Source: an uncultured Opitutia bacterium (GTDB lineage: Bacteria; Verrucomicrobiota; Verrucomicrobiia; Opitutales; Opitutaceae). Taken from it: a stretch of DNA of 64,000 nucleotides. A program made the position numbers and the translations under genes. Every line of letters starts with the position of its first letter. Positions within the stretch are counted from its first letter, which is position 1. Below, piece by piece: positions 1 through 64,000 of this stretch. Location of the stretch: NCBI GenBank assembly GCA_903859715.1, contig CAIONS010000056.1, positions 124,001 to 188,000 on the forward strand, given 5' to 3'. The notes under the pieces were generated by a model. The model searched no databases. It was not told the origin of the DNA and was given only the letters and a program-made list of their open reading frames with translations.

Positions 1-1
1 G

Positions 2-1219
2 CTGGGCGGATTGCTGCTGCGCTGGTTTCCTCCCAACTGCTGGCAGAATTATCTCCGATGGTGCGGAGTGATGTTTTCTTACGGACTGTGCTTCAGCCTG
101 CGCGGATCGCTGGTCGACGGGCCCAGTCTGCTCCTGATCGCCTGTGGCGTGGCGCTGGTGGAAGCAGGGCGGCCTTGGTGGTCTGCCATCGTGCTGGGAA
201 TCTCCGGCCTGGGCAAGGAGACCAACATCCTGGGCGGGGCCGCGCTGGCCCGTCCCGAGAGCAACACGATTCAAGGGTGGTCCAAGGTCGCGCTTCGTGG
301 GGTAATTGTGGTCCTGCCGGTCGTGCTCTGGCTGCTGGTCGTCCGGCGCTGGCTGGGTCCGAGCGATGACTTGGGCATCCGCAACTTCACCTTCCCGCTG
401 GCTTCCTATTGGAAGAAATGGTTCGACACGATCACGGAGTTGATCGCCGAAGGGCCCGGCGCCTTCGCCCGTTCAAGCCTGCTGATGCTGGTGTCGCTCA
501 CGGCCCAGTTCCTGTTTTTCGCCTTTCGCCGCCGGTGGGAGGATCCTTGGTGGCGCATTGCCGCGGTCTACTCGGTGATGATGATCTTCCTGGGCGAAGC
601 CGTGTGGGAGGGCTATCCCGGGGCGGCTTCGCGCGTGCTGCTGCCCATGACGCTTGCCTTCAACGTGCTGGTGCCGCGGGGCCGGCGCTGGTGGCTGCTG
701 TTAGTGTTGGGAAACCTGACTGTTTTTGCCTCCCAGGACATGCTTCGCGCGGCCAGCTCGGAGAGCTATCAGGTCGAAGGCGAGCGGAGCCTGCGCATCG
801 CCAGTGAGACGGGCCGAATGGTGGAGGCGGTGTTTGACGACAAGTGGTACCCGCCAGAGCGCTCGCACCTGGAGTACTGGCGATGGAGCAGCGGGCCCGC
901 GACGCTGATCCTCCGCAATCCCCATCCTTTTCCGATTCTGGCGACCGTCACATTTGGCGTGAAGGCGAAGGACGCGCGGACGGTCGGGGTCTGGCAAGGC
1001 ACTTATGCCCGGTGGGAACGCAAACTGGCGCCCGGAGAGTTGAAGGAGATCAAGGTGCGCAACATGCGGCTGGAGCCGGGTGACACCCTGTGGCGGTTTG
1101 CGACGGATACGCCGGGAGCCTATCCTGACAGCAATGACCGGCGGCGCCTGGCGTTCAGCCTGCGCGACCTGAAGATCGATATTATCGGCAAGGCAGATGT
1201 CCTGCCGCCGGGCAAATAA
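2..1219 (+). CDS. Polytopic membrane protein with C-terminal soluble domain, 5' end outside window
   Basis: The reading frame is open from base 2, so this is the C-terminal part (about 405 residues) of a longer protein. About six hydrophobic segments are visible, with a GLGKETNIL stretch between the second and third. After the last segment comes a roughly 150-residue soluble tail with beta-type alternation, containing YWRWSSGPATL followed by NP and, later, VGVWQG. The same tail pattern (RWQWSQGDATL, NP, VEVWHGG) ends the membrane protein at 4841-7048, so the two are related at least in that domain. The general build suits a GT-C glycosyltransferase or another envelope glycan enzyme with an extracytoplasmic accessory domain, but the part that would carry the catalytic acid motif is missing here. 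The next gene starts 17 bases downstream on the same strand, which suggests cotranscription. Confidence 0.8.
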   Translation: MGGLLLRWFPPNCWQNYLRWCGVMFSYGLCFSLRGSLVDGPSLLLIACGVALVEAGRPWWSAIVLGISGLGKETNILGGAALARPESNTIQGWSKVALRGVIVVLPVVLWLLVVRRWLGPSDDLGIRNFTFPLASYWKKWFDTITELIAEGPGAFARSSLLMLVSLTAQFLFFAFRRRWEDPWWRIAAVYSVMMIFLGEAVWEGYPGAASRVLLPMTLAFNVLVPRGRRWWLLLVLGNLTVFASQDMLRAASSESYQVEGERSLRIASETGRMVEAVFDDKWYPPERSHLEYWRWSSGPATLILRNPHPFPILATVTFGVKAKDARTVGVWQGTYARWERKLAPGELKEIKVRNMRLEPGDTLWRFATDTPGAYPDSNDRRRLAFSLRDLKIDIIGKADVLPPGK

Positions 1220-1236
1220 TCCCGCCCACAGCCTGA

Positions 1237-2181
1237 ATGGCCGCCGGCCTTGTAGACATGCTGCGCTGGATTCCAGCTTACGCCCAAATGGAGAAAGAGA
1301 ATGCGCAGCTGCGCCTGCGCGTGGCGGAGTTGGAGCGGAAGGAGGCGGAGTGGGCCCGGTTCGTTCCGCCCGGGCATTTCTATTCACCGCTGCCGTCGAA
1401 CGAGGAGATCGCCCGGGCCTTTGCGCGGGGCGGATTCGGTCCGCCGTTTTCGGCGGTGGATTTGAATGAGGCGGGGCAGTTTGCGCGCATCGAGCGGTTT
1501 GCGGGCTATCATGCGGATCAGCCCTTTCCTGAAGAGCCGGTGCCGGGGCGGCGGTTTCACCTGGGGAACAATTCCTACGGACACTATGACGCCATCATGC
1601 TGTACGCGATGCTGCGGGAGGCGCAGCCGAGACGGGTGATTGAGGTCGGGTCGGGCTTCAGCTCGGCCGCGATGCTGGATGTAAGCGAGCACGTGCTGGC
1701 CCGCCCGATTGAATTCACCTTCATCGATCCGGACATGATCCGGCTGCGTCCACTGCTCCGGGCGGACGACCTGACGCGCTGCACCCTCATCGAGCGCTGC
1801 GTGCAGGATGTGCCGCTGGAGACTTTTGCGGCCTTGGAAGCGAATGACGTGCTGTTCATCGACTCCTCGCATGTGAGCAAAATTGGCAGCGATGTGAACC
1901 GGATCTTCTTCGATATCCTGCCGGTGCTCGCGCCCGGGGTGCTGATCCATATCCACGATGTGACGGGAAACCTCGAACCTCCGCGGGGCTGGCTGGAGGA
2001 GGGGCGCGCGTGGAACGAGCAGTATGTCCTGCGTGCCTTCCTGATGTACAATCCGGCCTACCGGATCGAGCTGTTCACCAGCTGGCTGCTCAACATGAGA
2101 CATGCCTGGTTCATCGAGCACATGCCGTTGTGCGCCCGGGGCGGCGGCGGACAGCTGTGGCTGCGCAAGCTGGCGAAGTAG
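1237..2181 (+). CDS. Class I SAM-dependent methyltransferase with N-terminal coiled coil
   Basis: This 314-residue protein has a SAM-binding motif I (VIEVGSGFSS, residues 134-143), an acidic strand-4 motif (VLFIDSSH, near residue 208) and a later LIHIHDV segment, as in the Methyltransf_24 type of class I methyltransferase. Residues 18-40 form a short charged heptad-like helix (MEKENAQLRLRVAELERKEAEW minus its first residues), suggesting a coiled coil used for dimerisation or docking. A second in-frame ATG lies at 1258. It follows the preceding membrane-protein gene by 17 bases. Such enzymes in glycan clusters usually O-methylate sugars or cap chains, but the substrate cannot be read from the sequence. 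Confidence 0.85.
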   Translation: MAAGLVDMLRWIPAYAQMEKENAQLRLRVAELERKEAEWARFVPPGHFYSPLPSNEEIARAFARGGFGPPFSAVDLNEAGQFARIERFAGYHADQPFPEEPVPGRRFHLGNNSYGHYDAIMLYAMLREAQPRRVIEVGSGFSSAAMLDVSEHVLARPIEFTFIDPDMIRLRPLLRADDLTRCTLIERCVQDVPLETFAALEANDVLFIDSSHVSKIGSDVNRIFFDILPVLAPGVLIHIHDVTGNLEPPRGWLEEGRAWNEQYVLRAFLMYNPAYRIELFTSWLLNMRHAWFIEHMPLCARGGGGQLWLRKLAK

Positions 2182-2189
2182 GGTGGCTC

Positions 2190-2208
2190 GTCCGGAAGAT
2201 TGCCGGAC
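2190..2208. terminator. Small perfect hairpin between convergent genes
   Basis: A perfect 6-bp inverted repeat (GTCCGG ... CCGGAC) with a 7-base loop fills the gap between the stop codons of the two convergent genes ending at 2181 and 2209. There is no convincing T-run on either side, so if it terminates transcription it is weak or uses another mechanism. Confidence 0.3.
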
Positions 2209-3849
2209 CTAAAACGCCGCGATTGATTCAAGCCGGCGCCGATAACGCGCGCCGATGACGGCGGGCGAAAAATGAGTCTCGATGGCGATGCGGGCGGCCT
2301 GTCCCAGGGAAGCGCCGAGCGCGGGATCGGCCGCGAGTCTTTGCATCCACGAGGCGGCGTGGGCGAGGTCGGGCTCGGCCCACACCTGACCCTTGCTATA
2401 GGGGCCATGGCTTAGGGCGAGGGTCGTGAGCGTATAGTTGACCGGACAGCCGGTCTGCGCGGTGACGAACTCCGCCGTGGCCGACCAGTTGGTTGAGATC
2501 ACGGGTTTGCCGAGGGCCATGCATTCGGCCACGGCAAGGCCGAAACCCTCGGAGCGGTGCAGGGACACGAAGCAGTCACATGTGGACTCGAGCAGATAGA
2601 CCTCCTCCCGGGAAAGGGTGTCGGTCAGCAGGATGGCGCCGGGCAGATCGCGCAGGGCGGCCTGCAGGGTGGCAAAATCGGCTTCGTTGCCGGCGATGTT
2701 CTGCACCTTGATAACCAGCGCGGCGCCACTGTGGCTGAGGCCGGACTGACGGAACGCCTCGATCGTGGCGTGCGGATTCTTCCGTTCGGAATAGGAGTTC
2801 AGGTCGTAAAGGGAAAGAAAGAGGAATTTATCGGCGGGCAGACCGAACCGGGCGCGGCCGTCACCCGCCGGTCGGGCGAACGAGATGGCGTGCGGCATGG
2901 TGATGACCGGCAGCGGGGACTTGGCCGCGATAGCGGCACGGACAAATTCGCTCGGGCACCACACCTCATCGAAAAAGGCGAAGTGCGGCAGCCAGGCATC
3001 GGGAAACTCGGGCAACTCCCAGGCCCAGTAAGCGATGTTGTAGTGACCGGCGCGGAATTTTTTCCCGTGATGATGATCGAGATCGGGTGAGGCTGGCGGA
3101 TCGAGATGGACGACGTTGACCGGATAAGGGTTCGTTTCCTGCAGGCGGCCGGCATACGTCAGATCGCCGAGACGATTTTTGCAGTGCAGCTTCAGCGGGA
3201 TGAGCGTGGCGGGGATCTCCGCGGCATCGGCGGCGCGCACCATGCAACGGGCGGATTCGCCGATGCCGAGGTCGGCGGTGAGGAAGCCCGCGATGTTGAG
3301 ACCGAGCCGGGTGTGCTGGCGAGCGAAGGCGGCGGAAAAAGGCGCGAGACGGAGCGAGAAATCGAATATCACTTCGCCGACAGCAGTAGTGAGCGTGGTG
3401 ATGCGGAGCTGGCGATTTTTGATCTGGTGACGAAAATGTTGGAGCGCGCCGAGACCGGTCACACGGCCGAGCCACGCCAAGGTGTTGGTCCGGCTGACGC
3501 CCTCAAGTCGGAGGGTGATGCGCGGGCCGTGTTGAACAGTGTCAGCCGGGAGGGAGAGCTGCAGTTCGAACGGGCCCGGACGGACGGGACGAACTTCGCC
3601 CGCCCTGATGCCGTTGATCTCGCAGGCGAGTCCGGGCGCGGTGGTTTCGAGTCCGCGGGCGTCAGGGTGCGGGCGGTATTCACCGCGAAGGATCACGGTG
3701 GAAATGCCCTCGCACGGAGGCAGCCGAAGCTCGGCGTGCTCCCGGATCCAGGCGGAATCAGTCGCAAACTCGTCGAAGTACAGGCCGGTGTTACGAGCAG
3801 GGCGTCCGGCGAAGGCGGGGCCGGAGAAAATGGAACTGGCAGGACGCAT
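2209..3849 (-). CDS. GT4-type glycosyltransferase with N-terminal beta domain
   Basis: The 546-residue protein has a beta-rich N-terminal domain (about residues 1-150) and a two-Rossmann glycosyltransferase of the GT4/family-1 type after it. The catalytic half opens with LTADLGIGESARCMVRAA, a pattern common in GT4 enzymes of this class, and the C-terminal donor-binding half carries the EX7E motif (EGFGLAVAE) followed by ALGKPVIST. I start it at the ATG at 3847-3849 because the 40 in-frame residues upstream look like non-coding translation and would overlap the divergent methyltransferase. It is the only - strand gene in the first 10 kb. Expected role: transfer of a sugar from a nucleotide donor to a growing glycan in the cytoplasm; donor and acceptor are unknown. 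Confidence 0.85.
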   Translation of the reverse strand: MRPASSIFSGPAFAGRPARNTGLYFDEFATDSAWIREHAELRLPPCEGISTVILRGEYRPHPDARGLETTAPGLACEINGIRAGEVRPVRPGPFELQLSLPADTVQHGPRITLRLEGVSRTNTLAWLGRVTGLGALQHFRHQIKNRQLRITTLTTAVGEVIFDFSLRLAPFSAAFARQHTRLGLNIAGFLTADLGIGESARCMVRAADAAEIPATLIPLKLHCKNRLGDLTYAGRLQETNPYPVNVVHLDPPASPDLDHHHGKKFRAGHYNIAYWAWELPEFPDAWLPHFAFFDEVWCPSEFVRAAIAAKSPLPVITMPHAISFARPAGDGRARFGLPADKFLFLSLYDLNSYSERKNPHATIEAFRQSGLSHSGAALVIKVQNIAGNEADFATLQAALRDLPGAILLTDTLSREEVYLLESTCDCFVSLHRSEGFGLAVAECMALGKPVISTNWSATAEFVTAQTGCPVNYTLTTLALSHGPYSKGQVWAEPDLAHAASWMQRLAADPALGASLGQAARIAIETHFSPAVIGARYRRRLESIAAF

Positions 3850-3922
3850 GAAAGCTGGACGAAAGGGAAAGCCGCAGCGTTTGCCTTGGCAAAGCTTTAT
3901 CCCGTGGCTGGAATGGTGGCTC

Positions 3923-4660
3923 ATGGAACCCGAGGAATACCGCAAGATGGCTGCCGTCGAGGATGCCATGTGGTATTACCGGGCGCTGCATGCGCATCTT
4001 TACCGCGAACTCGCCGGGTTCCTCGGCAAGCGTCCGGCTCGCATCCTGGATGCGGGCTGCGGCTCGGGCGGTTTGATCCGACGACTCTCCGTCTCGGAAC
4101 CGGGTTGGCAATGGACGGGAGTGGATGTGTCGCCGCTGGCCTGTGAACTGGCACGCGGTCGCTGCCAGGCGGATATCCGCGAAGCGTCGGTAACGGCGCT
4201 GCCATTTCCGACCGCGAGTTTTGACGCGGTGGTTTCGGCCGACGTGCTGTATCACGTGGAGGACGATGAGGCGGCCCTGCGGGAGTTTGCGCGCGTCCTC
4301 CGGCCGGGCGGCCGGGCCGTCATCAATGTCCCGGCGCATCGCTGGCTTTGGTCATATCACGATGTGGCGACGCATTCGAAGCGACGTTATACGCGGAAGG
4401 AAGTGCGGGCGAAACTGCAGGCCGCAGGGTTGACGAACATAACCGCGACCCATTGGAACACCCTGCTGCTGCCGCTGGTGATCGTGCGCCGGAAACTGAT
4501 GCCGCCGCCGGACGGCGGGAGCGATGTGCGATTATATCCGGCGCCAGTCGAGGCGACATTCAACGCGGCCATGGCGTTGGAGCGGTCGTGGCTGGGCGCG
4601 GTGGGGGCATTACCGTTGGGGAGTTCGATTCTGGCGCTGGGCCAGGCAGGCCAGGGTTGA
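3923..4660 (+). CDS. Class I SAM-dependent methyltransferase
   Basis: About 245 residues. It opens with MEPEEYRKMAAVEDAMWYYR, the usual opening of a methyltransferase family found in glycan clusters, which is why I prefer this ATG to the one at 3848. Motif I is ILDAGCGSGG (residues 41-50), followed by GVDVSPLA and the acidic motif FDAVVSADVLYHVEDD, and the post-I LRPGG loop. If the earlier ATG is used, its start overlaps the start of the divergent glycosyltransferase in a shared CATG (3847-3850); with the start used here a 73-base divergent promoter region is left. Substrate is unknown; methylation of a sugar or lipid intermediate is the likely role. Confidence 0.85.
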   Translation: MEPEEYRKMAAVEDAMWYYRALHAHLYRELAGFLGKRPARILDAGCGSGGLIRRLSVSEPGWQWTGVDVSPLACELARGRCQADIREASVTALPFPTASFDAVVSADVLYHVEDDEAALREFARVLRPGGRAVINVPAHRWLWSYHDVATHSKRRYTRKEVRAKLQAAGLTNITATHWNTLLLPLVIVRRKLMPPPDGGSDVRLYPAPVEATFNAAMALERSWLGAVGALPLGSSILALGQAGQG

Positions 4661-4840
4661 CCTGCCGGACAGTTATCCCGTGGTTTCGTGCTTCACGCTC
4701 TGAAGAAAAATATCCAACGGACCAATTGCAGGGTTTCGAGGGAATATGGCGGGCCAAGCACGCGCCCTGCTTAAAGCGAGGCGTGAATCCGGTCAGAATC
4801 GCCTTTAACTTTTTGAGGCCAAGCCTAGTGTAATCACCCT
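4661..4840. other. Intergenic gap, 180 bases
   Basis: No gene is visible. The stretch is less GC-rich towards its right end and probably holds the promoter of the five-gene + strand run starting at 4841, but I see no pair of hexamers good enough to call. Confidence 0.4.
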
Positions 4841-7048
4841 ATGGTCTACTTCCTGACCGCCATGGGGCTACTCCTGCACATTGTGCTGTGGGGCGCTGGC
4901 GCGGCCATCCTGTTGACGCCCCGTCCGTGGAGAATTTGGTGGCCAGTCTTTTGTGCCCCGATGGGGCTGGCGCTGCAGTCGGCCGTCGTCTGGGCCGGAG
5001 CGTATTCCGGGCTGGCGGGGACCAATGTGTACTCCGGTTGGTGTGAGCTGATCCCGGTGTTCGTGCTTGCGGCGGCGTTGTGGCGAAGAGGTGCCAGTCG
5101 GATGATAAACGTGTTACCGAAGTTCGGTGCCTTGGGCATCGTGATGCTGGTGGAGCTGTGCTTCCTGGTGCTGCCCATGGCCCTGGCTTCGCGAGCCCTG
5201 ACCACTTTGTCGTTGGGCAGTTGTGATGCGGCGGATTATGCCGCGGGAGCCCGGGTCTTTCAGGAGTTTTCCCGGAACTACCGTGGCGGCTTCATCGGGC
5301 TCACGGAGGTGGTGAGCGTGGCGTCGGTGGATAATTTCTACGATTTCTGGATCCGGCTGAATCATTTCACGCCCTCGGCGCTGATCGCGTTCAATGGGTC
5401 GATTTTTGGCTGCGTGCCGCACGAGATCACTGGACTCATGACCGTGCTGCTGCTGGTACTGTCGCTGCCGGCGGTGTTTTGGATGGCGCGCGCAGTGCTG
5501 CGGTATTCGCCGCGGGTCAGCTTGTGGATCGCGGCCATTTACGGATTGAACCCGATCACGTGGTACGCGGTGGCGCACGTGGCGATGGGCCAGCTGCTGG
5601 CGGCCCAGGCCATTGTCTTCATCACGTGGGGCGGCATCGCGCTCTGGCGGGGCCGGCTGACATGGCGGCGCGGCTGGGCGATGAGCGGCGTGCTGGTCAT
5701 GGCCTACTGGCTGGTGCTGGGCAGCTACAACTTCATCGTCATCGTCTGCCTGGTGCCCGTGCTCACTTATGCGGGGGGCCAGGTCCTGATCACGAGTGGG
5801 TGGAAACGATTTGGTCAGTGGCTGGTGCTCATGCTGGCGCCCTTCGCAGTGACCAGCGTGGTATTCTGGGAGCGCGTGCGGGGCCTGATCGAGCGGTTCA
5901 TGCTGTTTCAGCAGTATGACTTTGGGTGGCACATCCCGGTACTGTCGCCCGAGGGCTTGCTGGGAGCGGTGAACGGGCCCGGCTTGGGCCCGCTGGCCAT
6001 GTGGCTGCGGCTGGTGCTGACCCTTTCACTGTTTTTCCTGCTGGCGGCCGCAATGCTGCGCGACCGGAGCTACCGGCAGCTGGCGGTCTTTCGCGCCGCG
6101 ACCATGATGCTGCCGGTCCTGGTCGGGTACAGCTATCTGGAACTCCGGGGGGCGATGCTCGGCACAAATGCGAGCTACGACGCCTACAAACTCATGGCCG
6201 TGTTCTTCCCGGGACAGCTGTGCGGATACTGCTATTGGACGACGCTGTCGCGCAGCCGGCTGCAATGGCAGCGGTGGGCGGCCCGGATTGGTATCGTGGG
6301 CATGACCGCGTTCAACCTGTCGGTCGCGTACCGCTTTGCCGTCCGCATGCAGGATCCGCCGCTCATCGTGGACCGGGACATGGTGGAGCTGCAGAAAATC
6401 GAAGCCCGGCCGGATGTGACCTCGATCAACGTGGAGGTGACGGATTTCTGGTCACGGCTCTGGGCCAATTCCTTTCTGCTGCAAAAGCCGCAATATTTCC
6501 TGACCCACACGTACGAAGGACGGCTCAATACCGCGCTCAAGGGTGACTGGGAACTGACGGATGGAGTGATCACGGTGTCGGCTCCGGCGGAAGCCGGTAC
6601 CATCCGGGTGGGGCGGAGCTTTACCCTCGTGAACACGCACAGCCGGTTCTACCTGCGCGCCAAGCTGGGCGAGGGTTGGTACGCGGAGGAACGGATCGCC
6701 CGGGTCTTCCGGCGGTGGCAGTGGTCGCAGGGCGATGCCACGCTTTTGGTGGAGAATCCGCAGACCACGCCGTTGAAAATCAACCTCAGGATTTCAGTAC
6801 GCAGTCTCGTGAAGCAGACGGTCGAAGTCTGGCATGGCGGCCAGCATGATGGCACGATCAAGGTGGGCGACTTGCTCGGCGAGCGGGTCGTGGAGGGCAT
6901 CATTCTGCCGCCGGGCAAGACGACGTTCGAATTGCGTTCCAGTGTGCGTCCACGAGCCGCCAACGCACGTGACAGCCGTCTGCTGGGGTTTGCGGTCTAC
7001 GGCGTCGAGCTTGAGATCCAGTCCGCCAATGAATCGGCCACGCGCTAA
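4841..7048 (+). CDS. Polytopic membrane protein, GT-C-like, with C-terminal beta domain
   Basis: This 735-residue protein has about a dozen hydrophobic segments in its first 500 residues and then a soluble C-terminal region of about 220 residues. The tail contains GEGWYAEERIARVFRRWQWS, then NP and VEVWHGG, and matches the tail of the partial gene at the window's left edge. Large luminal loops early in the protein (around CDAADYAAGARVFQEFSRN) are in keeping with a GT-C fold glycosyltransferase, but no decisive DD/DE motif can be assigned by eye. It is followed within 33 bases by the SDR-aminotransferase-polyprenyl sugar synthase triad, so it is a good candidate for the enzyme that uses the lipid-linked sugar made by that triad. 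The function is inferred from build and context only. Confidence 0.8.
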   Translation: MVYFLTAMGLLLHIVLWGAGAAILLTPRPWRIWWPVFCAPMGLALQSAVVWAGAYSGLAGTNVYSGWCELIPVFVLAAALWRRGASRMINVLPKFGALGIVMLVELCFLVLPMALASRALTTLSLGSCDAADYAAGARVFQEFSRNYRGGFIGLTEVVSVASVDNFYDFWIRLNHFTPSALIAFNGSIFGCVPHEITGLMTVLLLVLSLPAVFWMARAVLRYSPRVSLWIAAIYGLNPITWYAVAHVAMGQLLAAQAIVFITWGGIALWRGRLTWRRGWAMSGVLVMAYWLVLGSYNFIVIVCLVPVLTYAGGQVLITSGWKRFGQWLVLMLAPFAVTSVVFWERVRGLIERFMLFQQYDFGWHIPVLSPEGLLGAVNGPGLGPLAMWLRLVLTLSLFFLLAAAMLRDRSYRQLAVFRAATMMLPVLVGYSYLELRGAMLGTNASYDAYKLMAVFFPGQLCGYCYWTTLSRSRLQWQRWAARIGIVGMTAFNLSVAYRFAVRMQDPPLIVDRDMVELQKIEARPDVTSINVEVTDFWSRLWANSFLLQKPQYFLTHTYEGRLNTALKGDWELTDGVITVSAPAEAGTIRVGRSFTLVNTHSRFYLRAKLGEGWYAEERIARVFRRWQWSQGDATLLVENPQTTPLKINLRISVRSLVKQTVEVWHGGQHDGTIKVGDLLGERVVEGIILPPGKTTFELRSSVRPRAANARDSRLLGFAVYGVELEIQSANESATR

Positions 7049-7080
7049 ATTTTCGGAATCGCATCGCGGAGGGCTTTGCC

Positions 7081-8097
7081 TTGAATTGCGCCTTCCGGAT
7101 GACCACCTCGTTTTTTAAAAAGGCCTACGCCGGCCGGCGTATCCTCATTACGGGAGGACTGGGATTCATCGGTTCGAATCTTGCGCGCACCCTGGTGGAG
7201 CTTGGCGCGAAGGTCACAATCGTGGACAGCCTGATCCCGGAATACGGCGGCAACCGTCGCAATCTCGCGGGCGTGGCGAACGGCGTGCGGGTCCACATTG
7301 CCGACGTGCGTGACTGGCCCAAGCTGCCCCGGCTCGTGCGCGGGCAGGATGTGCTCTTCAACCTGGCTGGCCAGACCAGCCATATGGATTCGATGACGGA
7401 TCCGCAGACGGACCTCGATATCAACGGTCGCGCGCAGCTTGCGATCCTCGAGGCCTGCCGCCTGCACAATCCGGCCATCCGCATCGTCTTCGCGAGCACC
7501 CGGCAGATTTACGGCCGGCCGGATTACCTGCCGGTCGATGAACAGCATCCGCTCCGGCCGGTGGATGTGAACGGCATCAACAAAATCGCCGGCGAGTCAT
7601 TTCATCTGCTATATTCGCGAGTGTACGGCCTGCAGGCGACGGCCTTGCGGCTGACCAACACCATCGGGCCGCGCATGCGCGTGAAGGATGCCCGGCAGAC
7701 GTTTGTGGGCGTGTGGATCCGCTGCCTTGTGGAGGGAAAACCGTTTGAGGTCTGGGGTGGGGAGCAGCGGCGTGATTTCACCTGCGTGGATGACGCGGTG
7801 GAGGCTTTTTTGCTGGCCGCGGCCCGGCCGGAGGCGGTGGGCGAGGTCTTCAATCTCGGCGGCCCGCCACCGGTCACATTGGGCCGGCTCGCGGAACTGC
7901 TGGTCGAGATCAATGGCGGCGGAAGTTTTGCGGTGCGTTCGTTCCCGGCGGACCGGAAGAAAATCGACATCGGGGATTTTTATGCGGACGACCGCCGGAT
8001 TGGCCGAAAGCTCGGCTGGCGGCCGCGCACGGATCTTCGCACGATGCTCGCCCGGACGCTGGCCTATTATCGCAGAGAGCTGAAATATTATGTCTGA
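7081..8097 (+). CDS. Extended SDR, sugar-nucleotide epimerase/dehydratase-like, with Asn at the catalytic Tyr position
   Basis: A 338-residue NAD-dependent SDR. The Rossmann motif GGLGFIG lies at residues 25-31, and the active-site strand ends in FASTRQIYG. In the normal YxxxK site the sequence is NGINK (residues 164-168), so the catalytic tyrosine is replaced by asparagine while the lysine is kept; I recall the same substitution in a recurring SDR subfamily of glycan clusters. The TTG at 7081 is preceded at 7 bases by GGAGGG (7068-7073), while an ATG lies at 7099; either could be the start. The gene overlaps the next one by 8 bases, so it is very likely translated together with the aminotransferase and acts in the same nucleotide-sugar route. 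The exact reaction is unknown. Confidence 0.85.
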   Translation: MNCAFRMTTSFFKKAYAGRRILITGGLGFIGSNLARTLVELGAKVTIVDSLIPEYGGNRRNLAGVANGVRVHIADVRDWPKLPRLVRGQDVLFNLAGQTSHMDSMTDPQTDLDINGRAQLAILEACRLHNPAIRIVFASTRQIYGRPDYLPVDEQHPLRPVDVNGINKIAGESFHLLYSRVYGLQATALRLTNTIGPRMRVKDARQTFVGVWIRCLVEGKPFEVWGGEQRRDFTCVDDAVEAFLLAAARPEAVGEVFNLGGPPPVTLGRLAELLVEINGGGSFAVRSFPADRKKIDIGDFYADDRRIGRKLGWRPRTDLRTMLARTLAYYRRELKYYV

Positions 8098-9199
8098 ACC
8101 GCTGTTTTCAGCTGATCCCAAGGCCGGCTATCTTGCCCATGCGGACGAAATCCGCGCGGCCATCGAGCGCGTGCTGGCCAGCGGTCATTACATCCTGGGC
8201 CCGGAGGTGGAGGCGTTTGAGCGCGAGTTTGCCGATTATCATGGCAGTGGGCAGGTGGTCAGCGTGGCCAATGGCACGGAGGCGATCGAACTGGCGCTGC
8301 GCGCCGTGGGCGTTGCGGCGGGAGACAGCGTGGCGACGGTGGCGAACACCGTGACGGCGACGGTCTCGGCAATCGAACAGATCGGTGCGCGGCCGTTTTT
8401 TGTGGAAATCGATGCGGACACGATGCTCATGTCAGCGACTGCGCTCGCCGCGGTGCTGGCAGCCCAAGGCGGAAGGATAAAAGCCGTGGTGCCGGTGCAT
8501 CTTTACGGCCAGCCGGCAGCGATGCCCGCCATTGTTGAGGTGGCGCACCGGCATGGAGCGAAAGTCGTCGAAGACTGTGCGCAGTCCCATGGCGCAGTGG
8601 TGGCGGGCCGCAAGGCCGGCACCTGGGGCGACGTGGCGGCCTACAGTTTTTACCCGACCAAGAATCTCGGGGCGCTGGGTGACGGGGGCGCGGTGTTCAC
8701 GCGCGACGCGACGGCGGCGGAAAAGGTGCGGATGCTCCGGCAATATGGCTGGCGTCAGCGTTATGTGAGTGAGATTCCCGGCCGCAACAGCCGGCTCGAC
8801 GAAGTCCAGGCGGCGGTGCTGCGCGTGAAACTGAAGTACCTCGACCAGGAGAACAGCGTGCGCCGCGCGAAGGCCGCGCGCTATTTGAGTAAACTAGCGA
8901 CTGCGCCGTTGCGATTGCCGGTCGTGGCATCCGGCGCTGAGCCGGTCTGGCATCAGTTCACGGTCCGGACCCCGCAACGCGAGGCGCTGCGCGGCAGCCT
9001 GGCGGAGCGCGGCATCCATTGCGGCGTGCTCTATCCCGTGCCGGTTCATCACCAGCCGGCCTATGCCAGCTATTCCGTCCCTCTGCCCGAGACAGAGCGG
9101 GCATGTGCCGAGGTGCTCTGCCTCCCGGTGCATCCGGCGGTGGCGGATGCGGACGTTGACAGGGTTTGCGAGGAAATCCTTCGTTGGTCCAAATCATGA
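8090..9199 (+). CDS. DegT/DnrJ/EryC1/StrS-family PLP-dependent sugar aminotransferase
   Basis: A 369-residue aminotransferase of usual family length. The PLP-binding lysine is K191 in SFYPTKNLGALGDGG; EDCAQSHG (residues 161-168) supplies the aspartate that contacts the pyridine nitrogen, and NGTEAIELAL lies in the phosphate-binding region. The family transaminates keto-sugars on nucleotide carriers (3- or 4-keto-6-deoxy sugars) with glutamate as amino donor. It overlaps the upstream SDR by 8 bases and shares an ATGA with the downstream glycosyltransferase, so the three proteins should be made together: SDR and aminotransferase to make an amino sugar nucleotide, then transfer to a lipid carrier. 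Which keto-sugar is used cannot be read from the sequence. Confidence 0.93.
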   Translation: MSEPLFSADPKAGYLAHADEIRAAIERVLASGHYILGPEVEAFEREFADYHGSGQVVSVANGTEAIELALRAVGVAAGDSVATVANTVTATVSAIEQIGARPFFVEIDADTMLMSATALAAVLAAQGGRIKAVVPVHLYGQPAAMPAIVEVAHRHGAKVVEDCAQSHGAVVAGRKAGTWGDVAAYSFYPTKNLGALGDGGAVFTRDATAAEKVRMLRQYGWRQRYVSEIPGRNSRLDEVQAAVLRVKLKYLDQENSVRRAKAARYLSKLATAPLRLPVVASGAEPVWHQFTVRTPQREALRGSLAERGIHCGVLYPVPVHHQPAYASYSVPLPETERACAEVLCLPVHPAVADADVDRVCEEILRWSKS

Positions 9200-10149
9200 C
9201 CAACGCCGGTCCCGCGCTCAGCTTTGTGATCCCGCTGTACAACAGCGCGGAAACCGTCCGGGCGGTGGTGCACGCCATCGAGGAGCTGACGGTCGAAGGC
9301 GGCCATGAAATCATCCTGGTGAACGACGGCAGCCGGGACGGCACGGCAGAGGCGTGCCGGGAACTTGTGCGCGGATCGCGGGTGCCGATCGTGTACGTCG
9401 AACACGCCCGGAATTACGGCGAGCACAATGCCGTGCTGACCGGCTGGCGGCATGCGCGCGGGGCGTATGTCGTGAATCTGGATGATGACGGACAGAACCC
9501 GCCCGCCGAGGCAGTGCGGCTCTGGCAGCAGGCCAGGGTTTCCGGACTTGACGTGGTCTTCGGCCATTACGCCGACAAGCAGCACTCCTGGTGGCGCAAT
9601 CTGGGCAGCCGGTTCACGAACCGCATGACCGACTGGGCGCTCGACAAGCCGCCGGGATTTTATCTTTCCAGCTTCCGCTGTGTCACGGCCTTCGTGGCGC
9701 GCGAAGTGACGGCCCACACCAGCCCGTTTCCTTACATCGACGGACTGATCCTGCAGGTCACCCAACGCATCGGCTCCATCGAGGTGCGGCATGAGGCACG
9801 GCAGGTCGGCGCGAGTGGCTATACGCTGCGGCGCCTGATGCGGCTGTGGTTGAGTGCCTGGGTGAATTTCTCCGTGCTGCCGCTGCGCGTGGCCACGGGA
9901 ATCGGTCTCATGATGGCATTGGCCGGGTTGGTCGGCTTTGGCTGGGTACTGTGGCTGCGCTACACCAACCAAGGGCCGAACTTCGGCTGGGGTTCACTGA
10001 TGGTGGCGCTGCTGGTCTTTTCCGGCACGCAGTTGGTCATGCTAGGACTGATTGGCGAGTATATCGGCCGGATGTTCATCGCCATCAACCAGCGTCCGCA
10101 GTCCGTAGTACGCGAGGTGATCACGAGTCGCAGCGACGGCGCAAACTAG
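9196..10149 (+). CDS. Polyprenyl-phosphate sugar synthase (GT2, ArnC/GtrB/DPM1-like)
   Basis: 317 residues: a GT2 catalytic domain (SFVIPLYNSAETV near the N-terminus, LVNDGSRDGT at 41-50, DXD-type NLDDDGQNPP around residue 95) followed by two C-terminal membrane helices (about 235-260 and 270-297) ending in IGEYIGRMF. This is the architecture of ArnC, GtrB and bacterial DPM1-like enzymes, which move one sugar from a nucleotide donor to undecaprenyl phosphate at the cytoplasmic face. The ATG at 9196 overlaps the aminotransferase stop as ATGA, so I use it as start. Context suggests that the sugar is the amino sugar made by the two genes before it. Confidence 0.92.
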   Translation: MTNAGPALSFVIPLYNSAETVRAVVHAIEELTVEGGHEIILVNDGSRDGTAEACRELVRGSRVPIVYVEHARNYGEHNAVLTGWRHARGAYVVNLDDDGQNPPAEAVRLWQQARVSGLDVVFGHYADKQHSWWRNLGSRFTNRMTDWALDKPPGFYLSSFRCVTAFVAREVTAHTSPFPYIDGLILQVTQRIGSIEVRHEARQVGASGYTLRRLMRLWLSAWVNFSVLPLRVATGIGLMMALAGLVGFGWVLWLRYTNQGPNFGWGSLMVALLVFSGTQLVMLGLIGEYIGRMFIAINQRPQSVVREVITSRSDGAN

Positions 10150-10159
10150 CACCGGCTTC

Positions 10160-11116
10160 TTATGTAGACTGCGGGCCGAGAATCCGGTCCCAGCGCGCGA
10201 GTTCGACGGCGATGGCGGCCTGCATGCCCGCATAAGCGGCAGCGGGCGGTTCGCGGCGCAGCCGCAGTAAATAAAACAAAGCCTGCCGGGCGAGCGGGTA
10301 GTCGGTGGCGTCGTGCGGTCCGGTCCATTCACTCTCCAGATAGTGTCGGCTCCAAGTGGAGTGGGCGGCGAGGCGGGCGAGTTCATCGCGCCAGCGCAGG
10401 GTCAGGCGGCGGCTGTTCTGTTCATCGCGCAGTTTGCGGCCGGGCGAGGCGCTGATGTGATGGCGCACGACGCTGCGCAGGGCGACGGCGCTCAGATGAC
10501 CGGCTGCGCGGCTGCGCAGGCAGAAATCGACATCTTCACCGCCATTGGCGAAGCCTTCATCGAAACCGCCCAACTGGATGAACAGCTCGCGACGCACGAA
10601 GGTGCAGGCGCCAGTGACAGCATCGGCCGGCCGCCAGGTATCACGCGGACGGAAACGCAGGCCAAGCGGAAGGGACGTATCGTGCTCGGGTTTTCCGCGG
10701 TGATTGATGAAAATGCCGGAATGATCGATGGCACCGGTCCGGGCGTTGCGCTGGACATTCCCGACCAGACCCGCGCGGGGCCCCAGCTGCTGATGCACCG
10801 CGAGGATGGGCTCGAGCCAGCCAGGAGAGAGCACGAGGTCATTGTTGAGCAGACCGAGCAGATCGCCACGGGCCGCCGCGGCTCCGCGATTGTTGGCCCC
10901 GGCGTAACCGAGGTTGTGCTCATTCAGGATGACCCGAAAAGGTCCGGGCGGGGAGGTCAGGCCAGCCAGCCAGTCGCGGGTGCCATCCGTGCTGCCGTCG
11001 TCCACGAGGATGATTTCATGCGTCAGGTCGGGAGGCATTGCGGCCTGCAGGCTCGCGACCATGGCCTGTGTGAGCGGCAGGCAATTGTAGAGTGGAATGA
11101 CGAACGAGACCTGCAT
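10160..11116 (-). CDS. GT2 glycosyltransferase, rhamnosyltransferase-like
   Basis: A 318-residue GT2 enzyme without membrane helices. It opens with MQVSFVIPLYN, has ILVDDGSTDGTRDWL, an NND-type metal site (LGLLNNDLVLSPGW), TGACTFVRRE and the acceptor-side GGEDVDFCLR motif. This is the pattern of the Wbbl/rhamnosyltransferase branch of GT2. I start at the ATG at 11114-11116 because the 15 residues upstream do not resemble the family. Its stop is only 10 bases from the stop of the convergent polyprenyl sugar synthase. Nearby rmlA and rmlB would fit a rhamnosyltransferase, but the donor is not proven. Its N-terminal half is closely similar to the GT2 half of the fusion protein at 30067-32121. 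Confidence 0.88.
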   Translation of the reverse strand: MQVSFVIPLYNCLPLTQAMVASLQAAMPPDLTHEIILVDDGSTDGTRDWLAGLTSPPGPFRVILNEHNLGYAGANNRGAAAARGDLLGLLNNDLVLSPGWLEPILAVHQQLGPRAGLVGNVQRNARTGAIDHSGIFINHRGKPEHDTSLPLGLRFRPRDTWRPADAVTGACTFVRRELFIQLGGFDEGFANGGEDVDFCLRSRAAGHLSAVALRSVVRHHISASPGRKLRDEQNSRRLTLRWRDELARLAAHSTWSRHYLESEWTGPHDATDYPLARQALFYLLRLRREPPAAAYAGMQAAIAVELARWDRILGPQST

Positions 11117-11232
11117 TGGGCGGCCCAAACAGGGCAGAAAAAATCCCGGGCTCCGAATCAAATCTTAGTCGGGCCGGTAAACGGGGCGACTCACTGGCCG
11201 GACAGGCAAAGACCCGGTGCAGCGCAAGCGCC

Positions 11233-12099
11233 TCACGCGATCTTGCGAAGGTACGCTGCGTAACTGGATTTGCCGAGCTTGGTAATATTGGCATCCAGCT
11301 GGGCGCGATCGATCCAGCCCTGATGGTAGGCGATTTCCTCAAGGCAGGCGATCTTCAGCCCCTGGCGGTTTTCGATGACATGGACGAATTGGGCGGCCTC
11401 CATGAGCGAGTCGTGCGTGCCGGTGTCGAGCCAGGCGGTGCCGCGGCCGAGGAGCTCAACGTGCAGCCGGCCGGCCTCGAGGTAGAGGCGGTTGAGGTCG
11501 GTGATCTCGAGTTCGCCGCGTTTCGATGGCTTGAGTTTTCGGGCCAGACCGACGACCTCGCGGTCATAGAAGTACAGGCCGGGAATAGCGTAATTGGACT
11601 TCGGCTCCGCCGGCTTTTCCTCCAGCGAGAGGACGCGGCCATCCGGCGCGAACTCGACGACGCCATAGCTTTTGGGGTCAGCCACGTGATAACCGAAGAT
11701 CGTGGCCCCGGTGGTGCGGGCCCCGGCGGTCTTGAGTGAATGGGTGAGCTCGTGGCCGTAGAAAAGGTTGTCACCCAGGATGAGCGCGGAGGGTGAATCG
11801 CCGATATGGTCGGCTCCGATGAGGAAGGCTTGGGCGAGACCGTCGGGGCTTGGCTGCTCGGCATAGCTGAGCGTGAGGCCGAGGTTGGCGCCATCCCCGA
11901 GCAGGCGGCGGAAAAGCGGCAGGTCCTGAGGAGTGGAAATAATGAGAATCTCCCGGATGCCGGAGAGCATCAGCACCGACAGCGGATAATAGATCATCGG
12001 CTTGTCGTAGACCGGCATGAGCTGCTTGCTCACGGCGATGGTCAGGGGATAGAGCCGGGTGCCGGAGCCGCCGGCGAGGATGATGCCTTTGCGGGCCAT
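11233..12099 (-). CDS. rmlA: Glucose-1-phosphate thymidylyltransferase
   Basis: 288 residues, the usual RmlA length. The nucleotide-binding loop [11 protein letters not shown] lies at residues 10-20 and is followed by [18 protein letters not shown] (24-41); ILGDNLFYG and the EEKP motif are also present. It makes dTDP-glucose from dTTP and glucose-1-phosphate, the first step of dTDP-sugar synthesis. It lies 80 bases upstream of nothing else in its direction but ahead of the GT2 gene, and behind rmlB in transcription order, so the dTDP-sugar genes form one - strand run (reductase, rmlB, rmlA). The gene is sometimes named rfbA. Confidence 0.97.
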
Positions 12100-12179
12100 G
12101 AGAAGCGTGGGGTTGGATTTTTAGAGTAGACGTTTTAAGCAGCAGGCATTCCGGCCTTACAACTTAAACCTTGGCGGAC

Positions 12180-13247
12180 TCAGGCCTTAACGCCGAGGCG
12201 TTCGCGGGCGTATTTCTTCGAGGTGATGTCGGAGCACCACGGGCGGTGGGCGAGGTACCAATCGACCGTTTTGGCGATGCCGGTGGAGAAATTCTCGCGA
12301 GGCGCCCAGCCCAGCTCACGCTGGAGCTTGGCGCAGTCGACGGCGTAGCGGCGGTCATGGCCGGGCCGATCGGCCACATAGGTGATCTGGGTCGTATAGG
12401 GTTTGCCGTCGGAGCGCGGTGATTTTTGATCGAGCAGCGCGCAGATGGTCTGGACGATCTCGATGTTCGGTTTTTCGTTCAGGCCGCCGATATTATAGGT
12501 CTCGCCCACGCGGCCTCGCTGCAGAACGAGCCAGATGGCGGTGGCATGATCCTCGACGTAGAGCCAGTCGCGGATCTGCTGGCCGTCGCCGTAAACCGGG
12601 AGCGGTTTGCCCTCAAGGGCGTTGAGGATCATCAGCGGGATGAGCTTCTCGGGAAAATGATAGGGACCGTAGTTGTTCGAGCAATTGGTCGTGAGCGTGG
12701 GCAGATGGAAGGTGTGCTGGTAGGAACGCACGAGATGGTCGCTGGCGGCCTTGGAGGCGGCGTAAGGACTGTTGGGTGCGAAGGCGGTTTCCTCGTTGAA
12801 GGCAGGATCAGTCGGAGAGAGCGTGCCATAGACCTCGTCGGTCGAGACGTGAAGGAAACGGAAGGCCGCCTTCTTGGGTTCCGCGAGCCGGGCCCAGTAT
12901 TGGCGCACGCTATTGAGGAGCCGGAGCGTGCCGACAACGTTGGTCTGGATGAAGGGCTCGGGCGAATCGATCGAGCGGTCGACGTGGGATTCGGCGGCAA
13001 AGTTGACGACGGCGTCGATGGCGTGCTCGGCGAGCAGGCGGCTGACGAGCGTCGGGTCGCCGATGTCGCCGTGGGCAAAAACATACCGCGGATCCGACGC
13101 AAGATCGGCGAGATTGGCGGGATTGCCGGCGTAGGTGAGGGCGTCGAGGTTGACGAGCCGGGTCAGGGGCGAGTTTTTTTCGGTCAGCCGCTGACGGATG
13201 AAATTGGAGCCGATAAAGCCGCAGCCGCCGGTGACGAGGAGATTCAT
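12180..13247 (-). CDS. rmlB: dTDP-glucose 4,6-dehydratase
   Basis: 355 residues, usual length. The NAD motif is GGCGFIG (residues 7-13), the dehydratase triad Thr-Asp-Glu is STDEVYG (T136, D137, E138), and the SDR catalytic pair is Y162 and K166 in [19 protein letters not shown] is also diagnostic of RmlB. It converts dTDP-glucose to dTDP-4-keto-6-deoxyglucose, the branch point for rhamnose and for amino-deoxy sugars. The stop of the upstream reductase is 14 bases before its start, so the two are likely cotranscribed. The gene is also called rfbB. Confidence 0.97.
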
Positions 13248-13261
13248 ATGGGCTTAAAAGC

Positions 13262-14134
13262 TTAAGCGGATTTTTTCCAGAGGCGGAGGGCCTGCTCGAC
13301 GGCGGCGTGCACCTCGGTCAGGCGGATGCCGGCGGCGGCGAGTTTGGCGGAATCCATCACGCAATTGGAGCGGGGGGTTTTGGCGGCGAGCTTCATGAAG
13401 TCGGCCTCGCTGGCGAAGAACTCATAGTTCTTCGGGTGGACGCCGCTTTGCTTGATCAGGGCCACGACTTCATGCGTGGTGACCTGGCCGGGATTCGTGA
13501 CGTTATAGGTGGCGAAGGGGATGCGCTTTTCCCAGCAGGCAAAGGTGGCGGCGACAAATTCCTCGAGCTGTGAGATGGAGTTGGTGGCCTCAAGCAGGCG
13601 CGGGTAACGCATCAGCTTGGTCAGATAGTTGCGGGGGTTGTCGACCTCGTTGAACGGGATCCGCAGGCGCCAGATGAAGACGTTGGGCTGACCGGCGAGC
13701 ACTTCCTCGCCGAGGGCCTTGGTGCCGCTATAGAATGAGCAATTATCCTGGCGGAAGGTGAAGTTGGGGGCGTCGGTTTCGGTGAAACCGCTGCCGTCCG
13801 GCCGCGCGCCGGTAAAGATGCAGCCGGAGGAGACATGGCCCCAAGGCACGCCCGCTTCGCGGCAGGCTTGGGCGATGATTCCCGGCAGGACGGCATTGCC
13901 CATGAGACATTCGCCTTTGTGGAGCTCGCAGGCGTCGACGTTGGGCTTGCCCGTGTAGCCGGCGGCGTTGATGAGGAATTCCGGGCGGTCGCGACGCAGG
14001 GCGTCGGCCAGCAGGGCAGGATTGCTGTAATCAAGGTCCGCCCGGCGCAGATTGCGAAAAGGGATACCCTTGCGCGTCAGGAGCGCCTGATAAGCCTGAC
14101 CAACGTAGCCGGAACCTCCGAGCAGATAAATCAT
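13262..14134 (-). CDS. RmlD-like dTDP-4-keto-sugar reductase, resembling plant NRS/ER epimerase-reductase
   Basis: A 290-residue SDR with Rossmann motif GGSGYVG (6-12), SSGCIF around 103-107 and an intact YxxxK pair (Y135, K139 in SFYSGTKA). The motif order NAAGYTGKPNVDACELHK, GCIF, PNF, SFYSGTKA, NPRNYLTK and TNPGQVTTHE matches, by recall, the plant NRS/ER enzyme (and the C-terminal half of plant RHM), which does both 3,5-epimerisation and 4-reduction to give rhamnose. No rmlC epimerase gene exists in the window, which is consistent with that double activity here. A plain RmlD-type 4-reductase acting with an rmlC elsewhere in the genome is the alternative. It sits directly upstream of rmlB. 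Confidence 0.85.
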   Translation of the reverse strand: MIYLLGGSGYVGQAYQALLTRKGIPFRNLRRADLDYSNPALLADALRRDRPEFLINAAGYTGKPNVDACELHKGECLMGNAVLPGIIAQACREAGVPWGHVSSGCIFTGARPDGSGFTETDAPNFTFRQDNCSFYSGTKALGEEVLAGQPNVFIWRLRIPFNEVDNPRNYLTKLMRYPRLLEATNSISQLEEFVAATFACWEKRIPFATYNVTNPGQVTTHEVVALIKQSGVHPKNYEFFASEADFMKLAAKTPRSNCVMDSAKLAAAGIRLTEVHAAVEQALRLWKKSA

Positions 14135-14266
14135 GGAAAGGTCAAATGAAAGGGAGCGGCTGCAGGCTGAACAAGGTTTTTTCTCGGCGCCGGTTCGGCA
14201 AGGCGGATTGTCCAGATACTGGCGACGTCGCGAGGGTTTCCCGGCTTCCAGCAGACATGGACCACC

Positions 14267-16033
14267 TCACGGTGCGCGGTTGTTGTGCACGTAGATCCGG
14301 TATCCATTGAGATCTTCGACCAAGTGATAATGACCGGCAACAAAAGTGGCGAGCTCCGGAAAGATTTGCAGGCCGAAGAGCGAATGCGCAGTATAGATAA
14401 AGCCGCCGTCCGCGATGGCATCCACGAATAAAGCGGGCGGATGTTTCCGAATGTCCCACATCATGCGGTTGCGATAAAACAGGTTCATCGGGCCTGGAGC
14501 GATTTCAGGCTCGGCCTGGGCATCGCGGACGCCTTGGGTGAGACCGCTTTCAGTGTAGAACTGCGGGGCCCAGCCCCAGACGACGAGGGTATCACCCGGT
14601 CGGGCTAACTCCCGTAAACGCCGGGAAACTGGATGCACTGAATTACGCTGTCCTTCCGCCAGTGTTCCGACAACTGGCAGGTCATGCACCCGGGTCAGGA
14701 TTTGTGGCACCAGGATCAAGACGACTACGGCGGTGACGATGCCCCAGCGGACGTGGGCGGACCAACGAGCCGGGACCTTCATTTCGGCCAGGCGGAATCC
14801 AGCCGCGAGCGAAAGCCCACTCAGCCAGGCGAGGGGCAGCACCAGGAAATGCAAGTAGTGCCAGAAAATCCGTCCCGGATAGATCACGGTCCACAATCCG
14901 ACCGCGACCAGCAGCCAGGCGCCCCAAAGCAATTTCCTTGATAGCGGCCGGACCAGGCTGCCGATCAGGGTTACGGCCATGGCGAGACCGAGCGAGCCCA
15001 GAAAAAACGGTTTGAAGACAAAATCGATGTCGACGAAAAAGGCGTAGAAATCCCGCAACAACTTCAGCCGGTCCTCGACGTGGCCTGCCACATAGACCCG
15101 GTTCGATTCGATGTAAGAGATATAGGCTTGTGCTCCCTGGCCGTAGAGGGCGACCCAAACCAAAAAAATCCCGGCAGGCAGAAAAGCTCCGATCGCGAGT
15201 GCTAAGGCGCGGCGAATCCGCAATCCTCGAGGCGCGACAGGCACGGACCAAGCAGCGACCAAGCCAAAGCATCCGAGGGTAAGGCCGAGCCCGACTGCCT
15301 GGGCCTTGGCGAACGGCAGGCATCCCAGGCACAAGCCCGCCACGATAAGTCGCCAGTGCCGCGTCGACTCGCGATCATTTGTAAGAGTGCAGGCGTCGGC
15401 GAGCAGCCAAGCGGCCAACGCCAGCAGGCAAAATGAAGCCTGCTCGCTGGAATACTGGACGAATTCCCAGACCGAATTGAATGCGACGAAGTCGAGCAGC
15501 GGGAGGGTTCCGAGCCGGGCGATGCCGTCGCTGGTGAACCGGCGCAGCAGCCCGTAACAGGCGAGCGCAGCAGCGCCATGGGCAAACAACGCGGCAAGGC
15601 GTAATCCAATATAATCGATTCGGCCGTCGAATAACAGGGCTGGCCAGAGGAAATAGGCGTTGATTGGGCCGGAGGTGTGCATGTCCACCGAACGCCAGGG
15701 AACCGGATCGCGCCAGTACGTCATCGCACCGGCTCCCAGCTGGGTCTCGTCCGGATTTCGCATCGGTCCGGCAAACAGCACCGGCCAGCGGAACGCCAGC
15801 ATCGCGACGACCGCGACCAGCGCGAAGGTGCGTGGGTAGAGCACCCAATGCGGGATGCATCGCCAGAGCCGACCCGCCGGGTGCCAGTCAACGCCGAGCC
15901 GCAGGAACGTGAACAGCAGGAGCACGCTCCACGTGCTCCAAGCGATGGCCCAATAGCGAACCGGAGCTTCGTCGAACCACTGCAACAGGCCGGCCGGTGC
16001 CAGGGTCAGGGAGACGAGTGGAGACAGAAGCAT
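14267..16033 (-). CDS. GT39/ArnT-like integral membrane glycosyltransferase
   Basis: 588 residues with around ten hydrophobic segments. The first large extracytoplasmic loop carries RNPDETQLGAGAMTYW, in which D95-E96 sit where GT-C enzymes of the GT39/GT83 (PMT/ArnT) type have their catalytic acidic pair. A second loop contains SGPINAYFLWPALL, and a short soluble tail follows the last helix. GT-C enzymes of this class take sugars from polyprenyl-phosphate donors and transfer them to proteins, lipid A or polysaccharides outside the cytoplasmic membrane. A DPM1-like synthase that could supply the donor starts 128 bases upstream in the transcript. The acceptor is unknown. Confidence 0.82.
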   Translation of the reverse strand: MLLSPLVSLTLAPAGLLQWFDEAPVRYWAIAWSTWSVLLLFTFLRLGVDWHPAGRLWRCIPHWVLYPRTFALVAVVAMLAFRWPVLFAGPMRNPDETQLGAGAMTYWRDPVPWRSVDMHTSGPINAYFLWPALLFDGRIDYIGLRLAALFAHGAAALACYGLLRRFTSDGIARLGTLPLLDFVAFNSVWEFVQYSSEQASFCLLALAAWLLADACTLTNDRESTRHWRLIVAGLCLGCLPFAKAQAVGLGLTLGCFGLVAAWSVPVAPRGLRIRRALALAIGAFLPAGIFLVWVALYGQGAQAYISYIESNRVYVAGHVEDRLKLLRDFYAFFVDIDFVFKPFFLGSLGLAMAVTLIGSLVRPLSRKLLWGAWLLVAVGLWTVIYPGRIFWHYLHFLVLPLAWLSGLSLAAGFRLAEMKVPARWSAHVRWGIVTAVVVLILVPQILTRVHDLPVVGTLAEGQRNSVHPVSRRLRELARPGDTLVVWGWAPQFYTESGLTQGVRDAQAEPEIAPGPMNLFYRNRMMWDIRKHPPALFVDAIADGGFIYTAHSLFGLQIFPELATFVAGHYHLVEDLNGYRIYVHNNRAP

Positions 16034-16161
16034 GGTCGGGTGTGCTGGAGCGGCAGGGAGCTTGAGAGTCGAAGGCCGGGACTCGCAGCGCGGACCGTGA
16101 AAGGCCGGCTGGGTCGGGCAGCATTCCTCATTCGGCTTTAAAAAGGCCCGGGGGCACTGGA

Positions 16162-16917
16162 TCAGCGTCGCTGATAGTCGCCACGGCTGAAGTATTTTTC
16201 GAGCCAGACGTAGGCGCAGATGAAAAAATACCGGCTGCCCATTTCCTTGATCTTGAGCTTGGGCACGCCGTATTTCCGGTTCCGCCAGGAGATGGGTGTG
16301 ATCGTATAGGTGAAGCCGCGCACGATCGCCTTCAGGGGAATCTCGACCGTGAGGTTGAAGTGAGGGGCGAGGAACGGCCGGCAGCCGTCGATCGCGGTGC
16401 GGCGGTAGGCCTTGAAGGCGTTGGTGGTGTCGTTGAGCGGGATGGCAAAGCCAATGCGCACGAGGAAATTCGCGAGGCGGTTTACCATGAGCTTCACACG
16501 CGGATAATCGATGACCTCACCGCCCTTGATGAAGCGGCTGCCAAACGCGCAGTCATAGCCTTCGTTGAGCAGCTGCCAGTATTTCACGGCATGGGCCGGA
16601 GAATCGGAGGCATCGGCCATCATGATGACGACGGCGTCGCCCTTGCTGTGGTCGATGCCCCAGATCACGGCGCGGCCGAACCCGTTCAATCCGCCATTCT
16701 GGGTCGGGGCGAGGGCGGGAAATTTTTGCTTCAGTTCCTGAAGAACAGCCCAAGTGCGGTCCTTGCTGCCGTCATCCACGACGATGATTTCATGCGGGAT
16801 CCCCTCGGCGGCGAAGGTGCGGCAGATATCCTCGACGGTTGCCGGCAATGACTCCTCCTCGTCCCGGGCGGGAATGATGACGGAAAGCAGTTTTAGCGGG
16901 GCGGCTGGAGCGGGCAT
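16162..16917 (-). CDS. DPM1-like GT2 enzyme, polyprenyl-phosphate sugar synthase type
   Basis: About 251 residues from the ATG at 16917 (a GTG nine bases earlier is possible). It has LSVIIPARDEEESLP, IVVDDGSKDRTW, and the MMADASDSP acidic site, then FGSRFIKGGEV and the NAFKAYRR segment, all as in dolichol/polyprenyl-phosphate mannose synthases. It lacks the two C-terminal membrane helices of the ArnC group and ends soon after YFFICAYVWLEKYF, so it resembles the soluble DPM1 form. Expected role: sugar transfer from a nucleotide donor to a lipid phosphate at the cytoplasmic face. It is followed by the GT39-like gene in the same direction and preceded at 15 bases by an SDR gene. Confidence 0.9.
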   Translation of the reverse strand: MPAPAAPLKLLSVIIPARDEEESLPATVEDICRTFAAEGIPHEIIVVDDGSKDRTWAVLQELKQKFPALAPTQNGGLNGFGRAVIWGIDHSKGDAVVIMMADASDSPAHAVKYWQLLNEGYDCAFGSRFIKGGEVIDYPRVKLMVNRLANFLVRIGFAIPLNDTTNAFKAYRRTAIDGCRPFLAPHFNLTVEIPLKAIVRGFTYTITPISWRNRKYGVPKLKIKEMGSRYFFICAYVWLEKYFSRGDYQRR

Positions 16918-16932
16918 GAAGGGCACGAAAAA

Positions 16933-18006
16933 TCAGAGCGGGGCGGAGATGTCGAGCCACCCGGGATGCGCCCGGGCATGGGCGGCGATTTCGTCCAGGA
17001 TGGCGTCGGTGGAAATCGCGGGCCGCCAGTGCCAGAGGCGGGTCGCCTTGGCATGGTCGAGGATGATCCAGGGAATATCGAAGGCCCGGGGCGCAGGATC
17101 TGCCGTCACCGGATGCGGGCCGAAGCGGGCGTCACACCAGTCGGTCAGCTGGCGCAGGGATCTGGCCGAGGCGAGGCCGCCGGAAAAATTGGCGACGCGG
17201 TCGGTCGCGGGCATCGGCGGGGCGGCAAATTGCTTTTCCAACAGCGGCACGAGGTCGCGGGGATGAAGGCAATCGCGCACTTGGTGGCCGTGTCCGCCGA
17301 AACCGATGTACTTCAGGGGACGGCGATGCAGGTGGCTGTTGAGCCAGTAGGTGAAGATGCCCTGGTCGGGCCGGCCAAACTGACCCGCGCCGGCGAGCAC
17401 GCCGCAGCGGTTGATGAAGACGGGCAGTTGGAAGGTTTCGCCGTATTCCAACGCCAAGGCCTCGCTGGCGAGTTTGGTGGAGCCGTAAAGAGAGATGGGC
17501 GCCAGGGTCGCAAAGGTCTCGTCCACGCCTGCAACGGAAACGCCCGCCGGCAGCGGGGTGCCTGAAGCCACGCGGAAGGCACCGTTCACGGCGTCCACGG
17601 CGAGAGCGGCGAGCGGGGCGATGGAATAAACGCGGCTGGTACTGAGCAAAATGAAACCGGCGCGGTGCTGCTTGCAGTATTCGAGCAGGTTGACCGTCCC
17701 GCCGAGATTGTGCTCAATGAGCTGGCGGGAGCTGGTTTTTCCATCCACGCCGGCAAGGACGCTGGGGTTGGCGGCGGCATCGATCACCCAGTCGCAGGCC
17801 GGCAGGGTTTCGAGGTCGCTGGCCGCGCGGAGATCGCCATGAAAGAGCTTCACGCCCAAGGCCTTGAGCTCGGCGCGGTTGGTCTCGCTACCCGGGCGGA
17901 TGAAATTATCGAAGCCGTAAATCTGATGACCGCGCCCGGACTGAAGAAGGGCGCGCGCCAAGGTGCTGCCGACAAAGCCACACACCCCGGAGATCAGGAT
18001 TTTCAT
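16933..18006 (-). CDS. Extended SDR, CDP-paratose 2-epimerase-like sugar-nucleotide enzyme
   Basis: 357 residues from the ATG at 18006. It begins MKILISGVCGFVGST with the NAD motif at residues 7-13; FDNFIRPGSE and DAAANPSVLAG are characteristic of SDRs usually annotated as CDP-paratose 2-epimerase relatives. The catalytic pair YGSTK (Y174, K178) is intact and preceded by LLSTSRVYS. It acts on a nucleotide sugar in the cytoplasm; the actual substrate is uncertain because no CDP-sugar genes accompany it. The next gene in the transcript, the DPM1-like synthase, begins 15 bases after its stop, so it may make the sugar that synthase loads onto lipid. Confidence 0.85.
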   Translation of the reverse strand: MKILISGVCGFVGSTLARALLQSGRGHQIYGFDNFIRPGSETNRAELKALGVKLFHGDLRAASDLETLPACDWVIDAAANPSVLAGVDGKTSSRQLIEHNLGGTVNLLEYCKQHRAGFILLSTSRVYSIAPLAALAVDAVNGAFRVASGTPLPAGVSVAGVDETFATLAPISLYGSTKLASEALALEYGETFQLPVFINRCGVLAGAGQFGRPDQGIFTYWLNSHLHRRPLKYIGFGGHGHQVRDCLHPRDLVPLLEKQFAAPPMPATDRVANFSGGLASARSLRQLTDWCDARFGPHPVTADPAPRAFDIPWIILDHAKATRLWHWRPAISTDAILDEIAAHARAHPGWLDISAPL

Positions 18007-18083
18007 GGAATGAACCAAGCAGGGTAAGCCGCATGGCGGAAGGCGAAATTTGGCTAATGGGCCCGGCCAGCTCCTTCAGTCCT

Positions 18084-18635
18084 TTATTTCTTGTCTGCGG
18101 CGGCCTTCTTCTGAGCCTCTTCATAGGCCTTGCGCTGCTGTTGGCCGATCTCGAGCAGGTCGGTGACCAGCATGCGGGCCTCGCGTTCCTGCACCTCCGG
18201 GGGACCGACCGGAGCAGGCAACGGCGGGGTGGGAGCCGCTTGTGGGCTGACGTCGCTGGTCACCGGGGGTCCGCCGTTGCCGGCCTGCACGACGGTCTTG
18301 CGGAGACTGAGGGTGAATTTTTCACCATTGGCGCTGAGGGTGGCCTCATCCCGGTCGGAGTTGCAGCTCACCACGGTGACTTCGTTGACGGTTCCGCCCA
18401 CGGGAATCCAAAAGCTCTGCCGATTGCTCACACGGGTAATACTGACGAGGACCTCCTTGCCTTGGGTAATGATGCCGCCGAGCTGATAACGCGCAGCAGG
18501 CAGGGCGCCAGCTGAAGCCGCAGTACCTTGAGGCAGGAAGGGAGAGACCTTGGGTAAGTCCTGAGCAATGGACAGGGCAGGAAATGCCAGCAGGACAAGA
18601 GCAGCGCAGGATCCGGACAGCAGGGAGAGGCTCAT
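18084..18635 (-). CDS. Small exported protein of unknown function, Ala/Pro-rich C-terminus
   Basis: About 183 residues from the ATG at 18635; in-frame ATGs also exist at 18665 and 18686. The start used gives a standard signal peptide (hydrophobic SCAALVLLAFPALSIA, cleavage likely before QDLPK). A compact beta-rich core of about 80 residues follows (YQLGGIITQGKEVLVSITRV to KFTLSLRK), then a Pro/Ala linker and a charged C-terminal helix. The core recalls the homology region of GspC/PilP-type proteins, but that is a weak resemblance. It stands between the glycan SDR on the left and a divergent methyltransferase on the right. I do not recognise it. Confidence 0.7.
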   Translation of the reverse strand: MSLSLLSGSCAALVLLAFPALSIAQDLPKVSPFLPQGTAASAGALPAARYQLGGIITQGKEVLVSITRVSNRQSFWIPVGGTVNEVTVVSCNSDRDEATLSANGEKFTLSLRKTVVQAGNGGPPVTSDVSPQAAPTPPLPAPVGPPEVQEREARMLVTDLLEIGQQQRKAYEEAQKKAAADKK

Positions 18636-18947
18636 CGGCGGTAATGATGGTCGGTCGGCAGTCATAATCAATTCAATGGAAGACATATCCCTCGTCTCGC
18701 TGGAGCATCAGTCAGGATCGCGAACTAGGAAGTGAAAACGAGGGCGGAGACTCTAGACTCCCAAGCACGGTGAATGAGCCGGACTTTCTGCCGATGAACG
18801 GGTGAACGAGGAGGCGGTCAGGAAATTCTTTCTGCTTTATCGCTTGAACCCGGTGTCACTTAAAGTCCACCTCGGGCCCGGCGATTTCATAGGCGATAAA
18901 CCCGTTGAAAGCGTGGATCACGTCCGGCTAAATTGTCTCCTCTCTCT
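18636..18947. other. Divergent intergenic region
   Basis: About 310 bases separate the divergent starts of the exported-protein gene and the + strand methyltransferase. No gene or RNA is visible. It should hold promoters for both directions, and the CT-rich stretch CTCCTCTCTCT directly before the ATG at 18948 is a simple-sequence patch rather than a ribosome binding site. If the exported protein starts at 18686 instead, the gap shrinks to about 260 bases. Confidence 0.4.
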
Positions 18948-19610
18948 ATGCTAAGAGCTAATTACAAAAACGTCTGGAACGACCTTTCGCAGAGTGTGGG
19001 CAGTGCCAAAATATATGTGGGAGGCACCGAAGATGAGGCCGCCTTGGCGACGGCGACCTTGCACACCTTGAATGTTTTGCGCGCCACGGTCGGGATTCGT
19101 CCGGAAGATGAGTGCCTTGAAATTGGCTGCGGCGTGGGACGGGTGGGCCGGGGACTCGCTCCCTTGGTTCGTAAGTGGACGGGATGCGATGTTGCGCCCA
19201 ACATGGTCGCGCATACCAGGGCAAGGCTGAAGGATCTGCCCAACGTCGACGTGGTGGAGATCTCCGGCTACGACTTGAAACCAATCTCGGATCAATCCTG
19301 TGACCTCGTGTATTGCACGGTGGTTTTCATGCATCTCGATGATTGGGACCGCTACAGTTACGTGAAAGAGGCGTGGCGCGTGCTGCGTCCGGGCGGGCGT
19401 TTTTTCTGCGACAACACGAACCTGCTGACTGAGGACGGATGGGCGATTTTCGAGCAAAACCGCACGGGTTATCATCCCTTGGAACGACCGGCATTTATCA
19501 ACAAGTGCTCCACCCCCCAGGAATTGGAGGCGTATCTGCAGCATGCCGGGTTCAACCAGGTTTCCACCCGTGCCCGGCATCTCTGGGTGGATGCGTGGGG
19601 CGTCAAATAA
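18948..19610 (+). CDS. Class I SAM-dependent methyltransferase
   Basis: 220 residues from the ATG at 18948. Motif I is CLEIGCGVGRVGRGL, followed by GCDVAPNMV, the acidic motif CDLVYCTVVFMHLDDWDR, and VLRPGGRFF. It is the only + strand gene between 10.1 and 64 kb, facing the SDR gene that ends at 19659. Length and motifs fit small-molecule methyltransferases of the Methyltransf_11/25 type found in O-antigen loci. Substrate unknown. Confidence 0.88.
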   Translation: MLRANYKNVWNDLSQSVGSAKIYVGGTEDEAALATATLHTLNVLRATVGIRPEDECLEIGCGVGRVGRGLAPLVRKWTGCDVAPNMVAHTRARLKDLPNVDVVEISGYDLKPISDQSCDLVYCTVVFMHLDDWDRYSYVKEAWRVLRPGGRFFCDNTNLLTEDGWAIFEQNRTGYHPLERPAFINKCSTPQELEAYLQHAGFNQVSTRARHLWVDAWGVK

Positions 19611-19626
19611 CCGCCGGTTGGAATCG

Positions 19627-19647
19627 GGCCGCAAGGCGACTTTGGCC
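19627..19647. terminator. Imperfect hairpin between convergent genes
   Basis: GGCC-gc-AAG and CTT-t-GGCC form a short imperfect stem with a 4-base loop between the stops at 19610 and 19659. No T-run follows on either strand, so this is a weak candidate only. Confidence 0.2.
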
Positions 19648-19658
19648 GGACCCAAGGT

Positions 19659-20720
19659 TCACTTTGCCTCGCGGCGGCGCCAGGCTTCGACGATCTGCCG
19701 GATCGTCTCCTCCAGGGACTGCGTGATGTCCCACGCGGGATAGTGGGCGCGCATTTTGCGCAGGTCGCTGTAATAGCAGATGTGGTCGCCGATGCGGTTC
19801 TGGTCGACGTAGGTGAAGACCTGCGGCCGGCCGGTGAATTTCTCGGTGAGCTTGAAGGCCTCGAGAATGGACGTGCTGTTGGCCTTGCCGCCGCCGAGAT
19901 TGTAGACCTCGCCGGCGCGCGGCGCGGCGACAAACGCCGCCATGAAACGGGCGACATCGAGGGAGTGGATGTTGTCCCGCACCTGCTTGCCCTTGTAGCC
20001 GAAAACCTTGTATTCCCGGCCCTCAAGATTGCATTTCACGAGGTAACTCAGGAAGCCGTGGAGCTCGACGCCGGTGTGGTTGGGGCCCGTGAGACAGCCA
20101 CCGCGGAGGCAGCAGCAGGGGAGATTGAAATACCGGCCGTACTCCTGGACCATCACATCGGCGGCGACTTTTGACGCGCCAAAGAGCGAGTGTTTGGACT
20201 GGTCGATGGTGAAGGTTTCGGCGATGCCGTGCTCGTAGGCGGGATCGGCGTAATCCCAGCGCGTCGCGAGTTCCTGCAGCGCAATACGGTTGGGCGCGTC
20301 GCCGTAGACCTTGTTCGTGCTCATGTGCACGAACGGCGACTCGGGCGCGGCTTGGCGCACGGCCTCGAGCAGGTTGAGGGTACCGACGGCGTTGGTGTCG
20401 AAGTCGTCGAACGGGATGGCGGCGGCGCGATCGTGGCTGGGCTGCGCGGCGGTGTGGACGATGACGTCGGGCTTCACGGACTTGACCAGCGCGAGCACGC
20501 CGGGGCGGTCGCGGATATCGAGTTCATGATGGACGAAACCCGGCAGCTCCTTGAGCAGGCGCTGCTGGTTCCAGCGGGTGTCGCCCTGCGGGCCAAAAAA
20601 GACAGCGCGCTGGTTGTTGTCCACGCCGTGCACCGTGTAGCCGAGCTCGCGGGCAAAATAGACGCAGACTTCCGAGCCGATGAGGCCGGAGGAACCGGTG
20701 ACGAGGAGGGTCTTGGACAT
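19659..20720 (-). CDS. Extended SDR, CDP-paratose/CDP-tyvelose 2-epimerase-like, with Phe at the catalytic Tyr position
   Basis: 353 residues from the ATG at 20720. It has the NAD motif GSSGLIG (9-15), STNKVYGD (134-141), [16 protein letters not shown] and [18 protein letters not shown], which align by eye with RfbE-type CDP-paratose 2-epimerases. Where those have YGCSK this protein has FGASK (F180, K184), so the catalytic tyrosine is phenylalanine. I recall the same HSLFGASK string in many homologues, so it is probably a family trait rather than a mutation. RfbE-type enzymes interconvert C2 epimers of CDP-linked dideoxy sugars; without CDP-sugar partner genes the substrate here is open. Confidence 0.88.
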
Positions 20721-20754
20721 GGCGGGTTGGGACGAGGGAACCGAGGGTAAGCAA

Positions 20755-22449
20755 TCAGGGAAAGGGAGTGGCCGCTGGCTTTCCAGCCGATTTCTCCGCT
20801 GCAGAGGAAGGAGCCGGCGAGGCCTGAGGACGCGCAACCAGCCAAAGCGCAAAGCCGATGAGTAGGCCTGAGAACAGCAGAAGGGAGATCATGCCAAGCT
20901 GGAGGGGCGACGAACCGAAATAGGGCAGCCACGTCAGAGTGAAATCAATGAGGTGCCACCCCAGCAACGTCCAGGCGATCCAGCCTGGCAGGCTCAAAAT
21001 CAAAATGATCGCGAGCAGGAAGAGCGATAGCATCATCGCATAGGAACTGGAGTGGATGATCGTCGATGCCGGAATGAAGATAGCCAGTGCCCAGAAGGCG
21101 AGTGTCAGCACCGTCCAGCCGAGGAACAGCCCTTGAAGCTCCAACTGCGCGGGAATCCGGCGTCGAAGCAGCCAGACGCCGGGAACGAGTATCCAAGCGA
21201 AGTTCAGGATGCCGAGGCTCCGGAAAACATAGAAAAATTCGTCTACCCGCCGTTGTCGAATGGGTGTGGTGAAGAGATCAAGCGCCGAGCCATAGGAGCC
21301 ATTGAACAGGGTGCCGAAGTTGGCGCGCTTGTTGGCGAGCAGTGTTTCGCGCGACAATGCACCGTAGGAATCGCGAACAGCCTCGAGGGTTCCGCGGGAA
21401 TCAATCGGGACCACTCCGGCGAGGTGCCATTTCAACAGGCGGTTGGCCGGAGGGTCGTAGAGCTTCTGGTAGGCCGTCCAAGGCAGTGCCAGCAGGCCGA
21501 AGACGGCGGCGGCGATCAGGCAGTTTTTCCAACCGGGAAAATAGCGTGGCAGCAGGAGTATGAGCGCAAGGGTCACGAGGGAGAACGCGACCGCTCCGTG
21601 GGCCAGCCAGCCGAGCGCGGCGGCCGCGGCGGCCAGTCCGGCGATCCTGGGGGAGCGGGGCGCGGAACAGTCGAGCAGCAGCACTGCCGCCATCAAGACG
21701 AACCCTCCCGCCAGCAACTTGGGCCAGACATACGTGCCGTTGAACAGCAGGAAGCCCGAGGCGGCGGCGAGCAAGACGGCGATGGCGGACCGGCGGCGAC
21801 CCAGCTTCAGCGCCTGACAAAGCAGCCAGGCGGCCGGCAGCCAAAACAATTGGGCCAGCGTGCCCAGACACTGATAACCCAAGCCGTCGGGCAGATGGAC
21901 CAGCGCGAGCCACGGGCGGACCAAAAGATAGAGTCCGACCTGGAGCGGCGGTCGGTCACTGCTCAGCCAGCCCGCTTCCGGCAGAAACGGTTTCAATGGT
22001 TCACCCGCATACAGCCGGTCCCCCAGCATCTTGGGCAGATTGGCATCCATCGGAAACTCGTAGAGAAAGCGGAAGCTGGATTGCCATTCAGGGTCGCGCC
22101 CGAGTTGCGGCAAGTAGAGCAGGGCGAGGTAAAACAGCCCGATCGCAAATCCGAGCAACGCGGGGAGCGCGAGTCCGGTTGGCGCGATGGTCCGTTTCAG
22201 CCGGGACCGGGACTGCACAAGGTAAAGGCCCAGTCCGATCTCGATCAGAAATGAAACAGCTTGGCCGAAGACGGGGTGCAGGAAAAATCCGAAGAAAACA
22301 GCGTAGCCAATCAGCCCGGTAAAAACCAAGGGAGCGGTCAGCAGCACCCGCTCATCCTGCCAGCCGCGCCGGACCAACCAGAGATGGGTGGCGGCCACTG
22401 GGATCGCAATAAGTGCGAAAATAAAAATCCAAATAACGAGCAGCAGCAT
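20755..22449 (-). CDS. Polytopic membrane protein, GT-C-like, function unknown
   Basis: 564 residues from the ATG at 22449, with about a dozen hydrophobic segments spread over the whole length and only a short charged C-terminal tail rich in Ala and Pro. A large hydrophilic loop after the fourth or fifth segment contains [20 protein letters not shown] and [13 protein letters not shown], a DRPP pattern often seen in loop 1/2 of bacterial GT-C-like proteins. There is no C-terminal beta domain. It starts 5 bases past the stop of the next membrane protein (22454), so both are cotranscribed. Likely a polyprenyl-phosphate-sugar-dependent glycosyltransferase, on build and context only. Confidence 0.75.
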
Positions 22450-22453
22450 CGAA

Positions 22454-24241
22454 TCAAGGGCGGGGGCGCCGCAGTTGTGGGAGTGCGCCGCAGGCGAGCA
22501 GGGTGAGGCCGGCTGCAATCACCAGGAAGTGATACTTCAGCAGTTTCTCCGCAACCCAGGTAAGCCGGCCAACGTCGACGGGCTCGGTGAAGGCAAACCA
22601 AGTCCCGGAGTCGGCTGCGGTAACCTCCAGCCACCATTCACCGGCGGGGCGAAAGACACTGACGTTTTTCCAGTAGTTGCCGGGAGCAGAGTCAGGCTCA
22701 ACCAGGACAGTGCCAGCCGCACTCCTAACGACCAGTTGTCCTTGGTAACCAGGCCGTCCGAGATCGCCGGCAATCCGGAAACGCAGGACCGGCAACGTGC
22801 CTGCAGACTGGGGTGCGCTGCGCCAGTGGAAGGGCAGCGCATGGGCCGGTAGCGACCAGGTGCTGAGGGCGATCGGACGGATGGCGGCGGGCGCGGTGGC
22901 TGGAAGAATAGTGGGCGCGCCATTCGACACCGGGATCGAGCGCCGCACACTGGGCGGCATGATCGCTTGGATGGCGGGCGAAGCCAGCCGCTGGACCAGC
23001 GTTCCGCCGTCCGGATACGGCACATCGCCCCACGGTTGGTTGAGCAAATGGGCCGGATCGCGGGTCCGCAGGAAATCACGCACGTGTCCCTCCTGCCGCT
23101 GATGGCGGGAAATATCCGGCTCGACGTTATCGCGCCACATCATGCAACTCTGCTGGATCAGGCCGGCCGCGACGGCGGCCAGCCAGACCGCCGCAAGCCA
23201 GCGTCTCACCCGGCCGGAAAATTCCCGCGCCAGAAAAATCCAGCCAAGGGCGAGGTTAACGGTCAGCAGGTCGAGATAGCGTGGGGCAAGGATCGTGCCG
23301 CCGCCGCCGCGGGCGGCGGCAAGGGCGAGACATTGCAGCAGGAGCCAGATCTGCAGGCCGAGCAGGATGGCGTCGTCCGCCGACGTGGCCTGGCTTCGGA
23401 TGCGGCGCACGAGAAAAATCACCGCGGGGGCAAACAGCACCAAGGCCCAGGGGAACAACGTGGAGCCGGGCCAGGCGAGCAACTCGAGAAACGCCCCGGC
23501 GAATTGCCCGGGCCCGCGCGCATGGAGCACCGCATGGCCGGGCACCTCGTATTTTAGCAACCAGCCGGCGATGCAGGAAACCAGGGCCAGCCCGGCGGTG
23601 GTGATTTGCTGGGCCGACCAGCGGCGCTCGCGCACGAGGCGGTGGCCGAGCACCGCGAGGATGGCCGCGCCGGATAAAAATCCCGAGGCCATGGTAATCA
23701 CGGCGAGCCCCCCCGACAATTGTCCAACGGCCCAACGCCCGCCAAAACGGTCGCCCTCCAGGGTCAGCCAGACATGGCCGAGCGAAAACAACAGCAGGAA
23801 GTAAAACTGCACCTGGAAGCCGCAGAGGGTGTTTTCCCAGGAAAACGGCAGGGTGAACAACAGCACGAGCAGGGCGGCAAACAGCCCGAGCCAGATGCCA
23901 GCCAGCCAGCGGCGCGCGAGGAGGAGGAGCAGCAGCGCGCAGAGCGTGTGGACCGCGGCATTGGCGGTGGTCTCCAGGAAACAATCCCACTGGCCGTTGG
24001 CGATGAAGAGGCCGAGGGAGTAGAGCTTGGTGGTGACCAGCCGGTGTTCGTTGTGGGGTTGGAAAACATCGCGGATGTGCCAGCCGCCCTCGAGCCACGG
24101 GCGCAGCACATTCTCGCTCTGGGCATCCCATTGATCCCACGTCGGCAGGTCGCTGCCTCCGACGTCGATGAACCAGAGCTTGGCGCCGAAAATCAGCAGG
24201 CAGAATCCCAACATCATCAGCCACGGAGGATGGGGTTTCAT
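22454..24241 (-). CDS. Polytopic membrane protein with periplasmic C-terminal domain and final helix
   Basis: 595 residues from the ATG at 24241, which overlaps the stop of the upstream methyltransferase as ATGA. After one N-terminal helix there is a loop with LPTWDQWDAQSENVLRPWLEG and PHNEHRL, then about ten helices, then a soluble region of about 150 residues (beta-type, with GPDS-like turns and WWLEVTAADSGTWFAF) and a last hydrophobic segment (FLVIAAGLTLLACGA). The WDQWD...E and NEHR elements in the first loop are typical of a family of bacterial membrane proteins thought to be glycosyltransferases. Function not established. Confidence 0.75.
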   Translation of the reverse strand: MKPHPPWLMMLGFCLLIFGAKLWFIDVGGSDLPTWDQWDAQSENVLRPWLEGGWHIRDVFQPHNEHRLVTTKLYSLGLFIANGQWDCFLETTANAAVHTLCALLLLLLARRWLAGIWLGLFAALLVLLFTLPFSWENTLCGFQVQFYFLLLFSLGHVWLTLEGDRFGGRWAVGQLSGGLAVITMASGFLSGAAILAVLGHRLVRERRWSAQQITTAGLALVSCIAGWLLKYEVPGHAVLHARGPGQFAGAFLELLAWPGSTLFPWALVLFAPAVIFLVRRIRSQATSADDAILLGLQIWLLLQCLALAAARGGGGTILAPRYLDLLTVNLALGWIFLAREFSGRVRRWLAAVWLAAVAAGLIQQSCMMWRDNVEPDISRHQRQEGHVRDFLRTRDPAHLLNQPWGDVPYPDGGTLVQRLASPAIQAIMPPSVRRSIPVSNGAPTILPATAPAAIRPIALSTWSLPAHALPFHWRSAPQSAGTLPVLRFRIAGDLGRPGYQGQLVVRSAAGTVLVEPDSAPGNYWKNVSVFRPAGEWWLEVTAADSGTWFAFTEPVDVGRLTWVAEKLLKYHFLVIAAGLTLLACGALPQLRRPRP

Positions 24242-25251
24242 ACCTCGCAGAGGGCGAACAAATGGTAGGAAAGCGGTAGGCCGTCCGTAGAAGCCAGGGG
24301 GTGGCAACCGTAATCGAGGATTTCCACCGTACGGAAGTGACGCTGCAGTAGCGGAAGCAGATTGAAGCGCGTGAAAAAATTACGATGATCGCCCTCCAGC
24401 ATGTGCCATGGGGTGACGAGCCGGCTGGCGAGGAAGGGGAGCATCTCAAGGTTCGGCACCGAGAAAAGTGCATGCCGGCGGGTCACGCGGGCCATTTCAG
24501 CCAGAAAGGGATCAGGCTCACGGATGTGCTCGAGCACCTCGATCGCGATGGCAGCGTCGAATTCGCGGTCGGCGGCGGGCAGGCGGTACTGCGACCAGGG
24601 CAACGCAGGTTGCCGGATGATGCGATGCGGGCGGCTGCGGAGGGCGAGCTCATGCACGCAGTCCAAGCTGGTCTCGCAGCCGATCCACGAGAAACCCCGA
24701 GAGCGCAGGGGCTCGCAGTAGGCGCCAATGCCGCAGCCGACATCGAGGAGACTGATCCGGGCGGGCAGGTAATCGGCAATCAGTTCGACGCAGTCAGGGC
24801 TCGCCTGTTCGGCGGGCAGGCCGGAACAATACATGTGTTCGCGGTGCAGCATGCCGGTCTGCTGTGGATTGCAAAGGTGGCCATAGGGCGCGCCAGTGTG
24901 GTCATTTGGCAGTATCTGGATATGGATGCCGGCGAGCGGAGTACTGGTGCCATCGGTGAATTCGACCCGCACCTCGATGCCGACGACCGCCGGCGGCGGC
25001 CCGGCCGGATCGTACACTGCGAGCAGCCGGAAACCGGTGCGAACCTCGGACGAAAGTTGATTCGCGAGGGCGACATCCGCGCGGGGATAGAGCTGCGTGG
25101 TGGAGCCGATCTCGCCATTGGGCGCATGCACGGAGATGCGCTTGATCTTGTCGTGACGGTAACCGGCGTAGACCCAGCCTTTGACGGGGATCCGCTGCCG
25201 GTAATGAAAATCGCCCTCGCGGGGCTGATCGACGACACTCGCGATTTGCAT
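24238..25251 (-). CDS. SAM-dependent methyltransferase with N-terminal GWV beta module
   Basis: 337 residues in two parts. Residues 1-120 are a beta-sandwich-like module starting at PVKGWVYAGYRHDKIKRISV, related in pattern to modules in the giant glycosyltransferases of this window (see the finding on this module). The C-terminal part is a class I methyltransferase with motif I LLDVGCGIGAY (near residue 173), GCETSLDCV and FDAAIAIEVLEHIREPDPF. It lies between the 1,220-residue glycosyltransferase (15 bases upstream in the transcript) and a membrane protein it overlaps by 4 bases, so it is translationally coupled to the latter. A role in methylating a chain end or sugar is plausible. Confidence 0.87.
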   Translation of the reverse strand: MQIASVVDQPREGDFHYRQRIPVKGWVYAGYRHDKIKRISVHAPNGEIGSTTQLYPRADVALANQLSSEVRTGFRLLAVYDPAGPPPAVVGIEVRVEFTDGTSTPLAGIHIQILPNDHTGAPYGHLCNPQQTGMLHREHMYCSGLPAEQASPDCVELIADYLPARISLLDVGCGIGAYCEPLRSRGFSWIGCETSLDCVHELALRSRPHRIIRQPALPWSQYRLPAADREFDAAIAIEVLEHIREPDPFLAEMARVTRRHALFSVPNLEMLPFLASRLVTPWHMLEGDHRNFFTRFNLLPLLQRHFRTVEILDYGCHPLASTDGLPLSYHLFALCEV

Positions 25252-25266
25252 GCAGGGGAACGCGGC

Positions 25267-28200
25267 TCAGCGCGGCGGGAACGCGAGGGAGAAATCCTCC
25301 TGCTTGAGTGTCAGATTGGGATTGTAGGCAGGATCGTGGTCCAGCTGCCGGCCCCAGACGCGGCGCATGTAGGCGGCCTCGCGCAGAAAACGCTCGAGCT
25401 TCTCCGGTGTGTCCTCGGCTCCGCGACTCGCGGACTCGTGGTGATAGAGTTCGGCAAACGGCGTCCACAGGTTGCGGTAGCCGGCCTGCTGCACGCGCAG
25501 GCAGAAATCGATGTCGTTGAAGGCCACGGGCAGGTCGGGCTCGTTGAAGCCTCCGACGGCAGCGAAGGTCTTGGCGCGGATCACGAGACAGGCGGCGGTG
25601 ACGGCGGAATAGTTCTGTGCGAGCCGGAGACGGTTGCGCTGGCCCTCGCTGCCGCGCGGGGCGTCCTTGAATGCGTGGCCGGCGACTCCGTCGCGGCCGG
25701 CGGGGCCGGTGAGGCCGAGCACGACACCGGCGTGCTGCACGGTGTCGTCGGGATAATAGAGCATCGCGCCGACGGCACCGATTTCCGGGCGCAGAGCCTG
25801 CGACACCATCTCGTCGAGCCAGTTGCCGGCGATGACCTCAAGGTCATTGTTGAGGAAGGCGAGGACCGGGCCGTTCGCGGCCGAGACGGCGAAATTGTTG
25901 AGGGCAGAAAAATTGAACGGCGCGTCGTAGTCGAGCACACGCACGCCGAGGCCGCGCAGTTCGCCGAAGTAGGCGAGGGTGGCGGGATCGTCGGAGCGGT
26001 TGTTGACGACGATGATCTCGAAATCGGGATAAGTGGTCTTGGCGAGGATCGATCCGACGCACAGCCGCAGCAGGTCGACGGCGTTCTTCGTGGGGATGAT
26101 GATCGAGACCTTGGGTGCAGGCGACGGCAACGCGTGAAGGATCCGCCAGTGGTGGCCTTTCACGGGGACGAGTTCCGCGGCGAGCGAGAGACGGGCGAGA
26201 TGATCCGTCAGTGCCTTCTTGGCGGCGATGAAAGGGTAGTCGCTCTTCTCGTCGATCACGAGGGCGGTCGAGCCGGGAATGGCGCGCCAGTGGTAGAGTA
26301 CGCGCGGGATATGGTGCACCTGCGCTGCGGCCAGGCCTGTGATTACCCGCAGGGTGAGGTCCCAGTCCTGACTGCCTTCGTAGCCCGTGCGGAAGCCGCC
26401 CACAGCGCGCACGCGGGCCGTGCGGAACACGGACAGATGGCAGGTATAGTTCTGGCCGAGCAGCAGGTCAGGGTTCCAGTCGGGCTTGAAGTAAGGGTCG
26501 TAGCGGCGGCCGAGCTCATCGATCTTGTCCTCATCGGAGTAGATGAACTCGAGGCCGGGCTGTCGGGCGGCGGCGAGCACGACGTCGGCCAGTGCGCGGG
26601 GCGCGAGTTCGTCATCATGATCGAGCAGGGCGACAAATTCACCCGAGGCAAGATCGAGCGCAGAGTTGGAAGAAGCGGAGATGTGGCCGTTTTCCTCGCG
26701 GAAGGTCACCTTGATGCGGGCGTCGCGCTGAGCGAAATCCTCGAGCACGCGGCGCACATGGGTGGCGGGCGAGGCATCGTCTGCGATGCAGAGTTCCCAG
26801 TGCGGATAAAACTGCGCACGCACGGACTCGATGGCCTTCACGAGCCATTGCTCTGGCGGGTTGTAGACCGGCATCAGCACGGAAATGAGCGGCCGATGTT
26901 CCGGCGACAGGGCCTCGAGTTCGGCGCGCAGGATGACCTGCTCCTCGAGCGTCGGAGTGTCGAAGCGCTTCTCCCAAGTGGCGTAGTCCCGGCGAACGTG
27001 GCCGGGAATTTCCGCGCTGATCTTTGCGGTGGGGACGGCGAAGCAATGCCAGCGTCCGTCCTCGGTCAGCGCCTCGAAAGCAATGAACTGCGTGGTTTCG
27101 GCCGGCAGGGTGCAGGTAAGGGTGAAGCCGGACTCACGCGCGTGAGGATGATCGGGGTGGCCGGCGCCGACATCCACCCGGGCGAGACCATAGACCGCTT
27201 CAAAGGTTTTGCTAGCGGCGCGCACGCGCACAGCCACGATTCGTCCGCCGGCCGGGGCGATCACCCAGCCGCGGATCTCGCCGGAGGGAGGCACGTCATC
27301 CCAGTCCGTCGGCTCGTCGATCATGTAGGCAAAGCCCGCTTCAGGTGCGGGCGGGCGGGCGGTGACGGCCGTGGGCTTGCCCTTGGACGAATCGAAGAAG
27401 AGCCGGCGCAGCGAACGCAGCGGACTCGTCACCTGCCAGGAGAATGACTCGGTCATACGGCGGATCTTCTCGTCGCGCTGGCGGAGTTCATCGGCGTTGA
27501 AGGTGCGGGTGAGGCGCGACATCGCGGACGCGGACTCGACGAGCTGGCTGCGCAGCAACTCAACTTGATTTTGGCCGCCCTGCAGCTTGGCGCGATTGTA
27601 ACCCTCCTGCGCGGTGAGTCGCGCGTTCTCGGCGCGGAGCAGGGCAAGTTCCCGGCGGGCAGAACTGATGGTGTTTTCCTTGGCGCGCATGCGTAGCGCG
27701 GTGTCGCCCTCGGCGAGCAGCACGTCCTCGGACGCCGGGGTGGCGGGATCGGTGAAGAGCGGAACGGCGGTGCTGACTATCTGCTCGTAGAAATCCAGCA
27801 GGCCGGTGGTGTTGGCCTTGAGATCGAAATGACCGCGGGCAAACTCGAGGGCGCCCGAGCTGAGGCGCTGGGCGAGGGCATCGTCGCCGAATACCTGCAG
27901 GCACTTGTCGGCGATTTCCTCCGCGCTGCCGGTTTCGAGCAGCAGGGCATGGCGGCCGTCCTCCATGGCGCGGGCGAGATTCGCGCGGGGCACGATGACG
28001 GGACGGCCGACGCAGAGAAATTCGGGAATCTTTGAGGGCAGGCGGTAGTCGTTGAAGGAGTCGGCGGCACCGGGCTGCACCAGGGCGTCGGCGAGGGCGA
28101 GCAAGGGGCCGAGCTTCGCCTTGGCGATAAAGCCGAGGTCGATGACGTGGCCGCCGCCGATGGCGGCAAGCTCCCGCGCGAGTTCGGGAGGATTGAGGCC

Positions 28201-28929
28201 GGTGCGGACGAGCCGGCACGGCGTGCCGCGCTCATTGATGAGGCGCACGGCGAGGAGCAGCGTGCGGATATCGGGCAGGTTCGCGAAGGTGGTGCTGCCT
28301 GTGTAGACGATCACTTTTTCCCCGGACTTCAGACCGATTTCCTCGCGCAGGGCGGGATCGGGAATCAACGGCTGATAGAGGGCGGCATCGATGCCGGGCA
28401 GCAGGCGGCGGGCGGGCTTGCCGGCGGGGATCAGGTCCTGCAGGCGGTCCGTGATGAAGGTGACGGCATGCGCGACGCGCAGGAAATTCCGATAGCGGAG
28501 CGGATGCGACAGCCGGGGCGAGAGCTGGAGCGCGAGTTCCTCATCGGTGCGCTGCCGCAGGGTGGCGAGGGATTCGTGCGCGTAGCTTTCCATCAGGAAG
28601 ACCTCGTTGTCCTCGAGATGAATGAGCAGCGCGGCGCCGGGATATTTTTTGAGATAGGCGAGGGTGAATTCGCGGACATTTTCACGCGGGGTCCAGGCGT
28701 GGACGACCTCGGCGGGCCGGCGGTCGGGGAAGACGGGCTCATCCTGCAGCATCCGCAGAAACGTGGCGGCGGTGAACAAGGGCTCCGGTACGACGGAGAG
28801 GGTTTCCGGATTTTCGGGCACGGCGACCACGCAGGCGTGACCCATGAGCGTGAGCCGGTTGGCGAACGCGCCGATGTGGTTCAGGCTGTTGCTGGTGAAG
28901 TCGCCGTAGTTGACGAAAAGGATATTCAC
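25267..28929 (-). CDS. Multidomain glycosyltransferase: GT4 - coiled coil - GWV beta module - GT2 - GT2
   Basis: 1,220 residues from a GTG start. Residues 1-400 form a GT4-like unit (VIVYTGSTTFANLPDIRTLL in its second Rossmann half). Residues about 410-510 form a charged coiled coil ending in SWQVTSPLRSLRRLF, a motif often found before GT2 domains. Residues about 525-640 are the beta module with GEIRGWVIAPAGG. GT2 domain 1 (about 650-880) has LISVLMPVYNPPEQ, CIADDAS, LLDHDDELAP and QDWDLTLR. GT2 domain 2 (about 915-1170) has VSIIIPTKN, IVVNNRSDD, LAFLNNDLEV and FNDIDFCLR. All catalytic motifs look intact, so up to three transfers could be made by one polypeptide. The other two giants of the window carry the same parts in a different order. 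Confidence 0.9.
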   Translation of the reverse strand: MNILFVNYGDFTSNSLNHIGAFANRLTLMGHACVVAVPENPETLSVVPEPLFTAATFLRMLQDEPVFPDRRPAEVVHAWTPRENVREFTLAYLKKYPGAALLIHLEDNEVFLMESYAHESLATLRQRTDEELALQLSPRLSHPLRYRNFLRVAHAVTFITDRLQDLIPAGKPARRLLPGIDAALYQPLIPDPALREEIGLKSGEKVIVYTGSTTFANLPDIRTLLLAVRLINERGTPCRLVRTGLNPPELARELAAIGGGHVIDLGFIAKAKLGPLLALADALVQPGAADSFNDYRLPSKIPEFLCVGRPVIVPRANLARAMEDGRHALLLETGSAEEIADKCLQVFGDDALAQRLSSGALEFARGHFDLKANTTGLLDFYEQIVSTAVPLFTDPATPASEDVLLAEGDTALRMRAKENTISSARRELALLRAENARLTAQEGYNRAKLQGGQNQVELLRSQLVESASAMSRLTRTFNADELRQRDEKIRRMTESFSWQVTSPLRSLRRLFFDSSKGKPTAVTARPPAPEAGFAYMIDEPTDWDDVPPSGEIRGWVIAPAGGRIVAVRVRAASKTFEAVYGLARVDVGAGHPDHPHARESGFTLTCTLPAETTQFIAFEALTEDGRWHCFAVPTAKISAEIPGHVRRDYATWEKRFDTPTLEEQVILRAELEALSPEHRPLISVLMPVYNPPEQWLVKAIESVRAQFYPHWELCIADDASPATHVRRVLEDFAQRDARIKVTFREENGHISASSNSALDLASGEFVALLDHDDELAPRALADVVLAAARQPGLEFIYSDEDKIDELGRRYDPYFKPDWNPDLLLGQNYTCHLSVFRTARVRAVGGFRTGYEGSQDWDLTLRVITGLAAAQVHHIPRVLYHWRAIPGSTALVIDEKSDYPFIAAKKALTDHLARLSLAAELVPVKGHHWRILHALPSPAPKVSIIIPTKNAVDLLRLCVGSILAKTTYPDFEIIVVNNRSDDPATLAYFGELRGLGVRVLDYDAPFNFSALNNFAVSAANGPVLAFLNNDLEVIAGNWLDEMVSQALRPEIGAVGAMLYYPDDTVQHAGVVLGLTGPAGRDGVAGHAFKDAPRGSEGQRNRLRLAQNYSAVTAACLVIRAKTFAAVGGFNEPDLPVAFNDIDFCLRVQQAGYRNLWTPFAELYHHESASRGAEDTPEKLERFLREAAYMRRVWGRQLDHDPAYNPNLTLKQEDFSLAFPPR

Positions 28930-28948
28930 GCGGGTCCGGGAAGTTTAG

Positions 28949-30070
28949 TTAAAGCCGGCCGGCGAATTCGAGAACCGATTTGGCGGTGCCGGCCCATGAG
29001 AAAGCCTGGCTGCGCTCGAGGCTGGCGGCGGAGCGGGGGAGATAGGCGGCCGGCTCGTTTTCCAGGGCGAGCATGGCGTCGGCCAGAGCGGCGGGACTTT
29101 CCGGGGGAAAGTAAATCGCGGCGGAGCCGCCGACCTCGGGCAGGCTGGCGCGTTCGCTGGCGAGCGCGGGAAGACCGGCGGTCATCGCCTCGACCAAGGG
29201 GAGGCCAAAGCCCTCATGCCAGCTGGGCGCGATCAACGCATAGCTGGAAGCATAGAGGGCGGCCAATTCGTGGTCGGGAACATAACCGAGATAGCGCACG
29301 GGAAATCCGCGCGCCTTGAATTCATCAAGCCGGGCGTGAAGGGCGGCGGACTTCCAGCCTCGGCCGCCCGCGAGCACGAGTGGCCGGCGAAGGGTGGAAT
29401 GCTCATGATAGATCTCGTAGGCATCCAGGGCTGCCGCGTGATTCTTGCGGGGTTCGAGCGAACCGACGACAAGCCAGGGCGCCGAATCCGGCCGGGAATG
29501 CGCTTCCTTGCTCGTAGAAAAACGGCTGGCGCCCGGGGCGAGGAGATGCGGGCGCGCCTTGAGCTTGAACCAGGCGGGAAGGATTTGCTCGAACTCGTTT
29601 TGAGTATGCTGGCTGACAAAGGTGAAACCCGCGGCGCGGGCCAGTGCCTGCAGCAGTTCCCGCTGGCAGACCAGCCGGGTTTCATCCGTGGCGAATGCCG
29701 GATGCATCCAGAAGGCGAGGTCATGCACCGTATAGACGAGCTTGGTATGCGGCAGCTTGGGGGCGTGGAAATTGAAGGAGAAAACCACGTCGGGTTTGCC
29801 CGGCAGCGGCTCACCGGTGGCGACCTCGTGCCAGAACTCCCGCGCGGCGGCGGAATTCATCGTGCGCAATGGGGCGGTCACGCGCGGATCATCGATCATC
29901 GTGCCGCGCTTCGTATCGGCGTTGATCCAATCGCCGAAATGGTGGTACAGTTCGAACGTGTGCCCGCGGGGCAGGCCCTCGGTGATCAAGGCGCGGCTGA
30001 GGGCGTCGGCATACCAGGCGCAACCCGCGCGTTCGGCGCAGGTTTGGGAAACATCGAGGCCGATCTTCAT
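28949..30070 (-). CDS. GT4 glycosyltransferase
   Basis: 373 residues from the ATG at 30070, which shares ATGA with the stop of the upstream fusion gene. It opens MKIGLDVSQTCAERAGCAWY, has YTVHDLAFWMHP, VVGSLEPRKNHAAAL at the start of the second Rossmann half, and the EX7E site EGFGLPLVE followed by TAGLPALAS and LPEVGG. This is the standard profile of mannosyltransferase-like GT4 enzymes (WbaZ/MtfB type). Its second half resembles the GT4 half of the preceding fusion gene, so the two may be duplicates. It acts in the cytoplasm on a nucleotide-sugar donor; specificity unknown. Confidence 0.9.
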   Translation of the reverse strand: MKIGLDVSQTCAERAGCAWYADALSRALITEGLPRGHTFELYHHFGDWINADTKRGTMIDDPRVTAPLRTMNSAAAREFWHEVATGEPLPGKPDVVFSFNFHAPKLPHTKLVYTVHDLAFWMHPAFATDETRLVCQRELLQALARAAGFTFVSQHTQNEFEQILPAWFKLKARPHLLAPGASRFSTSKEAHSRPDSAPWLVVGSLEPRKNHAAALDAYEIYHEHSTLRRPLVLAGGRGWKSAALHARLDEFKARGFPVRYLGYVPDHELAALYASSYALIAPSWHEGFGLPLVEAMTAGLPALASERASLPEVGGSAAIYFPPESPAALADAMLALENEPAAYLPRSAASLERSQAFSWAGTAKSVLEFAGRL

Positions 30071-32121
30071 GGCGCCTGCCTCCGGGCGGCGGCCGCGAGG
30101 AAATGCGCGAGGCGGCCGGCCTCGAGTTCGAGCGAGAAAGCGGCCAGCCGCGCGTGGCCGCGGGCGATGAGGGCGTCTTTGAGGTCGGTCCGGATGGCGA
30201 CCCGCCGCAAGGTTTCGGCGAGGGCCTGCGGATCGCGCGCGTCGACCTGCACGCAGGCATCGCCCGCGACCTCCGGCAGCGCGGAGGAGTCGGCGGCGAT
30301 GATCGGCACGCCGAAACGCATGGCCTCCAACAGCGGCATGCCGAATCCCTCGCAGAGGGAGGGGAAAACCAACGCACCGGCCCGAGCCCATAGGGCGGTG
30401 AAAGCCTCGTCCCTGACATGACCGAGAAAGATGACACGGTCGGACAGGCCGAGGCCGTCGCGCAGTTCCCGCAGCAAATCCATGCGGGCGTCGGGATGCC
30501 CGGTGCAGACGAGCGGCCAGGCCCGCGATGCGGCGGCCTGGGCGTAGAGCCGGTAGGCGACGAGCAGGGTTTCGTGGTTTTTGTGCGGCCAGAAGTTAGC
30601 CGGATAAAAGAAAAAAGGTTCCTCGGGTGCACCTGCCGGCAGCGCGCTGCCCGTGGCGGGAAAGCGATCCTGCACGGCGTTATAAGTATGGAAGCAAAGA
30701 GCTGGGTTTACGCCGTATTGTTCGCATAGACGGCCAATGACATAATGGGAGTCGCACTGGAAATACGTGGCCTCCGCCGCGACGCGGGTGAACCACTTGT
30801 GGCGGTGATTTACTTCCTCGACCGGCAGAGCGGCGGGTAAATCGCGATGGAGCAGATCAACAATGAGACTGACGCACGGCAGGCCGGGTTGCATGAACTG
30901 CGAGGTGCCGAAAGGCGCATAAAGCACGTCCAGGCCCGCTTTGGCAGCGACGTTGTCTGCGAGAGAGAGCGTGCCGGCGGCGCGCCAGCCCTTGGGCTGA
31001 CGGAGCGAAACAGTGAAGTGGCCCTCGGCGGGTTCGAGCAGGTAGTCACCCGGGCGCAGCACGGCGGCGAGTTCGTCGCGGAGTTCGGCGGGAGCGAAGA
31101 GGGCGAAGTTGAACTCGGAGCCGCGCTGCCGGGCAATTTCGGCGAGAAACGTGAGGACAAACGGCTTGATGCCGCCGTTGGCGCCACCGGGTTGGAGGCG
31201 GAGCAGATCGATGCCGATGCGGATGCGCCCAGATGAGGCGCGGCGGGCGCGACGTTCGGCCATCAGCGCGGCGCGATGAGAGCGGCGGAGGGCGCGGTGA
31301 CCGAAGCCGAGTTTGCGGTGAAGCGGCGCGAAGTAGCGCTGGGCGGCGAGGGCGGCGTGGTCGCGGGCGAGCTTGAGATTCCATTCGCGTTCGAGCGCGG
31401 CGGCGCGGGGTGCCCAGCGAGCGAGAAATCGCCGGGCGTTGCGGTACTCGTAGGCGCCGCGGCCCGCGGAACTGGAGATATGATGGCGGATGACGCTATG
31501 AGTCGCGACCAGGTTGATGAAACCGTCCTCGCGGGCACGCAGGCAAAGATCGGTGTCCTCGAACCCATTGTGATAGCCTTCGTCAAACCCACTCGCGCGC
31601 AAAAACCACTCGCGCCGCACCAGGCAACAGGCCGCGGTGACGGCGGGAAATTCCGTGATCCCGCCCGCGGCCTGAAGTTCCGCCAGATCGCCGCGGTGAT
31701 GCACGGGATAGCCGCCATCGCAAAAGACCACGCCGGCATGATCGACGGCACCCGAGGTGGCATGGAGCTGGATATTGCCGACGACGCCGGCCCGCGGGTG
31801 ACTGGCAAAGGCGGCGAGCATCGGCTCAAGCCAGTGGGGCTCGAGCACGAGGTCGTTGTTCAGCAGTGCGAGGAAATCGCCCTGGGCGACCCGGGCGGCG
31901 CGGTTGTTGGCGGCGGCGTAGCCGAGGTTGCGGTCGTTCAGCAGGACGACGTGGGGCGGGGCGAGTTCCTGAAGGAACTCACGCGTCTCATCGGTAGAGC
32001 TATTGTCGATGAGAATGATTTCATGCGTGACGGACGCCGGCACAGTGGCGCGGAGCGAGGCGAGGCAGGCACGGGTGAGCGCGAGCTGGTTGTAGAGGGG
32101 AAGGATGAACGAGACCTGCAC
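30067..32121 (-). CDS. GT2-GT4 fusion glycosyltransferase
   Basis: 684 residues. Residues 1-260 are a GT2 domain (MQVSFILPLYN, ILIDNSSTDETREFL, LALLNNDLVLEPHW, FEDTDLCLRAR). Residues about 295-684 are a GT4 domain (RIRIGIDLLRLQPGGANGGI, FFYPANFWPHKNHETLL, and EX7E in EGFGMPLLE). The GT2 half resembles the stand-alone GT2 at 10160-11116, and the GT4 half resembles the stand-alone gene downstream, which it overlaps by 4 bases. Two activities on one chain suggest two consecutive sugar additions to the same acceptor. All key motifs are present. Confidence 0.9.
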   Translation of the reverse strand: MQVSFILPLYNQLALTRACLASLRATVPASVTHEIILIDNSSTDETREFLQELAPPHVVLLNDRNLGYAAANNRAARVAQGDFLALLNNDLVLEPHWLEPMLAAFASHPRAGVVGNIQLHATSGAVDHAGVVFCDGGYPVHHRGDLAELQAAGGITEFPAVTAACCLVRREWFLRASGFDEGYHNGFEDTDLCLRAREDGFINLVATHSVIRHHISSSAGRGAYEYRNARRFLARWAPRAAALEREWNLKLARDHAALAAQRYFAPLHRKLGFGHRALRRSHRAALMAERRARRASSGRIRIGIDLLRLQPGGANGGIKPFVLTFLAEIARQRGSEFNFALFAPAELRDELAAVLRPGDYLLEPAEGHFTVSLRQPKGWRAAGTLSLADNVAAKAGLDVLYAPFGTSQFMQPGLPCVSLIVDLLHRDLPAALPVEEVNHRHKWFTRVAAEATYFQCDSHYVIGRLCEQYGVNPALCFHTYNAVQDRFPATGSALPAGAPEEPFFFYPANFWPHKNHETLLVAYRLYAQAAASRAWPLVCTGHPDARMDLLRELRDGLGLSDRVIFLGHVRDEAFTALWARAGALVFPSLCEGFGMPLLEAMRFGVPIIAADSSALPEVAGDACVQVDARDPQALAETLRRVAIRTDLKDALIARGHARLAAFSLELEAGRLAHFLAAAARRQAP

Positions 32122-32179
32122 TGTCCGCCAGATTGGGTGGTGCGCGGGCGGATGTCTAATGACTAATGGCCAACGGCAT

Positions 32180-32194
32180 CGATGACTTTCATCG
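32180..32194. repeat. Perfect 6-bp inverted repeat
   Basis: CGATGA and TCATCG separated by three bases, in the gap between the acyl carrier protein gene and the GT2-GT4 fusion gene. It could be a small terminator for the carrier protein gene or chance; no T-run follows. Confidence 0.25.
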
Positions 32195-32259
32195 CATCAG
32201 TCGCCTGACCCTGATTGCCCGATTGTCCCGGCCCAGCCGATCGGCACATGCATTCAGGC

Positions 32260-32703
32260 TCAGGAGGCCAGCTCGCGGGCTTCGGCGTTGAATCGAACGC
32301 CTGTGACCTTGGCTTCGATGAAATACTGGACGTCGCGCAAGGTGCGGAGGGCGCAGAGATCCTCGTTGTTGATCGTGATCCGAAGCGTGTCCTCCGTGAG
32401 CATGACGACCTCGATGATGGTCAGCGAATCAATGCCCAGATCTTCCGCCAGCCGCAGGTTGCCGGTGGACTCTTTCAGTCTGGGCCGGAATCTGGATTCC
32501 ACGAAATGCTCAATGATACCGAAAATGATGACCGGCAGATGTTCCAAATTGCCGGTTTTCCGAAACTGACAGGCGGCCTCGAAGGTGGAAGCGGAGCAGC
32601 GTTTGAGTGCTTCCCGGAGCTGGGCCTCATCCTCGGATGTGAAATTCCTGGCGGCGGCGAGGGTGGGTGCGGCAACCGAAAACAGTGAGGCAGGGGAGTC
32701 CAT
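32260..32703 (-). CDS. Acyl carrier protein with N-terminal extension
   Basis: 147 residues. The phosphopantetheine site is DLGIDSLTI with Ser93, and the following helix IIEVVMLTEDTLRITINNEDL fits helices II-III of an acyl carrier protein. The ACP domain proper covers about residues 60-147; the first 50 residues include a helical FTSEDEAQLREALKRCS segment not present in the housekeeping AcpP (about 80 residues). I recall similar extended carrier proteins in Opitutaceae. No acyl-ACP synthase, ketosynthase or other partner is in the window, so its acyl group and purpose are unknown. It is separated by about 130 bases on each side from its neighbours and is probably its own transcript. Confidence 0.85.
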   Translation of the reverse strand: MDSPASLFSVAAPTLAAARNFTSEDEAQLREALKRCSASTFEAACQFRKTGNLEHLPVIIFGIIEHFVESRFRPRLKESTGNLRLAEDLGIDSLTIIEVVMLTEDTLRITINNEDLCALRTLRDVQYFIEAKVTGVRFNAEARELAS

Positions 32704-32833
32704 CGGTCGTGGCTGGTTTCGCTTTTATGGATCTTGAGTCTGCAAGAATGACAGCAACCGACCGGTAATCCGCTATTCGGTTCGACGGAAAATCACGTTC
32801 CGGAGCACCCGGGATCTTTCCGGACGAGGCCGG

Positions 32834-35800
32834 TCAAAAGGAGGCGGTCACGGACAGAGAATAAGTGCGGCCGCGCCAGTCCCCGTAGGGCTGTACGCCG
32901 GCGCCCGCGCCGCCATTGACGTAGCGTGGGAAGTCGGAGCCGAAGATGTTGTTGACGCGAAGTTGGGCGCGCAGGCCATAGCGCGGATTCTTCCATGGCA
33001 GCCAGCGGGCAGGTCGCGGTGCACGTAGGAGTCGTACTGCAGGAATGAACCGATGCGGTCGCTGTCCTGCGCCGCCCATTCGGTGACGGGCAGAATGCGG
33101 GAATGGAAATAGTGTCCATCCAGTCCGAATCCATAATCATGGTTGGCCCAGCTCGCGCCGAAATTGGCACGGTATTTCAGCAGGCCCGAGGTGGCCCCGT
33201 CGGGATTGTCCAACTCGTCCACCTTGGGCGAAGTCGGATAGATCTGCACATCATAGCGCTGATAGTAGAGCAGCCGGCCGTAGAGTTCGAAGGTGCCCCC
33301 CAGGCATTCCGTCCACGTGTAGTCGAGCGAGGCATTCCAATTCTGCGAATGGCGTGAGGCGAGATTGACAGCGCCGGTCACGAGGGAGTCGATCGGGCCG
33401 GCGGTATAAGGGCTGCCGGGCGTGAGTGGCGCGCGGATCACGCGCTCGGGAAAAACAGACTCCAAGTTGACCACGGCCTGGGCGTCGAGCACGACCACCT
33501 CATTGGTCTTGCGGGTGTCGACAAAGTCCAGCCCCGCGCGGAACCGGTGGACCTTGCCGCGCTGGTAAATGATGCCCGCGGTCTGGGTGACGGCGGCCTC
33601 GGGCCGCAGGTTTGGGTCGGGCGCGTCATTGGCCTGCACGGCGTAGGTTTGCTTTCTGACCGGGTCGGTGATCTGCGTGTAATTCAGCCCGGGCGTGCCG
33701 CCGGGCGTCGACAGCGGCCGGCTCATTTGCGGCGTGGGCACGCGATTCGAGGTGGTGAGACTGCCGCGCACGGAAAATCCTCCGCCGAAATCGGCCTTCA
33801 GGGCGAAGGTCGGCGCCACATTGGTCTCCCGCGAGGTATCGGCCGCGATGTAGCGCACGGCCAAATCACCATCGAGGGCCCGGAGCCAGGTCGGGAGCCG
33901 GGCCACGGGCAGCACGGGCGACTGCAGTTCGCCGAAAAGACTCACGCGCTGCAGCGTGCGCCCCTGCCAGTCGATGGGTGGACTGGCGAGCGTGCCGTCG
34001 GCGTAACGCTCCTCGTCGGTGAAATCGGCCAGATGGGTGCGCCGATAATCCGCGCCGACATTTACGGCACCGCTCCCGGTCGGCAGCGACAGGGAGCGAT
34101 TGGAAATCCGGAGAGCGGCGTCCAAGGTGTCGTAGTCGCCCAGGGTCACGAATCGCCCACGCCCTCCGCGGTAGATGAGCACCTGATCATAAAATTGCGA
34201 CGGCGGTCCGTAGACTTGGGTGTCGCGCAGCGGGTTATAGATTCCGGCGTCGACGAGTTGCTGCCAGCGGGTGGGATCGGCTCCGCCGATGCCTCGGTAT
34301 TTGGCGATGTTATGCGCGTACTGCCCATCGAGCGAGACGCGCCAATCGGACGGCAGCTTCAGCAAGAGACCGGCCAGCAGGGAGGAGAACTCCAGGCGGG
34401 CCTCGCTGTAATCCGGGCCCAGCAGCGGGGCGATTTCGTTCAACGAAACGGACACATCCTGCTTGAAGGGATTATAGGGCGAGTTCGCCGCCAGCGTCAG
34501 GTCCACGGGGAACACGTCATAGCCGCGATTGACCACGGTCTTCGCATAGGTGCCGTCCAGGCCCAGTTGGAGCCAGGGAGCGACATCATAGACTCCGGAC
34601 AGGAAATAGGAGGCGCGCTGCTGCTGGCGGCCGTAGGGGTAATCGCGGCTGTTGGTCGACGCAGCCAGACCGCCGGGCGTGGCGAACAGGTCCGTGTTGC
34701 GGACGCCCTCGCGGCCGGCAAAGGCGGCGATCCCACCGGTGCCGTCGGCGCCGGGCGCCACGGAGGTCACGCTGGAAGTGCCGGGACCGAACAGCGGAGA
34801 CCCGTCGACGCTGCGGATATTGGGAGTCGCGCGATAGAGCGGGGAATCGAGGGTTACGTTGGGCGTGTCGTTGGCGGCCAAGTAGCCCAGTTCGGCTTCC
34901 GTGGGCGGCGTAGCCTGCGTGAACGTGGCGCTGAGCCGCACGCGCAACGCGCCATCGCGCAAGGTCTCGCCGTGCTGGAGTGACAGGGAGGATTGCGGCG
35001 CATCGTAGCGGGCCAGCGCATTGGTGTAGGTGGCGGTCACCTCGGTGATGTCCACATCCGGACGCAGCACGATGTTGATGACGCCTCCGACGGGATTGCC
35101 CGTGTAAAGGGCGGACGCGGAAACCGGCAGCACCTCCACCTGCTCGACCAGGCTGATGGGAATGAGGCTGACATCCGGGGGTAGCGCGGCGGAACCGATG
35201 GTCAGGACCTCGGGGAGCCGGCGGCCGTTGACAAGCACAACGGTCTCATCGGAACCGTAGCCGCGCAGGTTCAGGTTGGTGCTGCCGGCGATGAAGCTGT
35301 TTTGGGTGCCATCCTGATCCGGGGACAGGACCGACGCATCGCTCTCGAGGATTTCGCGCTGGAGGAATTCATTAAGGTTCACGACGCCGCTCCGGGCGAT
35401 CTGCTTGCGGTCAAAAATCGTGTAGGGGATCGCGTCGTTCATGGTCCGGCTCAGGTCCAGGTTGCCCGTGGCGGTCTGGGGCAGTGAAGGTGTCCGGCTG
35501 TGATCGAAGGCCTCATCGCGGCCCGATTTGTCGTGAACGATATAGGGTTCCAGCCGTGTGGGGTCATCGGCTTTCTGCATGGTCTGCGTTTCGAGGGTCA
35601 GTACGCGGCCGGCTTCCACCCGGGCACCGGCGATTTCCAAGGATCGGTAATTGGGCGCAGTAGCGAGCAACTGATAGGTGCCGGGGGGCACGAGGGGAAA
35701 ATCGAATTCCCCGCTCTCACTGGTCCGCGTGGATTTGCGCAGATCGGGAATCCGCACCTGCACATCGCGGGCGGACGTGCCATCCGGAGCCAGCAGCCGC

Positions 35801-36129
35801 CCGTGGATCGAGCCGGTGGGCCGGCGGGCGGGTGTGACGATGAATTTGCCCCGGCCGTTGCGCCGGGCGATGAAGCCCGTGCCGAGCAGGAGGTGGGTGA
35901 GCGCATCCTCCGGCTCATACCGACCGAGGACCGGGGTGGATTGCACCTTGCCCAGTTCGTCGAAGGAAAACAGCACCTCGAGTTTCGCCTGCTGGGAAAA
36001 GGTCAGGAGAGCTTCGGAGGCGGGCTGCGCGGGGAGGTTGAATTCCAGCGGGTCAGCCCGGACAAGAACAGGAATCAGGAAGCCCAGGCATAGAAGAAGA
36101 CGGCGGGGAGAAAAGAAAGCGGGACGCAC
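32834..36129 (-). CDS. TonB-dependent outer membrane receptor with STN domain, one-base frameshift near 3' end
   Basis: About 1,098 residues if corrected. From a GTG start: signal peptide (RRLLLCLGFLIPVLVRA), STN domain (about 30-100), carboxypeptidase-like regulatory beta domain (about 107-185), plug (about 215-350, with FDRKQIARSGVVNLNEFLQ and LRGYGSDETVVLVNGRRLP) and a 22-strand-type barrel. In the assembled sequence the frame shifts at the GGG at 33007-33009: the reading frame used so far runs into unrelated residues and stops at 32848, while the other frame continues RWLPWKNPRYGLRAQLRVNN and ends SLSVTASF at 32834, with the terminal Phe expected of outer membrane barrels. One missing base restores it. 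The STN domain, FecR and sigma factor next to it make a FecIRA-type signalling unit; the ligand is unknown but a glycan is as likely as iron. Confidence 0.9.
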
Positions 36130-36173
36130 AATGATAGTGTGAGGGAGAGTCGAAAGGGAAAGGGCGACACCCT

Positions 36174-37175
36174 TTAGCGGGTGGCGCGGGAGCTGACTTG
36201 CACTGTGCCGTTCAGGTCATGGGTCACGCGGACTTGCAGACCCTCCTCGATGAAACTCAGGAAGCCGTCGAGATCGTCGAGACTGTAGCGTCCGCCGACG
36301 CGCTTCCCGGCGGCTTCGGGCGTCACGGTGATGCCGCGGCCATGGTAGCGGGCGAAGCGGGCGAGGGCGTCGCGCAATGGCACCCCATGGAACACCACCT
36401 GGCCCTGCCGCCAGGCGAGGGCGTCATCCAGACCGGCGGCGGACAACCGCCGGACTTCAACCCCGTCAGGTCCGGCCGACAACTGGTCCCCGGCGCCGAG
36501 CGACTGCGGTGCGGAAGCGTGGCCGTTGAGCTCGCCGGGATGCGCCTGCACCGAACCCTCGATTACGGTGACCTCAAGCGCGGTGGCGCTTTCGGCGCGA
36601 ACATTGAATTGGGTGCCGGTCACGCGTACGGAGCCGGCGGGCGTTTCCACGATGAACGGGCGGGAGGGATCCTTGTGCACGGCAAAGAAAGCCTCGCCGG
36701 AGGCGAGGAGCACGTGCCGGGTCTTGCCGGTGATTTCGACCTGAAGATTGGTCTGGGCGTTGAGGTCGATCCGGGTCCCGTCGGCGAGGGTGAGTGATTG
36801 CCGCTGAGCCACGGGAGTCGCCACGTTCTCCAGCTGGGTCTGCGGGCGGATCAGCCAGACCGTCAGGGCGATCGCAGCGGCGGCAGCGAGGGAGCCGCCG
36901 GCGGTCCATTTGATCCAACGCGACCGGTGCCGGGTCGCGGCCGGGGCGAGAAAATCCACCGCATCGGCGGCCAGAAGGACGGGGAGTTTCTTTTCAAGGT
37001 CGGCGGAGAACTGGCAGTACTGAGAGAGCAGGTCGCGGTGGGTGGGATCGTTGGCGAGCCAGGCGTCCAAGGCGACGCGGTCGGCGGCCGACAGCACGGA
37101 GCCGTCGAGCCGGGCGGCCCAGAGCGAGGCCTGTTCATCGGCGGCCGGATTGAAGGGAGGCGGATTCGGATTCAT
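36174..37175 (-). CDS. FecR-family anti-sigma regulator
   Basis: 333 residues. Residues 10-55 are the cytoplasmic anti-sigma part (DEQASLWAARLDGSVLSAAD, then a LANDPTHRDLL stretch); a membrane helix follows (TAGGSLAAAAAIALTVWLI, about 92-110). The periplasmic FecR domain has LADGTRIDLNAQTNL, GEAFFAV and VTGTQFNVRAE, and the C-terminal about 75 residues (FHGVPLRDALARFARYHG) resemble an STN/secretin-type domain that would contact the receptor. It passes the signal from the TonB receptor across the inner membrane to the sigma factor. It overlaps the sigma gene by 4 bases and is followed at 44 bases by the receptor gene. Confidence 0.95.
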   Translation of the reverse strand: MNPNPPPFNPAADEQASLWAARLDGSVLSAADRVALDAWLANDPTHRDLLSQYCQFSADLEKKLPVLLAADAVDFLAPAATRHRSRWIKWTAGGSLAAAAAIALTVWLIRPQTQLENVATPVAQRQSLTLADGTRIDLNAQTNLQVEITGKTRHVLLASGEAFFAVHKDPSRPFIVETPAGSVRVTGTQFNVRAESATALEVTVIEGSVQAHPGELNGHASAPQSLGAGDQLSAGPDGVEVRRLSAAGLDDALAWRQGQVVFHGVPLRDALARFARYHGRGITVTPEAAGKRVGGRYSLDDLDGFLSFIEEGLQVRVTHDLNGTVQVSSRATR

Positions 37176-37738
37176 GAGCTGACCTCCGGTTGAGAGACGG
37201 GGAGGCTGGGGGAGCGTAGCGGATCGGAAGCGGTGGCGAGGGCAGTGCGCAGCAGGCGCAGGGCGCGGGCGTGTTGTTTTTCGACAGTACTGACGGCGAT
37301 GCCCAGCTGACGGGCGATCTCCTGGTGCGAAAGCAGTTCGATTTTGCGCAGCAGCAGCACGGTGCGGCAGCCTTCGGGCAGCTGGGCGATCGCCTGCTCG
37401 AGCTGCTGGAATTCCTGCCGGGCCATCACCTGTTGCGCCACGCCGGGCTGGGCGGACGCCGCGGTTTCGAAATTGGCCTCGCCCGGAACGAACGGGGCGA
37501 TCTTGCGGCGCTTGAGCCGGTTGAAGGCGAGGCGACGGGCGGTGGTATAAAGGAGGGCCTCGGGTTTTTCCGCCGTCTGGTCCTCCATCTTCGGATAGAC
37601 CCGCAGATAAGCGTCATGGGCTACGTCCTGCGCCTCGGCGGAATCACCGAGCAGCCGCGTGAGGTAGCGCCGCAACGGATCCAGCGTCGCATGGTAGAGA
37701 CTGGCAAAGCTCCGGGGTGGATCGGGTTCGTCAGACAT
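37172..37738 (-). CDS. ECF RNA polymerase sigma factor, FecI-like
   Basis: 188 residues. Region 2 is visible in LRRYLTRLLGDSAEAQDVAH followed by DAYLRVY, and region 4 in LPEGCRTVLLLRKIELLSHQ followed by a helix-turn-helix (IARQLGIAVSTVEKQHARAL). Length and motifs fit FecI-type ECF factors. The stop overlaps the fecR start as ATGA, so sigma and anti-sigma are made in step. Likely targets include the receptor gene downstream. The promoter of the unit should lie in the 207 bases upstream. Confidence 0.95.
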   Translation of the reverse strand: MSDEPDPPRSFASLYHATLDPLRRYLTRLLGDSAEAQDVAHDAYLRVYPKMEDQTAEKPEALLYTTARRLAFNRLKRRKIAPFVPGEANFETAASAQPGVAQQVMARQEFQQLEQAIAQLPEGCRTVLLLRKIELLSHQEIARQLGIAVSTVEKQHARALRLLRTALATASDPLRSPSLPVSQPEVSS

Positions 37739-37945
37739 GGGAGTAAGCAGGACGGCGTCCTCCGCTGCCGGCGGCCGGCCCCATTTTGAGGGAGGAAAGA
37801 ATTAACTGGGGCAGACCAAGTTTCACGTTGGCAAATACTGACAACCGGGGGTGACAAAACCACTATTCCCTCCGTCGAAATACTTGCGACGATTTTCCGG
37901 GCCAACCTAAAACTCTGGGGCTCAACCGGCCGGGCACGTCACACC
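37739..37945. promoter_or_regulatory. Intergenic region upstream of the sigma factor gene
   Basis: This 207-base gap separates the sigma gene start from the stop of the methyltransferase gene further upstream in the same direction. It is less GC-rich in its middle and contains TGACAA twice in direct repeat, 8 bases apart (around 37840-37860), which may be part of a promoter or operator. No consensus sigma-70 hexamer pair is clear. Confidence 0.3.
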
Positions 37946-38620
37946 CTAGACCTTCTCGGCGACGACGAGGAACTGCTTGCCGAACAACCGCCAGAGGGCG
38001 GGCAGGGTGAGATAGAGCCGAAGAAAGGCCAAGGGGTAACGCGGAGCTCCGACCATCGAATAGGGCAGAAAGCGGGCATGCGAGAGGGTGACACGGTAGC
38101 CGTTATTCTCGAGGGCCTCACCGAGCGACATCTCCGTCAGGCAAAGAAAATGATCCCAAAAATCCCAGTAGGCGCCCTGCACGTACTTGATGTTGGGTCC
38201 AAGGGCGATGAGCCGGCCGCCGGGTTTGAGGCAGCGGCGGGCCTCGACGAGAGTGTCGCGGAGGGATTTTTTGTCGGGAAGGTGCTCGAAGAAATTACTG
38301 GTGAAGACGACGTCGAGCGAGGCGTCGGGCAGCTGCCAGCGGGTGGAGCAATCCTGCGCGAGGAATTTCACGCCGGGCGCGAGGTGTTCGGGCGACCGAG
38401 GATTCAGGTCCATGCCGAATTTCTGACCGCAGGAAATGTGGTTGATAAATTCCCCATAGCCGCAGCCGAGATCGAGCACGGTGTCCGTCGGCCGGACAAA
38501 CTGCTGGAAATAGGCCGAGGTCAGGATCTGCCACACCTGGGTGCGGTAACCCAGCATGGAGGTGAAGCGAAGTTCGTAAATGCTCTGGAGCTCCGAGGGG
38601 TCCTTGATGCTTTGGCTCAT
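37946..38620 (-). CDS. Class I SAM-dependent methyltransferase
   Basis: 224 residues from the ATG at 38620. It starts MSQSIKDPSELQSIYELRF, with motif I VLDLGCGYGEFI, GMDLNPRSPEHL, the acidic motif LDVVFTSNFFEHLPDK and LKPGGRLIALGPNIKY. I recall this opening (ELQSIYELRF...YR) as typical of a methyltransferase family that accompanies polyprenyl-phosphate sugar synthases. It is 66 bases downstream of a membrane-protein gene in the same direction and may be in its operon. Substrate unknown. Confidence 0.88.
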   Translation of the reverse strand: MSQSIKDPSELQSIYELRFTSMLGYRTQVWQILTSAYFQQFVRPTDTVLDLGCGYGEFINHISCGQKFGMDLNPRSPEHLAPGVKFLAQDCSTRWQLPDASLDVVFTSNFFEHLPDKKSLRDTLVEARRCLKPGGRLIALGPNIKYVQGAYWDFWDHFLCLTEMSLGEALENNGYRVTLSHARFLPYSMVGAPRYPLAFLRLYLTLPALWRLFGKQFLVVAEKV

Positions 38621-38686
38621 AAACGGGAGCGGGAGCGAACGGCGAAAAACATGACAGGGCAAGCGCCCATTGCTGGGTAAGAAGGT

Positions 38687-40870
38687 TCAGGACTGGGCCG
38701 CGCCCCGCAGGAAGCGCCAGGCCCAGAGGGGAGCAAGGACCCAGGCTGCGAGTACGAGCGGGGTGGCCGGCGCGAGGTACATGGCGTGCAGCGCGCTGAA
38801 GGACGTCACATCGACCAGGGTGGAAACGATCATCAGGGCGAGCGCTCCGCCCAAGAGGGCGAACAGAAAGGCGATCTCGAGTGCATGGGAACGGCTGCGC
38901 CACGCGAGGAGCGCGGCGAGGCTGGCGGCCAGCAGGCCAACGAGCGTCGCCGCCACACCGCACCAACGGTAGACGTGGTGGATCATCATGCGCGCATGGG
39001 TGCGTGCGGTGGGCGGTACGAACTCGGGGACGGCACCCTCATGGGTGACTCGCGCAAAAAGTCTGGCTTGGTCGGGTGTGCTCCACATCGGAGGGAACTG
39101 GACGCTGAAGTCCGAAAATTGCACCGTCACCTCGGCGGCTCCGACGAAGGAGGTGCGGAAGGGAGCCCACAGGGCATCATCCCAACGCGGATAAAACCCG
39201 GTGCGTGCCGGTCCGGCGGCAATCCGCTGCTCGTCGCAGGCGGCGTTAATCTCCTTTGCGACCTGCGCCCAATACGCATCCGCCGTGGCGGCGTTGTGGT
39301 AGTAACCGGCCTTGGCCGCGGCTTCGCGCAGGGCCCATTGAAACCATCCGCCCCGGATTTCATGATCCGCCGGTTGCGTGGCATCGGCCGTGCGACTGAG
39401 TTGTTCCCAGCCATTGCCTACCGCGCCTTCCAGATAAGGCCGCAGGACAGCAAAAGCCGGGCTGACCGCATAGGCGCGCAGCCGGGTCTCGCGGGAGACG
39501 GGCACCGATGGATTCCGCTGGGCGGGGATGAGTCGCATCAATGCGCCGTACGCCCGGGGAAACGCGCCGTCTTTGACATCCACGCTGATGGGCGCGTGGT
39601 AGTAGATGTCATTGACGGTCCGAAGCAGCCAGCAGGCACTGAAAAAGAGCAGCATAGGTAGCGCCAGCAAACCGAGCCGCCACCACCGGTCGCGTCCGCT
39701 CTCGCGAAGTACCGCCGCGAGCGCCGCGCCGAGGATAAGCAGCAGCGAGGGAATGAGCCAGATACCTTCTTCGCGGGAAAACCAAAAAAAGGGCAACGCG
39801 ACACCTGCGAACACGCTCCAGCTCAACTGACACCGGAGCGATTGGCGCATGCGTGCCGCCAGACCAATCGCTCCCGCAATGGCAAGCAGGGTCAGGGCAG
39901 GCTGGATGCCGCTGCGCAAGACGCGACCGACGGCTTCAGAAGAAAATGTGTGCGGATCAAAGAGCAGGATCATGAGCAGCAACAGGCGGCCATTGACGCC
40001 GGGAAGCAAGGGACGGAGCGCCTGCACGAAAATGAAACAGGCCAAGGCGTGGAAGACCGCCTGGGTCAGCAGGAGCGGCGCGCCAGAGAGCCCGACACCG
40101 GCCAGAAAAAGCGCGTACACGGGGCCTTTCGCGAGCGTGAGCTCGCCGAATTTCCCCAGCCAGTGGCCGCGCATGATGGTGTCCGCCTGGGCGACGAAGA
40201 GTGCGTCGTCATGGTTGGCGAAGCCCAGCACGGCCAGTTTCAGATCCGAGGCCAGGATCAATTTTATGGCGATGAGGATCAGGACGAGGGCAGGCTCGAT
40301 CCATGGCTGACGCTGAACGGCGACCGGCAGGCCCTGCGCCAGGGGCAGTAGCAATCCAGCGAGCAGCAGAATCCACATCAACGTCACGGCCCAACTGCCA
40401 TAAAATCCGGAAATGATGGTGACGCGGCGGATTTCGACAGGCCGGTCGAGATCATCGGGCAGGTCGAGGCGGAGAATCTTGGAGTTGGCGAGCTTCCAGT
40501 GAATGGTGAAGCCGTCGCTGGTGACGTGGCTCTCGCCAGTCGTGGCGTAAGAGTCGTTCAACATGACGCCGTTGAGGTAGGCGGGATATTGATAGATGTA
40601 GAACCGGGAGCGCCCTTCCACCACGGGACCGCCGAATTCAATCTGGACCTCCTGGATCGGGATGCTCGTGGCAGGCAGCTCCACCCAGACATAAGGATCG
40701 TCACCGGTCCGGTTGATCATCCGGGTGGAAGAATCCCAACGGATGGAATGGGTGTCGGTGAATCGCAGGGAGCCACCGGGAATCACGAGCGAGGCCTGCT
40801 TCAGGCGGAGCAGGGCGAGCAGACCCGCCAGGATCAGGAAACAGGTCGCGAGGCGCAGGGAAATTTTCAT
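38687..40870 (-). CDS. Polytopic membrane protein with N-terminal extracytoplasmic beta domain
   Basis: 727 residues. One N-terminal helix (ATCFLILAGLLALL) is followed by an about 130-residue beta-rich domain (IPGGSLRFTDTHSIRW to VEIRRVTIISG) that should lie outside the cytoplasmic membrane, then about ten helices and a final loop and helix. The middle loop contains NHDDALFVAQADTI, an acidic pair placed as in GT-C glycosyltransferases, followed by KGPVYALFL. Here the beta domain is at the N-terminus rather than the C-terminus as in its neighbours. It is translationally coupled (ATGA overlap) to the upstream polyprenyl sugar synthase, so it is a strong candidate for the user of that synthase's product. 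Confidence 0.8.
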   Translation of the reverse strand: MKISLRLATCFLILAGLLALLRLKQASLVIPGGSLRFTDTHSIRWDSSTRMINRTGDDPYVWVELPATSIPIQEVQIEFGGPVVEGRSRFYIYQYPAYLNGVMLNDSYATTGESHVTSDGFTIHWKLANSKILRLDLPDDLDRPVEIRRVTIISGFYGSWAVTLMWILLLAGLLLPLAQGLPVAVQRQPWIEPALVLILIAIKLILASDLKLAVLGFANHDDALFVAQADTIMRGHWLGKFGELTLAKGPVYALFLAGVGLSGAPLLLTQAVFHALACFIFVQALRPLLPGVNGRLLLLMILLFDPHTFSSEAVGRVLRSGIQPALTLLAIAGAIGLAARMRQSLRCQLSWSVFAGVALPFFWFSREEGIWLIPSLLLILGAALAAVLRESGRDRWWRLGLLALPMLLFFSACWLLRTVNDIYYHAPISVDVKDGAFPRAYGALMRLIPAQRNPSVPVSRETRLRAYAVSPAFAVLRPYLEGAVGNGWEQLSRTADATQPADHEIRGGWFQWALREAAAKAGYYHNAATADAYWAQVAKEINAACDEQRIAAGPARTGFYPRWDDALWAPFRTSFVGAAEVTVQFSDFSVQFPPMWSTPDQARLFARVTHEGAVPEFVPPTARTHARMMIHHVYRWCGVAATLVGLLAASLAALLAWRSRSHALEIAFLFALLGGALALMIVSTLVDVTSFSALHAMYLAPATPLVLAAWVLAPLWAWRFLRGAAQS

Positions 40871-42036
40871 CGGCGCAAGCGAAGTCGGATCAGGCCGAGA
40901 AAGAAACCGCCCAAGGCCAGCTGGGTCGCCAGGATCAGGCTGGTGATCGCCGGGACGACCCAGCGCAGCATCTGGGTGGGGATCAGGTCACCAAAACGAC
41001 CCGAACCCCACAAACAGAAGGCGTTCAAGCTGAGGGCCACGCCAAGCAGGGCGAGGAAGCCGGCGGCGATGAGGCAGCTTTCCACGTTGAGGCGTTCCAG
41101 CCGGGAGCGGGCGCGAGGAGTCGCGGGGGCCAGGCCGGCCTCGATGACGAAGGTCTTGGAGATGACGGCGAAGGCGCAGGCTTGGAAACCGCAGAGCACG
41201 GCGGCAGCGGCGTAGAGCAGGGTGTGCACATCGAACCGGAGTCCGGCGACCCTCACCGGACCTGAGAGCAGGAAAATAAATCCGGTCGCACCGATAGTGA
41301 GCAAGGCGAGGCCCGGGTACAGAAACAGCCATTGTGGGCTGAAGAGCAGCATGAACCGCAGATGGCGCCAGCCGTCGCGCCATGGACGCAGATGGGGCGG
41401 ACGATCCCGGCCATCACGCCGCAGGGTGACGGGGGTTTCGCCGATGCGCAGGCCAAGGAGGGCGGCCTTGATGGGCATCTCGGAGGCGAATTCCATGCCG
41501 CCGGTATGGAGGTCGAGCCGCACGAGCGCAGCTTTGGAGCCACCGCGGAGGCCGCAGTGAAAATCGCGGACCTTCATGCCGAACAGCATCCGGCCGAGCG
41601 CACTGAGCACGGGATTTCCGAGATAGCGATTTTTCCATGGCATGGCACCGGGCTGGATCCCGCCGTCGAAACGATTGCCGATCACGAGGTCGCAGTCGGC
41701 CTGGAGCAGGGCGAGCAGCCGGCCGGATTCGCGAAAATCGTAGCTGCCATCGCCGTCGGCCATGATGACATACCGGCCACGGGCGGCCGCGATCCCACCG
41801 CTGAGGGCATGGCCGTAGCCGCGGAGGGAGATCATTACGACCCGCGCACCGTGCGCCGTGGCAATTTCCTGCGAGCCATCCGTGCTGCCGTTGTCGGCGA
41901 CGACGATTTCCCCGGCAACCCCGAGCGACTGCAGGCCTTGCTGCGCCTCAGTGATACAGCCGGGCAGGGTCCGCGCCTCATTCAGGCAGGGAATGAGCAA
42001 GGTCAGCTCAAGATCGTCACCGGGGTATGAAGCCAT
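40867..42036 (-). CDS. Polyprenyl-phosphate sugar synthase (GT2, DPG1/ArnC-like) with C-terminal membrane helices
   Basis: 389 residues. The GT2 domain has LTLLIPCLNEARTLP, VVADNGSTDGSQEIA, the MADGDGSYDF acidic site and FHCGLRGGSKAAL. After residue about 230 come four hydrophobic segments (SPQWLFLYPGLALLTIGATG onward), a build seen in dolichol-phosphate-glucose-synthase-like bacterial proteins. It charges a polyprenyl phosphate with one sugar at the cytoplasmic face. Its stop overlaps the start of the membrane protein gene downstream by 4 bases, linking donor maker and presumed donor user. Confidence 0.92.
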   Translation of the reverse strand: MASYPGDDLELTLLIPCLNEARTLPGCITEAQQGLQSLGVAGEIVVADNGSTDGSQEIATAHGARVVMISLRGYGHALSGGIAAARGRYVIMADGDGSYDFRESGRLLALLQADCDLVIGNRFDGGIQPGAMPWKNRYLGNPVLSALGRMLFGMKVRDFHCGLRGGSKAALVRLDLHTGGMEFASEMPIKAALLGLRIGETPVTLRRDGRDRPPHLRPWRDGWRHLRFMLLFSPQWLFLYPGLALLTIGATGFIFLLSGPVRVAGLRFDVHTLLYAAAAVLCGFQACAFAVISKTFVIEAGLAPATPRARSRLERLNVESCLIAAGFLALLGVALSLNAFCLWGSGRFGDLIPTQMLRWVVPAITSLILATQLALGGFFLGLIRLRLRR

Positions 42037-42120
42037 GCTGGATTAGGCGAAAGGCATCGTGGCAAGGCGACATCTGACTGCTCAAGGGGAAGGCCTCAAC
42101 TGGCGGGACTCCGAGCCATG

Positions 42121-44970
42121 TCAGTGGAGGTCAAAACCGGTGAGGTAGACCCAGTCCCAGGCGTTGTCCCCATTCGGGCCAACCGTAATCCTTAAACGCA
42201 GGCGGGTGCCGGCGGGCTGTGGTGGCAGCCGCGCATGCATCGTTTGATCTCCGCGATCCGCCGGTACAGTCAGGGGCTGCAGCCAACGTCGGAAGACAGT
42301 CTCGACCGAACCATCGGGCCGCAGGCATTCCACGATGAATTCCGCACCATCGGTCTTTGCTCCATGGGTGTAGCTGCCTTCCATGAGGCCACCGCTGAAG
42401 GTCAGTTCCCGGGCCGAAGCGGGCAGGTCGAACACGAGTGTGCTGGGTGCGATCACCATCAGGATATTCCTGGCCTGCTCAGGAATTACGCCGCAGCTGA
42501 CGGACTCGACGGACACTGGCAAAGTGACGAAACCGGGAAACTGGCTGTGGACGAAGGCTCCGCGCAAGAACCGCACCTGGGTGATAAATGACCAGCCCCA
42601 GGCGATGCCGCCGCCGGGCACCGGATCCGTGCGCACCACAATCCGGGAGCCGGGCATGTAAGTCGGCGGTAGGGGGGCCCGCAGCAGATGGTTGCCGCGG
42701 TCGGCGGGCACATAAAGGGGCTGAAGCGAGCGGCGCGTGATCAGTTGGGGCGATTGCCCGGGTTGATCGAGTTCCACGGTGAAGCTGACACCGTCCGTGC
42801 GACCTTGCAGGTAGGCATTTTCATTGATGCCGATCACAAGATCGAGTTCCCGCTCCGTGCCCTTCAGCGTGAAAGCGATACGGCTCGGGGACGGCACGTA
42901 TTCCACCCGGTTATCCTGGTACAGAGGCGTCGCGGGCTGCGGGGGATCAATGAAGTCGGGAGGGTCCTGGAAAACGGAGGGAGTATAGAAGGTGGGGAGT
43001 TTCCCGGTGACTGACACGGGCGGGCGGGGAACGGTGTAGAACGAGACGGTGAACTGATCGACGCGGAAGCACCCCGGATCGGGCGTGTGCAACCGGAGGC
43101 GTTGCACTTTCTTTTCGGAGTGCCCGGCCAGCAAGGCGATGAGATCGGAGGTGTTCTCGAGGGTCGGATTGAGCAGGGAGGGCACGGCCACGCTGCTCGC
43201 AATGATCCGCTGGTTGAGCGTCTGCGTGAGGCCGGGGCCCTGCAGGTCCATGAAAATCAGCGGCGGCTTGTAGGCGAAGGCGAGGGCATCGCCCTTCAGG
43301 TTCGAAGGCAGGGTGAATGAAAAGAGGAGCATTTCATCCGGCCCGACCTCGGGCACGGTGATCTCCTCGCCAAATTTGAATTTCCGGGTGGCGAGGAGCC
43401 GCGGAGCGAGGGGACTGGCCGGGCCGGGCCGGGCTTCAAGCAGCAGGGCGTCATCCTCCAGCAGGACAGGCCGGTACAAATTGAGCATGGTCAGCAGGCT
43501 CAGGGAGTCGTCGATCGCCACAAACCGGCTGTCGATCGATTGGAATTTCAGCAGCATGAAATCCGGCCGCGTGGCCGCATCGAGGAAGTGCCGGTAATTG
43601 AGCTCCTTGAAATGGCGGTTGTAGATGTGGTAGGTGCCGCAGCACATCGGCGTCGGCTGGTAATTGAAGTCATTCAGCAGCAGCAGGCCGATTTCATGGC
43701 CAAAGAAATCAATCGAGTGGCGGCCGATCGCCGCGCGAACCCGGGGCAGGTCATAGTTGGCCCGGCGGAGCGCGAGGGCCGTGTCGGACTGCGCCTTCAA
43801 ATCCGCCGCGGTAAAGACCGCATGGAAATTGCCGAGCAATTGAGGGCCCACATTCCGGAGTAATTGGGACAGGCGATCGGGCTGCAGCTCGCGGCTGCCG
43901 GCGAGACTGAATCCGGCGACGGCAAGAGGGAAAAAAATTACGATGCCCCGGGCCAGAAGGTGACGGCTGCGCAGGCCGATGATATGTTCCAGCATCGGCA
44001 CGGTGAAGGCGGCGACACAGGCGAAATCCATGAAGATATACATGTGTCCGTCAGACCGGACGTAACCGTGCTTCCACGAAACATAGGTGAACCCGGCGAG
44101 GAGAATGCAGCAGGCCAGCATGGCGGGATTCGCCCGCCGGTGCACGGCGGCCCATCCCAGCAGGGTCAGGAGACCCGTGGTCATGGCCGCCCCGATGACG
44201 AGGAGCCGTCCCGGTGTCTCGAGCGCCATCGCCTCATTGTAGCCTTGGGCGATATACTGGATGGCCCGCACATAAGCGGGCAAATGGAGGGGATTTTGTC
44301 CGGCGGCGAGCCACCAGCCGACGACGGCTACGAGGTAACTGGCGGCAATCCATCCGGCCCGACGCCAAGAGCGGATGAGCAGGGCCATGATCGCCACGCA
44401 GAGCAGACCGCCGAAGGTCTCAGCCAGCTGCGTGCCCTTGATCAGCGACAGGAAGGCAAGAAAGCCGGCCGCGGCGATACTCAGACGGAGCCGGTCGGAC
44501 CGCTGGTAATTCAGGATGAGGAACAGGCTGCACAGCAAAATGGAGACGGTGAAGAGATTGTCGCTGACACCCAGTTCCAGCAGCACAGCCGCCAGCCAGG
44601 CCCAGTGCCAGCCGCTACTGCGGGGCGAGGCGCAAAGAAACCAGAGCACGAGGGCGGAGAACCCGAGAGTGAAGAAAAACTGCAGGACAAGCTGGGTCCA
44701 AAACAACTCGCCGGCGTAATCCCAGCCGAACATGACGAAGCCATACGGGCCGGCGGTGGTGTTGACCTGGGAGCCAAACTGGTAGCCGTGGGCGGTGAAG
44801 TGCGCATACGTGGCGTGGATGGATGAATCGAGATCCGGCTCCATCACGTGCCACACCGGCGTCACGTAATAAAATCCCAGGACCAGCCACAGAATTCCGA
44901 GGCCCAGGCGGCGCCACGTGAAGAGAGGCTGGGCCGCCGGGGGGAGGATGCTGGAGGTGACTGGGTTCAT
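42121..44970 (-). CDS. Polytopic membrane protein with two C-terminal DRG/DWxYW-type beta modules
   Basis: 949 residues. About ten helices occupy the first 400 residues, with a first loop around PDLDSSIHATYAHFTAHGYQ and a conserved SWKHGYVRSDGHM, which its upstream neighbour also has (NWKHGFVRADGHV). The remaining 550 residues are soluble. Two copies of a beta module are visible: about 690-805 (DGVSFTVEL, LQPLYVPADRG, GWSF) and about 830-949 (DGAEFIVECL, LQPLTVPADRG, WDWVYLTGFDL). They should face the periplasm. It is a paralogue of the gene at 44995-47379, which has one copy of the module. A GT-C-type transferase with glycan-binding tail is the likeliest role; neither activity is shown. Confidence 0.82.
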   Translation of the reverse strand: MNPVTSSILPPAAQPLFTWRRLGLGILWLVLGFYYVTPVWHVMEPDLDSSIHATYAHFTAHGYQFGSQVNTTAGPYGFVMFGWDYAGELFWTQLVLQFFFTLGFSALVLWFLCASPRSSGWHWAWLAAVLLELGVSDNLFTVSILLCSLFLILNYQRSDRLRLSIAAAGFLAFLSLIKGTQLAETFGGLLCVAIMALLIRSWRRAGWIAASYLVAVVGWWLAAGQNPLHLPAYVRAIQYIAQGYNEAMALETPGRLLVIGAAMTTGLLTLLGWAAVHRRANPAMLACCILLAGFTYVSWKHGYVRSDGHMYIFMDFACVAAFTVPMLEHIIGLRSRHLLARGIVIFFPLAVAGFSLAGSRELQPDRLSQLLRNVGPQLLGNFHAVFTAADLKAQSDTALALRRANYDLPRVRAAIGRHSIDFFGHEIGLLLLNDFNYQPTPMCCGTYHIYNRHFKELNYRHFLDAATRPDFMLLKFQSIDSRFVAIDDSLSLLTMLNLYRPVLLEDDALLLEARPGPASPLAPRLLATRKFKFGEEITVPEVGPDEMLLFSFTLPSNLKGDALAFAYKPPLIFMDLQGPGLTQTLNQRIIASSVAVPSLLNPTLENTSDLIALLAGHSEKKVQRLRLHTPDPGCFRVDQFTVSFYTVPRPPVSVTGKLPTFYTPSVFQDPPDFIDPPQPATPLYQDNRVEYVPSPSRIAFTLKGTERELDLVIGINENAYLQGRTDGVSFTVELDQPGQSPQLITRRSLQPLYVPADRGNHLLRAPLPPTYMPGSRIVVRTDPVPGGGIAWGWSFITQVRFLRGAFVHSQFPGFVTLPVSVESVSCGVIPEQARNILMVIAPSTLVFDLPASARELTFSGGLMEGSYTHGAKTDGAEFIVECLRPDGSVETVFRRWLQPLTVPADRGDQTMHARLPPQPAGTRLRLRITVGPNGDNAWDWVYLTGFDLH

Positions 44971-44994
44971 GCAGCCAAGATCGCAGGGGCTTTT

Positions 44995-47379
44995 CTATTT
45001 GGAAAAAATCACGTCGGTCCAGTACGTCCAGCCGAAGGCGTTGTTATTGGAGGGTCCGGGAGTGGTGCGCATGATCAGCCGCCCGCTGCCGGGGGGCAGG
45101 GTCAGCTCGAACGACTGCTCGCCGCGGTCAGCGGAGACTGTGACCGGTTGCAGGAGGCGGTAAAACAGCCGCGAGGTTTTGCCCGCATCATCCATCCACT
45201 CGATGATGAATTCGGAGCCCCGGGTGGCATTGCCATCCTGGTAGGCGCGCGCGATGAAGCCGAAATTGCCCTTGAGGTGGTGAGTGGGGGGAACGACGAG
45301 AAATTCCAAAACACTGGGGGCGTGGACGAACAGGACCTCCTTGCCGGCCTCGGGGGTGATTTCGGCGGGGACGGCGCTGCTGGCGCTGATCGGCACCTGG
45401 TTGAAAACGCGGAACTTGATCTCCGGCGGCTTCTCCACCACCCGCATCGCGCGGGGGAAGGGAGGCAGCCGGTAGAACCGCACCTGCATGTTGGCGGAGA
45501 AATATTTCCGCTCGTCGGGTGGCATCAGGGCCGTGAGCCGGGCGATCCGGGGCCCCGGTTCACCTTCCTGATACTTCACGACGTTATAATTGCTGGTGAT
45601 GTGGGGATAGATGAGGAAACCGGCCTCAGCGCGGCCGCGGACCATGCGGAAGATGGCTTGATTGCCACCACCATCGGTCACGGCGAATTTAAGCTCCGGC
45701 GGCTTGTAGAAAAATGCGCGGACGCGGCCCAGGAAGGATGGTGTGATCTGAAACTCGCACCACACCGGGGTATCGCCCAAATCCGGAGTGATCACCGTCT
45801 CACCAAACCCGACTGTGTCCGTGCGAAGGAGGGTCTTCTGGTCCAGAGCGGGATTGGGCGCCTGGCGCTTCCAGACCAGGAATTCCTGGTCCTCCATCAG
45901 GAACACGTAATGGTGGTAAAGATAGCGGACAGCCAGGGCGTCCTCGATCGCGGGCAGGTGATCGTCGATGGTGTTGCGGTTAATCTTCTGGAGGACGAAT
46001 TCCGGAGCCCGGGCCGAGGCATAGAAATCGGCGTTGAGCTGCTCGAGATGCCGGTTGTAGGCCGCATAACCCTGCAGGGTCGGCCGGGCGCGGAAATTGA
46101 AGCCGTTGAAAAGAGCATAGGCCTGCTCATGGCCGAGGATATCGACCGGTTGGTCCCGGATCAGGGCCTTGATGCCGGTGAGGGAGTAAATTTTCGCCAG
46201 GCGAAGAAACTCAGCGCGGGCAGTCGTGGGAAAATCCGGGACACTGCCCAAGGCGTGGGAGTTTTCCACGAGCCGGCTGTTGAGCGTGCTGGGGGCCCAG
46301 ATGATCGTGGGCGGGGAATTTGCCCAGATCCCCGTCAGGCTGAAGATGGCGCAGGCGGCGAGGAGGAGACCCTTGACCCGGCGGAAGGCAGGTTCGTCCT
46401 GCAGCAGGACCGGGTACGCGCTGACCAAAAAAAGACTGATGAAGAAATGGGCGAGGACATGTCCGTCGGCGCGGACAAAACCATGCTTCCAGTTGAGAAA
46501 CGACGCGGCGGCCGCGATCAGCGTAAGAGCGGTAACGCGGGGCCGGTCCACCGCGCTGGCCAGGCTCACGCCATAATAGGCCGCAAGGGTGAACGCGGCG
46601 CCGAGACCGAGGAAAAGCATGGCGCCTGATTCATCCAGCCCCATGGCCTCGACATAGCCGTCACTCACGCTCAGGGAATTGAGCACATAGGCGGGCAAGT
46701 TGCCGAGGGACTGGCCCAAGGCGATCCAGCCGCCGAAGAAAGCGATGGCAAACGACGTGCCAATCAGGCCGGCGGTGGCGCGGCGGTGGCGCCAGAGTTG
46801 CCAGACGAGCACGCAGCCGATGGCGAAGCCCGCGAGAAGCAGATTCGTAAATTTAACGAGCGACATCACCCCGAGGGCGAAGGCGGTGAGGCCCGTCAGC
46901 CAGCGGTTCGCCAAGAATCGATCCCGGGTTAGCGCCAGGCTGAAGATCAGGATCATGATCATGTGGACGGCGTCCACATAGCTGACCCCAAACACGAAAA
47001 AATAGACGTAATAGACCGCCTTGCGCCAGGCAGTGAAACTCCGGCCGAGACCCCAGATGGCGAGGGCGAAGATAAAGTTCGCGCCGAGCTGCCACGCGAG
47101 TTGCGGACCGTAGAGTCCGCCGGAATTGGTCGGGGCGAGGACATGCCCGAGCGGGCCATACGTGAATACGATATCCTTGCCAAACTGCCAGCCGTGCTCG
47201 ATCGCGTAGCCCAAGGTCATCCGCCAGGACGGATCAAGGTCCACCGTGGGAGAGAGCGGCAGCCGGATCAGGGTGAGCCACAGGCCGACTACGAGCGCGG
47301 CATTGCCGAGAAAGCCGCGGATTTTGGCACCTAACTGGCCGGGGTGGGCTGAAAAATTGGCCGGTTCTGGGGTAGACAT
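44995..47379 (-). CDS. Polytopic membrane protein with C-terminal DRG/WTYW-type beta module
   Basis: 794 residues from the ATG at 47379. The first loop contains PTVDLDPSWRMTLGYAIEHG and FTYGPLGHVLAP; about ten helices follow, with NWKHGFVRADGHV shared with the downstream paralogue. The last 370 residues are soluble, ending in the module with GSEFIIEW, RLLQPVTVSADRGEQS and FGWTYWTDVIF. It lies 20 bases downstream of a giant glycosyltransferase gene and 24 bases upstream of its paralogue, so the three are probably one transcript. Function is inferred as envelope glycan transfer. Confidence 0.82.
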   Translation of the reverse strand: MSTPEPANFSAHPGQLGAKIRGFLGNAALVVGLWLTLIRLPLSPTVDLDPSWRMTLGYAIEHGWQFGKDIVFTYGPLGHVLAPTNSGGLYGPQLAWQLGANFIFALAIWGLGRSFTAWRKAVYYVYFFVFGVSYVDAVHMIMILIFSLALTRDRFLANRWLTGLTAFALGVMSLVKFTNLLLAGFAIGCVLVWQLWRHRRATAGLIGTSFAIAFFGGWIALGQSLGNLPAYVLNSLSVSDGYVEAMGLDESGAMLFLGLGAAFTLAAYYGVSLASAVDRPRVTALTLIAAAASFLNWKHGFVRADGHVLAHFFISLFLVSAYPVLLQDEPAFRRVKGLLLAACAIFSLTGIWANSPPTIIWAPSTLNSRLVENSHALGSVPDFPTTARAEFLRLAKIYSLTGIKALIRDQPVDILGHEQAYALFNGFNFRARPTLQGYAAYNRHLEQLNADFYASARAPEFVLQKINRNTIDDHLPAIEDALAVRYLYHHYVFLMEDQEFLVWKRQAPNPALDQKTLLRTDTVGFGETVITPDLGDTPVWCEFQITPSFLGRVRAFFYKPPELKFAVTDGGGNQAIFRMVRGRAEAGFLIYPHITSNYNVVKYQEGEPGPRIARLTALMPPDERKYFSANMQVRFYRLPPFPRAMRVVEKPPEIKFRVFNQVPISASSAVPAEITPEAGKEVLFVHAPSVLEFLVVPPTHHLKGNFGFIARAYQDGNATRGSEFIIEWMDDAGKTSRLFYRLLQPVTVSADRGEQSFELTLPPGSGRLIMRTTPGPSNNNAFGWTYWTDVIFSK

Positions 47380-47398
47380 AGGACGGAGCGAAGATGGG

Positions 47399-50300
47399 TC
47401 ACCAGCTTGATTCAAAGCGGTCGGGCCGGCCAGAAAGCTTGCGGGGGTCTTTCCGGGCGGTGTCCCGGTCGAAATCCAGCAGGGCTTCGCGGGCCAGGTC
47501 GGCGTGCTTGGGCAGCACCCGGTCAATGTCGTAGGCGCGCACCACCTTGGAGTAGCCCATGGGCGCGGTGGAGGTGCCGTTCCGCTGCTTGTCGAGGCAG
47601 GTCTTCATGATCTTGGCGAACTTCACGGGATTGCCGGGTTCGACCAGGTAGGCCTCGGCCTTGTCGGTGACCATTTCAGGGATGCCATGCACATCGGTAC
47701 TGACAATCGGCGTGCCAAAAGCCATCGCCTCCAGCAGCACCCGGGGAAAGGATTCCTCGTAGCTCGTGCAGACAAACATGTCGGCCAGCGCGAAGAAATC
47801 GTAGGCCTCGCGGGTCTCCGTGATGATGTCGACGTTGGCAATCCCGAGCATCTCCATGTCGCGGATCAGGGAATCCTGGTACTCGCCGGGCCGGCCGCCG
47901 ACGAAGAGGAACCGGTACTTTTCCCCGGCGGCATAATTCCGCATGAATGTGTCGATGGTGCGGATGAAGATATGCTGGCCCTTGCGTTCACAGACGGTGC
48001 CGATGTTGGCGATGATGATCTCGTCGTCCGCGTAGCCATACTTCCGTCGCATCGCGGCCTTGGAGTGTTGCTGCTTGAAGGCCTCGATGCGCGGGAGGTC
48101 GATCCAGGAGGAAACAAAGCGGTAGTTGTCGTAGTCGTTGAATTCCTCGAAATACGAGCGGCTGGCCCGGCACAGGAAGCAGACGCGCGTCGCCTGGCGG
48201 AAGGCGGCGCGGGCGACGTGTTGCATGTGCGGGTGCAGCGCCTTCGAGAAGAACCGCTTGATCGAGGCGCTTTCATGGATGTACAGCATCGACGGCTTGC
48301 CCGCGGCGGCGGCGAGATGCACGCCCCACCAGCAGGCCACGGTATTGCAGAGCACAACGTCGACGGCGGACAGATCGATCTTCCCGCGCATGACCTCGAG
48401 CTGCTCGGCGAACTCCTGGTCGGTGTGGGCACCGTGCAGCGGATGGCGGTCGATAAGGGTGATCTTGATCCCGAGGGCCTCGTAGGCACCGCGCAGCGGG
48501 CCGTCCTCAGCGGCGAGCAGGTCGAGGGTGAAGCCCTCGTGGCGGATCATGAAGGCGGCGTATTCGAGCAGGAACAGCGGCGCACCCTCGTAGTTAAGGT
48601 TATGGGTCACGAGCAACAGATGCAGGCGGCCGGCGCGGGCCGAATGCTCGTAGCGATAGGTGTCCAGCTTCAGCGTGGCGTGCTCGAGGTAGAATTGACG
48701 CGGGAAGTGCGGGTCGGTGAATTGCGCGTACTTCCGGACAAAATTGATGTGCTCGCTCTCGTAATAAGTCGTGCCGCGGGAGGCGCTGCCCCAGTGCCAC
48801 AATTCCGCCTGCGGAGTGTAGACGATGCGATGGCCGGCGGCCTGGAGCCGCAGACAGTAGTCCACGTCGTTGTAGGTGACGCTGAACTCCGTTTCGTTGA
48901 AGCCGCCGAATTCACGATAGAGGGAGGTGCGCGTCATCATGCACGCGCCGGTCACGGCGCTGACATCGCGGGCGAGCTTGTGGAGTGGGAAGAAATCGTC
49001 GGATTCCGCATCGAGGCCGGCCAGGGGCACATCAGCCAGGCCATGGTGCGGGCCGACGGTGATGCCGGCGTGGTTGAGATGGTTGTTGGGGAAGACGAGC
49101 TTGGCGCCGACCACCCCGACCTCGGCGATGGCGAACCAACCGGCCATGGCCTCGATCCAGCCCGGCCGCAGGGCGTCGACGTCGTTGTTGAGATGGAGGA
49201 TGAGCGGCGTGTCGATGTGCGGCAGCGCGGTGTTGACCAGCATCGAGTAGTTGAACGGCTTCATCGGGTCGACCGAGGGGCGGACGACGCGACAGTTGAA
49301 CTCGCGGCGCGTCGGCAGGAGGCGCAGCAGCCGGACGGTTTTTTCGTCGCGGGAAAAATCGTCCACGATGAGCAACTTGACGTGACGCCAGTCCACGGTG
49401 AGCAGCAGTGCTTCCAGGCAGCGCTCGAGGAGATCGCAACGGTCGCGCGTGGGAATGACGATGGTCACCGGATTGGCGGCGAGGAAAGCGCTGTCCCAGT
49501 AAAGCTGGTGATGCAGACTGCCGCGTTTCTGGGCGAAGGCCGGCTGAAAGGCACGGGCCGGCAACCGACGCCGGATGATGGCTGCCTCCAAGGCGTAGCG
49601 GGTATGTTCGACGAGGGCGCTGCCGGTTTCGTGGGCGGTTGCCGGACTGGCGGCGTGGTAGCAGATCGCATCGACATGTCGGACGTGTTCGGGCCGGATG
49701 TGCTCGGAGAGGCGCAGGGCGAGATCGTAGGCCAGCGCCGGAGCATAATCCGGCATGAACTCGCGGGATCGCATATAGAGCCGGCGATGCATTACCAGCA
49801 AATGGCCGGGCTGGCAGCCGGACAGGACGAGTGCGGGATTCCACCCGCATTTAAACTGGGGTTCGGAACGTACGCCCGCGTCGTCCATGACGTCCTCATC
49901 CGTGTAGATGAGCTCCGGTTCGGGCGCGAGCTGGATGGCTTCGGCGACACGCAGCAGCGCATCGGGGGAAAGGCGGCCATCGGCGTCGGGAAAGGCCAGC
50001 CAATCATCGCTCAGGGTATGGGCGGCGGCGTTCAAGGCGGCGGCGTGGTTGGCGTCGGGCGCGATGATCACACGCACGCGGGGGTCCGTGGCAGCGAGCC
50101 GGGTCAGCTCCCGGGCAAATTCCGGGGTCGCGTCCGAGGGTTGGAGCAGGCCGAGGTTCCAGCGGCCGTAGAGTTGGGCGCGAAGGGAAACCAGCAGGCG
50201 GGCGAGCCGGTCGGGACTAGCGGAGCGGGTGTCGACCACGAGCGCAAAACCGGGACCGGAGCCTGCGGTGAGCTGCGCGGCGGAGAGGACAAGAGCCTGG

Positions 50301-51400
50301 CTCAAACGCGGAGCGAGCGAATTGTGCGCGAGCCAGCTCGGGAACGGCAGGAGCTTTTGCCAACCGAACCAGGGCAATGGCTCCGGCGACTCGTGACGGT
50401 AGAGCTGGAGGACAGCGAGGCCGGTGCGCCAGAAGGAGAGTCCACCCGTCCGGACTTTCAAATGACGGCAGGCGCGCAGGACCGCGTGAATGAGATCGTG
50501 GTAGTTGGCGAACGAGTAGGGCGGGAGCGGCTGCTCCTTCTCGAGGGAAGTCCACGGATAAAGCCGCTTGGTGAAGGCGAGGACTTTTTCGCCATTCTCG
50601 AGCACGGCGAAAATCTTGAGGCAGACCGGTTCGGCCAGACGGGCGGGCAGGTCGACATTGCCGCGAAAGAGCGGGGTCCGGGCGCGAGGGTTGTCGGGAA
50701 ACAACGCGGCGACGTCGTCGCGCTCCAGCCCATGGATGAGATTGTTCTGGGTCCGGTTGTCAGTGGTCGCGATCAGCTGCCGGATCGGCTGCTCGGCATG
50801 GAAAATCCAACCGCCGATGTGCAGTTTGTCGTACTGCGTGTGTCCAACGACGTGCGGACCCTCGAACACGCCGTAGAGCGGGGGTACAGGCAGGGTTTCG
50901 AGCGGGATCACGGAACGTTCGCGAACGAGCTTGGCCGCATGGGCATCGCGGGTGGCCCGGGCGGTGAGCGAGGTCACCTTCAGCAACTCGAGCAGCATCG
51001 GCTTGATCAGGGCCGGATTGAGCGTCGGGTGGATCTTCCGGCAAGGGCCGGGACCTTTGCACGTGATGGGCACGCGCCAGAATTCCGCCCAGTCGTTGTT
51101 TTCATTGAGGATTTCCAGCCGGATGAGTTTGGCCCCGGGCCAGGGATCGAGTCGGAAGGAGAACCCGGCATGGACGCCCTGCGTCCAGTGCGCATAGGTG
51201 GCCTCGATATCGCGCCGCGGCAGGCCGAACAGGCCCATGATGGGCACCTCGTCGATGAAGGCCCGTACATCCGTATAGCGGAGGCCGTTTTTCGAGACGA
51301 ACCAGCCCGTGATCCAGAATTGCTCGGGCTTGAGGGTCCAATCCGTCGGCTGCTCAACGCTGAAGAGGTAGGATTCGTTCTCGTTGATATGGGCTTTCAT
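47399..51400 (-). CDS. Giant multidomain glycosyltransferase: beta - beta - GT2 (degenerate) - GT2 - GT4
   Basis: About 1,333 residues from the ATG at 51400, chosen because the paralogue at 55804-59769 starts at the matching place; ATG 51454 and GTG 51463 are alternatives. Residues about 10-110 are a beta module (FWITGWFVSKNGLRYTDVRA) and about 190-290 a second (HIGGWIFHAEQPIRQLIAT). The first GT2 domain (about 375-590) has lost typical residues: QPSDAT stands where the paralogue has ADDAS, and FPDADG where it has FLDHDD. The second GT2 (about 640-900) is intact (TIVIPTRDRCDLL, LIVDDFSRDE, LHLNNDVDAL, YNDVDYCLRLQ). The GT4 unit (about 925-1333) has VTHNLNYEGAPLFLLEYA and the EX7E site ESFPRVLLE. 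It probably assembles part of a long glycan in the cytoplasm. Confidence 0.88.
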   Translation of the reverse strand: MKAHINENESYLFSVEQPTDWTLKPEQFWITGWFVSKNGLRYTDVRAFIDEVPIMGLFGLPRRDIEATYAHWTQGVHAGFSFRLDPWPGAKLIRLEILNENNDWAEFWRVPITCKGPGPCRKIHPTLNPALIKPMLLELLKVTSLTARATRDAHAAKLVRERSVIPLETLPVPPLYGVFEGPHVVGHTQYDKLHIGGWIFHAEQPIRQLIATTDNRTQNNLIHGLERDDVAALFPDNPRARTPLFRGNVDLPARLAEPVCLKIFAVLENGEKVLAFTKRLYPWTSLEKEQPLPPYSFANYHDLIHAVLRACRHLKVRTGGLSFWRTGLAVLQLYRHESPEPLPWFGWQKLLPFPSWLAHNSLAPRLSQALVLSAAQLTAGSGPGFALVVDTRSASPDRLARLLVSLRAQLYGRWNLGLLQPSDATPEFARELTRLAATDPRVRVIIAPDANHAAALNAAAHTLSDDWLAFPDADGRLSPDALLRVAEAIQLAPEPELIYTDEDVMDDAGVRSEPQFKCGWNPALVLSGCQPGHLLVMHRRLYMRSREFMPDYAPALAYDLALRLSEHIRPEHVRHVDAICYHAASPATAHETGSALVEHTRYALEAAIIRRRLPARAFQPAFAQKRGSLHHQLYWDSAFLAANPVTIVIPTRDRCDLLERCLEALLLTVDWRHVKLLIVDDFSRDEKTVRLLRLLPTRREFNCRVVRPSVDPMKPFNYSMLVNTALPHIDTPLILHLNNDVDALRPGWIEAMAGWFAIAEVGVVGAKLVFPNNHLNHAGITVGPHHGLADVPLAGLDAESDDFFPLHKLARDVSAVTGACMMTRTSLYREFGGFNETEFSVTYNDVDYCLRLQAAGHRIVYTPQAELWHWGSASRGTTYYESEHINFVRKYAQFTDPHFPRQFYLEHATLKLDTYRYEHSARAGRLHLLLVTHNLNYEGAPLFLLEYAAFMIRHEGFTLDLLAAEDGPLRGAYEALGIKITLIDRHPLHGAHTDQEFAEQLEVMRGKIDLSAVDVVLCNTVACWWGVHLAAAAGKPSMLYIHESASIKRFFSKALHPHMQHVARAAFRQATRVCFLCRASRSYFEEFNDYDNYRFVSSWIDLPRIEAFKQQHSKAAMRRKYGYADDEIIIANIGTVCERKGQHIFIRTIDTFMRNYAAGEKYRFLFVGGRPGEYQDSLIRDMEMLGIANVDIITETREAYDFFALADMFVCTSYEESFPRVLLEAMAFGTPIVSTDVHGIPEMVTDKAEAYLVEPGNPVKFAKIMKTCLDKQRNGTSTAPMGYSKVVRAYDIDRVLPKHADLAREALLDFDRDTARKDPRKLSGRPDRFESSW

Positions 51401-51502
51401 CCGCTGGAAGAACCATGAAAGCCGTCCCGTCACCGCCGGCAAAGGAATTTTCATCCAAACCACTGGGGCTCTCCGATTGGGACGGCGGCCCGATGGAACG
51501 GA

Positions 51503-53629
51503 TCACTTGATGTCGATCCGTCCCCAATAGGCCCAATCGAAGGCGTTGTCATCCTTATGCCCGGCGCCGGCCTGGAAGATCAGCTCGGCGCCTTCCGGCA
51601 GGACAAAATTCAGGTTGAAGGCATGGACGCCGCGATCGGCCGGGACGTTCTGGGGATCAAGGAAGGATTCAAACAACTGCCGGTCGGCATGCAACGGCCG
51701 GCGCACGAGCACGGCGAAGCTTACGCCGTCCGAGTTGGGCGGTTCCTTGCGATGATAGGCGCCTTCCATCATGCCATATTGGGCATGGAGGCGGTGTTGC
51801 CCGGGCGGAATCCGGAAGACCAGTTCGGACGGGGCGTGGGCGTTGAACCTGTTTACGCCGTCAACCAGCGTTGAAAACGTGATACCCCAGAGGTTCCGGT
51901 TGAACACGGGAACCGGGGTCATGGCGGCGAAGGGGGATTTGTCGGCTAGGTTGGCGACTGCAACTTCCTTTAATCCCAAGCGGCTGGCGGTAAGCGACTC
52001 CGGAGGAAAAAGTTTGAGTTGATGGTAGGCGCCCGCGGCGTTGTCCCGCAAGTAGGTCGCGACATGATCGTAGAGCTCCTCGTTAAAATAGAAGACAAAA
52101 TCGTCGCTGTAGGTGAACGCGGGACCTCGCAGAATACCCAGCGTGCGTTCAGCCCGGTCAAGGATCGAGTGATAGGCCAGGGACCGCCGGCTAATGATAA
52201 GCGCTCCGACGCGCTGGCCTTTCAGTGCGGCAAATGCCTTGGTGAGATAAGCTTCATCTCCCTCGCGGGCGGTGGTAATCATCAGGGCGCGCCGACCGGC
52301 ATAGTACGGGATAATGGAAGACCAATCGTCGCCCACGACGATGATCACGTCCTCCGGGTCGGTAAGCAGGCGGACCAACTGGGTGTGTTCGCCGCCGGCC
52401 ACGGTGAGTTGCTGCAGGGGCAGGAAATCCCGCTGGTAATCCCGCAACTGAATGAACCCCACAACGACCGCCAGCAGCCATGGGATCCAATTCATCCACC
52501 AAAAACGCGGCGCGTATTCAAAAAATGCCCCTATGGCTACGCCAGTCGCCAGGATGAGCAGGACGCCATTGGCGTAGAAGTAGTATTGATGTAAATAATA
52601 AAGGTTCGAGAACAGCAGTTGGCTCGCGAAGAACAGGCCGAGCAACCCCGCTATGGCGCCGCGCCAGCGACCGCCGAAGACGAGCCACGCGACGATGGTA
52701 CCCGCCGTAAAAAAAGAAGGCTGCAGCGCATCGCGCCAATGACTGGTGACGGTATGCCAAAAATCCGCAGAGAGGCGCTGAGTCCAGGTGCCGAAGATGA
52801 ATTGATCAGCCGAGCGCGAATTGAGAAAATCGGCGCTGGGGTTGAGCGCTTTCACCTGGTCGCTGAATTTGACCCAGCAGGCCCCGGCCAGCAATGGTGT
52901 CAGGGCGCAGCCCAGAATGCCGTGACCTGCCGTGCTCCAGAAAGGACGCCAGGACTGACCAAGCCGCGGCCGTGACTGCCACAGGCACATGCCACCCCAG
53001 AGTGCCGCGGGCAAGAGGTAGACCATGAAGGTGGTGACCTTGATGGTGGCGGCGGCGATACCGAGCAGATTGGTGGCAACGAGCCAGCCAGTATGCCGGG
53101 TCGTCATGGTCTCGATGAACGCAGCCAGAAACCAAAGTGCAAACATCAGCGCCATCGATTCGATCAGGAAGGCGCGAGTGTAGAGGATGTAGAGCGGGCA
53201 GGCCAGCACCAGTCCAAGCGCTAGCAGTCGGCGGGCCGGCGGCAGTCCGAGGCGCCCTAATAGCAGATAAAGCGCGGCCAACATGAGGTAAAAGCAGCCG
53301 AGAGTAACGGCGCGCCCCGCCTGCACCAGTGGCACGCCGGTCGTGTCACTGAGCCCCACGGCTGTCCATTGGTAGAGTGGAAACTCCATGGGGATGGACC
53401 ACGGTTTTCCGAGTACGGGCGTGGGATAGGCCATGGAAAAATCATGGTCTCGTTGGATGAATTGGGCTGAGATGGCAGTTTGCGCCTGTCGGAACTCCTG
53501 GCCGGCCAGTCGCTCCAATTTCCATCCGACGGTGACACAATACAGATGAATCAGGAACAGGGTGGTGAACCATCCCATGCTCACGAGCCATTGCAGGCGT
53601 GAAGTTGCAGGAACGGAAGATGCCATCAT
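51503..53629 (-). CDS. Polytopic membrane protein (FRQAQTA family) with C-terminal DRG/DWAYW beta module
   Basis: 708 residues from the ATG at 53629 (a second ATG follows directly and a TTG is 12 bases earlier). The first loop after helix 1 has GQEFRQAQTAISAQFI, TPVLGKPWSIPMEFPLYQW, a pattern shared with the genes at 53704 and 59869. About eleven helices follow, then a soluble region of about 300 residues that ends with the module: DGVSFAVLV, FLDPQNVPADRG and DNAFDWAYWGRIDI. The EFRQ loop sits where GT-C enzymes have their catalytic acid. It is 62 bases downstream of its paralogue. Expected location: inner membrane with module in the periplasm. Confidence 0.82.
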   Translation of the reverse strand: MMASSVPATSRLQWLVSMGWFTTLFLIHLYCVTVGWKLERLAGQEFRQAQTAISAQFIQRDHDFSMAYPTPVLGKPWSIPMEFPLYQWTAVGLSDTTGVPLVQAGRAVTLGCFYLMLAALYLLLGRLGLPPARRLLALGLVLACPLYILYTRAFLIESMALMFALWFLAAFIETMTTRHTGWLVATNLLGIAAATIKVTTFMVYLLPAALWGGMCLWQSRPRLGQSWRPFWSTAGHGILGCALTPLLAGACWVKFSDQVKALNPSADFLNSRSADQFIFGTWTQRLSADFWHTVTSHWRDALQPSFFTAGTIVAWLVFGGRWRGAIAGLLGLFFASQLLFSNLYYLHQYYFYANGVLLILATGVAIGAFFEYAPRFWWMNWIPWLLAVVVGFIQLRDYQRDFLPLQQLTVAGGEHTQLVRLLTDPEDVIIVVGDDWSSIIPYYAGRRALMITTAREGDEAYLTKAFAALKGQRVGALIISRRSLAYHSILDRAERTLGILRGPAFTYSDDFVFYFNEELYDHVATYLRDNAAGAYHQLKLFPPESLTASRLGLKEVAVANLADKSPFAAMTPVPVFNRNLWGITFSTLVDGVNRFNAHAPSELVFRIPPGQHRLHAQYGMMEGAYHRKEPPNSDGVSFAVLVRRPLHADRQLFESFLDPQNVPADRGVHAFNLNFVLPEGAELIFQAGAGHKDDNAFDWAYWGRIDIK

Positions 53630-53703
53630 CGAGGGGAGCAAGACACCCGCAGATTCATACTCAAGTCATCCTGCGTGCCATGGAATTTTTTCGCTGTGCC
53701 GGA

Positions 53704-55788
53704 TTACTTCACGACGATCCGGGCCCAATAAGCCCAGTCGTAGGAATAGCCGCGGTTTGGGCGGGTGGAGAAGATGAGAGTCTCGCCGGGCAGTGACTGA
53801 TAAGGGATGATTTCATGCTGGCGTCCGCGATCCTTGGGACGGTGCGCAGGATCGAGGAGCCGGTGGTAAATTTCCCGTTTGGATCCGCTCGACGTCTCAC
53901 CGGTGACGCTGAACACCACTCCTTCGGATTTGTCTCCGGCCCGTTCGTACGCTGAGGGATGAAGGCCGAAATCCCACATGATGACGGTGGCCTTTGTTGG
54001 TGCATGCAACCAGAGGTCGCTGTCGGGATGGGCGGAGAGCACCATGTCTCCCTCCGACCACACGCGGTTGAAACCATAACCGAACCGGGCTTGGAAGGGG
54101 ACGGGCGAAATTGATTTGAACGCCGTGCGGGCCACGCCCGCCGTAATGGCCGTTGGCGGATTGATCAGGGTCGCGATGGGTTCGTCCTGACGGACGGTGA
54201 CGTGTTCGTAGGGATTGCTGTTTCGGAGATAGGTCAGCACGTAGTTGCGGTAGAAACGGCTGAAATAGACGTCCCCGGTAGGGTGGGAAAAAGTGGGAAT
54301 GCCGTCGATGTGGAACTTGGCCATGGCGCGCTCAAGCAGTGCGTGATTAGTACGCTGTTCGCCCATCAGGATGACGGCGGCGACATCCTCGTCGTCGAGA
54401 TCGGTGAAAGCCCGGTCGAGGTAGGCCGGATCATTTTCGAGGCCATTGCGGATCATGAGAGCCTTGTGCTGCGAATAATAGGGTACCATGGCGGCCCAGT
54501 CGGCTCCCGCGATGACGAAGACCGAGCCCTTGGGCGTGATGTCCAGCAGAGCGCCCGTGAGCCCGGTGCCGCCTTGGGAAACCAGGAGCTGCTCGGGCCG
54601 GTAGCCTTGCCAGTAAGTGGTGACCAGGACGGCGAAGGGCATGGCAACCAAGGGCCAGCGGACCCAGCCAGGCAGGCCGGAATCCAAGAGCCCGCCGAGC
54701 ACAAAACCGAATGCGGCCATGAGGAAGACGGTGCAGGCGTAGAAATAATAATCCTGATAAGCGTAGGCGAGGGGGAAGAGCACCTGCGCCAGCAGGAACA
54801 GGCCGGTGAGCGCGAGGACCCACCACCGGATGGAAGACCGGCCGGCCAGTCCGGCCACCAGGATGAGGCCAATGATCCAAGGCGCCATGATGGCCTCGTG
54901 CCAGCGGGTCAGCAGGACCCGCCACGTGGTCGGGGAAAAGTGAGCGCCCAAGTCGAACATGCCATAGTTCCCGGCCGCGAGGCTTTTGGACGTGAAGATG
55001 GCGCCGGCGGGATGGCTGGCCTTGATGGTGTCGGTAAAGCCGATCCACCAGTAGAGGAGGACCAGCGAAATCACCACGCCACCCAAGCCGCACAGGGCGG
55101 TGCGCAGCATCGCGAGCCAGCCGCGGCCGGACCGCCAGTCGCGCCAGAGGAGCCAGACGACGTAGGCGGCACCCGGCAGCAGCCAGAGCGCATACGTGGT
55201 GTTCTTGATCAGTGCGGCGCAAATGCCGATCACGGTCGTGGCGGCAAACCAGGACCAGCGTCGCTCATCCATCAGGCGCACGAAGCAGGCCAGAAACCAG
55301 GTGCAGCACATCAGCTCCATCGAATCGATGAGGAAGGCCCGCGAGTAGAAGATGTAGACCGGGCAGGCGAGGACCAGTGCGAGGGTGAGAAGCCGGCGCG
55401 GGCGGGGGACTCCCAGCCGCCCGAGCAGCAGGAAGAGGGCCGGCAGCGTCAGGTAGAAGCACGCGAGGGTGATACCACGGGCCGCCTTGAAATGGGGCAG
55501 GCCGGTGGCCCGGCTCAGCGCGACCACGCTCCACTCATACAGCGGCACCTCGAGCGGCAGTGCGACCCAGGGCTTGCCCAGGACCGGGGTTTCGTAGCGC
55601 AGCGAGAAGTTGTCCTGTTGATCGATGTAATAGGTGACGATCGCCGTCTGGGCCTGCCGGAATTCATGGCCGGGCATGAAGGCTGAGTTCCAATTGGCGG
55701 TGGTGAGATAAAAATGGGCGATCAGGGCGGCGCAGAAGATGCCGACTAGAGGCCAGGTTTCGCGCCGCGAGGGAGTAAGTTCGGCCAT
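53704..55788 (-). CDS. Polytopic membrane protein (FRQAQTA family) with C-terminal DRG/DWAYW beta module
   Basis: 694 residues. The first loop has GHEFRQAQTAIVTYYI and TPVLGKPWVALPLEVPLYEW; helices follow up to about residue 400. The soluble part contains VFVIAGADWAAMVPYYSQHK, also found in altered form in the two paralogues, and the terminal module with EGVVFSV, RLLDPAHRPKDRG and YSYDWAYWARIVV. Spacing of 15 bases from the giant glycosyltransferase upstream suggests one transcript. The three paralogues differ enough that they are likely to use different donors or acceptors rather than being simple duplicates. Confidence 0.82.
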   Translation of the reverse strand: MAELTPSRRETWPLVGIFCAALIAHFYLTTANWNSAFMPGHEFRQAQTAIVTYYIDQQDNFSLRYETPVLGKPWVALPLEVPLYEWSVVALSRATGLPHFKAARGITLACFYLTLPALFLLLGRLGVPRPRRLLTLALVLACPVYIFYSRAFLIDSMELMCCTWFLACFVRLMDERRWSWFAATTVIGICAALIKNTTYALWLLPGAAYVVWLLWRDWRSGRGWLAMLRTALCGLGGVVISLVLLYWWIGFTDTIKASHPAGAIFTSKSLAAGNYGMFDLGAHFSPTTWRVLLTRWHEAIMAPWIIGLILVAGLAGRSSIRWWVLALTGLFLLAQVLFPLAYAYQDYYFYACTVFLMAAFGFVLGGLLDSGLPGWVRWPLVAMPFAVLVTTYWQGYRPEQLLVSQGGTGLTGALLDITPKGSVFVIAGADWAAMVPYYSQHKALMIRNGLENDPAYLDRAFTDLDDEDVAAVILMGEQRTNHALLERAMAKFHIDGIPTFSHPTGDVYFSRFYRNYVLTYLRNSNPYEHVTVRQDEPIATLINPPTAITAGVARTAFKSISPVPFQARFGYGFNRVWSEGDMVLSAHPDSDLWLHAPTKATVIMWDFGLHPSAYERAGDKSEGVVFSVTGETSSGSKREIYHRLLDPAHRPKDRGRQHEIIPYQSLPGETLIFSTRPNRGYSYDWAYWARIVVK

Positions 55789-55803
55789 GGGGCAGGAAGG
55801 TTG

Positions 55804-58800
55804 TCAGCCTAAGTAGGCCTCACGCGCCATGGCGACGTGGGCGGGCAGGGAAACGCGGGCGTCGTAGAATCGCGACATCCGGGCGAAGGCCATTGAGACC
55901 ATCTTGTCGTCCCGCGCGAAAAATTTGTCGAGACAGGCCTTCATGGCGGCGGAAAGTTTGTGATAGTCGCCGGCCGGAATCAAAAAGGCCTCGTCATTGT
56001 TGACCAGCATTTCCGGGATGCCGTTCACGTTGGTGCTGATGATCGGGATGCGGAACGAGGCCGACTCCAGCAGGACACGGGGGAATGACTCCTCGAAGCT
56101 GGTGCACACAAAGATGTCGGCCAGCCGGTACCAGTCATAGATGTCGAGGGTCTCGGGAAAGAGGCGGGTGTTCTTCAGTTCCATGAGCGCGATGTCCTGC
56201 TCGATGGACTCAAGGTAAAGACCCTCGCGGGCGCCGACCATGAGGAACTCGATCCGGCCCCGGTCCGCGAAGGACGGGCCATGCTGCTTCATCAGCTGGT
56301 CGATGGCGCGGATATACACGTGCTGGCCCTTGCGCTGGCAGACGGAGCCGATGTTGACGACCAGGGTGGCGGCGGGATCGAGGCCGTATTTTTCCCGCAG
56401 CTTCCGCCGGTCATGAGCGGCGGCGAAACGCTCGATGCGTTCGATGTCCACCCAGCTCGCGAGGGTGCGGAAGTTGTCGTTGGTATTGAGCTCCTCGAAG
56501 ATCTGCCGCGTGGCGCGGGCGGTGAAGATGACCCGGCCGGCTTCCTTGATGGCCTGCTCGATGAGCGGGACGACCTCGGGCGAGGCCAGGCTGTGCTCGG
56601 CGAAGAATTTCCGCGGCGTGTTACTCTCGTGGATGTACAGGGCGGACGGCTTGCCGAGGGCCTGGGCGAGATTGACGATCCAGTAGGCGACCATTGTGTT
56701 GCCCACGATGAGGTCGATGGCTTCCCAACGGAGCCCGGCGGCGAACGTCTTGAGATTGGCCTGAAATTCGGCGGCGGTCTCCGCCTTGATAAAACTGTCG
56801 GCGGCGAGCAGCTCGACCGGCAGGCCGGCGTCCTCGAATTTCTTCCGCAACGGCCCCTCGACCGGGGAAAAGACGCGCACGTCCCAGCCGGCTTTCTCGG
56901 CGAGGTAGCGGGCATACTCGAAGATGAACAGCGGCGCACCCTCGAGGTTGAGGTTGTGCGTGACGACGGCGACGCGGAGTTTGAGCGGCCGGCGGGCGTG
57001 GCGGTGGTCGTTGACGTTGAGCTTGAAGCTCGAGGTTCCGTAGTCGACGACCTCGCTGATGTAGGGATCCCGGTAGTTCGGGTAGCGCTGCACGAACGCG
57101 AGATGCTCCTTCTCGGTATAGCTGTTGCCGCGCGAAGCGCTGCCAAGGTGCGTGAGCGTGGCCTGCGGCGTGTACACCGTGCGGTAGCCCGCGCGGGCGG
57201 CACGCAGGCAGTAATCGACGTCGTTGTACGCGACCTGAAAATCGCGTTCGTCGAAACCGCCCAGCTGGCGGTACAGGTCGGTGCGGGTCAGCAGGCAGGC
57301 GCCGGTGACGGCAGAGGTGTTGCGCGCGGCATGGGACAGGAACAGGTAGCCGAAATCATCCTTCGGCTGGCCGAAGAACATCGCGTGCGCGAGGCCGCCC
57401 TGGGGACCCACCCAGATGCCGGCGTGATTCAGGGTTTCATCGGGATGGATGAGCCGGGCGCCCACGACACCGACACCGGGTACCGTCATCCAGCCCACCA
57501 TGTCCTCCAGCCAGCCGGGATCATGGGCCACGATATCATTGTTCAGATGGAGGACCAGCGGGGTGTCGGCCTGGACGGTCCCGAGGTTGACGAGGCGCGA
57601 ATAATTGAAGGGAGCCGTGACGTTGCCGGTGCGAATGATCCGGCAGCGCAGGTCGGTGCGCGCCTCAAGTGACTGCAACAAGGAGAGGGCCTGTGGCTCG
57701 GTCGAGCCGTCATCGACGATGATGAGCTTCACGGATTGCCAGTTGACGGTGCGCTCGAGCGACGCGACACAAGCCTGCAGGAGTTCGTGGCGGTTTTTCG
57801 TGGGGATGACGATCGTGACAGGATTTTTCGCAAGGGGCGCCGGATCCCAGCGCAGCTGATGAAGGCAGAGCGCGTGATCCTTCATCAAGGGAGGCAGGAA
57901 CGCCGTGGCCACGAGCCCGCGGCGCTGCACGCTGTCATTGATCGCCCGGCGGGCGGCGTCGAAGAGGTAGCTCTTTTGATCGCCCTTGCTGGCCGTGCTC
58001 TGGGCGTGGGCGCGCCAGTGATAGCCGATGTGGGGCACGTGCAGGATGCGCTCGTCGCGCATCAACTCGACGCAGCGCAGGATCAGGTCGATGTCCTGGG
58101 CACCCTCGTAGCCGAGCCGGAGCCGGCCGGCCTGTTCGATGATGCGGCGGCGGATGACGGTGAGATGGTGCGTGTAGTTGTGGGTCAGTGCCATCTCGGG
58201 ACTCCAGTCACCCTTGAACTGGGGATCGAAGCGGCGGCCGGCCTCGTCGATCTTGTCCTCGTCGGTGTAGATCATCTCGGCATCGGGCCGCGCGGCGATG
58301 GCCTCGGCAACATGGTAAAGCGCACTGGCCGGCAGCAGATCGTCATGATCGAGGAACGCGACAAACTCGCCGGTGGCGAGATCCAGCGCCGAATTGGTGG
58401 CGGCGGAGATGTGGCCATTCTGCGGGCGAAGGGTGAACTTGATGCGCGGGTCTTTTTTTGCGGCGTCCGCGAGCATCTTTTTCACGTGGCCCTGCGTCGA
58501 GGCATCGTCGGCGATGCACAATTCCCAGTTGGGATAAAACTGCGCGGTGACGGAGGCGAGCAGCTCGGCGAGGAACGGAGCCGGCGTATTGTAGGTGGGG
58601 ACGACAATGCTGATCTTCGGCCCGGATCTGGCCAGCGCGGCGGCCTCCCGGGTGAGATAGGCGGTGAGCCGCGGGGTCAGCTGATTGTGATTAGTCCAAA
58701 GAGTGTAGGGATCCTGCTGCTGCCAGGGTGTGGGTGGAGCGGCCTTGGCGGCCCGGCGGATCATTTTCTCGGCGAGCTTCGCGCGGGTCTGGCGGACCTC

Positions 58801-59769
58801 GCGCCAGAAATCCGGCCAGCTTTCCATGACGTAATCCCCGGCGAGTGCGCCGCGGACAAACGCCCAGACGGTCCGGGCGAATTTCCGCTCATGGTAGAGG
58901 GCGATGGGACCGGAGTTCTCGTCGATCTTGTTGAGAAAAATCCGCTTGGAGCGGAGCAATTGGCGCGGGCCGTCGGGATATTCGGCGAAAATCTTGAGGC
59001 AGGCCGGGCTGAAGTTGGCCGGCCGGACATCGACGAGACCGTAGAAGGCCGAGCGCAAAGCCTGGGGCCAGGCGGGATTGTGGAGGAGCACGTCCTCGCG
59101 TTCCTTGCCCCAGATGAGGCGATTCTCGTTCACGGCCCCGACGGTGGCGACGAGGCGCGTAATGGTGCGGCTCATCGAGAATGCCCAGCCACTGACCCGG
59201 AATTTCTCGTAATGGGCGTTGACCCAGTCCTGTGGCAGGTCGAGGAAGCCAATTAGATCATTCTCGGGCCGCATCTCCGTGGTCTGGACGGTGATTTCCC
59301 CAAGGACGCGCTTCGCCTCGCGCATCATCAGCGCGTGCGGCTCGTAGTGGAAATGACGGTAGAGGTAATGGAGGCTCTCGCCGACAAGCTCGGTGCGCAG
59401 GATGGGCTTGGGCCGGCGGGCGGGCAGATCCGTTCCGCTGGTCGTGAGTTCGGTGCGGAGGAATTCGGTCCAGATATTGCCGGGACGGAGGGTTTCCAGG
59501 GTGAGCGTCTTGGCCCCGAGCCAAGGCCGGACTGTGACGCGGAAACCCGAGCGCCGGGCGGGCAGGCCGCCCTTGAAAAATTCCTCCAGATCGGGCCGGT
59601 CGAGGCCCATGATGCCGTAGGTGATGACGCCATCGAGTTTGGCGCGCAGGTCGGTCAGCTCCTCCCCATTCTTGGCGTAAACCCAGCCGCGGATGTCGAT
59701 CTCCTTGGCGGTGATTTGCCAGGATGTCGGTTGATCGATGAAGGAGTGAAAGGAGTCTTTCTCTGACAT
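55804..59769 (-). CDS. Giant multidomain glycosyltransferase: beta - beta - GT2 - GT2 - GT4
   Basis: 1,321 residues, paralogous over its whole length to the product of 47399-51400. Two beta modules come first (about 8-105, with IDIRGWVYAKNGEELTDLRA; about 170-285, with FRVSGWAFSMSRTITRLVAT). GT2 domain 1 (about 380-610) is intact here: ISIVVPTYNTPAPFL, CIADDAS, FLDHDDLLPASA, QDIDLILR. GT2 domain 2 (about 640-890): TIVIPTKNRHELL, LIVDDGSTEPQ, LHLNNDIVAHD, YNDVDYCLRAAR. The GT4 unit (about 925-1321): VTHNLNLEGAPLFIFEYARY and EX7E in ESFPRVLLE. Three transfers per polypeptide are possible. It precedes the membrane protein at 53704 by 15 bases. Confidence 0.92.
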   Translation of the reverse strand: MSEKDSFHSFIDQPTSWQITAKEIDIRGWVYAKNGEELTDLRAKLDGVITYGIMGLDRPDLEEFFKGGLPARRSGFRVTVRPWLGAKTLTLETLRPGNIWTEFLRTELTTSGTDLPARRPKPILRTELVGESLHYLYRHFHYEPHALMMREAKRVLGEITVQTTEMRPENDLIGFLDLPQDWVNAHYEKFRVSGWAFSMSRTITRLVATVGAVNENRLIWGKEREDVLLHNPAWPQALRSAFYGLVDVRPANFSPACLKIFAEYPDGPRQLLRSKRIFLNKIDENSGPIALYHERKFARTVWAFVRGALAGDYVMESWPDFWREVRQTRAKLAEKMIRRAAKAAPPTPWQQQDPYTLWTNHNQLTPRLTAYLTREAAALARSGPKISIVVPTYNTPAPFLAELLASVTAQFYPNWELCIADDASTQGHVKKMLADAAKKDPRIKFTLRPQNGHISAATNSALDLATGEFVAFLDHDDLLPASALYHVAEAIAARPDAEMIYTDEDKIDEAGRRFDPQFKGDWSPEMALTHNYTHHLTVIRRRIIEQAGRLRLGYEGAQDIDLILRCVELMRDERILHVPHIGYHWRAHAQSTASKGDQKSYLFDAARRAINDSVQRRGLVATAFLPPLMKDHALCLHQLRWDPAPLAKNPVTIVIPTKNRHELLQACVASLERTVNWQSVKLIIVDDGSTEPQALSLLQSLEARTDLRCRIIRTGNVTAPFNYSRLVNLGTVQADTPLVLHLNNDIVAHDPGWLEDMVGWMTVPGVGVVGARLIHPDETLNHAGIWVGPQGGLAHAMFFGQPKDDFGYLFLSHAARNTSAVTGACLLTRTDLYRQLGGFDERDFQVAYNDVDYCLRAARAGYRTVYTPQATLTHLGSASRGNSYTEKEHLAFVQRYPNYRDPYISEVVDYGTSSFKLNVNDHRHARRPLKLRVAVVTHNLNLEGAPLFIFEYARYLAEKAGWDVRVFSPVEGPLRKKFEDAGLPVELLAADSFIKAETAAEFQANLKTFAAGLRWEAIDLIVGNTMVAYWIVNLAQALGKPSALYIHESNTPRKFFAEHSLASPEVVPLIEQAIKEAGRVIFTARATRQIFEELNTNDNFRTLASWVDIERIERFAAAHDRRKLREKYGLDPAATLVVNIGSVCQRKGQHVYIRAIDQLMKQHGPSFADRGRIEFLMVGAREGLYLESIEQDIALMELKNTRLFPETLDIYDWYRLADIFVCTSFEESFPRVLLESASFRIPIISTNVNGIPEMLVNNDEAFLIPAGDYHKLSAAMKACLDKFFARDDKMVSMAFARMSRFYDARVSLPAHVAMAREAYLG

Positions 59770-59868
59770 TAAAGGGTCAAGCAGAGCGATGGCACTGGGC
59801 GAGGTAAAGCATGGTTTTCTCCGCGATCCGGACGCGGGCGCGACGTGGTGCCGGCGAGGCCTTATGGA
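59770..59868. other. Intergenic gap, 99 bases
   Basis: Between the giant glycosyltransferase gene and the upstream membrane protein gene in the same direction. No gene or clear promoter is visible. Confidence 0.3.
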
Positions 59869-61932
59869 TCAATCGATCTTGATGCTGCGCCAGTAGGACC
59901 AGTCGGAATTTGCGTTGTTGGCCGGTCCTGGCAGGGTGCGAAAAAGGATCGAGCCCTGCAACGGGGCCACGGTCTCGATGGAGAAAGTCTGCAATCCGCG
60001 GTCCTGCTTGATGGTGCCGGGCTGCATCCAGCGGTAAAAGAGCCGTTGGCGAAGACCGTTGGCCTGTGCGGAAACGACCTCGAACTCGACGCCGTCGGAG
60101 TGATCATATGCCGCTGGATTTATGCCGAATTCGGCCGTGATGTGGCGGGCGCCGGGCGGGGGAACGATTTCGATCTCAGTGGTCGCATGCGCGTTCAGCA
60201 CCCAATGACCTTCGATCATCTCGGCCGAGATTCCGTAGGGCACGGTCATCTTGACCGGCTGCGGGCTGACGCCGGCGAACATGCTGCGATCTTTCAACTG
60301 GTCTATCCAGTATAGCACGCGGGGCTGTTCACCCGGCTTGGAGAGCAGGCCTTGGTAAAGCAGCATGCCGTTCAGGGAGAAATCCTTTAGTGCCTTTAAT
60401 GCTTCGGGCACCACATCCTTGCGTACGTGGATGGTGTATTCGCCGGTCTGGAGAAATGGATTTTCATCCATGTTCAGATCCTTCAGCCAGTGCACGTAGG
60501 ATTCCGGACCAGGTTGCCCGAGGCGTGAGAGAATGACGGCGGCCACCCGGGCCGATCCCAGACGGTGGAGCGTCTCGCGAATTGCAGCGTCATCATGGAT
60601 ATAGCGATCAGGTACCATGAGGGCGCGCCGGTTGCCGTAATAGGCCATGATGGGACTCCAGTTCATGCCGAAGCCGACGAGCACGTCATCGGGCTTAGTA
60701 ATCCGTCCAATGGCCAGGGCGAGGTCCGGTGGGTTGATGGCCGCCTTGGTCTGGGGCTCGTAATATTTTTGGAGATAGCCCGAGAATTGCGCGACCAGGA
60801 CGACCACGACCACTCCGAGCCGGCCAAAGAGCGGGATCGACGGGCTTTCCATCAGCCGCTGGAGCGGCAGGGCGAGGAGCAGGAGGAAAAAGATCCCGCT
60901 GGAGTACAGGTAGTAGTCGTGGACAAAGTAGAGATTCGCAAACGCCAGCGGGCCGGCCATCGCGACCAGCAGGACGACGGCAAACAGCCGCCCACGGCCG
61001 CGGAGAAAGAGCAGCAGCAGCACCGCGAGCAGGAACAGGGAGAAGCTGGGAAAGAGCGCCCGTTCAAGTTGAGCGCCGAATTGCTGCCAGAAGCCGGGAT
61101 CGAAGCGCTGGGAAAGCGGGCCGTAGGTCCAGTCATGCAGTTCCGACGAGACCAGCATCGTGCCAAAGACATTTTTCCGCTTGATCGCGTCGGTGTAGTT
61201 GACCCACCACGCGGCGGTGAGGACACCGGGCGCAGCTGCCACGGCGGCACGGCCGAGGAGGGGGCGCCACTCCGCGCGGCGCGACCAAAGGGCCGCAAGC
61301 GTGAAGGCTGCCGCCGGGGCCAGGAACACCGCATAGGTCGTGACCTTGGTCAGTCCCGTGGCGATGCCGACCAGTGCCGCCGCGGCGAGGGCGGACCGGC
61401 GGCTCGACACGAATCCGGCATGGAAAAAATTCAGGAACCACAGGCCCAGGCAAAATGCAGTGGATTCGATCAGGAATGTGCGGGAGAAAAATTGATAAAC
61501 CGGGCAGGTCAGGATCAGGGCGAGGAAGAGCCAGCGATGAGAGGGAGGGACTTTCAGCCGGCGGAGAAGCAACCACGCGGCCGGCAGGGCGGCGTAAAAA
61601 AAGAAGAGGGAGACGGCACGCCCGGCGCGATCCAGCGGGAGCCCGGTGGCTTTGCAGAGTCCGGCGACGGCCGCTTGGTAAGTGGGAAATTCAAGCGGGA
61701 TCGCCCAAGGCGCACCCATGATCGGTGTCTCATAGTCGAGCCGGAAACCGTCGCGGATCAGCCAATAAGTGGAGAGGGCCGTCTGGGTCTGACGAAACGG
61801 ATGGGTATCGAGGATTGCGTTCTTCCAGCCGGCGCGGACGAACCACACACTGACGACCAGGACAATCAGGAAGATGGCGAGGCTGGCGACCCGCTCGGGA
61901 GACCGGGTTGGGCTGGGATGCGGTTCGGTCAT
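59869..61932 (-). CDS. Polytopic membrane protein (FRQTQTA family) with C-terminal DRG/DWSYW beta module
   Basis: 687 residues, third member of the family at 51503 and 53704. The first loop reads DTHPFRQTQTALSTYW then TPIMGAPWAIPLEFPTYQA, so the glutamate before FRQ in the other two is a proline here. Helices run to about residue 390; the soluble part includes VGFGMNWSPIMAYYGNRRAL and the terminal module (DGVEFEVVSA, RWMQPGTIKQDRG, SDWSYWRSIKI). It is the first gene of the last - strand glycan run, so its promoter should lie in the 178-base gap before it. Inferred role as for its paralogues. Confidence 0.82.
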   Translation of the reverse strand: MTEPHPSPTRSPERVASLAIFLIVLVVSVWFVRAGWKNAILDTHPFRQTQTALSTYWLIRDGFRLDYETPIMGAPWAIPLEFPTYQAAVAGLCKATGLPLDRAGRAVSLFFFYAALPAAWLLLRRLKVPPSHRWLFLALILTCPVYQFFSRTFLIESTAFCLGLWFLNFFHAGFVSSRRSALAAAALVGIATGLTKVTTYAVFLAPAAAFTLAALWSRRAEWRPLLGRAAVAAAPGVLTAAWWVNYTDAIKRKNVFGTMLVSSELHDWTYGPLSQRFDPGFWQQFGAQLERALFPSFSLFLLAVLLLLFLRGRGRLFAVVLLVAMAGPLAFANLYFVHDYYLYSSGIFFLLLLALPLQRLMESPSIPLFGRLGVVVVVLVAQFSGYLQKYYEPQTKAAINPPDLALAIGRITKPDDVLVGFGMNWSPIMAYYGNRRALMVPDRYIHDDAAIRETLHRLGSARVAAVILSRLGQPGPESYVHWLKDLNMDENPFLQTGEYTIHVRKDVVPEALKALKDFSLNGMLLYQGLLSKPGEQPRVLYWIDQLKDRSMFAGVSPQPVKMTVPYGISAEMIEGHWVLNAHATTEIEIVPPPGARHITAEFGINPAAYDHSDGVEFEVVSAQANGLRQRLFYRWMQPGTIKQDRGLQTFSIETVAPLQGSILFRTLPGPANNANSDWSYWRSIKID

Positions 61933-62110
61933 GGTGGGCAGTGAAATGAAGGAAGCTTAGCTGGATGGGGCAATGCCTTACGAAAGTCCTAGCCTAGTGC
62001 AATGAGCAGAGGCGGTTGACAATAAAGGTTACAACACAAATGCAGACAGGCTGCACAATCTAGTAAAGGACCGGCTAGGCTAACCTAGTGAATCCCGCTC
62101 CGGCTAATCT
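61933..62110. promoter_or_regulatory. AT-richer intergenic region, likely promoter of the 42-62 kb glycan run
   Basis: 178 bases, clearly more AT-rich than its surroundings, between the NHL gene stop and the first gene of the long - strand glycan run. On the - strand TTGTCA (62022-62017) is a fair -35 hexamer, but nothing resembling TATAAT follows at 16-18 bases. A perfect TTGACA on the + strand (62016-62021) points at no gene. I call the region, not a specific site. Confidence 0.35.
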
Positions 62111-64000
62111 CTAAGGGACTTCGTAAACTTCGATAAGAGCAATACCAGTGGTATTACCCACTCCGGAGACCTTGGCGGAATAGATCCCAGGCTGTAATGT
62201 GACGAGAATCGCCGCGTCTTTGCTCGTCGGACCAGCCAAGCTAAACGCGCCAACGGCGACACTTGCCGAGGCAATTTGGGTGTCGCCACCCCAATTGTCA
62301 TTGCTGGCAACTATCACAGAGGTGCTGCCAACGGTCTGAGTTAGCTGCAATTGCGGATCAGCGAGCACGCCGCCGACCCCGTAGTTGCTCAAAGTTGGGC
62401 CAACTGCTCGGACGAGAACTGTGACCGGCGCAGAGCCAGCAATGACAAAACCTGCAATGAGTACACCGTCACCTGTGCCGACCTGCGCACGGGCTGAAAC
62501 ATTGATCAGGCGCGGGGTCGATGCCGAGTAAGCCAATCCGGAAGCATCATAGATCTCTGCGAGCGCGATGCCGGTGGTGCCTCCGGCCCCGACGACGTTG
62601 GCAGAGTAGGCGCCACTAGCTGGTGTGAGGTATAGCGCAGCGTCCTTGCTGGCATTTGAAACCAAGGGAAAGGCGCCGACAGAATTGCCTGCAGACGAGA
62701 TTTGAGTGTCTCCACCCCAATTGTCATTGGTTGCTATGGGCGCAGCAACAGTTTGCCGGAAGAACTCCAACTCAGGATCCGCGAGAACACCGGCTACCCC
62801 ATAGCTGCTCAACGTGGGTCCTACTCCGCGGACAAGGAGAGGCATCGTTCCGCCAGTGCCGCTGCCGCCGATCACCACGCCAACGATCAATGTATTGTCT
62901 CCTGCGCTGGTACCCGTGCGCACCGAGACATTCGTCAATCGGCTCGGTATTCCAATACTAAGGGTCAGCGGGACGGCATTTGCTCCCGCGGCGTTGGACG
63001 CACTGACCGTAGCTGAAAATGTGCCGGCGATCGTGGGTATTCCTAAAATCGTTCCCGTGGTTGAATCGAAGATGAGTCCGGCGGGTAGCCCGTTCACGCT
63101 GTACTGGCCGACGGAACCGGAAAACACGACAGTGGAGGATAAGTCCGATCCGAGTGATCCTGTCACCGTGGTTGTGCTGGTCAGGGCAGGCGGAGCCAGC
63201 GAACCCCAGTCGATTTTATCCCCAAGTGCTTCCGAGACATAGAGATTGCCCGCGGTGTCCACTGCAATGCCATAGAGACTGTCGAAATGAGCGGCACTCC
63301 CAATGCCGTCGATCGAAAGGAGAGAAGGGAAGGTGTTGATGGAAGAACCGGTAAGTCCGGCGAGGGTTGTCACAACACCGGTTGGAGAAATTTCACGAAT
63401 CGTGTCGATATCCCCCACATAAGCATTGCCCGCAGCATCCGCGGCTATGCTGAACAGGCTGCTAAATCTGGCGGCGCTTCCGGTGCCATCGATTGCCCCT
63501 GGAGTGTTAGGCATTCCCGCCAAGGTCGTGACCATCCCGTCAGGAGTAATTTTTCGAACCGTGAGGGCGTCCGCGACATAGATATTACCCGCCGGATCCA
63601 CGGCCACGCCTTGAGGCCCCTCGAACCTCGCCGCGATGCCGATGCCGTCCGCCCAGCCAAAGCTGCCGGCTGAACCTGCCAAGGTTGTTACGACGCCGGC
63701 GGGAGTGATTTTCGAATCGTATAATTTCCAAGATCGGCAACATAGACATTCCCAGCATCATCTACCGCGACTCCTGACGGCCCGGCAAATTGCGCCGCGC
63801 TCCCGGTGCCATCGGCCGAGCCGTAACTTCCTGCTACGCCGGCAAAGGTCGTCACTACGCCACCGCTGGTAATCTTGCGGATGGTCTGATTCCCGAAGTC
63901 CGCCACATAAAGTATGCCTGTTTTGTCCACCGCCACGCTCTTGGGAAGTCTAAAAAAGGCATTGCTGCCGGTGCCGTCGGCCCAACCCCAACTTCCTGCC
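62111..64000 (-). CDS. NHL-repeat secreted protein with Ig-like and two tandem C-terminal domains; 5' end outside window; one-base frameshift
   Basis: About 630 residues are visible; the N-terminus lies beyond the window. From the N-terminal side there are at least four NHL-type blade repeats (SVAVDKTGILYVADFGNQTIRKI; GVAVDDAGNVYVADLGNYT; GVAVDPAGNIYVADALTVRKI and one more), then a putative Ig domain (VNGLPAGLIFDSTTGTILG), then two tandem domains of about 125 residues, each with VGPTLSxYGVxGVLADPxL, NDNWGGDTQI, SKDAA and GTTGIAL. The frame breaks at the TTTT at 63709-63712: one frame ends TIRKSLPPAS, the other resumes with GVVTTLAGSAG; one added base gives IRKITPAGVV, exactly the repeat consensus. 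Such proteins are exported and bind surfaces or glycans; the two-domain C-terminus is familiar from Opitutaceae. Confidence 0.85.

What the first reader, a model, noticed from the sequence alone, without database searches (positions are those of the whole stretch)
42121..61932. Shared C-terminal 'DRG ... DWxYW' beta module on five membrane proteins
The genes at 42121, 44995, 51503, 53704 and 59869 all end in the same pattern: dG(V/A)xF, then L(Q/D)P followed by ADRG/KDRG/QDRG, then a proline-rich turn and a final (D/G)W(A/S/T/V)Y(W/L). The spacing is similar in all. This looks like a carbohydrate-binding type beta-sandwich (NPCBM-like in general pattern), placed where it would face the periplasm. 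It marks a protein set that has been assembled by domain shuffling.
Basis: partly seen in the sequence, partly recalled or inferred. Interest (0 to 1): 0.6.

Follow-up and report, generated by a model that had tools for sequence, protein, structure and literature searches.

The report
Shared sugar-binding-type tag on glycosyltransferases
A bacterium attaches the same lectin-like domain to the end of many different membrane enzymes that seem to build its surface sugars, probably as a common handle for holding the sugar chain; it is a divergent, unnamed cousin of a known sugar-binding domain.

Summary
All five genes end in one homologous module of about 125 residues; 42121 has a second, internal copy, and two genes outside the window carry it. 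Pfam and NCBIfam do not name it. AlphaFold models of the 51503 module (pLDDT 90.7) and of full-length 44995 (83.3) both have CBM51 as best VIA match in PDB (Z about 13). Profile comparison links it to NPCBM/PF08305 (E 3e-10; score 60, shuffled controls at most 19). It is a divergent relative, not a PF08305 member: the 51503 module scores below the curated cut-off, and a Pro...Asp-Arg-Gly loop is new. It occurs in 65 of 200 sampled genomes of the family (Opitutaceae), and in all 91 distinct carriers examined it sits at the C-terminus: on five clusters of membrane enzymes (GT-C nature supported for three) and on one SGNH-like protein whose 52%-identical homologue lacks it. The locus also has GT2, GtrA and Wzm/Wzt-like genes. 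Best reading: a periplasmic glycan-binding module on enzymes that decorate an exported polysaccharide, as others showed for EmbC and GT136. Binding is inferred; the recognition loops do not track the genome, which argues against tuning to each strain's glycan. Domain shuffling is limited.

The parts
42124..42498 (-). terminal module of gene 42121-44970 (949 aa, N-terminal cluster N1)
   Evidence: profile hit C56:166124-166498, E 9.5e-49 (window = C56 minus 124000)
   Evidence: profile hit C56:166568-166942, E 2.1e-42
45004..45369 (-). terminal module of gene 44995 (likely start 47379, 794 aa)
   Evidence: E 1.0e-46; full-length model, residues 657-794 match CBM51 with Z 13.5
51506..51868 (-). 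terminal module of gene 51503-53641 (cluster N0)
   Evidence: E 2.7e-47; model pLDDT 90.7, matches CBM51 with Z 13.2
53707..54060 (-). terminal module of gene 53704-55788 (cluster N0)
   Evidence: E 5.6e-43
59875..60228 (-). terminal module of gene 59869-61932 (cluster N0)
   Evidence: E 1.9e-44
42121..44970 (-). membrane enzyme carrying two modules, probably GT-C
   Evidence: N-terminal similarity cluster with 44995
44995..47379 (-). membrane enzyme, GT-C by weak fold matches, with an extra beta region (residues ~510-640) before the module
   Evidence: Foldseek hits of the full model: AftA, EmbA/B, yeast OST, ArnT, at TM-scores of 0.2-0.36; secondary structure
51503..53641 (-). PMT-like membrane enzyme
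   Evidence: clusters with 53704 and 59869
53704..55788 (-). PMT-family membrane enzyme
   Evidence: PF02366 24.7 bits, above the cut-off of 22.7
59869..61932 (-). PMT-like membrane enzyme
   Evidence: clusters with 51503 and 53704
47399..51463 (-). GT2/GT4 fusion between the module-bearing genes, no module
   Evidence: Pfam; no module hit
40867..42036 (-). GT2 with C-terminal hydrophobic segments, candidate polyprenyl-phosphate-sugar synthase (donor)
   Evidence: PF00535; hydrophobic segments; donor role inferred
11233..13247 (-). two genes of the same locus: nucleotidyltransferase and dehydratase (RmlA/RmlB-like)
   Evidence: PF00483, PF16363; Rml names are inference

Best explanation
The C-terminal pattern is a divergent NPCBM/CBM51-type beta-sandwich (supported by profile and predicted fold), fused to the end of several families of membrane enzymes that are most likely GT-C glycosyltransferases (53704 by Pfam, 44995 by weak fold matches, the rest inferred). 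In such enzymes the C-terminal soluble part faces the periplasm (inferred from GT-C relatives). Most likely mechanism: the polysaccharide is built in the cytoplasm by the GT2/GT4 enzymes and exported by a Wzm/Wzt-like transporter; GT2 enzymes load sugars on polyprenyl phosphate, a GtrA-like protein flips them, and the GT-C enzymes add them to the exported chain. The module holds that chain near the active site through the loops at one end of the sandwich, where the conserved His, Thr-Asp-Gly, Pro...Asp-Arg-Gly and Asp-Trp residues lie. Because the same loops are kept in different enzymes and across genomes, the ligand should be a common element of these glycans (a core, backbone or terminal sugar), not the strain-specific side chain (inferred).
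For: Fold: best VIA matches of the module are CBM51 entries, Z 13.2, 118 residues, rmsd 2.4-2.6, repeated for another protein, Z 13.5. Profile: modules against 29 NPCBM domains, hhalign 96.8%, E 2.9e-10, score 60.3; 60 column-shuffled controls at most 19.0, reversed 17.2. Bridge: locus L070 is hit by the module profile at residues 502-592 and by Pfam NPCBM above its cut-off at 516-592. Pfam scan of 35 modules: NPCBM hits 9, best E 7e-4; the next family hits 2. Host enzymes: PF02366, PMT_2, Foldseek AftA, EmbA/B, OST, ArnT. Shared site: mean conservation in loops b3-b4, b5-b6, b7-b8, b9-b10 is 2.85, 1.89, 2.15, 2.12 bits against 1.37, 1.46, 1.75, 1.26, 1.43 in b1-b2, b2-b3, b4-b5, b6-b7, b8-b9; terminal modules keep His26 in 85 of 91 and Trp127 in 87 of 91, internal ones in 12 of 24 each. 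A carrier that is not GT-C-like: an SGNH-like protein beside an MBOAT gene and an acyltransferase-3 gene. Locus: GtrA domain, ABC transporter with a sub-threshold Wzt_C hit and ABC2 permease. Precedent: the EmbC CBM and the GT136 ORF12 CBM bind the acceptor (PMC3044687 abstract; PMC11127046 passages).
Against: No binding data. Modules of different enzymes in one genome are no more alike than expected (all columns 141 of 300 shuffles as high, face loops 41 of 300), so there is no sign of tuning to each genome's glycan. The conserved acidic residues could hold a metal. Six other proteins of the window with five or more hydrophobic segments lack the module, so not every such enzyme needs it. The GT-C fold matches of 44995 have low TM-scores, and no GT-C chain is among the 50 VIA rows shown. 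Carriers are not always in one locus: in G126 and G415 copies are also scattered over the chromosome. The ORF12 CBM was dispensable for activity under the conditions tested (PMC11127046). Topology was not measured; the crude hydrophobicity scan gave no clear charge bias and, at its lax cut-off, weak segments inside the module region of 42121 and 44995.
Confidence: 0.58

Rival explanations
1. The module is a protein docking domain: it brings the different membrane enzymes and the SGNH-like protein onto one assembly, for instance the exporter, so that they work on the same chain.
For: The same conserved end in different enzyme clusters and no genome-specific change of the loops fit a constant protein partner at least as well as a glycan. 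Copies often sit together: the 8 modules found in G154 lie within 41 kb and the 6 found in G418 within 36 kb of single-contig genomes (positions).
Against: The nearest folds are CBM51 sugar binders, and the closest sequence relatives outside the family lie in proteins of which several have glycoside-hydrolase-like domains. Copies are scattered in G126 and G415. No candidate partner was found.
Confidence: 0.2
2. The module is a structural cap of the enzyme, perhaps with a metal site made by the conserved Asp residues, and binds no ligand of its own.
For: Conserved Asp and Gly in the loops. One module per enzyme is the commonest arrangement.
Against: It is separable: the SGNH-like homologue in G652 (52% identity over about 395 residues) ends without it. 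It also occurs on a different kind of protein and in tandem, up to three copies.
Confidence: 0.17
3. Neutral spread: a locally copied domain that hitchhikes with recombining polysaccharide genes and has no strong role.
For: Large copy-number variation, 1 to 17 found per positive genome; some exchange among enzymes.
Against: Loop residues are strongly conserved over 91 terminal modules whose mean pairwise identity is only 26-35% by class of pair.
Confidence: 0.05

Closest known systems
NPCBM / CBM51 (Pfam PF08305)
   Same: Same beta-sandwich by predicted fold, Z about 13; homologous by profile, E 2.9e-10; the His-Ala-x-Ser stretch and the C-terminal Asp...Trp stretch are aligned with each other.
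   Different: The 51503 module is below the Pfam cut-off (13.8-14.1 against 23.9 bits). A Pro...Asp-Arg-Gly loop pattern is present in 75 of 91 terminal modules but 0 of 29 NPCBM. Found on membrane enzymes, whereas the CBM51 entries come from glycoside hydrolases and a peptidase.
EmbC C-terminal lectin-like CBM of mycobacteria
   Same: CBM-type domain at the C-terminus of a GT-C enzyme, with another subdomain before it as in 44995 (PMC3044687 abstract).
   Different: One enzyme family there; here one module type on five enzyme clusters and an SGNH-like protein. Sequence homology of the CBMs was not tested.
GT136 ORF12 of Citrobacter youngae (three-component post-polymerisation decoration)
   Same: GT-C enzyme with a C-terminal CBM that binds the exported O-polysaccharide; lipid-linked donor, flippase, ABC-exported chain (PMC11127046 passages). 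Likely counterparts of these parts lie on contig C56.
   Different: The CBM there is described as immunoglobulin-like; the flippase there is MATE-type, here GtrA-like. Its donor synthase makes a polyprenyl phosphoribose; here the candidates are GT2 proteins.
'HPPW' domains of distant members of the phylum
   Same: Nearest relatives outside the family: hhalign 99.3%, E 1e-20 over 109 columns.
   Different: On large proteins, 4 of the 8 scanned with DUF6259 or DUF5696 above the cut-off; 1 of 10 matches the Pro...Asp-Arg-Gly pattern.

Membership tests
NPCBM/CBM51 (PF08305) | beta-sandwich fold of CBM51 | tested here: met
   VIA Z 13.2 (118 aligned, rmsd 2.4-2.6) and 13.5 (123 aligned, rmsd 2.3) against CBM51 chains, on predicted models of two proteins
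NPCBM/CBM51 (PF08305) | profile homology | tested here: met
   hhalign E 2.9e-10, score 60.3 against shuffled maximum 19.0
NPCBM/CBM51 (PF08305) | score above Pfam's curated cut-off | tested here: not met
   51503 module 13.8-14.1 bits against 23.9; the five full proteins gave no NPCBM hit at E <= 1. Best of 35 modules E 7e-4, its bits not shown
NPCBM/CBM51 (PF08305) | binding of galactose-type glycans | not testable with these tools
   CBM51 specificity from PMC3267712 (passages); no ligand data here
PMT / GT39-type membrane enzyme | Pfam PMT profile above cut-off | tested here: met
   53704: PF02366 24.7 against 22.7; carrier L120:13898-17260: PMT_2 42.5 against 26.1. Not met or no hit for 42121, 44995, 51503 and 59869
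GT-C glycosyltransferase (44995) | polytopic GT-C fold | tested here: inconclusive
   Foldseek AftA E 7e-4, EmbA/B 8e-4, OST 4e-3, ArnT 6e-3, probability 0.96-1.00 but TM-scores 0.2-0.36; no GT-C chain in the 50 VIA rows shown, which cover residues 651-794
GT-C glycosyltransferase (44995) | acidic residue in the first extracytoplasmic loop | tested here: met
   Asp49 after helix 13-37, at least 90% conserved in 16 rows; catalytic role inferred
GT-C glycosyltransferase (host enzymes) | lipid-linked sugar donor | not testable with these tools
   GT2 and GtrA genes on the same contig only
EmbC-type C-terminal CBM | acceptor glycan binding through a conserved Trp | not testable with these tools
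   Trp127 kept in 87 of 91 terminal modules; equivalence to the EmbC Trp not established
GT136 three-component system | sequence family of ORF12 | not tested
   no GT136 profile was used

The most novel reading that the evidence does not exclude
A common 'address tag' for envelope glycan finishing: one lectin-like module, attached to the C-terminus of many different periplasm-facing enzymes (five clusters of membrane enzymes and an SGNH-like protein of an acylation gene set), recognises a shared element of the exported polysaccharide, so that a whole set of decorators is directed to the same chain.
Probability: 0.35. Interest if true: 0.65.

Novelty: new variant of a known kind. Interest (0 to 1): 0.5.

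Why it matters
CBMs are known on a few GT-C enzymes (Emb, AftD, GT136), described enzyme by enzyme in the papers seen here. In this case one module type is used across several kinds of enzyme, often many in one locus, in a third of the sampled genomes of a bacterial family (65 of 200). It offers an annotation handle for otherwise unnamed membrane enzymes, may mark which of them act on the exported chain, and gives a soluble domain of about 130 residues in which acceptor recognition could be tested directly.

Tried and rejected
Named-domain search: Pfam and NCBIfam on the five proteins gave nothing on the module at E <= 1. PDB sequence profiles A1 and A5 found no relative: the hits, E 0.28-0.77, were designed proteins and a short stretch of a fucolectin. 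A first, shallow NPCBM alignment gave only a weak, collinear match (E 0.006, 6%), as did the HPPW domains against it (4.5%); a deeper NPCBM set of 29 domains replaced it, and both results are reported. Foldseek alone was ambiguous: for the module its best hits include Fab-complex, Cry-toxin and TNF-family chains at E 2e-4 to 1e-3, and for 44995 VIP3 toxin chains rank 2-4 at TM-scores near 0.1; VIA re-ranking of the same candidates put CBM51 first. Rejected: chance. Not supported: co-adaptation of modules within a genome. Literature: 'NPCBM + glycosyltransferase' (4 papers) and 'Opitutaceae + glycosyltransferase + exopolysaccharide' (0 papers) showed no report of this module in their listings; of the four, only NPCBM passages of PMC8195603 were read. 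That, and the absence of a Pfam or NCBIfam name, is the basis for calling it undescribed.

Rows and counts: the list of 92 carriers holds one G415 gene twice (L132:17832-20000, cut at the locus end, and L133:3-2204), so 91 are distinct; likewise the 87 long carriers are 86 distinct. Several carriers are cut by locus ends. Modules under about 100 residues were left out. The NPCBM set used 29 of the 45 loci fetched for that family; A5 used 10 of the 15 weak-hit loci L056-L070. Copy numbers from the genome search are lower bounds, as only 11 or 20 candidates per genome were scored.
Full report
OBSERVATION. The five genes end as described, and the pattern is a real homologous module. The single protein 51503 searched against its own genome finds the modules of 42121 and 44995 at E 4e-12 and 9e-11, although the rest of those proteins is not aligned, and two further genes on the same contig. 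With a profile of 8 modules the genome (3.18 Mb, 71 contigs) holds 8 copies at E <= 1e-40; the next matches are at E 0.15 and 0.43. Six copies are in the window, because 42121 has an internal second copy; the others are at C56:209109-209471 and C56:363341-363694 (the window is C56:124001-188000).

NAMED FAMILIES. Pfam and NCBIfam name nothing on the module at E <= 1 in the full proteins. Scanned alone, 9 of 35 modules reach NPCBM/PF08305 weakly (best E 7e-4), against 2 for the next family. The 51503 module scores 13.8-14.1 bits against the cut-off of 23.9.

FOLD. An AlphaFold model of the 51503 module (35 sequences) has pLDDT 90.7 and pTM 0.85. In VIA-align, which re-ranks Foldseek's candidates, the first six rows, and ten of the first eleven, are titled as CBM51 (GH95, GH98 and ZmpB proteins); the exception at rank 7 is 8pvs, an Akkermansia enzyme. 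Z is 13.2-11.8 and rmsd 2.4-2.8. Full-length 44995 (16 sequences, pLDDT 83.3, pTM 0.74) gives the same answer for residues 657-794 (Z 13.5, 123 aligned, rmsd 2.3). Foldseek on that model also lists GT-C structures: AftA 8if8 (E 7e-4), EmbA-EmbB 7bvc (8e-4), yeast OST 8agb (4e-3), ArnT 5f15 (6e-3), with TM-scores of only 0.2-0.36; the 50 VIA rows shown hold none. Foldseek on the module alone was less clear. Folds of the other three proteins were not predicted.

HOMOLOGY. Weak profile hits in distant members of the phylum (E 4e-9 to 1e-3) fall in large proteins. They carry an 'HPPW...SDGV.F...PGP...D..W' domain; 4 of 8 scanned have DUF6259 or DUF5696 above the cut-off. hhalign joins 31 modules to 10 of these at 99.3%, E 1e-20. 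In L070 such a domain (residues 502-592) overlaps a Pfam NPCBM hit above the cut-off (516-592); the other 7 proteins scanned have no NPCBM hit at E <= 0.1. Directly, 115 modules against 29 NPCBM domains give 96.8%, E 2.9e-10, score 60.3 over 110 columns; 60 column-shuffled NPCBM profiles score at most 19.0 and the reversed one 17.2. A first comparison with a shallow NPCBM alignment was weak (E 0.006). The alignment pairs NPCBM's His-Ala-x-Ser with the module's His-Ala-Pro-Ser and both C-terminal Asp...Trp stretches. New in the module is a Pro...Asp-Arg-Gly loop: its pattern is in 75 of 91 terminal modules, 16 of 24 internal, 1 of 10 HPPW-type, 0 of 29 NPCBM. So it is a divergent branch of the NPCBM/CBM51 superfamily, not a PF08305 member as curated. 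The own genome has no canonical NPCBM at E <= 0.001.

DISTRIBUTION. In a sample of the own family the module is in 65 of 200 genomes and 18 of 49 genera, 1 to 17 copies found in each (E <= 1e-8). That the family is Opitutaceae follows from record titles: L086 lies on a contig of the same length as one of G080, and is titled Opitutaceae. In the order it is in 6 of 177 genomes, five of the own family and G028 of another (E 2e-19); in the phylum in 37 of 387 at E <= 1e-3, of which 14 in the own family and one other (G362, E 2e-20) are strong. A scan of named genomes with a three-sequence query found 13 loci, all labelled Opitutaceae, Opitutae, Lacunisphaera or Verrucomicrobia.

CARRIERS. In 92 carrier frames of the window and loci L086-L138 (91 distinct) the module stands at the C-terminus with at most 11 residues after it, and up to three modules stand in tandem. 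At the cut-off of that call no hydrophobic segment lies beyond the start of the module; a laxer scan puts weak segments in the module region of 42121 and 44995. The 87 with at least 350 residues before the module (86 distinct) fall in N-terminal similarity clusters of 28, 24, 19, 11, 3, 1 and 1. The first contains 51503, 53704 and 59869; the second 42121 and 44995. GT-C nature is supported for three clusters: the first (PF02366), the second (fold, weakly) and the third (PMT_2 42.5 bits). One member of the cluster of 11 resembles an arabinofuranosyltransferase model weakly (NF041481, E 2e-4); the cluster of 3 had no Pfam or NCBIfam hit in the member scanned and is called an enzyme only by its many hydrophobic segments. 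The odd carrier is L107:5109-6956 (C56:209109-210956). I read it as SGNH/AlgJ-like from its sequence; Pfam and NCBIfam gave no family. It lies beside an MBOAT gene and near an acyltransferase-3 gene. Its homologue in G652, 52% identical over about 395 residues and beside a gene that looks like MBOAT (not scanned), stops without the module. The module is therefore separable from its enzyme.

EVOLUTION. On a tree of 86 terminal modules (quick method, few columns) the enzyme-cluster label needs 12 changes, the least possible being 6 and the shuffled mean 48.1. Modules are mostly inherited with their enzyme. Exceptions include the L107 module inside the PMT-type modules (support 99) and mixing of tandem-module proteins of clusters 2 and 3. 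Shuffling has happened but is not the rule.

SITE (numbering of the 136-residue model). Mean conservation is 2.85, 1.89, 2.15 and 2.12 bits in loops b3-b4, b5-b6, b7-b8 and b9-b10, and 1.37, 1.46, 1.75, 1.26 and 1.43 in b1-b2, b2-b3, b4-b5, b6-b7 and b8-b9. Terminal modules keep His26 (85 of 91), Gly63 (90), Pro87 (91), Asp93 (80), Arg94 (76), Asp126 (80) and Trp127 (87); internal modules keep His26 and Trp127 in 12 of 24 each, but Arg94 in 18 of 24. Against simple tuning to each strain's glycan: modules of different clusters in one genome are no more alike than expected, 0.263 against 0.263 for all columns (141 of 300 shuffles as high) and 0.394 against 0.389 for the face loops (41 of 300). 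If the site binds a sugar, it is one common to these loci.

LOCUS AND MECHANISM. The window encodes a nucleotidyltransferase, dehydratases or epimerases, a methyltransferase and GT2/GT4 fusion proteins, and three single GT2 proteins were confirmed. On the same contig lie a GtrA domain (C56:196962-197303), an ABC transporter with a sub-threshold Wzt_C hit (22.6 bits against cut-off 30.4) and an ABC2 permease. This resembles the parts list of a system in which sugars on polyprenyl phosphate are flipped and added by GT-C enzymes to a chain exported by an ABC transporter, as shown for Citrobacter youngae O1, where the C-terminal CBM of the GT-C enzyme binds the polysaccharide, though the enzyme still worked without it (PMC11127046, passages). 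In EmbC the C-terminal CBM binds acceptor analogues, and Trp changes lower binding and activity (PMC3044687, abstract); AftD also has predicted CBMs (PMC6034362, passages). PF08305 equals CBM51, with galactose and blood-group ligands (PMC3267712, passages). In G154 the 8 modules found lie within 41 kb and in G418 the 6 found within 36 kb, but in G126 and G415 copies are also scattered. By this analogy the module most likely holds the exported chain for the enzyme. Supported here: homology, fold, position, conservation, locus content. Inferred: periplasmic location, glycan ligand, donor type, post-export action.

VERDICT. A real, unnamed, lineage-expanded relative of NPCBM/CBM51 on probable biosynthetic enzymes: a new variant of a known kind. 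The breadth of its use, several enzyme clusters plus an acylation-set protein, is the unusual part.

Noticed in passing
window 42568-42942 (-): Gene 42121 has a second, internal module whose conserved residues have partly drifted (Pro at the position of His26).
   Followed up: yes
window 44995-47379 (-), protein residues about 510-640: A further beta-rich region lies between the membrane part and the terminal module of 44995; VIA alignments to tandem CBM51 entries extend into it, but at rmsd 16-18.
   Followed up: partly
window 24238-25251, 47399-51463 and 55804-59769 (-): The methyltransferase and the GT2/GT4-type proteins start with a different, apparently repeated N-terminal stretch ('ITGWFVSKNG..DVRA' type) that was not identified; 55804 was named by its look only.
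   Followed up: no
L118, G494:C6 from 56744: A module-bearing frame in G494 contains an in-frame TAG: a broken gene or an assembly error.
   Followed up: no
window 32848-37175 (-): A large ORF with an STN-like start follows a FecR-like ORF; both named from sequence appearance only.
   Followed up: no
window 62111-63682 (-): NHL-repeat-like protein, named from sequence appearance, in a stretch of lower GC (0.574) and changed GC skew at the window end.
   Followed up: no
L056-L070: Distant members of the phylum carry an 'HPPW' beta domain in large proteins; in 7 of 8 such proteins scanned Pfam gave no NPCBM hit at E <= 0.1.
   Followed up: partly
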